Below the pieces are notes generated by a model. The model was not told the DNA's origin. It was given only the letters and a program-made list of their open reading frames with translations, and did no database searches. A stretch of 64,000 nt of DNA from Tetradesmus obliquus. Its lineage: Eukaryota > Chlorophyta > Chlorophyceae > Sphaeropleales > Scenedesmaceae. Positions 1 to 64,000 of the stretch are shown here, piece by piece. Location of the stretch: the NCBI GenBank assembly GCA_030272155.1, contig CP126207.1, positions 2,604,001 through 2,668,000 on the forward strand, given 5' to 3'. The position numbers and the translations under genes were made by a program. How positions within the stretch are numbered: position 1 is the first letter of the stretch; every line of letters begins with the position of its first letter.

Positions 1-3000
1 CATGACCACGCAGCAGCGCGCTCGTGCCTCCTGCAATGAGGTTCCAGTAGAGCCAGGCTAGGCATACCTGTTGCTGGTTTTCCTTCTTCTGCTGTTGCTG
101 CCGCTCCCAATACAAATCATGCCAACTGTTACCAGCAAACACATGCAAAATAAGCAATACACACCAGGACAAGCAAACATATGTACACCCACCTGTGCAG
201 TACAGCTTCAGGGTTGTGCTCAGCCGCAGTGCCCGGGCCATGGCCAGCAGCCGAGATGATGCCTTGAACAGCAAACTCAAGCAGACAATGCAACTTCATT
301 TGCAAGAAGTGCAAGAAACGGCTTGCTTACCTGTGCAGTACAGCTTGAGTGTCGTGTTGAGCCCCAGTGCCCGGGCCATGGCCAGCAGCCGGGGCGCAAG
401 GAACTCCAGCTCATCAGGCTTCCTGCAAGATGCGAAACAGATAACATGTCATGTGACAAGTCGCAACAATTGCACATGTGGAGCCCCAGTGCCTGGACCA
501 TGGCCAGCAGTCGGGGTGCACGGAACTCCAGCTCATCAGGCTTCCTGCAAATTCAAAAAAGGAAATGTTGTAACACAAATTGAAAAACAAGTGTCATGTC
601 ATGTGACAAGTACAAAAACTGAGAAATATGCAGGGTTGCCAGGACAGTGCAGGAGAGTCATATTATACTGCATACATGCATATTATACTGCTAGCAACAT
701 ACAGCGACATATTAAAATGTACTGCACGCCGATGCAGCGCATCCAAAATCTGATGAATTTTCAAAGAGACTGCCGTCAAAACCTTGGGCCACCGCACCTG
801 CAGGCCCAGACGATGAGAGCAGGCAGGCCCGCTGCTGCTGCGCCTGTGGCTGCCAGCCAGCAACAAGCCTTCAAACCCCAAACCCAGTAATGGCAGGCCC
901 GCTGCTGCTGCGCCTGTGGCTGCCAGCCAGCAACAAGCCTTCAAACCCCAAACACAGTAATGGCAGGCACGCTGCTGCTGCGCCTGTGGCTGCCAGCCAG
1001 CAACAAGCCTTCAAACCCCAAACACAGTAATGGCAGGCCCGCTGCTGCTGCGCCTGTGGCTGCCAGCCAGCAACAAGCCTTCAAACCCCCAAACAAAGTA
1101 ATGGCATTTGACACCAGTCATGAAACAAGAAGCGCACCTGCAGGCCCAGACGATGAGCGCAGGCAGGCCCGCTGCTGCTGCGCCAGCTGCCAGCCAATAA
1201 AAAGCTTTCAGACCCCACGACAAAGGCATAGTATTTCAACCTATTTTCAACAGAAGGCGCACCTGCAGGCCCAGATGATGAGAGCAGGCAAGCCAGCTGC
1301 TGCTGCGCCCGCCGCTGCCATCTCCTGGAACACTGAAAAGGCAGCAGTGATGCCCACACCGCCTGCGGCACGACATAACACAAGTGACATAGCAATGTGT
1401 TATGGTTGGTGTCAGTGTGTTACAAGAACAGTCGTGCTGCCATCTCCTGGAAGACAGAGAATGCAGCAGTGATGCCCACACCGCCTGCAGCACGAGATAA
1501 CAAAAATGACAAAGCAACGTGTTACAAATTACTTCAGTATGTTACAAATCAGCAGTGCTGCCATCTCCTAGAAGGCAGCAGTGATGCCCACACCGCCTGC
1601 GACATCACATAAATAACATGCCACATGAAAGGTACAACATGCTTCAGGCATGACATAAGGCATCTCGTCAGTGCTACCAATGCTTGACAAACCATCCCTG
1701 GCATGCAGCATCCCCAACACATCAACCACTCATAGTCGTGATATTCACCCTACGTTGCTGGTGCTGCTGGTGGTGCTGCTTGTCCTTCAACAATCCCACA
1801 ACCAATCACTCACCCGCAGCAATGATCACTCCATTGACACCGCTGCTGCTGCCATGCGTGTCCTTGCTGCTGCTGCTGCTGCTGCCGCACACCGCCGCTG
1901 CCTTTGTCACTTCCGGGTGGCTCAGCACTGGCCCAGGAAGTTCAGCGTAGGGTCCCTCCATCTTCACGGTGAAGTTCACACCAGCCCCACAGTTCACACC
2001 AGAGTTCACACCAGAATTCTGCAAGAGTTCCACGAGCTTCTTGGTCCACCTGTCATATGCCTTGATGTGAATGAGGAGGCCAGTGGTGGCTGCTGCTGCT
2101 GTGGTTTTGTGCTCAGGGTTGAGTGGAACTGCAAAATACTCAAACCTGCAGCATCAACCAGAGTAGGCAGATTGGATACACAGGTTGCCAGTCCAGCCGC
2201 CGGTTTATCTCATGGATGCTCCACACACAGCCAGTGGCATCACCCAATAAACTACTACTGATGAACTGATTATAGATGAAACAACGATGATTTGCTTTTA
2301 TGGTATAATCTACTATTATAGTGTTGATTTCAAAGTATCTCCGACTCACGGGTGCCAGTCCAGCCGCCAGTTTATTTCCGGAATACTGAGCCACACAAAT
2401 CCAGTCGCAGCCACGCCGTAGCGGGGAGCAGCCAGCAGCAGTGACACCATGCTGCCGCCAGGAGATGCCACAGCCTCCAAAACCTCGACTGAGCCACCGA
2501 GGTTGCTAAACCCTGGGGTTTTGCGGCCGCCGCTGCCGTTTAACCCTGGAGGCTTGCTGCTGCGCTCCCAGAGTGACTGCTGCAGGCGGTACACTGCATC
2601 CACTCCGTACAGCATGAGGCCTGCGGGGTGTGAAGTTCACAGTGGTGTGTGTGACGTTCATGCAGTGCACAAACGTTCACGGTGTGAAGAACAACAGCCA
2701 GAGGCACTGCTGCAGGCGGTACACTGCGTCCACTCCGTACAGCATGAGGCCTGCGGTTGTGAAGTTCACATTTTGGAGTGTGAAAATAATAGAGTGCACA
2801 AAAGTTCACACTGTGAAACACAACATTACTCACTCCACACTTTGCTGGCTGCCTTAGGTTTCGATTTATTTGCAGGTGCAGCGCGCTATGTCGCAATGTG
2901 CCTTAGCTCACTAAACCCTCTCTCACCTGGTAGAAAGCAACAGAACATGCCCCGGCAGTTGCAGCAGCCTACTGGAAACTAACTGCTTTGGTTTTGTTGA

Positions 3001-5642
3001 AATCACAGGTACACCCAACACTATAATAATAATCCTCTTAACCCTCTCTCACCTGGCAGGAAGTACCAGAACATGCCCCGGCAGTTGCAGCAGCCTACTG
3101 GAAACTAACTGCTTAGGATTTGTTGATATCGCAGGTACGGCCCAACATATTTGCAACAGAATAAACCCTCTCACCTGGCAGGAAGTACCAGAACATGCCC
3201 CAGTAGTGACAGCAGCCCGCAAACATGAAGCCCCAAAACCCTGCATGCAGCAGCAGCAGCAGCAGCAGCAGAGGCGGCGGCAGCAGCAGCGACAGCAGAA
3301 GTGGCAGCAGCAGCAGCAGCAGCAGCAGCAGTGGCGGCAGCAGCAGCAGCAGCAGACAGGCAGCTGCATTAGTGACCGCAAGTGCAGTGCATACAGCGCC
3401 GACGGCATCACCTCAGCCTGGGTCACAACCAGTTTCCGCAAACAGTGCATTGCAAAAGTCCGCAAAATGCCTGCCACTTTCCGATGTGGTGCAGCTTGAG
3501 AAACGTCTCAAAGCTGCCCCTCCTCACCACCTCAAGCGAGCTCAGCCACATGATCTATTATTATCACGACCGATCATAAACAGTAGCGCACTGTCAGCAC
3601 AGCCACTTGAAATAGAGGTAGAAACCCTTTCCGCTGCCACACTAAAACCTCGCTCACCAATGTGGTGTAGCTTGTAGAATGTCTCATAGCTGCCCCTCCG
3701 CGCAACCTCCAGGGAGCTCAGCCACAGTGCCAGGCCTGACAGGAAAGAGATGCCTCCAGCCAAGTTGTTGATGCGGGCCCCTTGGTCAAAGGCTTCTTTG
3801 ACCCATAAACCCTGGTACAGCCACACGCCCCAAAACCCTAGCGAGTGGGCAGTGACGATGACCATCACAGCGTGACCCAGCCAGCGGTGGTACCTGCAGC
3901 AGCAGCAACAGCAGCAGCAGCAGCAGCAGCAGCAACAGCAGAGCAGCAGCAGGAAGGTTGTTGAACTTGGCACCCTGGTCAAAGGCCTCTTTGACCCATA
4001 AACCCTGGTACAGCCACACACCCCAAAACCCTAGCGAGTGGGCGGTGACGATGACCATCACCGCATGGCCCAGCCAGCGATGGTACCTGCGTGCAGCAGC
4101 AGCAGAATTGCAACATGTAATCAGATTTTCAACCAAAGGTTTGAGGCAGGTGACACGCAAAACAACTCTGTTGCCTGAATCAACGCGGCATGACAAAACA
4201 AAACACAAAAAGGCGTGGCTTCAGCAACCAGGGTAGAACAGCATCAGCAGGTTGGGGAACAGCAGGCTGCCCAAAGCGACCGCCACCAGCATCAGCCGCA
4301 CAGCAGCCAGCCACATCACAAAGCTATACCATATTGAAACAATTGCCAGCGGTTTGAAGACCACAAGCAGCGAAATACAAAACAAGCTGCACACACCTGA
4401 TTGCGTCCGGGTAGCTGATGCCTGATGCAGCCAGCACCACGCTTCCCCTTGTGACCGGGTAGAACAGCATCAGCAGGTTGGGGAACAGCAGGCTGCCCTT
4501 CAGACACTCCTACTGCACCATGAAAGCGCAAACCAACACATTCTGAGCCTTTCAAAAGCTGGTATTAAAGAAAAAAAGGATGCGCACCTGATTGCGTCCG
4601 GGTAGCTTATTCCAGAAGCAGCCAGCACCACGCTTCCTCTTGTTACTGGGTAGAACAGCATCAGCAGGTTGGGGAACAGCAGGCTGCCCAACAACACCAC
4701 AGAGACACACATTGCACGATGAAAAGCACCAAAACAATTCAAGCAGAGCCAAAAAAGAGCAAAGAAAGCTGCACACACCTGATGGCGTCCGGGTAGCTGA
4801 TGCCTGATGCAGCCAGCACCACGCTTCCCCTTGTTACTGGGTAGAACAGCATCAGCAGGTTGGGGACACAATAACACAGCAAACACCACTAATCAAAGCA
4901 GAAATGAAAACACATTTTAACCCAAAACAAAAAAGCTGCACGCACCTGATGGCGTCCGGGTAGCTGATCCCAGAGGCGGCCAGCACCACGCTCCCTCTTG
5001 TTACTGGATAAAAGAGCATCAGCAGGTTGGGGAACAGCAGGCTGCCCAAAGCGACCGCCACCAGCATCAACCGCAGCAGCGGCAAGGGCGTGCCACCTCC
5101 GGAGAAAAAGGGGATCAGCTTGAAGTACCTACAGCATTGACACGGCATATGAAAAACAAGAAGCAAGGTAAGATGAATGTTGAATCGAGTATGTTGGTTT
5201 TGACAGCAGCATGAGATGCAGCAGCGGCAGCGGCGCGCCACCTCCGAAGAAGAAGGGGATCAGCTTGAAGCACCTGCAGGTTACACGCGAGCAGCGTGTA
5301 GTAGCAGCAGCAGCAGTTGAGGAGCATAGCTCTGAGAAAAAACACTTAAAGCCAAACCCTTGGCTTCCAAAGCGACCGCCACCAGCAGCAACCGCAGCAG
5401 CGGCAGCGGTGTTCCGCCACCCGAGAAGAAGGGGATCAGCTTGAAGTACCTGGCACGGCATGTGGAAAACAAGAAGCAAAATAAGGTGCATGTTGTATCA
5501 GGTATGTTCCTCTTTTGACAGCAGTATGAGCCGCAGCAGCGGCAGGGGCGTGTCGCCCCCGGAGAAAAAGGGAATCAGCTTGAAGTACCTGCAAGGTGAC
5601 ACAAAAGAACGGCGCCAGCAGCAGCAGCATCATCAGCAGCAA

Positions 5643-5715
<73 letters not shown>

Positions 5716-6850
5716 GGCAGTGGGCGCAATAGAGGGCAGAATGTGTCATCAGCCGCAGCAGCGACAGGGGCGTGCCACCTCCGGAGAAAAAGGGGGTCAG
5801 CTTGAAGTACCTGCAGCATTGAACACAACAACAGAAAAGTGTGATAGATGCTGGACAGCATGGGGTTTGAAAGGGCCACCGCCACCAGCGAACAGCCGCA
5901 GCATTGGCAGCGATATTTTGCAGGCTGAGCCCGCAACTGCTGAACCCTGTCAGGTCACAAGCATCAACATTGGCTGTAACCTAATGCCTCACCTGTCCAT
6001 CATGTGTGAAACCTCAACATATTTGAAGGTGCTGTTGCTCGTACCCGAAAGACCTGAAACCTAAAACCCTGGCAGCCAGCGCAAGCCTCACCTGTCCATC
6101 ATCGCAATCCAGGCAATGTTCATAGCAGCCCAAGCCGCCACCACCAGCGCATCAGCCAGGCTGCTGCAACCACTGCTCAACCCTGGCATGTTACATGCAA
6201 AACCATTGGCTATAACATCATGGCTAAAACGGTACGGCCTCACCTGTCCATCATGGCGTACATCCAAGCAATGTTGATGGCAGCCCAAGCCGCCACCACC
6301 AGCGCGTAGCCACTGCTACCTACCAACCCTGTTATGTTATGTAACAATCACTTCCCAAAAACGTGACTCTTTACCCTGCACCACCTCAGCTGTCCATCAT
6401 GGATCAGCATTGACAGCATTGATAGCGTCAGCACTGCTAAAAATGTAACAACCCAGTCCAGTTTCAACCACACCAGGCCCACCTGTCCATCATGGCGTAC
6501 ATCCAAGCCACATTGATGGCAGCCAATGCCGCCACCACCAGCGCATCAGCAAGGCTGCTGCAACCGCTGCTAGATCATGTTGTGTTGTTATTTATACTTT
6601 CGCCTTGCTGAATTAAATTAAATTGTTACATTTGGGAAACGGGGCTCGCCAACCCAAACCCGAACCCCTTTCAACACCATGTGTCGTTTATGATGGCAAT
6701 TGCCAACTCTACAAGCCTCACCTGTCCATCATGGCGAACATCCAAGCCACATTGATAGCAGCCCACGCAGCCACCACCAGCGCATCAGCCAGGCTGAGAC
6801 CGCCACACCACCACAGCCAGAAGCGCCTGCAGCAGCAGCAGCAGTGGTGA

Positions 6851-6889
<39 letters not shown>

Positions 6890-7017
6890 GGTGCAGCAGC
6901 AGCAGCAGCAGCGGCAGCAGCAGCAGCACGTCAGGAACATACGATAACTGACCATGCAGCCACCACCAGCGCACCAGCCAGGCTGAGCCCGCCACACCAC
7001 CACAGCCAAAACCGCCT

Positions 7018-7050
<33 letters not shown>

Positions 7051-9954
7051 GCAGCAGAAGCAGCAGCAACAGCGTGTCAGAAACATAAAATGACTGCCCA
7101 TGCAGCCACCACCAGCGCATCAGCCAGGCTGAGCCCGCACCACCACAGCCAGAAGCGCCTGTAGCAGCAGCAGCAGCAGCAGCAGCGGCAGCAAGGAAAG
7201 AGATGCAGCAGCTCAGAGACTCCTGCTGCAGCGGCAGCTCAATAGCAGCAGCAGCAGCAGCAGCAGCAGTGGCGGCAGCAGCAGCAGCAGCAGCGGCAGC
7301 AGCAGCGGCAGCATGCACCATGTGAAGTTGAACCTTATGCAGATCGAACGCACCATTGACATGCATGTTTTGTTGGGTGTGTGGAGGCCGCGCAGCAGCC
7401 GCTATTTAGCATAACAATAAAATAACAATAAAATAACATTAACATGGCTGCAGTTCATGTAGTAGTACAGGGACAACATGGCTGCAATAGCGTTTATGAT
7501 GTCGCCAAATGCACTCGCGTCTGTTCTTCAGCTGCTGTTGGCATGTGCATTGCCGGCTAGTGCTTCATGCTACAGCCTGACTGCAGCATGAAATAGCCTT
7601 CAAGACACATGCAAACAACAGGCAAAGCACAAGCTTTGAGCACCTCAGCATTAACAGACCACTGGCAGCAGCACTGCTCTTTTGTCCCACATAGCGTTGG
7701 TGATGTCGCCAGGTACACAACTATTGTTCTGCAGCTGTTGTTGGCATGTGCCTCGCCGGCTAGTGCTTCACGCTGCAGCCTGACTGCACGATGAAGCACT
7801 AGCTTGCAAGACACAAGCCAACAACAGGCAAAGAACAAGCTTTGAGCACCTCAGCATCACAGACCACTGAGCAGCAGCACTGCCCTTGATTCCCACATAG
7901 CGTTGGTGATGTCGCCAGGTACACAACTATTGTTCTGCAGCTGTTGTTGGCATGTGCCTTGAAGGGTAGTTCTTCAAGGGACGGCATGACTGTTCCATGA
8001 AGCATTAGCTTGCAAGACACAAGCCAACAACAGGCAAAGAACAAGCTTTGAGCACCTCAGCATTAACCGACCACTTGGCAGCAGCACCGTTTTAGTGTCC
8101 CACATAGCGTTGCTGATTTTGCCAGGTAAACCCGCTTCTTCAGCTGTTGTTGGCATGTGCATTGCCGGCTAGTGCTTCACGCTACAGCCTGACTGTTCCA
8201 TGAAGCATTAGCTTGCAAGATACATACGAACAACAGGCAAAGAACAACAAGCTTGAGCACCTTGGCGGCATCAGCAACAGAAAAAGAACAACAGGAAAAC
8301 AATACGCTTGAGCAAAGCAGCGTGTTTGAACAGGCTTGAGCCAACAACAGGCAAACAACAAGCTTGAGCACCTCGGCGGCATCAGCAACAGGAAAAGAAC
8401 AACAGCAAAAAGAACACGCTTGAGCGAACAACAGCTTGTTTGAACAGGCTTGAGCAAACAACAGGCACAGAACAAGCTTGAAGAACAATGGAGGCATCAG
8501 CAACAGGAAAAGAACAACACGAAAAGAATACGCTTGAGCAAAGCAGCGTGTTTGAACAGGCTTGAGCCAACAACAGGCACAGAACAAGCTTGAGCACCTT
8601 GGCGGCATCATGCACCTCTTTCTGCAGCACTGCCCGCAGCACCAGCAGGGCCAGTGCTGCTGCTGCCAGCAGGGCGGGGGCCGCCCACATAATTACAGCA
8701 GGTTGCGCAGCAAGCAGCTTATCGGGAAGCTGATTCAAACCAACAAAAACAAGGCAAAAACAACTCCAAAACATCAAGACTGATGCCAAAGCTTGCAAGG
8801 AAGCTCACCTCGGCGGCATCAGCATTGCAGACCACTTGGAACTGCTGCTGCCATGCCCCTCTTTCTGCAGCACTGCCCGCAGCACCAGCAGGGCCAGTGC
8901 TGCTGCTGCCAGCAGGGCAGGGGCCGCCCACATGATAAGAGCAGGCTGCGCAGCGTGCAGGAGTCCAGCAACCAACTTTGACCCCCCAAAAGGCTGAAAC
9001 TGCTTTCAGAACATACAGATTTTGGCACAAACCAGCTGCAGGAGGGCTCACCTAGGTGGCATCAGCATTGCAGACCACTTGGAAGTGGTGCTGCCATGCC
9101 CCTCTTTCTGCAGCACTGCCCGCAGCACCAGCAAGCCCAGCGCTGCTGCTGCCAGCAGGGCAGGTGCCGCCCACATGAACAGCAGGTTGCGTAGGGTGCA
9201 GGAGTCGAGGAGTTTGGTGTCGTCGCAGTCAAATGAAGGCGGGAAGTGACGCCAGTGCTCCGCATTGCGCCACCTACAGTAACAGTATTGGTGACAGCAG
9301 CAGCAGCAGCAGCAGCAAGTGCAGCTCTGAGAGCCGCAAACTGAGGCAACACATGACTGCAGCGCTCTGCATTACGCCACCTTGCGATAGTGCGGCAGCA
9401 GCAGGCTGTGAGGCGGTAGCCAAAAAAGGGCATCCACGAGAGCAGCAGCAGCACAGTAGGATCCCAGAACAGCACCCGCAGCAGCTGCATGCTAAGACAG
9501 CTGGAGTGCTCCTGCTGCTGCTGCTGCTGCTGTTCAAGATGCTTCCCCCTATCTATGCCCCACATTTTCTTGGTTGCTAACATCCAACCGCAAATACCCA
9601 GCAGAACCCACCTCTCCGTGCCAAAGAATGCCATCCAGGCGAGAAGCAGCAGCACGGGGGGCCCAGGACAGCACCCGCAGCAGCTGCATGCCCGCACCAG
9701 CTGCAGTGCTCCTGCCACTGCTGCTGCTGCTGCTGCTGCTCCTGCTGGTCAAGATGCACCCCTCCCTTCTTTGACCCACATTCTCTGTCATTTCAAACGC
9801 AAACGATAAGAAGCAGTAGCACTCACCTCTCCGTGCCGAAGAAGGCCATCCATGCGAGCAGTAGCAGCACGGGTGCCCAGAACAGCACCCGCAGCAGCTG
9901 CATGCCCGCATGGGCCGCAACTGCCGCAACCTTCGAAGCCTTCGTGCTTGCCAT
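1..9954 (-). CDS. Ferric-chelate reductase (FRO/FRE family), 11 exons seen, 3' end beyond window
   Basis: Predicted membrane flavocytochrome that moves electrons from cytosolic NAD(P)H via FAD and two hemes to external Fe(III), for iron uptake. Exons in coding order: 9954-9827, 9273-9052, 6826-6722, 5128-4946, 3893-3658, 3240-3175, 2620-2350, 2145-1814, 1362-1263, 422-331, 67-<1. All junctions are GT-AG and phases agree throughout (1735 nt to the end of exon 10, about 578 residues). Exon 1 starts at ATG 9954 with a hydrophobic anchor (LLRVLFWAPVLLLLAW). Exons 3-6 form the ferric-reductase membrane core with His-rich helices (YHRWLGH, VTAHSLGFWG, YKLHHIG, CCHYWGMFWYFLPG). Exons 7-8 hold the FAD-binding segment ending in an HPF motif (DWHP|FEYF) and VKMEGPYAELP. 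Exons 8-9 hold the nucleotide-binding AAGGVGIT, followed by LIIWACR. The family is inferred from motifs; the substrate metal is not proven. Nearly every exon is laddered with partial copies. Confidence 0.88.
192..560 (-). repeat. Splice-boundary ladder around ferric reductase exon 10
   Basis: The complete exon is 422-331. One head copy (476-546) repeats the acceptor and the KPDELEF start. One tail copy (192-250) repeats the end of the exon through LKLYCT plus a GT donor. Copies differ by several substitutions. Confidence 0.8.
778..1600 (-). repeat. Splice-boundary ladder around ferric reductase exon 9, with 69-bp tail array
   Basis: The complete exon is 1362-1263. Two head copies near 1440-1500 and 1560-1597 repeat the acceptor plus GGVGITA. 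Five tail copies repeat the Ala-rich 3' half; three of them (about 889, 958, 1027) are spaced exactly 69 bp. The outer tails (near 1140-1200 and 780-850) keep the exon end and GT donor (LIVWACR). Confidence 0.85.
2165..2760 (-). repeat. Splice-boundary ladder around ferric reductase exon 7
   Basis: A head copy at about 2703-2754 repeats the acceptor and GLMLYGVDAVYRLQ. A tail copy at about 2165-2235 repeats the RLDWQP end of the exon (complete exon 2620-2350). Short direct repeats related to the words gtgaagttcac and gtgcacaa lie between the head copies. Confidence 0.75.
2925..3110 (-). repeat. Tail copies of ferric reductase exon 6
   Basis: Two copies (about 2925-2990 and 3045-3110) of the end of exon 6, coding RGMFWYFLP-like residues plus the GTGAGAG donor, lie downstream of the complete exon 3240-3175 in the coding direction. 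Confidence 0.75.
3483..4088 (-). repeat. Ladder around ferric reductase exon 5
   Basis: One long head copy (about 3958-4088) repeats the heme-ligand segment YHRWLGH...VTAHSLG and ends in KFNN. A tail copy (about 3483-3545) repeats RRGS-ET-LKLHHI but has lost the GT donor. The complete exon is 3893-3658. Confidence 0.75.
4225..5812 (-). repeat. Ladder around ferric reductase exon 4: four heads, four tails
   Basis: The complete exon 5128-4946 codes YFKLIPFFSGGG to SYPDAIR. Heads at about 5210-5273, 5375-5452, 5525-5590 and 5750-5812 repeat the acceptor and YFKLIPFF. Tails at about 4775-4862, 4590-4690, 4400-4500 and 4225-4310 repeat LLMLFYPVTRG and, where complete, the donor. A (CAG)n tract of about 100 bp lies at 5632-5715. 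Confidence 0.85.
6090..7162 (-). repeat. Ladder around ferric reductase exon 3
   Basis: The complete exon 6826-6722 codes RFWLWWCGGLSLADAL to FAMMDR. Two heads (about 6975-7021, 7100-7162) and at least three clear tails (about 6480-6560, 6240-6308, 6090-6165) flank it. Shorter tail remnants of the MMDR-donor end are visible near 5990 and 6390. Confidence 0.8.
7400..8960 (-). repeat. Tail array of ferric reductase exon 2 with intronic long-period repeats
   Basis: Two long tail copies (about 8810-8960 and 8590-8710) repeat the LLAAAALALLVLRAVLQKE part of exon 2 (complete at 9273-9052). Further down, 7530-8250 holds three or four diverged copies of a roughly 230-bp unit that still contains a WSVNAE-like exon remnant next to GTGCTC. 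From 8250 to 8580 there is an array of short units with the word caagcttgag. No separate gene is seen here. Confidence 0.7.
9410..9705 (-). repeat. Two tail copies of ferric reductase exon 1
   Basis: Copies at about 9612-9705 and 9410-9500 repeat MQLLRVLF to AWMAFFG of the first exon. The nearer one keeps the ACGGAGAG|GTGGG donor; in the further one it is degraded. Confidence 0.75.
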
Positions 9955-10855
9955 TACGATCTGCAGCGGTTTCGAACAGGGTGCTGGCTCGTGTTGCTGA
10001 GTAGATTCGGCTGTGTGGTCGGGGGGTGACTTGGAAAAGACTCACGCACTTTGTGCCATGATGCTCGCACGAGTGCAGGAAGAAACGTCTTGTAATGATA
10101 GTTTGTGCTTAGATCTGCGGTGCGATTTTGGTGGTGTGCGCAATTCGTGGAACGTTGGAGCGGAGGTTTTCAGGGCGTGGTGGTAGTTTGAATTAGTGAC
10201 ACGGCACGTGAGGGGCCCGCAAGTGCAATTCAGGGGATATGTGGCTTGAAAAGACAGCAGTGCAGGCAGACACGTTCAAGAAAGCAGCGGACGGTGCTGC
10301 CACACGGGCATGAATGCCAGCAGCAGCACAGCTCATCCAGCTGGCTCATCATCAGCATCATCATCATCATGTTACCCATCAAGCCATAGCAGCAGGGCAG
10401 CTGCAGCTTCACGTCAAAGGTCATTTGCAGGAAAAATGCAGGAAATTTTGCAGGAAAGACAGTTTGCAACAGCCGCATCATCATGTTACCCATCATGCCA
10501 GCAGCAGGGCCCGTGGGGTTGGTGAAATTAGGGGTTGATGCGGCTGGATTGTAACATGATGATGGTGACTGGCGGCAGCGGCTTGTGGGGGTCACAGCAT
10601 GAGACCTGCGCTCGGCTGAAGCAACGCGGAGCTCGCTGCCGCAGCGAGACCCTGAACCTCAGTTACAATAAGCTCGCCCGAACAAGTTACAACAAGGTCG
10701 CCTCAACCCTCTCGCCCAAACCCCCCAAAATCTCCGACAGAGAATCACATTTTGGAAGTTGCAAGAGTAACCTCGCCCGTTGGGGAGCCAATGACAGGCT
10801 CATTGGGCAGAGAAAAACGGCAAACTCAACCAGTCCTTTTTTGAAAGGAAAGACA
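9955..10855. other. Upstream region of ferric reductase; no clear gene
   Basis: This is presumably the promoter and 5' leader of the minus-strand ferric reductase. I see no assured TATA or metal-response element. Two related segments (about 10350-10402 and 10476-10515) share a Met-rich translation on the minus strand (LMGNMMM and GMMGNMMM). They could be a ladder remnant of an unidentified exon. From 10560 to 10855 the sequence continues into the end of the LINE fragment. Confidence 0.5.
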
Positions 10856-11524
10856 CTACCAAATCTCATCCTGAAAATCGTTGCTCATAAGATCACATAA
10901 CGGTTCCTGGTGACGTTCACCAATCAAGTGCACCAGGTGTGCAACTGCACTTTGCTTCTCATGGTTCATCAGTCTGTGCATACACGCAGGGTTGTTGGGA
11001 CCACCAGTGTCCTGATACAAGCGTCTGAATCGCTCACGTACATCATAATACCAATAGCATTCAAACATGACATGCTTCTCATCTTCAACGCGAGACCCTG
11101 CACACCTGGGGCATAGTCGGTCACTCCGTTGCACACCACGCCATCGGCCCTTTGACACCTCCAGATGATGCACCCCCAACCAAGACCGGGCAAGTGCAGA
11201 CAAATGCAAACTGCGTATGGGATCGGCCGCCTCAACATATGGCGCAGCATGCTCGACATCAGCAGACATCCAATGGCAGTAAGTAGCTGCAGTGCCAGCT
11301 GTGACCCTGGGGTGACCAGCAGGCCACACCCACCATGCAGCTTTCCATGCTTGCAGGACACTGTTGACGTCAATGCTGCGGCCTCCTCTTAGCTGATGCC
11401 CCCACAGGCACGTCCTGCAGCGCAGCGGCTGCCAACCAATATATGATAAGTGGGTCTGTCCCATACTTTGGTATTGGTATTGGTATTGGTATATTGGCAC
11501 TGGCTGGCATTGCAGCAGCAGCAA
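10590..11524 (-). mobile_element. 3' fragment of a non-LTR (LINE-like) retrotransposon
   Basis: The minus-strand reading frame 11524-10856 codes a segment with CPRC-(x)n-H-(x)n-C spacing (LCPRCAGSRVEDEKHVMFEC). This is the zinc-knuckle-like tail typical of LINE reverse transcriptases in green algae and plants. The polymerase domain itself is absent, so this is a 5'-truncated, presumably dead copy. The trailing sequence (about 10780-10810) shares the words ATGAGCCT and TTGGCTCC with the end of the element in 14455-14845, suggesting the same family. A short ATTGGT-type repeat lies at 11470-11500. Confidence 0.72.
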
Positions 11525-11646
11525 GCTGCCACAGTGCAGCCAACACCGCCTTCCTCACTCCACCATGCCACCACCCTGCAACCTCCACCACCGTGCTGCG
11601 TCATGTATAAGATTGCTGTGCCACTTCTTCTAGCAGCGGGTTTAGC

Positions 11647-27353
<15,707 letters not shown>

Positions 27354-28481
27354 TCAGGTATAAAATTATACCTAAGGGTCGTGCTGGTTTGCCAGAGCCG
27401 CATGTCAGGCCTGATCATGACAAAGCCCTAGCTACAGCTGTGGCAATGCTGTAGCAGCTCTGCTGCAACAGCAGCACTGCCGCAGTGAGCGGCGCAGCAC
27501 TGGTGAGCAGCAGAAGCAGGCTGCGTGGCATGGTTGCCTTGTCATCGCAGCAAGCAGTCGCAGCCAGCAATGTCTTTTACTCACTTATGCAGGGCACTTG
27601 ATTGCGTCAGCTAGCTGGTCACACTCCCAGGCAGTGTTTCGGAAACAGGCGTGGCCCTGAGGGAACTTTATCAGGCACACCATGGAGGGCTTTTCGGAGC
27701 AATCACAGCTATAACACAAGGCTTGCGAAATGCGCTGTAGCTGCCCACGAACGGTTACGTGGCGTCTCCCGGAATGTCACACTTGCTGTGACAGCAGTGA
27801 ACAGTCACCCAGGGCACGTTCTGACATAAGCCTCAGTGCCTGCTCGCTGTCTGGAAGGTTCGTTCCAAGTTTTGAAATTGTTCTATTTGGAGTCCAACGC
27901 TGATGTTTTCGTCGTTCCTTACAAGTGTTTCGTAGTGCTGCATACGCCAGTAGTAATTGCTGCGATCACATTGTGCGACGCGCTTGCTAAACAGCCATTG
28001 TCGGGGTTCTTAACCTCTGTCTAGAAAACATATACGGCAGTTTCCGAAACAACAGCGGCCTGCATTCTTCGTTTCGCCTAGCTGGCGAGTACTCGACTGC
28101 CATCGCTGGACTTGCTGAATCCGATCGTCAGTCTCGATCTCAGATGACTAATCACCATCAGATAGCGTTAGGTGAGACGTTCAGCAGTGTGCGTTAAGAC
28201 AAAACGTCCAAGCCGAGACGGGAGTGCACGTAGGCAGCAGCGGCGATGCCTGGAAATAGCAGCCTGGTGCAACGCAAGCAGCAATCAAACGCTCAACATA
28301 ATCGTAATATACATGCCGGAACCGCAAATGGAGTTCAGACAGTCACTGGCCAGTGATGCAGCACTGCAGAGTGACAGGCAGGCCTGCTTCCAGCAGAGCA
28401 GCATTATTTTTGTGGCTCTTGGAGCAGCATCAATCATTGATGCATTGAATGCATGTTGACCAGCTATTAATAGAAGCCATG

Positions 28482-28512
<31 letters not shown>

Positions 28513-28531
28513 AGGTGTTGCGCTGCTGTTC
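27354..28531. other. Divergent intergenic region between TrpB2 and the papain-like protease
   Basis: TrpB2 runs left and the protease runs right, so both promoters and the missing TrpB2 start should lie here. The minus strand has a possible leader frame at about 27530-27430 (PRSLLLLLTSAA), unassigned. No confident promoter motif is visible. Confidence 0.45.
27585..27708 (-). CDS. Possible terminal exon of an unidentified Cys-rich protein
   Basis: After an AG acceptor, 40 codons read CDCSEKPSMVCLIKFP... to ADAIKCPA and stop at TAA (27585-27587). The spacing of six Cys and the lack of low-complexity bias look protein-like, but I find no matching upstream exon and recognise no family. If real, it would bound the TrpB2 5' end at about 27580. 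Confidence 0.3.
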
Positions 28532-29326
28532 ATGCTGTTGGCTGTCACTGTGCAGCTGGCACTGGCGCAGCCTGGCCGCCTGCAGGCACGGCACGGTGAG
28601 AAATGCGCACAGCGGCTCACTCAGTCTTCAACGCTCTGGGGCACTGTGCAACACGTGTGTCATTTTTGCACAGCTGAACTCTGCTATCCAGTACCAAAAC
28701 CATGCAGCAGCACAGTCTGCCATTGCTGCACCACACGCTGGCATTGTGTGCAGTGCCTGTTAGCTGCGCGCTAGGCTGCTGAGCCTCTTCTGTGTAGCAC
28801 TCGGTCACTTGCTCGATCTGCCTGCTGCCTGCTTAACTGCCAAGACACGGCCATGACATTGCACTTGACCTTTGGTGTGTCGCCGCACGCGCTGCTGCTG
28901 CAGGCGTGGCTCAGCGGCAGCTGCTACAGCCGGCAGCACGGTAAGTGAGCAGGGGCACGCGGGGCAAAGGACGGTTTTATGTATAGCATGGCAGCTGCTG
29001 CAGCCGGCAGCACGGTGAGTGAGCAGGGCAGGCGCACACCTGTTTCATAAGCTGCTTGCTGAGAGCGTTTTGTAGCGTGGCAGTTGCATGCAGCCAGCAG
29101 CACGGTGCACTTGGCAGGCAAGGCAGGACAGCAACCCCTGCATATGACACACACTGCTTGCTGACATGCAATGCCCACTACTGTTGTTGCTCCGTTGCTG
29201 CTGTTTGCATCATTTCCTCTTGTTGCGGTAGCTATAGGGATGCCGCTGCAGCTAGGAAGTTGGCCATTCATAGGTGTGCCGGCAACTGTGTTGTGATGCT
29301 GCTGCTGCTGCTGGTGCTGCTGCTGG

Positions 29327-29371
<45 letters not shown>

Positions 29372-29990
29372 TGCTGCAGGCGTGCCACCTGCAAGACAGG
29401 GTGCTGCACTGGCCTGCTGTATGAAGCCAGGGGCATGCGCTGCCCTCCCAACCGCTGCTGCTGCTGCTGCTGCTGCAACAGGCGTGCCACATGCACTGCC
29501 AAGCGCTGCACCGGCCTGCTGTATGAAGCCAGGGGCATGCGCTCCCCTCCCAACGCCACTCGCCGCAGCTACGTCACCAGCAGGAACAGGCGGAGGACAA
29601 TCAGCAACCTGGGAGCAGGAGCCAACACGGAGCAGATTGCAAAAGCGGCATGCGGCAAGCTGAATATCTATGGAACAGGTGGTGTGCCTGATGTTGAGTG
29701 CATTGACGTGCTGCTGCTGGCGCTGACGCCTGACGCGTACAGCTCCAACATCACAACAGACACGCCCGGGGCCCGCGCCTTCATCAGCCCTGCTCAGGTA
29801 AGGGTTCCTAAACCTTGTACCTCGTCATTTTACCCTAAAACCCTAAACACCAATTCAGGTTGCGTCATTCGACGTGTGTGGTGTTTTGATGTGCCAGGCT
29901 GAATCGTCGGCTTGTTCTATGTATGTGTTGGCTTTGCCGTCACAGCTGCTGCTGAGGCTACTGCCAGCGGAAGTATTGCTGCTGCTGCTG

Positions 29991-30065
<75 letters not shown>

Positions 30066-30822
30066 ACGCACTTGTATGCTTGCCCGCCTGCCCATACAGG
30101 ACCAGGGCACCTGCTCTGTGTGTGTGGGTTTTGCTGTCACTGCTGCTGCCGAGGCTGCTGTCAACGTGTACAAGCAACAGAGTTGAGACAAGCTGGGCCT
30201 GTCAGAGCAAGACATCAGCTTCTGCAAGTGAGTAGCAGCAACAGAGATAGCAGCAGTGGCAGCAGCGGCAGTGGCAGCAGCGGCAGTGGCAGCGGCAGTG
30301 GCAGCGGCGGTGGCAACAGACAACAACAGCAAGGGCAGCAGTGCTCGCAAACGGTGATGCTCAACCGTGCCCTGTGCAGCGTTTTGCCTGTCTGCGTTAT
30401 CAAATGCAATTGCTGACCTGCTTGGCTGTTGAGGCCAGCATCCCCCCCCCCCCCCCCCATCCGCTGACAACACAAAACACTCCACGCTTCTGATTTCACA
30501 GCAGAACCTGGTACAAAAGATATGTCAATGTTATGCATGCCCTGCAGGCTGTCTCCCCGCATCAACTGTGTGACCGGATCGTCCTACGACGCCGTCGTGG
30601 ACAGCATCGGCACTCCTGGCAGCAAGAATCGCATCGGCAGCTGGGCGGCGCGCAACTGCTACGGCTATGTCGGCGACGCCGAAAGCTGCGCCCCGGTGAC
30701 TCCCCCGGCAGGGGTGTGCAAGTCGCAGCTGCCTGCAGGTGCGCCGCAAATTGCTTCTAAGTTGCCACTCAGCATACAGCATTCAGCACCAGCAGATTTT
30801 CTATGTATTATTATTATTATTA

Positions 30823-30871
<49 letters not shown>

Positions 30872-33729
30872 CATTATTGTTTTAAAATTATTTTTATTTT
30901 CACTAGTATTATTATCTATATTTTCATTAGCATTATTTTTATATGATTATTACACTGACATGCACTTGTCCAATCGCCTCGTACACTCATGCACGTGGTG
31001 CGCTATCTGCATCAAGCTTGACACAATGGACAAGGTCAAGGAGCAGATCATTCTCCATATCTCTTCATCATTGGCTTCATATTAGTATAAGACTAGTGTT
31101 GTGTATATTGCGCAGGTGGTGCGTTGTCCATTGCAAATGACGGCAACGCGCTCGACACCATGGCTAAAGTAAAGGAGCAGATCATGCTGCACGGCGGCGT
31201 CATGACGTCACTCGCAATGACGGACGGCCCAAACGGCGCTTTTGCCGCCTTTGTTGCCAACAAGACGGCCGCAAATGGCGCGTTCAGCGTGGCAGAAGAC
31301 TTGCGCTTTTCGGCGCCAGGGGGTGTTGCCATGCACGCCGTGTTCTGCTACGGCTGGTGGGACAACCCCACCAAGAGCGATGACGGCTACTGGATTTGCA
31401 AAAACAGGTGGGTCATGTTGCGATTCAAATCGTCACCGGTAATTACAATGTGCCGCACCGTGTCATTAGCAACTTATAGTGTAACCCGCAATGCTGACTG
31501 TGTCACTTTGTCACTGCATCGCAGCTGGTCGACCTCGTGGGGTCTTCAGGGCTCGTTCCGCGTGGCATACGCAGCAGCCAACATCATGCAGCCCGACTAC
31601 ACCTTCGCCCTGCAGTACACTAAAGCATCCCTACGCGCCAGGGCCACTGCCATCACCCACCAGCTCAAGCCGAACCTGGTGACCCACATCTCAACATCAT
31701 CTGGCAACTCACCCAACGATTCGTCATCGGAAGTGCAGGCGCAGGGCTGGCGCCCGTCATGCCTGGAATACACCTCAGATCAGCCCATCCGCATGTTAAA
31801 GCTCGCAGATGACCTCGCCACACTCGCACTGTCAGTGCCAGCCGCCATCTCGGCCCGCCTGCGCAAGGCCGACGTCATCGTCGACCTCGTTGCCTCAAAC
31901 CTAGGATTCATGCCGAGCCTATCCGCCGCATCCACGGGACCCTTTAGGCTATGCGGCAAGACCGCACAACTGCTCAGCGGGCTGCTATTGGGCGGGCAGC
32001 CCCCAAAGTCGAGCCCCAACCCGCAGCCGTCGCCGTCTGTGCCGCGGCCCTCGCCGTCGCCGGGAGTGAAGCCGCCGACGCCGTCCCCCTCACCCCAGCC
32101 AAACCCAGGTGAGCATTCAAATGTTTCGTCTGATGCGGCACCAGCACACAAGTATGTGCATGCTGCAGCAAATTCGCCGACATTGTTTTCTCACCACGGC
32201 TAACCTGGTGAAAGCCTTTCTATTACATACTATAGGTGCTCTGCATGCGCTTGATTCAAATGGTGAACTGTACAGCACACCCTTGATCAAGGCAGTTATG
32301 CGTATGACTCAGTGCATGACTCAGCAACACCAGGTTTCCCTATTGTATTGTGCTTGCGGTGACCTAGAATAGCATGCTGGGTTGCTGGTGTGTGCACTAG
32401 CAAACACCTCGTGCACCCTCCAAATGCGCCACCATCTGCGTAACACCCCTGCCCGTAAAATGGGGTATGGAGCATTGGCCCTGCCACCTAGCGGACAAGC
32501 CATCAGACAACAGACAGACACGGTTTAGCCTCACAACCGGGGAACTGCCATTGGTGATGATGTTGCTTGTAGGTGGCGCACAATCTTGCACCCTGGAGCG
32601 TGCATCGGACCCTATCTGCAGCCACTGTGTGCGGTCTATTGCCATTGCCTGGGACCACACATGTGTCCATATGTACGACGGCAGCGTGGCCTGTGCCGGG
32701 TGGGGCAACCATGGCCAGCTAGGCGACAGTAAAGGCGGAACACATGATTTTTACTCGGCACATACGCTGGTCGCAGCCACTGCATTTGCGGGCATCCCAG
32801 CCATAAGTGTGGGGGTGGCAGGGCGCACCACGTGTGTGGCGGCCGCTGAAACAGACGGCGCTGAAGTGTATTGCGTAGGGTATGCAGGTTACAATGTGCT
32901 TGGCAGCGGCAACTTCAGCGAAGAGATGTCCAACAAGCCTGTTGCTATCCACGGCTTGAAGCCCACGCCAGCCATAGGGCAGTTGCTAGGCAGTTCTGAC
33001 GGCGTTTGGAATGGAGTGATGTGTGCCTCGTATGCCGGCACTGACGACTTTGACACCGTTCAGTGCTGGGGGGGTGGGTACGGGCTGACACCTGTTGAAA
33101 TAGGTGGCACGAGCGGCACTGTGTCGATGGGTGCCACCCAAGGCCACTATTGTGTCGCACGCAGTGACGGAACAGTGGGGTGCTGGAAGGCTCATGAAGT
33201 GGCAGCGCTGCAAGTGCCAGGCATAAGCGGCGCGATACGGGTTGCTGCAGGTTGCTATTTTGGTTGCGCCGTCGTCCATGATGCGGAATCGCGGGGCTCG
33301 TTGTGGTGTTGGGGCAAGGCTAGAGGTGTGTCGGACAGCGATGTGCCTTGGCGCGTGGAGGCTCTGGTAGGCAACGTGTTGGACGTTGCAGCTGGCGACG
33401 ACATCATCAATTGTTATAAGGCTTTTGTGTGCGCGCTGGTTGAGACGGCCGGGGGTAGCGGCGATGTTTACTGCTGGGGCAATAACGAGAAGGGGCAGCT
33501 GGGGCAGGGCTCCACAGGCGACAGCACAACTGACGAGGTGCAGCCGCCAGTGCGGGTGCAAGGCATCAGCAAAGTGACGAATTTGTTTTCTGGGGAAGCA
33601 GCAACATGTGCGTTGACCGTGTCTCAGCGCGTTGCATGCTGGGGCGCAAACAGGGAGGGCTCGCTTGGGGGCGGCGGGGATGCATTGAGCGCGCCACTGC
33701 CAATTGCCATGAAGGGCTTGTGTGCTTGA
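28532..33729 (+). CDS. Secreted papain-family (C1A) cysteine protease with C-terminal RCC1-like propeller, 8 exons
   Basis: Exons 28532-28595, 28904-28940, 29482-29797, 30100-30227, 30548-30738, 31116-31407, 31525-32108, 32573-33729 join with matching phases to 2769 nt (922 codons plus TGA). The ATG opens a signal peptide (MLLAVTVQLALA). The papain fold follows: DQGTCSVC with the catalytic Cys at 30121-30123 (the usual Trp after it is Val), LSEQDISFCK, a HAVFCYGW motif with the catalytic His at 31334-31336, and KN|SWSTSWG with the Asn at 31403-31405. A Ser/Pro-rich linker (about 31990-32110) leads to about 385 residues of RCC1-like blades (VYCWGNNEKGQLG, VACWGANREGSLG, VACAGWGNHGQLG). One in-frame TGA (30184-30186, codon 168, between YKQQS and DKLGLSEQ) would stop translation; a Trp-to-stop change or a read error is the simplest reason. 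Probable secreted or vacuolar protease. Confidence 0.85.
28904..29104 (+). repeat. Tail copies of protease exon 2
   Basis: Exon 28904-28940 is followed by two copies of its 3' part with donors (about 28988-29014 followed by GTGAGT, and about 29075-29104 followed by GTGCAC), spaced roughly 75-90 bp. Confidence 0.75.
29380..29450 (+). repeat. Head copy of protease exon 3
   Basis: After a (CTG)n-CAG acceptor this copy repeats about 70 nt of the start of exon 3 (complete exon 29482-29797), then runs into the next (CTG)n tract. Confidence 0.8.
29898..29955 (+). repeat. Head copy of the protease catalytic exon 4
   Basis: After an AG acceptor this copy codes FYVCVGFAVTAAAEA, matching CSVCVGFAVTAAAEA of exon 4 (30100-30227), including the catalytic Cys. 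It then passes into a long (CTG)n tract (29985-30064). Confidence 0.8.
30441..30458. repeat. Homopolymeric C tract in protease intron 4
   Basis: About 18 consecutive C residues. A G-tract of similar length is at 52577-52589 and another at 21441-21464. These are likely sites of base-count error. Confidence 0.9.
30804..30872. repeat. (ATT)n microsatellite in protease intron 5
   Basis: About 22 ATT triplets with few interruptions, followed by A/T-rich sequence to about 30955. Confidence 0.95.
30999..31065 (+). repeat. Decayed head copy of protease exon 6
   Basis: The stretch codes DTMDKVKEQIILH, matching DTMAKVKEQIMLH of exon 6 (31116-31407), but the splice acceptor is lost (CAC in place of CAG). 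Confidence 0.75.
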
Positions 33730-34271
33730 GCTTGTGCTGCCAGCAGATGAATCAGATGTCTGAGTGGCATCAATGCCATCAAATGGTATTGAACTGGCGG
33801 CTCTGCGCTATTGCGTGCACGCGCAGTAGTCGAGCGATGTTGTGCATCAACACAATGCATGTCACGCGTGATGTCATACTTGGTGCACAGGCCCTGCAGG
33901 TCACTGCATTCCCTGCAAGCAACCTTGATTGAAGTCCACCAGACATGCAACTCAGTCTTCCTTTCTGCATCTGCATATGGATAGGCCTCCACCACCTTAC
34001 CAGCTTTGAATATGATGCTGGCCTTTAACGCAACGTCATCTGGGACTTTTGGGGGTCTGCCCTTGTGCTTGCGTGTAGCTACTGTGCCGTACTTTACAAA
34101 GTTGCTGTGGTGGCGGATGCAGAACCTAGTCAGGTCGCTGTGTACTTCACGAGCATAGTCTGGGTACTCTTTCCTGTAAATGCCTGCCACTGAGCCATGA
34201 AGGGCTAGCGGGTCTGTTATCTGCTGCTTTCTGCTGCTATAGGGCGCTGCTGCAAGCACGTATGTATTCAT
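33624..34271 (-). CDS. Transposon-like reading frame with HTH-type segment (likely remnant)
   Basis: From ATG 34271 the frame runs 215 codons to 33624. The first 140 residues are protein-like, with HHSNFVKYGTVATRKHKGRPPKV, which resembles the helix-turn-helix linker of DNA transposases. The rest is low complexity and overlaps the end of the protease/RCC1 gene in antisense, so the true frame probably ends earlier. No DDE domain is present. I treat it as a mobile-element remnant; the family is not identified. Confidence 0.4.
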   Translation of the reverse strand: MNTYVLAAAPYSSRKQQITDPLALHGSVAGIYRKEYPDYAREVHSDLTRFCIRHHSNFVKYGTVATRKHKGRPPKVPDDVALKASIIFKAGKVVEAYPYADAERKTELHVWWTSIKVACRECSDLQGLCTKYDITRDMHCVDAQHRSTTARARNSAEPPVQYHLMALMPLRHLIHLLAAQAQAHKPFMAIGSGALNASPPPPSEPSLFAPQHATR

Positions 34272-34429
34272 GTAATCGGTTCTACTTCTGGGCAGCACCT
34301 GCTGGCTGGTCAGGCTCTGCAGTTGTGGTGTGCCAAGTGCCCTGCCGCTGTTGTTGCGGTCTGCTGTCTGGCCCTGTACGCTGCGCGCTGCGCTGCTACT
34401 GCTAATCTTGTTGCTTATCACAGATCAAC

Positions 34430-35600
34430 ATTTGAGCATTAGAGGCAGCTGCTGCGCGTGTGCAGCTAGGGTGGTTGAGCACAGTTGGTTGAGTGCTGCC
34501 AGTCCACACACTCTCCTGCAGACATTCATCTTGTGTGATCACGCTCAATTCTGGAGCTGAAAATTATAGCAGTTGGGAGCGGGCGCTGCAAGCAGGTGAG
34601 GTGCCTGCAGGACAGCTGACATGCAAGCAAACCAAGGCAGCAGGTCCAGCAGCTGTGCCTTGCTATACCTACCACAAGCAGCAGGTTGCTGTGCCAGCAT
34701 GTCTGTTACTTTGTGTTGTATGACGTTTTAGCTCAGCTGGGGGTCACTACCTTTGTACCCTACCCCACTGCAGACTTGGTCAGCAAACAACGCACATCAG
34801 ACGCCTTGCAATCTTTTGATAAATGCTACCTTAACAGTCGTATTTAGTATAACTTACAACTGGCAATGTCCTCAGTGCTCTGGAGCACACTAGCTCCTTG
34901 TTCGGCCATCCGCGTCAGACACAACTTGCAACGTTTGAGCAAAATACAGCATGATTGCCATGTATTATAGCTTGCCTTTTTATTACTTGGGCGTTAGCAC
35001 GATAGTTCATGGAACGGAGCAGCGATCAATGTGCATGCATGCATGACAGTGCACTGTCATGTATTCATTCGACTAGTTACTTCCTCTGTTCATCATTTAA
35101 TTCATGCAGTAAATCATAAACAAGTACTTTGGTGACTGAAAAACACTCTCACACGTTGCTGCACTGCAACGCATCCGGATGCGTTGGATCCATTGAACTG
35201 CTGAAGGTTTGATGGACCACACCGCTGACGGTCACTGAGCAGCGGCTTTTTTGTGCAGTAAAGCACAAATACAGCGGCTTTTTTTGTTATCGCTGACGCT
35301 CAGCGTACAAACAGGCGGTTCGTATTGACAACTATCCATGTGTAACTGCTGACGTTGCAACCTGCAACCGTGATTAGTTGTGGGCCCCGCCATGTAGGCG
35401 AAGCCAATTATAAACTTGAATGTGTTGTATGTCGTATCTGAGCGGGGTTCTGGCTCCTCAACACCATCACCTGCTACCGAGGCTATCCAAGACAGTAGTT
35501 GTCACCCTGCCAAGCTGGCTCGGGAGAGAGTGTCAAGACGGCACCACCATGAAGTGGGAGTGCGCTCCCAAACTGACGTGGTGCTTGCACCGCTAACACC
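34430..35600. other. Intergenic region, no gene seen
   Basis: AT-richer than the genes. It holds a perfect 20-bp palindrome at 35167-35186 and two related words (gcagcggcttttttgt at 35241 and acagcggcttttttt near 35271), each followed by a T run. A structured RNA with a Pol III-like terminator is conceivable but unsupported. Confidence 0.5.
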
Positions 35601-35604
35601 TGCA

Positions 35605-36110
35605 CTTGTCACCGCGCGTGGTGCACCTGCACTTGTCACCGCGCATGGTTCACCTGCACTTGTCACCGCGCATGGTGCACCTGCACTTGTCACCGCGCAT
35701 GGTGCACCGGAACTTGTCACCTCGCATGATTCACCTGCACTTGTCACCGCGCGTGGTTCACCTGAACTTGTCACCGCGCGTTGTTCACCTGCATTTGACA
35801 AATGACAATGTCACCGCGCATGGTGCACCTGCACTTGTCACCGCGCATGATTCACCTGCACTTGTCACCGCGCGTGGTTCACCTGAACTTGTCACCGCGC
35901 GTTGTTCACCTGCATTTGACAAATGACAATGTCACCGCGCATGGTTCACCTACACTTGTCACCATGCGTGGTTCACCTGCACTTGTCACCGCGCGTTGTT
36001 CACCTGCACTTGTCACCGCGCATGGTTCACCTGCTTTTGACAAATGACAATGTCACAGCGCATGGTTCACTTACACTTGTCGCCGCGTGGCTCACCCGCG
36101 CTTGTCACCG
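35605..36110. repeat. 27-bp minisatellite with 121-bp higher-order period
   Basis: About 18 units of 27 bp (acttgtcaccgcgcatgg followed by tycacctgc). The variant block with tgacaaatgacaatg recurs at 35802, 35923 and 36044, an exact 121-bp spacing. Open on both strands as 9-residue repeats (for example ALVTAHGAP), but no start, splice or neighbour context supports a gene. Confidence 0.93.
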
Positions 36111-36119
36111 CATGTGGTG

Positions 36120-37343
36120 TACCCGCACCTGTCATCTCAGGTTGTTCATTTGCTATGGGTAGCACACTTGTCATCCGAGTCGGTGAAGCGGTGATGCGGT
36201 ACCGGGCGTGGTGCGCCTGCACTTGTCGTTGCATGGCTTGCTTAACACACTGTTTAGGCACGTCAGGCTTTCATCGCATTCTGCATCTTGATCCTGAGGT
36301 GATGCATTATTTCTTGCGCGGTGGGGTATTCTGATGATGTCCGCCGCTGAATGCTATTGGTTCTGTGGTGTGTTCCTGTAGCATGCGTGCCTTGCTGGAC
36401 AACAGCAGATGCGCCGCGTTGTTACTGATGTTGCTACTGGTGTTACATGCCATTGCAGCTACTGCAACGGTCGTGCTGCGAGTCTCAGATCAACATTATT
36501 TATAACATCACCCGCGTCAAAGTGGTTGCATGCGCCACCATGGCAGCTGGCAATTTGACTGGCACAAAAGTGCATTTCCAATGTTTGGATAAAAGAAGGA
36601 CGCATTGCTCGCAAAAGCAGGCTGATAACCAGCGACAACTTGAGGCGGGCGCAAGCGAAAATTGCTGAGCAGCACTGCATACGCAGCCCGTTTCAATATT
36701 GCTGCATACGCCACAGCTCTAAACTTTGGCGGCCCGCCAGCCGGGCTGAGCCTGACCCCTCAGGGTACGGGTCACATGGCGATCTACCCTTAGCCAGCGC
36801 ACTGCTAAACTGTTTTTTACGTGTCTGACCCGCTGTATCGTGTTATGCATGCAACAAGCCCACTTCCATCCAATCAACTGAATGCACCAACTGCGGACAA
36901 GGCTGTGCTCAGGTAGTGCATGCGTACTCGGCCGGCGCGGCCACCTACGGCCCTACAGCTTGTCATATTGTGTTAGTAGCCATTGTAATGTAGGTGAGCT
37001 GCACCCGATGTTGCAGCGTTGCCACAGCAGCGTGCGGCGCCCGTCTCGGAAACTCATCCCGAGACCGTCGAGCTGCATGTCTGAGCTCCTGAGTCGCTTG
37101 AATGTCGTTTGCATGTTGTTATTTTAATGCATTCATAGCTGAAGTCAGCGACTTGAAGTTCAAAAGGGTCGCAAAGGCTGCAACGGCAGCAGTAGCAGCA
37201 GCAGCAGTTCTAGTATGGCTGCTGCTGCTGAGCACAACCCATGATGGTTAAAACGCCACTGACTCAGCACACGAACAGTAATGTCGCCAATGCATTATAT
37301 GTGAATGTATGCTCTTGATGCTGAGTATAAACCGTGTGTGTTG

Positions 37344-37401
<58 letters not shown>

Positions 37402-37690
37402 GCGCAACAGCTGCTCCGCAGCTCTTCAGCTCTGGAAGCAAACCCTGTACATTCTCACGCCTCTGTGCCCCTAACAGCAACCACCAGGCCAACAATAAGC
37501 TACAAGAAACAGCATCAAGCATCCTGGTGTGCAGTAGCAGCAGCAGCAGCAGCAGCTTGCAGGTGCCTGAGCAGTTTGGCAGGCAGCCAGCCAGCAGGCG
37601 CCAAGTGCTGTCTGCACCTTTCACGGCAGGCGCCGTGATAGCAGCAGCAGCAGCGGCAGCAGGGGGAAGTGCCGCTGCTGCTTGGCCAGG
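36120..37690. other. Intergenic region upstream of the six-hairpin gene
   Basis: No confident gene. The part from 37305 to 37691 is open in the frame of the following gene (from ATG 37305) but includes a run of about 17 Cys codons from (CTG)n, so it is more likely leader or intron. The promoter of that gene should lie here. Confidence 0.45.
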
Positions 37691-37691
37691 T

Positions 37692-39158
37692 ATGGCCGCA
37701 CCGCTCTCAGGTAAGTAGATTTGAGTGCCTGTGAGAGTGGTTGGACTTACTTGCTTTGTTTCCTTGGACCTGTGTGGCGAAGCAGCCGCAATGCGAGAGT
37801 GTGCTGCAGCAGCAGGCTGCCTTGATTGACGCATGACCACTGTTCGCTCGTCATGATCACTGTCACGACCACTGTCCGCTTGTCATCTCCCGGAATTAAA
37901 TGCCGCGTATACTGCATGTTTCACACATTGCATGCAGCGCAGCATTAGGTGTGCTGCAGCAGCAAGCGGCAGGAACTGTCGCTGTGTATGGGGCCTGATG
38001 TGGCCCTGGTGGTCCGGCAGCAGTGCTGCTGTGCTGAGGCGCTGATCAACCCTAATACATCACCCCAACATCAACCCGTGCCATGTGTAGCTTGCCTGCC
38101 AGGTGTGCTGCAGCAGCAGGCGGCCATCATGGACTCAGTATACGGGCCCTGGACTGGGCTTCAACATCAACTGTTGAACGTAACCTCAAAACCAACTGTT
38201 AAACGTTCCACCCTGGATACCTGCTGCAGGTGTGCTGCAGCAGCAGGTCGCCGTTATGGATTCAGTGTACGGCCCTTGGACCGGCCCTGGCTGGCAGCCC
38301 GCTGCCTTTGAGCGCACAGCGCCTCGATACCTGTGGACAGCTGCATTTGGAGTTGTCAACTACCTGACGCTGCACAAAGGCACGGGAGAGGACATGTGAG
38401 ACATGCTGTGCACTCAGCATTGTCACTGAACCTCTGTGTGCCATCCACACCTGTGGACGGACGCCTCTGACTTGGTCAAACATTAGGCGCTGCACAGGCA
38501 CACAGGGAAGAAACATTGGAGGCATTCCTAGCGCTCTGTTTATTGTAAAATGCTTGGCCAAGATTACTTCTTTTGCGTGCTTAGCCACTAGGCGCTGCAG
38601 CCTTGTGCGGCACAACAGCAGCGACAGGGAACAGTAGATCATCTGATTTGTCAGCTCTTGCACTGTTTGTTTTGTTGCCGACAACATGCTGCTGCAGCTA
38701 CCTGCAGCAAGCGCTGGTGCTGGTTCCAGGGCAACCAGCCTTGCGGAAGTCTTACAGACGTGAATTTTTAAGCCTTTTGTGACACTAATTTGTGTCTGCT
38801 GGATATAACACGTGCAGGTACCTGCAGCAGGCGCTGGCTCTAATGGATGCTGTGCACAACACTCTCGGCCACCAGCGGGCAGGCACCAGCAGCAGTTCAG
38901 CAGCAGCAGCAGCACCACCACCAGCAGAGTGGCTGCCGGGAGCGAGTGAGCAGCACCCGACAGCAGGTGGCCTGCGCATTGGCAAGCCCCACCCCGAAGG
39001 TGAGGCAAAGCGCGACGGCTGCTGCTGCTGCTGCTGCTGCTGACGACGACGACTGGTTGCGTCTGAGTGCAATGGCCGCTGCTTTTCACGGTCAGGAAAG
39101 AGCATATTTTTGTGTTGTTTCTCCTCTGCTGCTGCTGTTGCTGATGGCCCAAGCCCGC

Positions 39159-39223
<65 letters not shown>

Positions 39224-39444
39224 CCACACAGATGGCGATGGCCATTACTTCCACTACCTCACAAAGTGGGCCTTTGCGCTGGCTGCTGCAGCAGGCACTG
39301 ATACTCTTCAGCTGCTGCTGCTGCTGCTGGTGCTGCTGCTGCTGTATGTCATCAACAGATCACCCTGATGGTGACGGCCAGTACTTCCATTACCTCGCCA
39401 AATGGGCCTTCGCGCTGGCTGCTGTGGCACACAGTGGCACCTCA

Positions 39445-39486
<42 letters not shown>

Positions 39487-41106
39487 GGCATGTACATCAG
39501 ATCACCCTGATGGTGACGGTCAGTACTTCCACTACCTCACAAAGTGGACTTTTGCGCTGGCTGCTGTGAAGTTTCAGCAAAACCTTACTGCTGCTGCTGC
39601 TGCTACTGCTGTCAAATGCCCTTATTTGAATATCAGGCCACCCTGATGGTGATGGGCAGTACTTCCACTACCTCACCAAATGGGCCTTCGCGCTGGCTGC
39701 TGTGGCAGAGGCAGCAGGTGACAGCAAGTACCTGAGCTGGGCGCTGGAGCTGGTGCAGCGGGTGCACCCTGCATTCGTGTACCAGGTGAGGTGGGCATAA
39801 CGGCTCAACCCTGAGCCCTTCAAATCTACACCCTGAGCACGATGTCTATGGTATGACAGCTAGTTCAGATACCCAATGTAATCTGGCCTGGGAGCTGGAG
39901 CTGGTGCAGCGGGTGTACCCGGCCTTTGTGTACACAGTAGGTGCGTGGTGCAGTGTCAATGATGTTGCACCTTAGGGGCTTCTTGCTGGATTTTAAATGC
40001 TTCCCACCCCCTTGCATTACGGTGGCGTCTCAATAAGGCTTCAGCGCTTATGTGATGATAGGTCTACTGCATTGTGCTGCACTGCACTGCTTGTGCAGGC
40101 GGCGCATGCCTCCAGTGCATGCACTGGGAAATGCGTAACAGCTTTTGCCAGACTGCAAGTGTGTTGCGCACTTCACAGATTTGTGTTTGTTGTGCCGCTT
40201 GCCCCCTGCAGTTTAGCAAAATTGTGCTGTGAACCCCATCTAACACAGTGTGTCTTGTGCCGCACTTGCGCAGCCTGGCAATGAAGATGGCAGTTGACTT
40301 GTCCCGCCCCGCAGTAGCCTCGAGCTCCATGGTCAACCTTGACCCCTAGCAACTGCTGCAAGTTCAGCTGATAAGTTGCACTGCGTTGCACTGTACTGCG
40401 CAGGCTGGCGCCGGCCCCAAGCGCATGCACTGAGAGATGCATAGTGAACTGGCGCACCCAGCTGCAACAAACGTGTTGCCCTTTGAGCAGCAAAGGGATT
40501 GTGTCGCATTGCCTTGCTGGTGCAGGCTGGCGTTGGGCCGAAGCGCATGCACTGGAAGATGAGCATCGACCTGTCCCGCCCTGCAGTTGCTTGTATGGGC
40601 AACCTTGACCCGTATGACGGCCTGGCGACCTACAGCCTGCTGCAGGCGCTGGCCCAGCGTAACGGTGAGTAGTTCATCAGTGATGTCAGTGATATTGCAA
40701 CAAAACCCTCCTTGCAATTTTTCCCAGAAGATAACAAGGGCTTTTTGGGGTTGCACACCCGGCAGTTGCCTCCATGGGCAACCTGGACCCATCTGATGGC
40801 CTTGTTACGTACAGCTTGCTCAAAGCCCTTGCCGAACGCAGCGGTGAGGTTCCCTGCAACACCTGCATCAGTATTGCACTGGCATCAAGGCTCTTACTTG
40901 TTTTGGCAGCAGGACTTGTGACAGTGAGCGCCGCATGCAGCTTAATGGATGACCTACCGCTGCCTGCTCAGGACACCAGCTGCGGTGCAACACAGTGCGG
41001 TGTCGAGCTTCGTATTGTGGTGCTCCTCACATCGTGCCGCTGCATTGGCTGGTGAAACTGAACGCGTTTTATCCAGGCATACAACACGCATGGTAACAGT
41101 GCCTCC

Positions 41107-41142
<36 letters not shown>

Positions 41143-41954
41143 TCTGCCTGCTGCTGTTTCTGCCTCCTGCTGCTGCTGCTGCTGCTGCTGCTTCTACACA
41201 GGCATGAGTGGCGGCAGTGTGCTGCAGTCAGAGATAGCAGACATGCAGGCCATCGTGGCAGCAAAGTACAAGAGGTGAGACTAGTTGGTTTTGATCCACG
41301 TGTAACCACAAGGTTCAGCTTTTTAACTGAAAGGTTGGCTTGTGGGATCGCAGACATGCAGGCCATTGTGGCGGCAAACTACAAGAGGTGAGACCAGTTG
41401 GTTTTGCCTGAAATTGTCGGGTTTTGGGGTTTTGTCGTATAGGGTTGCCGGCATATGCACCACCAACATGCGAGATGAAGAGTGTCCTCCCCTCATACAC
41501 AGCAAAAATACGACCAGTTGGGGAAACCCTCTTAAACCACGGCTGGGATCTTGTAGAGTTGCTGTGGCTGGCAGCTCGCCAGCAGCAACAGTGAATATTG
41601 CTGTTACACGGACTTCTTGTTAAAAACTCCTTGGTCAACACCTCTCGACATGAACGTTGAATCGTGCTATTTCGCTTTATGCAGCTGTCTAACCCTGTTG
41701 ATTTTGATGTATGCAGCTACCACTCCGATGACCCGCTGGACCTAGGAGAGGCGCTGTGGCTGGCACACTAGCCAGCAGCGACCTACACCCTGCACCTCAC
41801 CTAAACCCTGCTAGAGATCAATCCCTAAACCCTGATGCCTTCTGATCCCTGCAGCTACCACTCTGATGACCCGCTGGACCTGGGAGAGGCGCTGTGGCTG
41901 GCACACTGGCAGCTGGCCGGCAGCAGCAGCAGCAGTGCTGCCACACACACCAGC

Positions 41955-42007
<53 letters not shown>

Positions 42008-42395
42008 GCCCTGGGCAGCACATGTAGCTGAGGTGTCACTAGCCTCCTTGGACCGGCTGTGGGAGGAAGGATACTTTGCGCAGCCTTTGAAATGGCGGCT
42101 GGCTTTCAGGGAGTTTGGCACCAGCATTGGCCTGCAGGTGGGATTGTAGGGGGTTGCTTTGGGGGTTCAGGCGACGTTTTGAGGCAATACTTGCATTCAG
42201 GGCGTTTGGAACCAGCAGTGGGCTGCATGTGGATACTCAGGATTCTCAGATACCAGGCTGTGCATTGTGGTTCAGGGTTGAGGGGTGGCTAGTGGCTGAG
42301 GTGTCGCTGGCCTCACTGGACCGGCTGTGGGAGGCCAGTACATGTTTTTGCAGCTGCTGCAGGTGCTGAGGCTGTGCACCTTGATGAACGTCAGC

Positions 42396-42430
<35 letters not shown>

Positions 42431-42873
42431 AGGCGCTGATGAGTGTGCGGCCAGACCTGCCTGGCCGGCAGCTGTGGCAGCAGCGCGTGGCAGACATACA
42501 TGCCTCATGGGGCGGCAAGAATCTGAGCACCAGGGACAATGACATAACACCAGGTGTGCTGTTATTTATTTGACATCTTGTCATGTAACCTTATCCAGAC
42601 TGCATAGTGGGGGTTGCACGGTACTGTAATAGGGAAAAAGCCGGAAAAGGGCTATTCACGCCACATGGGGTGGCAAGAATCTGAGCACCAGGGACAATGA
42701 CATCACGCCAGGTGTGGTGACTGATAACAACATAGCCACAGCGCTGAAACCATAGGCTGTAAGGGCTCCCCACACATATGCTTATCGATTATTCCGCCTG
42801 CAACATTGGCATGTTTTTGCAGAACAAAACTGTGTTGTGCATGGCAGCAGCGGGTGGCAAATATCCACGCCAC

Positions 42874-42925
<52 letters not shown>

Positions 42926-42986
42926 AGTGATGTACGCCGCCAGCCTCAACCCTGGGCTGTGGCTCAGGGGCCACTGGAGGCTGTGA
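37692..42986 (+). CDS. Six-hairpin-glycosidase-like protein, 9 exons
   Basis: Exons 37692-37710, 38230-38395, 38818-38999, 39637-39785, 40526-40664, 41202-41274, 41855-42137, 42433-42553, 42928-42986 (TGA) join in phase to 1191 nt (396 residues). The ATG (MAAPLSG|VLQQQ) is the nearest in-frame start; the frame is open further up to 37305. Recognised segments: YGPWTGPGWQPAAFER, RYLWTAAFGVVNYLTL, YLQQALALMDAVHNTLG, DGDGQYFHYLTKWAFAL, RMHWKMSIDLSRP, MGNLDPYDGLATY, HSDDPLDLGEALW, RLAFREFGTSIGLQ. These match a conserved, poorly characterised family of the six-hairpin (alpha/alpha toroid) superfamily. Substrate and reaction are unknown; I see no signal peptide. A poly-Ala insert interrupts exon 7. 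Downstream sequence is intergenic. Confidence 0.8.
37949..38716 (+). repeat. Head copies of six-hairpin exons 2 and 3
   Basis: Heads of exon 2 (38230-38395) with the VLQQQ start lie at about 37780, 37949 and 38102-38160. The last also repeats MDSVYGPWTG. A head of exon 3 (YLQQALVLV) lies at about 38694-38730. Confidence 0.75.
39219..39945 (+). repeat. Ladder around six-hairpin exon 4
   Basis: Three heads (about 39219-39290, 39358-39430, 39500-39572) repeat HPDGDGQYFHYLTKWAFALAA, each preceded by a (CTG)n-rich intron end in most cases. The complete exon is 39637-39785. A tail at about 39888-39940 repeats LELVQRVYPAFVY. Confidence 0.85.
40095..40850 (+). repeat. Ladder around six-hairpin exon 5
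   Basis: Two heads (about 40099-40135, 40402-40445) repeat AG-(A/P)-KRMH-like starts. A tail (about 40765-40846) repeats VASMGNLDPSDGLVTYSLL and a GTGAGG donor. The complete exon is 40526-40664. Confidence 0.75.
41345..42720 (+). repeat. Ladders around six-hairpin exons 6, 7 and 8
   Basis: An exon 6 tail lies at about 41348-41390 (ADMQAIVAANYKR). An exon 7 head is at about 41717-41770 and its tails at about 42195-42230 and 42290-42336. An exon 8 tail lies at about 42655-42712 (WGGKNLSTRDND plus donor) and a mid-exon fragment at about 42840-42878. Confidence 0.72.
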
Positions 42987-43879
42987 ACTTCCGGGGTGAT
43001 GTGGGTCGTGAAGAGCAAGTTCATGGCGTGAAAACGGCTGTGAAGTTGCCTGTGAAGACCAGCACAAGAGTGAAGCAATGCAGTGCATTTCGAGGTTAGC
43101 GTCACTCAATAAACTTTTAACTTATTACTAATAAGTCGTAGTACGTCTGTTCAATGCACGCAATGGCCGTCATGGGCCTCTCAGTCGCCATGCTGGTACT
43201 GTTGAGTATCATACTCACCACACCATGATGGTGTGTAGCTGATCAAAAGTTGCAGCAGCTGCTGACTATGCTGATGTGGTGCTAACAATGGCTGTGTTGT
43301 GACTGCATGTGATCTGGTAGGCGCTAGCAGCTGCTGCACCAGCCGCTGCTTGCATGGTGCGGTGGCTGTTGCACTGTTTACTAAACTAAAAACTAAATAG
43401 TATTTGGCTGTTGGCTGCGCTTTGTAGCATCTACACATTGTTGGGCGGCATGCATATGCATTGCAAAGGTGTAAATCTGCTAGGAAGAGGGCAACGTTTC
43501 CCTGTCCTTCGGCAAGCCCTGTAGTGCTGGGTGTCGTAGCGTTGACTGTTACACTGTACTCAGCTGCAACATGACTGTGGCACTAACACAGCACATGCGT
43601 CACATGTGACAGAAGAAGCTTCAAGCCAGCGTGGCTGCTTTACTTATGGACTGCAGCTCGTGCCGGGCCTCATCTAGATGACCCTGCTTGAGCAGCAACC
43701 TTACGCACACTGAGACATCTGGTGCTACAGTAGGAGTCAGTTGCACACCTGCTGCTACAGCCCACGGCAGCAGGCTGTGCTTGAGCCGATCGGTGCTGCA
43801 AAATGTATCAAACTTGATTAATGGAATCCTAGAAGCAACGTTGCCTTTAAAGGCGCCCACGGACAGTACATAGTTCGAG
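42987..43879. other. Intergenic region before the F-box gene
   Basis: No confident gene. The minus strand from 43905 to 43621 is open and contains VCVRLLLKQGHLDEARHELQ, which resembles a TPR or PPR helix pair, but it has no ATG and overlaps the start of the F-box gene. Confidence 0.5.
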
Positions 43880-46454
43880 ATGCAGCCAGCAGAAGAGGAG
43901 TCCAACGCAGCTGTGCCTCAGCTGCCGGACCCGGCAATCAAGGTAACACATTATTACAGTTCGTATTGCGGCTTTTAGTCTTGAAGCGTATGTGTGAGCT
44001 GCTGGGCGAGTAGGTCCTCACGTCAGCGACACGCAGCAGCAACTGAAGCACAGCAGCACCCCAAACGCGCTTGCAGATCACGTGCATGGCGTGCAGCAGC
44101 TGATTTGCTGAACAAAAAGCCGTTTGAGGTTCCGTTCACGCTATTGCTGTCAGCAGCTGCGGCTGCAGCAGGGGCGGTGTGCTGCCCAGCAGCAACACAG
44201 CTAACGTCCACCAAGCATGGCCCAGCAGTTTCCACACGTCGCTGCTGCTGCATGGCTTGCCTGCTGGCATGTTTGACAGTAAGTTTGACTGCATCCTTGA
44301 CCCCGTTGACCGCGTTCCTGCAGGCGATATGTGCTGCGCTGCCGCTGCCTGCGCGCTGCCAAGCCCGGCTGGTGTGCCGCGCCTGGCGGGGCCTTGCAGG
44401 AGAGGCAGTCAACAGCATTGGGTTCAGCGCTGCACAGCTGCGCAAGCAGGTGAGGATGATGACTCATAGTGAGAGCTGCAGTTGCCTCCTCTCGGGTGCT
44501 GGTTGGGTGTTGGCGGCCTTGCAGGATGGCGGTCAACAGCATTGGGCATACATACGGCATGCCGCAGCAGCCATCGGGGCCTTGCAGGAGAGGCAGTCAA
44601 CAGCGCGTGGGTTCAGCGCAGCTGCGCAAGCAGGTGCGGGTACATATGTAAATGTACAATATGCTGTTGTGATACGTAAAGGCATGCAGCAGCAGCCGTC
44701 GGGGCCTTGCAGGAGAGGCAGCCAACAGCAGTAGGTTCAGCGCTGCGCAGCTGCGCAAGCAGGTGAGAATGATAAGCTGTTATATTAATACATAAGGCAT
44801 GCAGCAGGCGCCATCAAATCCTTGCAGGAGAAGCATTCAACAGCATTCGTTTTAAAGCTGCACAGCTGCACAAGCAGGTGAGGATGTAAAGCCAAGTGAA
44901 CAGTCTAGTTGTGATAATACATGAAGGCGTGCAGCAGCAGCCATCGGGGCCTTGCAGGAGAGGCAGTCAACGGCATCGGTTTCGGCGCTGCGCAGCTGCG
45001 CAAGCAGGTGAACATGTTTGACTCATAGTAATGGCTCAGTTGCCACCTTGTTGGGTGCTGGTTAGATGTTGGCAGCTTTGCAGGAGAGGTGTCAACAGCA
45101 ATGGGTTCAGCGCTGCGCAGCTGCGCAAGCAGGTGAGGTTGCAAACTCTTCATGGTTCATCAATGAGGGGCCTTGCAGGAGAGGCAGTGGGCAGTGGGGG
45201 CGTTAGTGAGTAAAGCTGTGCAAGCAGCTGGAGCAGGGTTGGAAAAAATGTTAATTGATATTCCTCGTATTGCCGCCACTGCTTCTGCTGCTTCTGCTGC
45301 TGCTGGCACAGGTGTTCCGCGACTTCACTGCCAAGCAGGCGCTGCAGCAGCTGCGCAAGGCAGCAGCAGCAGAGGTGGCAGCAGCAGGCGGCAGCGCTGC
45401 CGCTGCCGCTGCTGCCGCTGCTGCAGTGGATTTGTCTATCTACCTGAGAGCAGCAGCAGGAGCAGCAGCAGCAGCAGCAGCAGATGATGGTGATTGGGAG
45501 CCCGAAATCACTGCATCTGAAGATGCTGCTGCTGCTGCTGATGCTGCTGCTGGTGGTGCTAGCGCTTCCGGTCTGCGGCAGCGGCGCCGCGGCAGCAGCA
45601 GCAGCAGCAGCAAATTGGGCAAGCGGCGGCAGCAGAAGCAGCAGCAGCAGCAGCAGCCGATGTACAGCCAGGTGCATCTGAATGCTGCTGCTGTGAGTGG
45701 GCTGTCGAGGCGGCTGGCTGCTGCGTTCCCTGCTGCCAGCAGTGCGGTGGTGCAGCTGGAGGTCGGGGACTACGGGCCGATGGCACCGCCAGGTGAGCTG
45801 TTACATAACATCCAATAACATGTTACACTGTGTGATGACGTGTTTTCAGTGTAAATATCATAAATCGACAGAATGTGGACTGGAGTGAGGGGTGCTGCGC
45901 TCCCTGCCGCTAGCAGTGCAGTGCTGCAGCTGGAGGTAGGAGATTATGAGGAGATGGCACCGCCAGGTGAGCTGTTGTGTAACATGTTACATGTCATAGG
46001 ATCACGGCTGTTGGGTATTATTGACGCAGTTGCTTTGTTGGGGATCTGCCGCCTGTGATGCTAATTGAGTTCGGAGTAGCAGTGGTGCAGCTGGAGGTTG
46101 GGGATTATGGGGAGATGGCGCTGCCAGGTGAGCTGTTCAATTACACGTAACATGTCATATGACTGTGGCTCTTGGGTATATTAGACCTGATTATCGTTGC
46201 TTGGTTGGGGATTTGAGGCCTTGTTGCTTTCCCTGCTGCCAGCGGTGCAGTGGTGCAGCTGGGGGTGGGGACTATGGGGAGATGGCACCGCCAGGATAGC
46301 TGTCATATTAAACTGCTGCAATCCTCTCAATGACAAGGTTTTCACTCCTTATTGAGCGCAGATCTTGAAGCAGGGACTTGTTAGCCAGCAACTTTGCTGG
46401 ACAAGAAGCAGCTGCAGCTTTGTTGTGGTGTTGCTGACCTGTTTGGTGCTTCTC

Positions 46455-46493
<39 letters not shown>

Positions 46494-47080
46494 GCAGCTC
46501 CAGAGGTGACGGCCGCTAAGCTGCTGCTGCTGCTGAGCCCATGCCGGCAGCTGGCGCGGCTGCGGCTGGGCATCACAGCAGTAAGCGCTGGCAGCGATGA
46601 CCACCATCACCACCACCATCATGAAGTTCACGGTCAGCACCACCACGAGGACCCTGAACTTCACAATGAAGTTGGCCAGCAGCAGCAGCAGCAGCAGGGG
46701 CCAGCAATGGCGTTTGGTCCCGGCGGCTTCGGGATCCCCGGCCCGCCTGGTAACCTGAATGACGTTAATAACATGTTAGGCCCAGAGGATGAGCTGGAGG
46801 ATGATCAGTTTTTAGGGTTCAATCCTGGCGATGCGGATTTCGCCTTTGGGTGGATTGCGAGGTTCCTGCAGGAGCTAGAGCAGCAGCAGCTGCTGCCGGG
46901 CACAAGTGCCGTGCTTCCAACAGTAGCGATCAAGCGGCAATCCCAGCAGCCTCTGCTGCTGTGGAAAGACAGCGACTTTGGCTTGCTGCAGCAGCAGCAG
47001 CAGCAGCAGCGGCAGCTGCCGGCGCACCTCTGGTCGGAGAACCTCGCCGCTGCTGCTGCTGCCGGCAGCAGCAGCAGCGC

Positions 47081-47124
<44 letters not shown>

Positions 47125-47449
47125 GTGTGCCGCTGCTGCTGGAGGTGTGTGTGACTGGAGCAGCCTATCCCAGCAGTGCTGCAGACTGGGGTCAGTTGCA
47201 GGGGGTGCGGAGTTTGTCGTCGCTGCTGCTGCCGCACCACCGGCCGCCGCTGCTGCCAGTGATGATTGAGGATGGCTTGGCAGGTGTGTGGCACAGAAAA
47301 CCTTTCAACCGCTGACTGCATTTGGTGGGGCACACACTTTGATGATACTTTGCAGCATCACTATAGTTGTTTCTGTGAGCACGTGCATGCCACACCTCAA
47401 TTGGGTTTACTGCTCTGAAGACAGGTTTGAGCAGACCAAGACCAAGCTT

Positions 47450-47482
<33 letters not shown>

Positions 47483-48341
47483 ATCTGATGCAGGTCTCAA
47501 GCAGCTGCGTGCTGCGCAACTTTTGGATGATGGCTTGAATGCCAAGCACATTGCTGCCTATTCGATGTAGTCACTGTTGCTGCTGCTGTTGCTTCTGCTG
47601 CTGCCGCCGCAGGTCTCAAGCAACTGCGTGCTGTGCAACTGTCAGTTGATGGCGGCTTCAATACAGAGCATGCCGCTCTTGCTTTCCTTCCCAACAACTG
47701 CGGATGCTGCTGCTGCTGCTGCTGTTGCTGCTGTTGCTGCTGCCGCAGGTCTCAAGCAGCTGCGTGCCGCGCAACTTTCGGTTGACAGCTTCAATGCCAA
47801 GCACATTGCTGCCTACTCAGTATAGTCGCTGTTGCTGCTGCTGCTGCTGCCGCAGGTCTCAAGCAGCTGCGCGCAGCGCAGCTGTCAGTTGATGGCAGCT
47901 TCAACGCGGAGCATACTTCTTTCCTGCTTGCTACTAATCCACTGCTGCTGCTGCTGCTGCCGCCGCAGGTCTCAAGCAGCTGCGTGCAGCGCAACTTTCA
48001 GTTGATGGCGGCTTCAATGCTGATGAGCATGATGCTTTTGCTTTCCTATCTGCAACCGCCGCTGCTGCTGCTGCTGCTTTTGCTGCTGCTGCTGCTGCTG
48101 CCGCAGGTCTCAAGCAGCTGCGTGCAGTGCAGCTGTCAGTGGATGGCGGCTTCAATGCTGATGAGCATGATGCTTTTGCTTTCCTATCTGCAACCGCCGC
48201 TGCTGCTGCTGCTGCTGCTGCTTTTGCTGCTGCTGCTGCTGCCGCCGCAGGTCTCAAGCAGCTGCGTGCAGCGCAACTTTCAGTTGATGGCGGCTTCAAT
48301 GCTGATGAGCATGATGCTTTTGCTTTCCTATCTGCAACCGC

Positions 48342-48377
<36 letters not shown>

Positions 48378-49975
48378 TGCTGCTGCTGCTGCTGCTGCCG
48401 CAGGTCTCAAGCAGCTGCGTGCAGTGCAGCTGTCAGTGGATGGCGGCTTCAACGCTGAGCATGCTGCATTCCATTGGGGCGTGGGAGCAGGGCAGCAGGG
48501 CGCAGGCGGTGCCAGCAACATCGTGGCCATAGGTGCGCCCCTTCTTTGTTTGTTGCGTTTGGCAGCACTGCTGCTGCTACTGCTGTGAGGTGCAGCCAAG
48601 CAACGGTGTTCTCTGCTCTGTTGGGTTGTTTTGCCTAGTAAAATCCTCGTCGTCGCGAGTTCAATGCAGAGCACGCTGCTTTCCATTGGGGCGTGGGAGC
48701 AGGGCAGCAGGGCGCAGGCGGTGCCAGCAACATCGCGGCCATAGGTGCGCCCCTTCTTTGTTTGTTGCGTTTGGCAGCACTGCTGCTGCTACTGCTGTGA
48801 AGTGCAGCCAAGCAACGGTGTTCTCTGCTCTGTTGGGTTGTTTTGCCTAGTAAAATTCTCGTCGTCGGGAGTTCAATGCGGAGCACGCAGCTTTCCATTG
48901 GGGCGTGGGCGCGGGCGGTGCGAGCAACATTGCCGCCATAGGTGCGTATGTGTGCAGCTTTTTTTGCATTGAACTGCTGCAGCCGCATCTCAACTTGTGA
49001 AATCTTTCCATTTTTTTAGCATGCTACCCCCCGTTCGGGTGTCAAAAGCAGATTGTTGTGCTGTTGAGTATGATTTTGATACGGCTTCAATGCGGAGCAC
49101 GCTGCTTTCTATTGGGGCGTGGGTGCGGGGCAGCAGGGCGCAGGCGGTGCGAGCAACATTGCGGCCACAGGTGCGCCCCTTCTCTGTTTGTTGCGTTTGG
49201 CGGCACTGCTGCTACTGCTGCTTAGAAGTGCTGCTTGGCTCCGTTTTCTGCTGTGTGCATCTGTCACCTTGTACCCGTCTTGATGTCGTTGTGACTTTAG
49301 ATATAAAGGTTGCTGCTTTCCATTGGGGCGTAGGCGCGGGGCAGCAAGGTGCGGGCGGTGCCAGCAACATAACCGCCATAGGTGCGTGTGTGTTGAGCTT
49401 ATTGCTTCATCTTTGAACTGCTGCAGCCGCATCACATTTCCCATTGAATCAGGATGGACTGTTTGTCAGCAGTCTGGCCCTCTTTTGGAAGCCAACACCA
49501 AAATGTTTTGGTGCTGAAGTTGCCCTTTGATATAGCTTCAACGCTGAGCATTGTGCATTACGTTGGGGCGTGGGTGCCGGGCAGCAGGGCGCGGGCGGTG
49601 CCAGCAACATTGCCGCCATAGGTGCGCCCCTTGTCTGTTTGTTGCTTTTGGCAGCACTGCTGCTACTGCTTTAGAGGTGCTGCTTGGCTCCGTTTCCTGC
49701 TGTGTGCATCGTTTGCCTTGTACCTGCCTCGATATTGTTGTAACTTTGAATGTAAAGCATGCTGCTTTGCATTGGGGCGTGGGTGCGGGGCAGCATTGCC
49801 GCCATAGGTGCGTCTTGCCTTGCCCCTCTGATGCTGCCTTTTGGTCCTTGTCGTGCTGCTGCACATTCTGGTCCTGAAGATCAGCTGGCATTGTTTGTTT
49901 GATGTGCCGTCTGTTTGCCTTTTGCAACCTAGCTAGCCTGACAGCAGCATTCACTCCCTCAAACCTTCACTACCA

Positions 49976-50023
<48 letters not shown>

Positions 50024-51426
50024 AGGCCAGCTCACCCGGCTGACTCACCTCGCACTGCATGCCAATGGCGCTGACCCAGCCAGCCTCACAGCAAGCAGTT
50101 ACACTTTCAAGCTCTAGCCCTAACACAATACTACTGCTTCTGCTGCTGCTGCAGGCCAGCTCACCCGGCTGACGCACCTCGCACTGCATGCCAATGGCGC
50201 GACTAAGCCAGCCTGACAGCAGCACGCATCCCCTCAAACCTTCACTACCACGTTGCTGCTGCTGCTGCTGCAGGCCAGCTCACCCGGCTAACCCATCTGG
50301 CCCTGCATGCCAACGGCGCTGACTCAGCCAGCCTCACAGCACCTGCTAGTTTGAGGAGTACCTATTGTTGCTGTCTTCCACCTTTCACACCAATACGGTA
50401 CTCATCTACCCCAACTATGTGTTGCTGCTGCTACAGGCCAGCTCACCCGCTTGACCCACCTTGCGCTACACGCCAATGGCGCTGACTCAGCCAGCCTGAC
50501 AGCAGCGCTGCTGCAGCTGACAAACATGAGGGAGCTGCTGATGTCAGGGCCCACACCGCTGCTGCTGCTGCTGCCGCTGCTGATTTGACAAGTTTCAAGT
50601 TATCGCAATCTGCAAAAGCACGCTAATTATGGTACTCATCGACCCAAACTGTGTGCTGCTGCTGCTGCTGCTGCTGCTGCTGCAGGCCAGCTCACCCGGC
50701 TGACTCATCTGGCGCTGCACGCCAATGGCGCTGACTCAGCCAGCCTTACAGCAGCACTGCTGCAGCTGACAAACATACGTGAGCTTTTGATGTCAGGGCC
50801 CACTCCGCTGCTGCTGCCGCAGCTGCTGCTGTCACCCACCTTCCAGCAGCAGCAGCAGCAGCAGCAGCAACAGGGGCTGCAGCTGCTGGTGCTGCAGCAG
50901 CAGCTGGGCCTCTGGGAGCTGCAGAAGCTGCTGCAGCGGTTTAGCGGGCTGAAGTATCTGGAGGTGCTAGGGTTTTGGGAGGCGGCTGGCGCGGTTCAGA
51001 GCCTGGGCCCTGTGCAGGGTTTAATGGATGAGCGGGCGAGCCTGAACCTGCTGAAGCGAGCTGCAGCGGTAAGTCTAGTTAAATTTGTTGAAAACCTGTT
51101 TGTTTTCAATGTTGTCACATGCTTGCAACATTGTCACGTGCTTGCAAACTGCGATGCATGTAAGGCCTGTTGGTTTCATTGTTGTCACATGCGTGCAACA
51201 TGCTACACGCTGTACGTTCACATGATGTGTTGTGCTCGACTACATTTCAGTAAAACTCGTCGAACCTGTGCCTGCTGTTTGTCGCAGCACAACGGTGTCA
51301 TGTGCTGCGTATGTAGTTTTCGCTTCTGATGTAACAGCCACAACATTTACAGCACTGATCATTGGGCAACCCATGTTCAAACTTTGAGCTGTTGCTCCTG
51401 CTTCTGCTCCGCAGTATGTCATGCCT

Positions 51427-51480
<54 letters not shown>

Positions 51481-51534
51481 AGAATGTGTCAAAGCTGCTC
51501 GGGCCTGCTGCTGACCTCCTCTCACAGTCCAACC

Positions 51535-51620
<86 letters not shown>

Positions 51621-51674
51621 AGAATGCCTCCACGCTGCTGGGGCCTGCCGCAGACCTCCTCTCACAGGTCAACC

Positions 51675-51754
<80 letters not shown>

Positions 51755-51808
51755 AGAATGCATCCACGCTGCTGGGCCCTGCCGCAGACCTGCCCTCACA
51801 GACCAACC

Positions 51809-51855
<47 letters not shown>

Positions 51856-52851
51856 AGAATGCCTCCACACTCCTGGGCCCTGCGGCAGACCTACTCTCAC
51901 AGGCCAACCCCTGCTGGCTGGTCCAAACAGGTTTAGGGCTGCTGCGCGAGCAGCAGCGGCAGCAGCAGCAACAGCAGCAGCAGGGGGAACAGTGGCGGCC
52001 AAATGGGTTGTTACATGTAGCTGCAGCATTCCTGGCAGATGCCGGCGGCGGTTTAGGCGCAGCAGCAGCAACGGCAGCTGGGATGCTGGAGAGATCAGCG
52101 CCTGAGCTGCTTCGGGGTTTTGGAGCCGACTTCAAGCCAGGGTTTGGGTTTTGGAACAAGCGGCTGCCGCAGGGTTTAGGCCGCATTCACAGGAATCTGG
52201 ACCGCATCGGGGTTTTGACGCTGGATCAGGTGGTTGGGAGTTATAACCTGCAGCTGCAGCGAATGCCGGCGGAGCTGAAGGATTTGCCCCAGCAGCAGCA
52301 GCAGCAGCAGCAGCAGCACCAGCATCTGCAGAACTTGCAGCAGCTGATGGATTGGTGGCCGTGGCTGCTTGCTGCTCAGGAGGAGCTGATGCAGGCTGCC
52401 TGGCAGCTGCTGGTGCAGCGGCTGCTGATGAAACCAAGCGAGGTGAGCATGGTTTACGCTTGTACAAGTCAAGTCCTGAGGTGGTGGTGTTCTCTCAACC
52501 CATACACTGAAAGGCTTGGGGAGCTGTGTTTCAGTGATATTTTTAGGGGGATGGCAGCTTCTGTTTGGGGAGCGGGGGGGGGGGGGGGGCTTGTGCTGGC
52601 TGCTTGCTGCTCAGGAGGAGCTGATGCAGGCTGCGTGGCAGCTGCTGGTGCAGCGGCTGCTGATGAAACCAAGCGAGGTGAGCGTGCTTAGGCTTGTAAA
52701 CTTTACCCTGACATGATAAACCCTTATGCCTTGCAACAATGGTAGAACCTGGCAGCGGTGTGAGCAGCTCTTAGGAGCTGCTGCTGTCTGGTAATCACGG
52801 AAACTGCAAAGGTTTGTGCTATAATTAGTCGACCCTGACACTGCTGCTGCC

Positions 52852-52884
<33 letters not shown>

Positions 52885-55800
52885 TGATATTGCAGCTGCA
52901 GCTGCGGCTGCCGCCGCTGCTGACAATGTCCGAGCCGACAGCAGCAGCATCTACCATCAGCCTGCTGCAGCTGCTGCTGCCAGCCGTGCGAGCAGCAGCA
53001 GCAGGGGCAGGGCAGCAGGACGGAGGCATGCTCCCTGTTGTTGCTGACAGCAGGATGCCTGCAGGTGAGCAGATGTTATGTAACATGTTGTAACGTTGTC
53101 ATAATGTTCAGCACCCATTTGCCACCAGTGCTCAGGACGGCGGCATGCTGCCAGTGGTGGCTGACAGCAGGATGCCTGCAGGTGAGATGATGTTATGTAA
53201 CATGTTAAAGTTCCATTTTTTGCAGCTGCCATTCTATCATATATAACACGTCACACTTTGATTGGCATGTCACATTGCTGCAGTTGCCCTGGAGGAGCTT
53301 CTTGACTATGTGTTTTGCGCTGGTCCCTTTGATGCGCCAGCGGAGCCCACAGAGGAGCAGCAGGCAGCTGACCTTTTATGTTGACTCGTGGATTCTAGAT
53401 AGTTTTTTTGGACAGCCGCTGCCATCTTGTTACCATTAGGTAAGGTGCTGTGTTCATTTGTAAATTTGCTGCAGTTGCCCTGGAGGAGCTGTTGGACTAC
53501 GTGTTCTGTGCTGGTCCCTTTGATGCGCCAGCGGAGCCAACAGAGGAACAACAGGCAGCTGACCTGGCAGCTGATGTAATTTGGGTGCTGTTTATTATGA
53601 TTTCAACAGCCACTGTCATCTCTTTACAAAAATTTTGTGTATAATCTGTAACTTGCTTCTGTGCTGCAGTGGCCCTGGAGGAGCTTCTGGACTACGTTTT
53701 CTGTGCTGGCCCCTTTGACGCGCCAGCAGAGCCCACAGATGAGCAGCAGGCAGCTGACCTGGCAGCTGAACAGGCAGCACTGTCAGCACTGCGCTCAGGT
53801 TTAGCGCCCCGGCAGCAGCAGCAGGGTTTAGGCGGTGGCGGTGTCCAGGGTTTAGGACACGGCCTTGGATCACCAGGGCGTGCAGCGGCTGCTGGTGCTG
53901 CTGCTGGGGAGGAGCGAGCAGCAGCTGCAGCAGCAGCAGCAGATCCGGCAGCAGCAGCAGCAGCAGCAGCAGATCCGGCAGCAGCAGCAGCAGCAGATGG
54001 TGACACGCTAGTGTGGCAGCGGCTGCTGCCCGATGCCTCACTGGAAGACACGGCACTCCAGCTGCAGCACTGGCTGCTGCAGCGCCACAGCAGCAGCAGC
54101 AGCAGCAGCAGCAATCTGAAGCGGCTCGTCACCTGCGTCAGTAACGGATCTGACCTGTCACTTCTGGCCCCAATGATTCCAGGGCTCAGGTCTTTGGCGC
54201 TGTCTGTGCCGCCGTGCCTGGAAGGGTTTAAGTCGCCTGAAAATAACGGTCCGGTGGATGTCAGAACCCTACCTGAGCTGCAGCCGTGGATGGGTGACAG
54301 CGGTTTAGGGTTTGGAGCTGCACAGCTGGCTGCGGCTGGGGCAGATACCCTAGCAGCAACAGATGCAGCTGGGAGCAGTATTATCGACGAGCAGCAGCAG
54401 CAGCAGCAGCAGCAAGGGTTTGGAGCTGCACAGCTGGCAGCTGCTGGGGTAGCCACCCAAGCAGCAGCAGATGCAGCCGGCAGCAGCAGCAATGAGCAGC
54501 AGCAGCAGCAGCAGCAGCAGCTGCAGCAGCAGCAGCAGCAGCAGTGGCTGCTGCAAGTTGGGCAGCAGCAGTGCAGCTTTGCAGGAAGCTTCCTGGCAGG
54601 AGGTCCTGCTGCTGCACCTGAGGCCCGCTGTTTTGCAGGGCTTGGGGTTTTGACGATTTCAAATTTGAGCAGGGCAGATGGCCCTTGGGAGCCATCAGCA
54701 GTGCTAGGCGATCAGTTGCTGGCAGCGGTTGCCTTTGGCTGCCCTGCGCTGAAATCTCTGGAGGTGAGGGGAGATATGACTGCCGATGGTGTTCGATCAC
54801 ACACTTTTTTTTATCAGAAGTGCTTTTTGCTGGGGTGTTGTGGGGCTTGGCGTTTTGACGGTTCAAATGTGAGCAGGGCGGATGGGCCTTGGGAGCAGTC
54901 AGCAGTGCTGGGTGACCAGCTGCTGGCAGCGGTTGCCTTTGGCTGCCCCGGCACTGAAAACCCTGGAGGTGAGGCTGGTTTGTTTTCTACTGCACCGTCT
55001 GGTGCGGCATCATATCTTGTCATTTAGTGTGGTGGTTGTGCTGCTGCTGCTGCTGCTGCAAATTTTCGGCTGCACCTGCTCTTACTGTTGCTTTTGTGAC
55101 CTAACACTGCCTACTGCTGCTGCTGCCTGCACTGCTGCCTGCACTGCTGCCTGCACTGCTGCAGCTCTCCGGTGTGCTGGCGCCCACCCCGCTGGGCTTG
55201 CTGCTGCTGCAGCTGACCCAACTGCCTGCCTGCTGCTGCTGCTGCTGCAGCTGTCTGGTGTGCTGGCGCCCACCCCCCCTGGGCCTGCTGCTGCTGCGCC
55301 GGCTGCCGCTGCTGACCTTACCGCCTGCTGCTGCTGCCGCTGCTGCCGCCGCCGCCGCCGCTGCTGCTGCTGCTGCTGCTGCTGCTGCAGCTCTCTGGTG
55401 TGCTGGCGCCCACCCCGCTGGGCTTGCTGCTGCTGCGGCGGCTGCCGCTGCTGACGAAGCTGCGGCTAGAACAGTGGACCAACACGGCATCAGATGTGAG
55501 TGATTTCTTTTGTTTGTAGCTTTCACTGCTTTCTTGTGTGCTTCTGTGGTGATCCATTCCCATGTATTGTCAGCATCGCCTGATGCGTGCGCGGCGCGTG
55601 CGCTGCTGCTTGCTGCTGTAATTGGTACGCTGTATGTGGTGTTTGCAAACACCCAATGGGGGGTTTGGGGCTGCACCCGCGCTCAGCTGGGTGGGTACAC
55701 ACGCGCTCATGCTTGCCGGCGGCTGCCGCTGCTGACCAAGCTGCGGCTAGAACAGTGGACCAACACCGCCTCAGACGTGAGTGGTGCTGTTATGGTGGCT

Positions 55801-56935
55801 TTCACTGCTTTCTTGTGTGCTTGCTGTGGTGTTCCATTGCCCTGCGTTGGTTGCATCAGGCGCGTACGCTGCTGCGTGTTGCTTTTGTGGTATGTGGTGT
55901 CTTGGGGGTTGGGGCTGCACCCGCGCTCATGCCGTCTTGGCGGTTGGGGCTGCACCCGCGCTGATGCCGTCTTGGGGGTTGGGGCTGCACCCGCGCTGAT
56001 GCCGTCTTGGGGGTTGGGGCTGCACCCGCGCTCATGCTGTCTTGGGGGTTGGGGCTGCACCCGCGCTGATGCCGTCTTGGGGGTTGGGGCTGCACCCGCG
56101 CTCATGCTGTCTTGGGGGTTGGGGCTGCACCCGCGCTGATGCCGTCTTGGGGGTTGGGGCTGCACCCGCGCTCATGCTGTCTTGGGGGTTGGGGCTGCAC
56201 CCGCGCTGATGCCGTCTTGGGGGTTGGGGCTGCACCCGCGCTCATGCCTGCTGCGGCGGCTGCCGCTGCTGACCAAGCTGCGGCTGGAGCAGTGGACCAA
56301 CACCGCCTCAGACGTGAGTGATTGGGGCGTTCAGCTGTTTAGATATGCTAAACACATACATGCACTAATCTCTTAGGGTTTTCATGTCACCAATAGGGTT
56401 TTAATGTCATCAATATGATTAGGAGCTGTGCTACACATACACGTACAATGTTGATCAGGAGCTGTCAGCTGTCCTGCGGTTGCCTTTGCTTCGTGGTCTG
56501 TGGTGTCTGTATTGTTGTGTTTGCCTAATGCCAGTCGTTAGTTACACCGCAACAGACCATTTTCAGCAGGCAGCTGTAGCAGTAGACCAGCACCGCGGCC
56601 CATGAACCGGCGCACAGTATGTTGTGCTTCCATTGCTGCTGTTCGCTGCTGGAGACCCATGTGGTGTATGGCGCCTCTGTCATGGAGCTTGGTCAGGCAA
56701 TTCTGCTGCTGCTGCTGCTGCTGCTGTTTCTCACAGGTTGCTGATCAGCAGCTGCCAGTGGCTGTGGCCTGCCTGCCGCACGGCCTCACCAGCCTGGGTT
56801 TAACAAACGCGGAGCCCGAGGTTTTAGCAGATCCCCTGCAAACCCTAGCAGCAGCAGTGCGCTTGGCTGGCGGCGTAGAGGCAGTGGCAGCAGCAGCAGA
56901 TGCTGCGGCGGCGGCTGCAGCAGCCTCACGCAAGC

Positions 56936-56973
<38 letters not shown>

Positions 56974-57230
56974 GAGGTGAAGTTCAGTGCTGCTGCTATG
57001 TCAGCAGCAGCACAGGCAGTACTGAATGCTGCAGAGGCAGCTGAGGGCCCAGGCAGCGCAGCAGTGAGCGAAGTTCTCACCAGGAGTTCACGGTGGCGTT
57101 CACAGGCAGCTTCAAACCTGATTTCAAAGTTCTCTTCACCGCCGAGTGCCTGTGAATCCGGCGAGAAGTTCCGGCCGCCATTCCTGGCCTTTGGGGTCGG
57201 GCTGCAGAGCAGCGGCAGCACCATTCGAGA

Positions 57231-57271
<41 letters not shown>

Positions 57272-57409
57272 AAGACACGCCAGAAGCGTTTGCAGCCGCC
57301 GCAATAGATAACGCTTCTGATGCAGCGAGTTACTGTTCTGTGCTGATTGGCAGCCGCAGGTGGCTGCCCCCTCAAGGTATTGCACTGCTGCTGCTGGACA
57401 CGTTCTTCG

Positions 57410-57447
<38 letters not shown>

Positions 57448-57571
57448 CATGCGTGGCAGCAGCTGCTCGGCTGCTGCGACAGCTGCTGCTGCCTGCACAG
57501 CAGCAGCAGCAGTAGTTGCAGCACGCATAGCCACGCTGACCATGCTGCTGCAACAGCAGCAGCTGCAGGCC

Positions 57572-57606
<35 letters not shown>

Positions 57607-60600
57607 GGCCGGCGCAGCCCCTGCTGTGTTGCTGGGGTGTTTAGGGCTTTAGAGGAGCTGAGCATTGTGGCTCATGGCTCCAAGCGCAGCAGCAGCAGCA
57701 GCAGCAATGGGCTGGGTGCTTTCCTGGCGGCTGGTCTGCCGCATGCAGCAGCGCTGCAGCGGCTGCACGTCAGCACACCAGGTGAGGCACTGAACCCTAG
57801 AGCTAGTTGTTGACCAGGGCTCGAGCCTTGTAGGTTTTTGCATTTTTGTAACTCATTGCGGGCAGCTGGTGCTGCACGACAGCACACCAGGTGAGGCATT
57901 AAACCGTAGGGGTGTTAAGGGCTTTAGAGGAGCTGAGCATGGTGGCTTACGGCTCCCCGCGCAGCAGCAGCAGCAATGGGCTGGGCGCTTTCCTGGCGGC
58001 TGGGCTGCCGCATGCAGCGGCACTGCAGCGGCTGCACGTCAGCACACCAGGTTAGTGTGAACCCTAGCTGGATTTGACCAGGGTTCCTAAACTGATTGTT
58101 TTGCACTATCTTTCCGTGTTTTAGTTGGCTGGGCTGATGCATACAGCTGCATTGCAGCGGCTGGGGTGTTTAGGGCTTTAGAGGAGCTGAGCATTGTGGT
58201 TCACGGCTCCAAGCGCAGCAGCAGCAGCAACGGGCTGGGCGCTTTCCTTGCAGCTGGGCTGCCGCATGCAGCTGCTCTGCAGCGGCTGCACGTCAGCACA
58301 CCAGGTGAGACACTAAAACCTAAAGTAGGGTTGATCAGGGCCCAAACGCTGTAAGATCCTCTGGTTTTGAAGCATGTTGTTGGCGGCTGGGCTGCCGCAT
58401 GCAGCAGCGCTGCAGCGGCTGCACGTCAGCACACCAGGTGCGACACTTAACCCTAGAGCTCGATTTGATCAGGGCTCAAACCATGTTAATGTTTGCAGTG
58501 TTTCAAGTTATTTGCGGGTGGCTGGTGCCATGCCGCCGAGTGAGGTGATGATCTAGGGGCCAACACCAACACTCAATGCAGCCACCCTTTACATACATTG
58601 CTCCCAAGAAAATCATGATGAACATGATCCAAATGGCACCAACCGTTGTTTGACACTCACTCCGGCTGCTGCTGCCATCACCAATTCAATCTGCAGGTGG
58701 TTTTGATGCCATGCCGCCAAGTGAGGCTGCGATCTACGGGCTGACAGCTGCCCTCAACGCAGCCACCCATCACTGACATTTGCACTGACCGAAACCAGCC
58801 CTGACATTGACACACACTCCTGCTGCTACTACTGCTGCTGCTGCTGCTGCTGCTTGTTCTCGCGCCTACTGCAGGTGGCTTTGACGCCATGCCGCCAAGT
58901 GAGGCGGCGATCCACGGGCTGACAGCTGCCCTCAACGCCGCCACCCTCCACTCACATTTGCACTGACCGAAACAAGCCCTAACATCGACACACACTCATG
59001 CGTCTACTGCTGCTGCTGCTCCTCGCCTCAACTGCAGGTGGGTTTGACGCCATGCCGCCAAGTGAGGCAGCAATCTACGGCCTGACAGCCACCCTCAACG
59101 CAGCAACCCTGCACGCGTTTGACGCCGCCACATCCCGCGCAATGTCGTCAGTGCATTCAAGCGGCTGGTGGCAGCGGTTCAGCGGCAGCAGCAGCAGCAG
59201 CAGCAGCAGCAGGGGGCTAGGGAAGAAGGATTCGGGCAGGGGCAGCAGCCATGCCTGGCTGGCGTCACTGCGAGGCCTGCCAGGCTTGACAGATCTGCAC
59301 TTGGACATGCCACTGGTGCTGCCTGGGCAGGTGAGGGCTGCATATTTCAACTGTTGTTTTGAATTTGAGGGGTCGGGGTTTGAGAATTACTGTGTCGCGG
59401 GGGCTGCCAGGCTTGACATACTTGCTCCTGGATATGCATCTGGTGCTCTGCCACTGGTGCTGCCAGGACAGGTGAGATTGACATGGTATCAGGCCAAAGG
59501 TTTGTAGCGTGTTACTTGTTTGGCAGGGGCAGCAGCCATGCCTGGCTGGCATCACTGCGGGGGCTGCCAAGCTTGACAGATCTGCACTTGGATATGCCAC
59601 TGGTGCTGCCAGGACAGGTGAGGGCTACGAGGTTTTAGGGTTTCAAGCTTTAAGTGTGATGAGTGGATGTGTGATGCTGCAAGGCCTGCCAAGCTTGACA
59701 GACTTGCACCTGGACATGCCACTGGTGCTGCCTGGGCAGGTGAGAGCTGCATATTTCAAGTGTTGTTTCTGAATTTGAGGGGTTGGGGTTTGAGAATTTT
59801 CGTGTGGCAGGGGCTGCCAGGCTTGACAGACTTGCACCTGGACATGCCTCTGGTGCTTCCAGGACAGGTGAGAGCTGCAAGCGTGCTTTAATTTTCCGGC
59901 AGATGTGTGCATGGGGTTGAGGGTGTAAGGGTGTTCTGCTGCGGGGGGCTGCCGAGCTTGACAGACTTGCACCTGGACATGCCGCTGGTGCTGCCTGGAC
60001 AGGTGGATACAACAGAGTTCAGGGTGTTTTAGGTTGTGCGTCACCTGGGCATGCCGCAGTAGGAGCCATTGGCCGCTTCCATGGCAGCCACCAGCATGCT
60101 ATGCATGTCACTCAGCAGCATGCTCAGCCCCTTGTGCCTGCTCTTTTGCATGCTCCCGTAATCCTTGTGCCCGCAAACCTTTTTTGCCCCATTGGCTGCA
60201 GTGGCAGTCACCAGCATGCTATGATGATAGCTGAGCAGCATTTTTCTCTGCACTTGTGCCTGGAATGTTGCTTACTTCCATCATTCTTTGTGCCCGCCGA
60301 TCTTTCTTGCTGTAGCTCGAGGCGTTGGCAGCCTCTGTTGCAGCCAGCAGCAGCCTGCGCTCCCTCAGCCTGCACGGAGTGGCACTTAACATGTACGCTA
60401 GCCACCAGCTGCTGCTCAACACACTGGTCGGCCTCAAACCCCTAAGCCCCGAGTCAGCTGCCGCCGCCAGCAGCAGCAGCAGCAGCAGCGGCAGCAGAGG
60501 CGGCAATTCAGGGCCCAACATGTTGCAGCATGTTGACCTGAGCTTCACTAAGCACTGCGGGGTAGCGCCAGCTGGCATGTCTTTGTCCAAAGTGTGGGCG

Positions 60601-61342
60601 CGCATCAAGAGGCAGCAGCACGATGCAGCTATGCAGCAGCAGCTCGGCAGCCTGCAGCAACTACAGGGGCAGCTGCAGCAGTTCCACGATGCAGCAGCGG
60701 CCGCTATGGCGGCCGGGGCGCCGCCTCTGAACCCTGGGGTCGCAGCGACGGCGGTTGCAGCAGCGGTAGCGCTGGTCTTTGACGGGAATGCAGAGGCAGC
60801 GGCTGCACTGCAGCAGCAGTTTAACGACGCACTGCAGCTTGGGCCGCAGCAAGGGGCTGCCGCTGGCGGTGCAGGCCACCAGCAGCAAGCTGCCGCACCA
60901 CCAGCTGCAGCTGCGTTTGCAGCGGATGTGGCCGCAGCCATGATGGGGGATGATGGTGGGCAGGGCATGGACGGCTTGGCTGTGCTCAACAACGTGATGA
61001 TGCAAATGGACCACCAGATGCACATGATCACACACCACTCGCCACATGCAGTGAGCGAGATGGCCATGGGCCACGCCTCCGCAGCGAGCTCCGCGGACAA
61101 GCAACTGATACGGCTGCTCACATCAGCGCTACAGGCTAGGGGCGTGAGCGACCTGTCGGTGCGCATGCACGGAAGCGGCGCGGCAGACAAACCGGGTGCA
61201 CACGGTGTGGCTGCACCCATGGGCGCTGGCGGAGGCTCGGCGTGGGGAGGAGCTGGCGCGGCTTCGGGCTCGGGCAAGGGCGCAGCTGACGAAAGCGACG
61301 GCGATGATGACGATGACGCATGCAGTGATGGTGGCGCTGGTG

Positions 61343-61375
<33 letters not shown>

Positions 61376-62259
61376 TGGAGCTTGTGCAGCCGCGCATGCG
61401 CCTAGGGTTCTTTGAGAGGACGGGGGTGTCCGGTGCTTTCGACAACCTGGGGTCGTGCGCAACATCTTGTCTGGCGTATACGACAGTGTCCGTAATGCAC
61501 AGCATCCGCCGGCCCGCCTCGCAGCCTCAGCAACCCACGTGGTGGGCAGTGGCTACGCTGCAGCGGGCGTGGGGTGCAGTGCGCATCGCGCTGGCCACGG
61601 GCCTCGCGCTCACGGTCGCGCTGCTGGCGATGACGTCGACGTATTTTGCGAGCGAAGAGGAGCTGGAGCACCTGCGGGCAGTGGGCTTCATGCCCCCGCA
61701 GGCGCAGCCGCAGCAGGACGACCACCAGCAGGGCGACCATCAACACAATGACGCACACGGCGACGGCGTGTCCTCTGAGTGGGAAGAGGAGGATGAGGAG
61801 CTGGAGGAAGACGAGCAGCAGCAACATATGGAGATAGAGCACATAGAGCAGCATCAGGCTCCGCCCGCTCCGGCGGCCCCTGCACAGCACGGCATGCTGG
61901 GGAATGTGCAGGCAGCCCTGGGCGTGTTCTTGCACCCGGAAGCAGCCGCCGCGGCGGGCGGCGGCGGGCTCGGCGGTTTCCTGGGAGGCCCGCATGTCAA
62001 CCCCGAGGCGGTGGACATGGGCATCCAAGAGTTGCTGAACCCCGACGGGGAGGACAAGCCGCTGGAGGCAGATGCGAATGGGGGCATGACGGGCATCCCT
62101 GTGCAGGTGCAGGTGGTGGCTGGGCTGAACAGCGCTGCCTCTTGGAGCTTTGTGGTGGGCGCGGCGCCGGTGGCTGCGCTGGGGGTGTGGTTTTGGTGCC
62201 GGCAGCTGAAGTGGGCTGTGAGTGGCGCGTTTGCGCTGGCGCGCTACGCCTTCAGCTGA
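43880..62259 (+). CDS. Giant F-box/leucine-rich protein with two C-terminal membrane segments, 13 exons
   Basis: Exons 43880-43942, 44324-44449, 45312-45792, 46498-47283, 48404-48532, 50686-51068, 51858-52442, 52896-53064, 53670-54763, 55391-55495, 56737-57781, 59038-59330, 60316-62259 close in one frame over 7203 nt (2400 residues plus TGA). The N terminus is an F-box (PQLPDPAIK|AICAALPLPARCQARLVCRAW), implying a role as an SCF ubiquitin-ligase adaptor. Degenerate leucine-rich repeats follow (LKQLRAVQLSVDG, LTRLTHLALHANG, LKYLEVLGFW, LKSLEVRG, LTKLRLEQW, LQRLHVSTP, LTDLHLDMP, LRSLSLHG), interrupted by poly-Gln, poly-Ala and poly-Ser inserts and a His-rich patch (46600-46660). The last exon carries an acidic stretch and two hydrophobic segments (about 61579-61645, 62136-62220). 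The target is unknown. Whether all exons form one transcript needs RNA. Confidence 0.75.
44513..45190 (+). repeat. Tail array of the F-box exon (exon 2)
   Basis: Downstream of exon 44324-44449, five tails with intact GT donors end at 44633, 44762, 44877, 45007 and 45132. Each repeats LAGEAVNS...AAQLRKQ. Two shorter remnants lie at about 44513-44545 and 45170-45190. Periods are 115-184 bp. Confidence 0.9.
45886..46300 (+). repeat. Tail array of F-box gene exon 3
   Basis: Three tails (about 45890-45967, 46078-46127, 46230-46294) repeat AASSAVLQLEVGDYEEMAPP; the first two keep a GTGAGCTG donor. Confidence 0.82.
47494..49807 (+). repeat. Largest ladder: F-box gene exon 5, seven heads and six tails
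   Basis: The complete exon is 48404-48532. Heads start at 47494, 47613, 47749, 47856, 47969, 48107 and 48251, each after a CTG-rich tract ending in CAG, and repeat GLKQLRAAQLSVDGGF. Tails end at 48744, 48941, 49170, 49381, 49621 and 49807 and repeat FHWGVGAGQQGAGGASN plus a GTGCG donor. Head period 107-153 bp, tail period 186-240 bp. Copies are diverged; some heads contain stops. Confidence 0.93.
50026..50545 (+). repeat. Head array of F-box gene exon 6
   Basis: Four heads (starting about 50026, 50155, 50273, 50437) repeat GQLTRLTHLALHANGAD after CTG-CAG acceptors. The last extends to LLQLTNMRELLMSGP. The complete exon is 50686-51068. Confidence 0.88.
51420..51857 (+). repeat. Head array of F-box gene exon 7 with long (CTG)n acceptor tracts
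   Basis: Heads starting at about 51482, 51622 and 51755 repeat NASTLLGPAADLLSQ. The intervening introns are almost pure (CTG)n runs of 50-85 bp ending in CAG. The complete exon is 51858-52442, with one tail at about 52610-52678. Confidence 0.9.
53125..53575 (+). repeat. Tail of exon 8 and heads of exon 9 of the F-box gene
   Basis: A tail of exon 8 (52896-53064) lies at about 53131-53183 (DGGMLPVVADSRMPA plus GTGAGA). Heads of exon 9 (53670-54763) lie at about 53284-53383 and 53476-53575 (VALEELLDYVFCAGPFDAP). A tail of exon 9 lies at about 54838-54970. Confidence 0.85.
55155..56315 (+). repeat. Ladder around F-box gene exon 10
   Basis: The complete exon is 55391-55495. Heads at about 55165-55215 and 55250-55315 repeat LSGVLAPTPLGLLLL. 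Tails at about 55718-55779 and 56250-56313 repeat RLPLLTKLRLEQWTNTASD plus GTGAGTG. Confidence 0.87.
55893..56250. repeat. 35-bp minisatellite in F-box gene intron 10
   Basis: About ten tandem units (cttgggggttggggctgc followed by acccgcgct). Most adjacent units alternate between gatgccgt and catgctgt ends, giving a 70-bp higher-order unit. Confidence 0.93.
57870..58440 (+). repeat. Tail array of F-box gene exon 11
   Basis: After exon 56737-57781 come tails at about 57910-58051, 58160-58302 and 58375-58438, repeating ALEELSIVxHGSKRS, LGAFLAAGLPHAAALQRLHVSTP and mostly a GTGAG or GTGCG donor. A short remnant lies near 57870-57890. Confidence 0.85.
58505..60002 (+). repeat. Ladder around F-box gene exon 12: three heads, five tails
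   Basis: The complete exon is 59038-59330. Heads at about 58510-58560, 58697-58765 and 58875-58950 repeat GGFDAMPPSEAAIYGLTA. Tails at about 59400-59471, 59525-59618, 59680-59740, 59812-59870 and 59945-60002 repeat LPSLTDLHLDMPLVLPGQ plus a donor. Confidence 0.88.
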
Positions 62260-64000
62260 ACAGCTGGCTGGGAGGTGCGTGAACGCCACATGCACAACTT
62301 GTTGTTACAATCATCCCATATGCAGCTTGTTGTGTTGGGCAGCAGCGGTGTGGCTCTTGGGTATTGTGGTGTGGCTCTGATCAATGGTGGAGCTTCTGTG
62401 GACACGGCGTCGGTTGCGGCGCTGGGGGTGTGGTTCTGGTGCCGGTAGCTGAAGTGGGTTGTGGGTGGCGCGTTTGCGCTGGCGCGCTACGCCTTCGGCT
62501 GATGCGGCTAGCTGGATGGTGCGGTAACGCCACATGCGCATGTTGTCGGCTTAGTAATCGCATGTGTAGCTTGTTGTTCGAGACGTCGACCGCGCACTGT
62601 GTTATCGTACTTGGTGTGGCCGGGCTGAACAATGCTGCCAGCCTGGCGGCGCCTCCTGGAGCTTTGTGGTGGGCGCGGCCCTTGTCCATCCCTTTCCCAA
62701 AACATGATGTAACGTTGTTATTTTGCGTGAGGTGATGCACACTTGGGAGAAGGCAATGGATGTGTTGCAAGCGCCATGCTTGTGCAGCCCGACTTTCAGC
62801 TGATAACAAGTGTTCACTGAAACCACTTTGGGAGGCAGCCAAGCACGCTGCATGCTTGGAGCTGTTGAGGCAGCAGCATCGCTGACTGCCCAGCCCGCGG
62901 TGCGCAGCATGGACAGCATGGACTGCAACCATCAACTGGCTAGTACGCCAGGCTGGCTGAAGGCGGGGTATGTGCTGCAGTTGCTGCAGTTTACAGCGGT
63001 GTGGCGTGGTATGGCAGGTTGTGCCTATGGGCGGCATGTAGTGTGATTGCCTCTCGCTCTCCCGCATTGCAAAAATGCAACTAAATGAATGCTCCCTTAC
63101 CGTCCGTTGAATCAACATGCGGGGGATGATGCAACCCTTCACATGGTCCGTGCCTATGTAACAGGAGAGTTTACTGCAGGAAGGACTAATGTGCCCTGGC
63201 TGCCAAGGTGCATGTTACTGCAGCAATTGACAGTACGCCACGTCAGCATTGTTCCAGGCTGCGGCGACCACTTTTGCAGCTGTAAAAGCAATCAAAGCGA
63301 CATTAATGCCCCCAAACTTCTCTTTCAGCACGCACACCGCGCCCAGGCAGTGGCAGAGGGAAAAGCCCGCGAACAGCAGCAACGTCTGAGTCGGACGCCG
63401 ACTCGCTTCAGATAGCACAGCAGGCTGTTCGTGCCAGAACATCAGCTCAAAGCATGCTTAATTTGCAGTCAATCCAAGTCGAAAAGCGCGACGAAGCCGC
63501 TGGACGACACCAGACGAGTGCATGTGTCAGCTGAATCGTGTGTCTGTAGCAGCAGACTGCAAGTGACACAGTGCAGGCTTACTCACTGCAGCTGGGCTTC
63601 ATAAAAGTGCATTTTTTAGTAGTGAAGCTGTTTGCTATAGACAAGCCACGGGTGGCAGCAGGGAAGCACTCAAAGGCCAGCAACCTGAGGGTCTGTTACT
63701 ATCACAGCAAACCATTCCACAGCAAACTGTTCATAGCAAACTGTGAGGCTCAGGTCACCCGAGCTCAGTTGCGTTTGTAACACCACCCAATTTGCGTTTT
63801 CAAGCAGGAGTACCTGCAAGTTACAAGTTACAAGTCCTACGCATCAGAAGCAGGCCAACCTGCTTGAGCCTATGCTCTTCCACGCGTAAATTAGAGAAGG
63901 ACAAGGACAGACAGAAGTACCTGCAGTTCACTGCCACCTGAACAGCGGTGTTTATATATTCAAGGGTTATAACGTGCATGCAGGTCAATCATTGCAGGTG
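62260..64000. other. Downstream region of the F-box gene; copies of its last exon end, otherwise no clear gene
   Basis: At about 62395-62540 a copy of the 3' end of exon 13 (LGVWFW...GAFALARYAF) continues past the stop codon and contains a premature TAG. A second fragment (about 62617-62682) repeats the AGLNNAAS part. From 62700 to 64000 I see no confident gene; the minus strand 63442-63215 is open with a hydrophobic stretch (GGINVALIAFTAAKVVAAAW) but lacks an ATG and splice context. Confidence 0.6.

What the first reader, a model, noticed from the sequence alone, without database searches (positions are those of the whole stretch)
192..62682. Splice-boundary ladders: exons flanked by serial partial copies with a strict head/tail order
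In all five genes, copies upstream of an exon contain intron end + AG acceptor + exon 5' part. Copies downstream contain exon 3' part + GT donor + intron start. One complete, phase-compatible exon sits between. I count this at about 43 of 56 exons on both strands. Choosing only the complete exons closes long frames (2400, 922, 503, 396 and >578 residues), so the order rule has predictive value. Repeated tandem duplication of 70-240 bp segments spanning exon-intron borders explains it mechanically, since only border-spanning copies leave the exon intact. The frequency, regularity and retention of working splice signals suggest either an unusual mutational process that builds introns or a reservoir of alternative splice sites. 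I know of no description of this pattern, but could not search.
Basis: partly seen in the sequence, partly recalled or inferred. Interest (0 to 1): 0.92.

Follow-up and report, generated by a model that had tools for sequence, protein, structure and literature searches.

The report
Partial exon copies flanking algal exons
In a green alga's chromosome many exons are flanked by one to seven broken copies of their own ends, and the copies differ from the working exon mostly in silent positions, which suggests they descend from other, recently working versions of the gene.

Summary
The ladders are real. The window is Tetradesmus obliquus contig 17. I modelled 52 exons in five genes; 35 have flanking partial copies. 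Of 149 copies, 57 heads lie upstream and 63 tails downstream; 2 break the order, 25 are internal, 2 whole. The order is geometry plus selection: a tandem duplication across a border leaves an intact exon only in that arrangement. The papain/RCC1 gene is nearly free of it (2 of 9 exons), and the window is dense for this genome (39% of bases in local repeats; 22 stretches on other contigs average 8.5%).

The surprise lies elsewhere. Copies differ from the resident exon by 27.7% at fourfold sites but 4-5% at codon positions 1-2 (52 of 53 families show the bias). Decay beside one working exon does not give that. Yet head copies have no strong inner donor and some copies carry stops or frameshifts, so they do not look used. 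Best reading: copies descend from diverged functional alleles and decayed briefly since. 42 of 45 arrays touch exons. Allelic diversity was not measured; the sister strain's DNA would decide.

The parts
331..9954 (-). Ferric-reductase-like gene (10 exons modelled in the window), ladders at 9 of 10 exons
   Evidence: spliced alignment to P0243; copies; exon tally
5204..5810 (-). 4 head copies of ferric reductase exon 4 (exon 4946-5128)
4397..4866 (-). 3 tail copies of ferric reductase exon 4
6092..6557 (-). 3 tail copies of ferric reductase exon 3 (exon 6722-6826); 2 heads at 6943-7158
11650..26599 (-). TrpB-like PLP enzyme gene, 14 exons, 459 aa; ladders at 11 of 14 exons
   Evidence: exons translate to annotated P0003 without a difference; all 36 genome matches of P0003 lie in this locus
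13743..14358 (-). 5 head copies of TrpB exon 12 (exon 13486-13640)
12219..13341 (-). 5 tail copies of TrpB exon 12
16265..17238 (-). 7 head copies of TrpB exon 10 (exon 16046-16208); 2 tails at 15740-15972
22324..23004 (-). 4 tail copies of TrpB exon 3 (exon 23149-23265); 2 heads at 23448-23657
19894..20265 (-). 4 tail copies of TrpB exon 6 (exon 20341-20402)
28144..33726 (+). Papain + RCC1-repeat gene, almost free of ladders (2 of 9 modelled exons): an internal contrast
   Evidence: spliced alignments to P0242 and P0244, combined
38253..41914 (+). Six-hairpin-like conserved gene (five modelled exons; the gene runs further), ladders at 3 of 5; e.g. 3 heads at 39223-39568 and a tail at 39888-39933 around exon 39637-39785
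   Evidence: exon ends partly uncertain
47262..62256 (+). LRR-type gene matching sister-strain protein P0241; ladders at 10 of the 14 exons used
   Evidence: two small aligned pieces (47262-47283 and 60679-60690) were not used and several junctions look poor
47494..48320 (+). 7 head copies of LRR exon 48404-48532
48660..49621 (+). 5 tail copies of LRR exon 48404-48532
59449..60002 (+). 5 tail copies of LRR exon 59038-59330; 2 heads at 58697-58951

Best explanation
Local tandem units made of an exon end plus adjoining intron arise and multiply next to exons. Selection keeps only arrangements that leave one complete exon, so 5'-part copies must lie upstream and 3'-part copies downstream (shown by the anatomy). 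The copies themselves have no coding role now, but their sequences descend from diverged functional versions of the exon, that is, alleles of other T. obliquus lineages (inferred). Each was brought next to the resident exon by recombination between very different homologues: either the unit was born in an unequal exchange, or an ordinary duplication was later separated from its parent exon by crossing-over. After that the copies decayed neutrally for only a short time. Exons are the best-conserved stretches between such homologues, so exchange, and hence array growth, is centred on exons (inferred, by analogy with Schizophyllum commune).
For: Order: 120 of 122 head/tail copies. Differences between 122 copies and their exons: 627 synonymous, 229 nonsynonymous, 6 stops, against 244/593/25 expected for neutral change. 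Fourfold sites 27.7%; positions 1-2 4.2% leaving out first positions that can change silently, 4.8% with them (253 of 5230). Other third positions accept transitions (0.148 per site) but few transversions (0.025), fourfold sites both (0.096 and 0.179). 52 of 53 families show position 3 above positions 1-2; the ratio positions 1-2/fourfold is 0.173 (family bootstrap 0.137-0.214), against 0.63-0.66 in simplified simulations of an array with one functional unit on one chromosome. Copy-versus-copy divergence by codon position is 0.084/0.062/0.259. Copies do not look used: 0 of 57 strong donors at head inner ends, 4 of 52 open in-frame read-throughs; 18 of 30 indels are not multiples of three; 20 of 120 copies carry a stop or frameshift, and even those have N/S of 0.51 (0.33 in the other 100, permutation P = 0.04). 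At 8 covered residue sites where resident and sister strains differ, copies mostly carry the sister residue at 5 and the resident's at 3; at sites where distant relatives differ, copies match the resident over the relative 92:3, 168:3 and 183:3. No second TrpB locus that could be the source (36 matches, all here). 42 of 45 arrays touch an exon; 3 intron-only arrays seen, 15.5 expected by simulation or 24.0 by scaling, after correcting for detection. In S. commune, 51 of 71 crossovers between diverged homologues lay in exons (PMC4209137, abstract and passages).
Against: Allelic diversity was never measured: no sister-strain DNA was available, and fourfold divergence near 0.28 would be extreme; the distance between the S. 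commune parents was 0.14 (PMC4209137, passage). Position-3 divergence is surprisingly uniform among copies (estimated true sd 0.03), whereas a simple coalescent predicts wide variation. The direct contrast between 'constant constraint' and 'two phases' favours two phases by only 2.3 log-likelihood units, P = 0.10 for the correlation, so the near-constant position 1-2 divergence across classes must not be over-read. Changes unique to one copy are less silent than the rest (families with three or more copies: 66 synonymous, 70 nonsynonymous, 1 stop; with two: 48, 25, 1; unique to the exon: 44, 7). Nonsynonymous differences are more conservative than neutral (P = 0.002), and positions 1-2 have a transition excess (162:91) that intron flanks (438:492) and fourfold sites (150:279) lack, so part of them arose under constraint. 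Intron flanks, where alignable, differ by only 16.2%, less than fourfold sites; local alignment trims them. The residue comparison has 8 sites. Counts treat copies of one family as independent except in the bootstrap.
Confidence: 0.58

Rival explanations
1. Ordinary tandem duplications at random positions on one chromosome; border-spanning ones survive because they leave the exon intact, and the copies decay neutrally.
For: Explains the head/tail order fully. Stops and frameshifts occur. Border-crossing duplication is documented elsewhere (PMC4974935, abstract and passages).
Against: The positions 1-2/fourfold ratio is 0.173, against 0.63-0.66 simulated for one functional unit per chromosome; copy-versus-copy comparisons keep the codon pattern; arrays are centred on exons beyond the random-placement model.
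Confidence: 0.12
2. Copies are kept intact in place by direct function, for example as alternative exons or regulated splice sites.
For: Coding-like substitution pattern; AG and GT mostly kept; nonsynonymous changes mildly conservative.
Against: No strong inner donors (0 of 57), AG at tail starts at the random rate (25 of 63 = 0.40, random 0.42), read-through rarely open and in frame (4 of 52), frames spread 19/18/15; 20 of 120 copies broken by stops or frameshifts.
Confidence: 0.08
3. Silent-cassette cycling: copies exchange with the functional exon often enough that defective copies are weeded out because they would break the gene when copied in (second-order selection).
For: Would explain constraint without splicing use, including kept splice sites; copies share exon sequence and successive copies lie a median of 149 bp apart.
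Against: Conversion frequent enough to weed copies should also homogenise them, yet copies differ by 26% at position 3; broken copies are common (20 of 120). No conversion tract was tested.
Confidence: 0.17
4. Assembly artefact: diverged haplotypes of the same region placed in tandem.
For: Would give mostly synonymous differences. Reads were not available.
Against: 16 of 53 families have three to seven copies, with a median spacing of 149 bp over all families; in the seven families compared pairwise most copies differ from one another; codon-periodic copies occur on other contigs too.
Confidence: 0.05

Closest known systems
Potato RdRp intron gain by border-crossing tandem genomic duplication (PMC4974935; abstract and passages)
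   Same: A tandem duplication crosses an intron-exon boundary and copies the intron end, acceptor and exon 5' part
   Different: One event making a new spliced intron with a recruited donor; here copies at 53 borders, no strong inner donors, no new intron shown, and mostly synonymous divergence
[quoted passage not shown] the originals not seen)
   Same: Tandem copies of exon sequence inside a gene, protein unchanged
   Different: That model needs an AGGT in the duplicated exon segment to supply GT and AG; head copies here have no strong inner donor (0 of 57)
Tandem exon duplication and mutually exclusive exons (PMC6071210, abstract and passages)
   Same: Tandem copies of exons with flanking intron; exon similarity kept by coding constraint
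   Different: There the copies are whole exons; here 2 of 149 copies are whole
Exon-centred crossing-over in hypervariable Schizophyllum commune (PMC4209137; abstract and passages)
   Same: Recombination between very diverged homologues prefers conserved exons; proposed here as the source of exon-centred arrays
   Different: Observed crossovers in a fungus; duplicated exon fragments did not appear in the passages I saw
Silent-cassette systems such as pilE/pilS or vlsE (recalled, not from a call)
   Same: One complete expressed copy beside several partial silent copies
   Different: Cassettes vary the protein; here the variation is mostly synonymous and no exchange is shown

Membership tests
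Border-crossing tandem duplication | Copies are direct, local and contain exon end, splice dinucleotide and adjoining intron | tested here: met
   57 heads and 63 tails in order; AG 55 of 58, GT 54 of 64 over all copies; intron homology beyond the splice site in 36 of 52 head and 29 of 48 tail flanks tested, not detected in the rest
Border-crossing tandem duplication | A new intron is spliced between the copies (potato case) | not testable with these tools
   no RNA data; no strong inner donors at head copies
Rogers/Hellsten intron gain | The duplicated exonic segment supplies GT donor and AG acceptor of a new intron | tested here: not met
   0 of 57 strong donors at head inner ends; GT in the 9-nt window 13 of 57 (random 0.38); AG at tail starts 25 of 63 (random 0.42)
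Mutually exclusive exons | Whole exon copies with both splice sites | tested here: not met
   2 whole copies of 149
Introner elements | Related intron sequences dispersed among unrelated genes | tested here: inconclusive
   within the window 273 of 286 repeat pairs lie within 2 kb, so the repeats are local; dispersal over the genome was not searched
Silent-cassette conversion system | Exchange of sequence from partial silent copies into the complete copy | not tested
   needs many strains or passaged lines
Hypervariable-species recombination | Very high allelic diversity in the population | not testable with these tools
   only proteins of other strains were available; against the sister strain 3 of 451 aligned TrpB residues and 54 of 1271 LRR residues differ

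The most novel reading that the evidence does not exclude
The flanking partial exons are a living archive of alternative alleles: in a hyperdiverse alga each exon sits in a small local pool of silent partial versions, renewed by exon-confined recombination and possibly swapped back into the working exon, so that introns hold recently functional coding sequence.
Probability: 0.25. Interest if true: 0.88.

Novelty: new variant of a known kind. Interest (0 to 1): 0.72.

Why it matters
If the copies are archived alleles, one genome sequence records several past functional versions of an exon, which would let one read diversity, recombination and array age from a single assembly. It would make T. 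obliquus a test case for how meiosis copes with very diverged homologues, give introns a route of growth driven by exon-confined exchange, and raise the question of how the spliceosome ignores up to seven decoy sites per border. If instead the copies prove to be maintained in place, that would be a new kind of functional intronic sequence.

Tried and rejected
Triplet repeats as the driver: of 47 acceptors examined (first modelled exons left out), 11 of 21 with head copies and 11 of 26 without have a simple repeat within 60 nt upstream (Fisher P = 0.56). Not supported.

Ladder age gradient: in the 16 families of three or more copies, divergence does not rise consistently with distance from the exon (mean Spearman 0.09).

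Whole-gene paralogue as source: all 36 matches of the TrpB protein lie in this locus. The same search with the ferric reductase did not complete.

Saturation of fourfold sites: expected mismatch at saturation is 0.635, observed 0.277. Rejected.

Smaller contigs have more arrays: Spearman -0.37, P = 0.06 over 27 stretches, and -0.24 over 12 contigs. Not established.

Splicing of head to tail copies: no support.

Literature: ten searches; two gave nothing and of the longer results only the top was listed (29: 12 of 32; 47: 20 of 525; 48: 15 of 23; 59: 8 of 12; 66: 8 of 92). No listed title or abstract start described such ladders. PMC12571836, searched for words only, has neither 'intron' nor 'tandem' in its main text; it cites a 1965 report titled 'Scenedesmus obliquus sexuality' (reference line; the report itself not seen). 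Most subscription papers and bioRxiv were not held.
Full report
Identity. The window is contig 17, bases 2,604,001-2,668,000, of a 104.66-Mb genome in 17 contigs. Contig 17 is 3,054,181 bases long, the length given for the contig that encodes Tetradesmus obliquus protein OEZ86_007295, P0003. A table in PMC12571836 (passages only) lists T. obliquus GCA_030272155.1 with 104.7 Mb and 17 contigs and a second assembly, GCA_030272055.1; I infer that the first is this genome and that the second is the strain of the OEZ85 proteins.

Gene models. I wrote a spliced protein-to-DNA aligner. The TrpB-like gene (minus strand, 26599-11650, 14 exons) translates to the 459-aa annotated protein without a difference, and the proteins of two relatives give the same exons from exon 2 onward. 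A ferric-reductase-like gene (minus, 9954-331) was modelled on a transcript-derived relative, 10 of 11 aligned pieces used; a papain/RCC1 gene (plus, 28144-33726) on P0242 and P0244 combined; an LRR gene (plus, 47262-62256) on a sister-strain protein, 14 of 16 pieces used; a six-hairpin-like gene (plus, from 38253) on two distant homologues, 5 pieces used and some ends set by me. That makes 52 exons. One papain exon was left out of codon counts because its frame is uncertain.

The ladders. Searching each exon against its own gene gave 149 copies: 57 heads upstream, 63 tails downstream, 2 order breaks, 2 whole, 25 internal. 35 of 52 exons have ordered copies: ferric reductase 9 of 10, TrpB 11 of 14, papain/RCC1 2 of 9, six-hairpin 3 of 5, LRR 10 of 14. 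The 120 ordered copies form 53 border families, 23 of them single copies and 16 with three to seven; successive copies lie a median of 149 bp apart. The exonic part has a median of 67 nt in heads and 68 in tails. The order follows from geometry: in a tandem duplication of intron end plus exon start, only the last copy is joined to the rest of the exon, and the reverse holds at the donor.

Abundance. Local repeats cover 39% of the window. 22 stretches on other contigs (20 of them in adjoining pairs) average 8.5%, range 0-30%; five other stretches of contig 17 give 10, 43, 0, 35 and 40%. Eight short kinase loci (L001-L008) were left out of that mean; six have none, two have 34 and 17%. The window is therefore not typical of the genome. 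In a listing of codon-periodic repeat pairs for four loci, such pairs occur in L019 (contig 7), L023 (contig 11) and L032 (contig 17), none in L021 (contig 9); no gene models were made there. Over the 20 random stretches mismatches are codon-periodic beyond chance (z 7.7), driven by L015 (z 10.8), L021 (3.6), L023 (2.5) and L019 (2.2); L015 looked to me like an ordinary in-exon protein repeat.

The anomaly. Copy-versus-exon differences are mostly silent: 627 synonymous, 229 nonsynonymous, 6 stops, where neutral change with the same total predicts 244, 593 and 25. Divergence is 27.7% at fourfold sites and 4.2% at positions 1-2 when first positions that can change silently are left out, 4.8% with them. 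Other third positions show six times more transitions than transversions, while fourfold sites show more transversions; that is a coding signature and not a positional mutation bias. 52 of 53 families agree; the ratio of positions 1-2 to fourfold divergence is 0.173, bootstrap interval 0.137-0.214. Comparing copies with one another gives the same pattern (0.084, 0.062, 0.259 by codon position), so it does not come only from the working exon's own evolution.

Why simple decay fails. On one chromosome only one unit of an array is functional at a time, so at least half of the divergence time between two units is unconstrained. Simplified simulations with duplication, deletion and promotion of units (three rates, 60 runs each) give a ratio of 0.63-0.66, far above 0.173.

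Why present use looks unlikely. Head copies lack strong inner donors (0 of 57), tails have AG at their inner start no more often than random (25 of 63, random 0.42), reading through from a head acceptor into the exon is open and in frame in 4 of 52 cases, and frames are spread 19/18/15. Of 30 indels in exon parts 18 are not multiples of three, and 20 of 120 copies have a stop or frameshift. From the 19 gaps per 100 substitutions and the gap lengths seen in intron flanks I estimate, by my own arithmetic, that the 18 frameshifts stand for about 150, and the 6 stops for about 200, substitutions gained while unconstrained, out of 857. So the copies seem to have been free of constraint only recently.

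It cannot have been in this chromosome's single exon, and no second TrpB locus was found. The remaining source is functional exons of other lineages. At 8 residue sites covered by copies where resident and sister strain differ, copies mostly carry the sister residue at 5 and the resident's at 3 (9 copy residues against 3, one neither), as expected for separate alleles of one species; at sites where three more distant relatives differ, copies match the resident rather than the relative by 92 to 3, 168 to 3 and 183 to 3. The numbers for the sister strain are small.

Position of arrays. Of 45 local arrays in the five genes 42 touch an exon. Masking exons and copies leaves intron similarity detectable in 12 of the 42, so power for intron-only arrays is about 0.29; random viable placement then predicts 15.5 intron-only arrays (simulation) or 24.0 (scaling), and 3 were seen; none of 20,000 simulations gave 3 or fewer. 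The model assumes equal ages and collapsed introns, so treat the figure as approximate. It fits exchange confined to exons, as reported for Schizophyllum commune, where 51 of 71 crossover regions lay in exons (PMC4209137, passages).

Weak points. The uniformity of position-3 divergence among copies (estimated true sd 0.03) is not what a simple coalescent predicts. The contrast between constant constraint in place and a two-phase history is small (2.3 log units; correlation P = 0.10); the case rests more on stops, frameshifts and missing splice sites. Changes unique to one copy are less silent than the rest, and the conservatism of nonsynonymous changes and the transition excess at positions 1-2 (162:91, against 438:492 in intron flanks) say that some of them arose under constraint. 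Alignable intron flanks differ by 16.2%, less than fourfold sites, though local alignment trims them. Diversity in the species was not measured; whether this alga has sex I know only from the title of a cited report. No read or RNA data were seen.

Verdict. Nothing here requires working alternative splice sites. The unexpected fact is that intronic exon fragments carry the mark of recent coding constraint, best explained by descent from other functional alleles.

Noticed in passing
window:28144-33726: The papain/RCC1 gene is almost ladder-free although it lies between laddered genes; its RCC1 exon differs strongly between the two strains (235 of 375 residues identical) while a papain-part exon is 93 of 96 identical.
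   Followed up: partly
window:30106-30227: Reading this region as in the other strain's protein (P0244) meets an in-frame stop; the annotated protein of this strain (P0242) splits it into two tiny exons instead.
   Followed up: no
window:10859-11554 (-): Open frame between two genes that looks to me like the C-terminal end of a non-LTR retrotransposon reverse transcriptase (label recalled; no Pfam hit).
   Followed up: no
window:14962-15170: A perfect 209-bp TAG repeat flanked by ATT repeats inside a TrpB intron.
   Followed up: no
window:35597-36148 and 55899-56248: Conventional short-period tandem arrays (27 bp and 35 bp) unlike the exon ladders.
   Followed up: no
whole window: Simple repeats are overwhelmingly AGC/GCT triplets (3272 of 3808 masked bases); they often form the tract before acceptors but do not predict head copies.
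   Followed up: yes
L032:7636-8244: About 6 kb left of the window, two 104-bp copies differ at 13 positions, all in one codon phase, with identical protein; with the copies at 7388-7656 this looks like another ladder (no gene model).
   Followed up: partly
contig C17: Local-repeat coverage varies from 0 to 43% in five other stretches of this contig; L030 (43%) shows no codon periodicity in its repeats, so not all arrays are coding ladders.
   Followed up: partly
copies in all genes: Position-3 divergence between copies and exon is nearly the same everywhere (about 0.235), an unexplained uniformity.
   Followed up: partly
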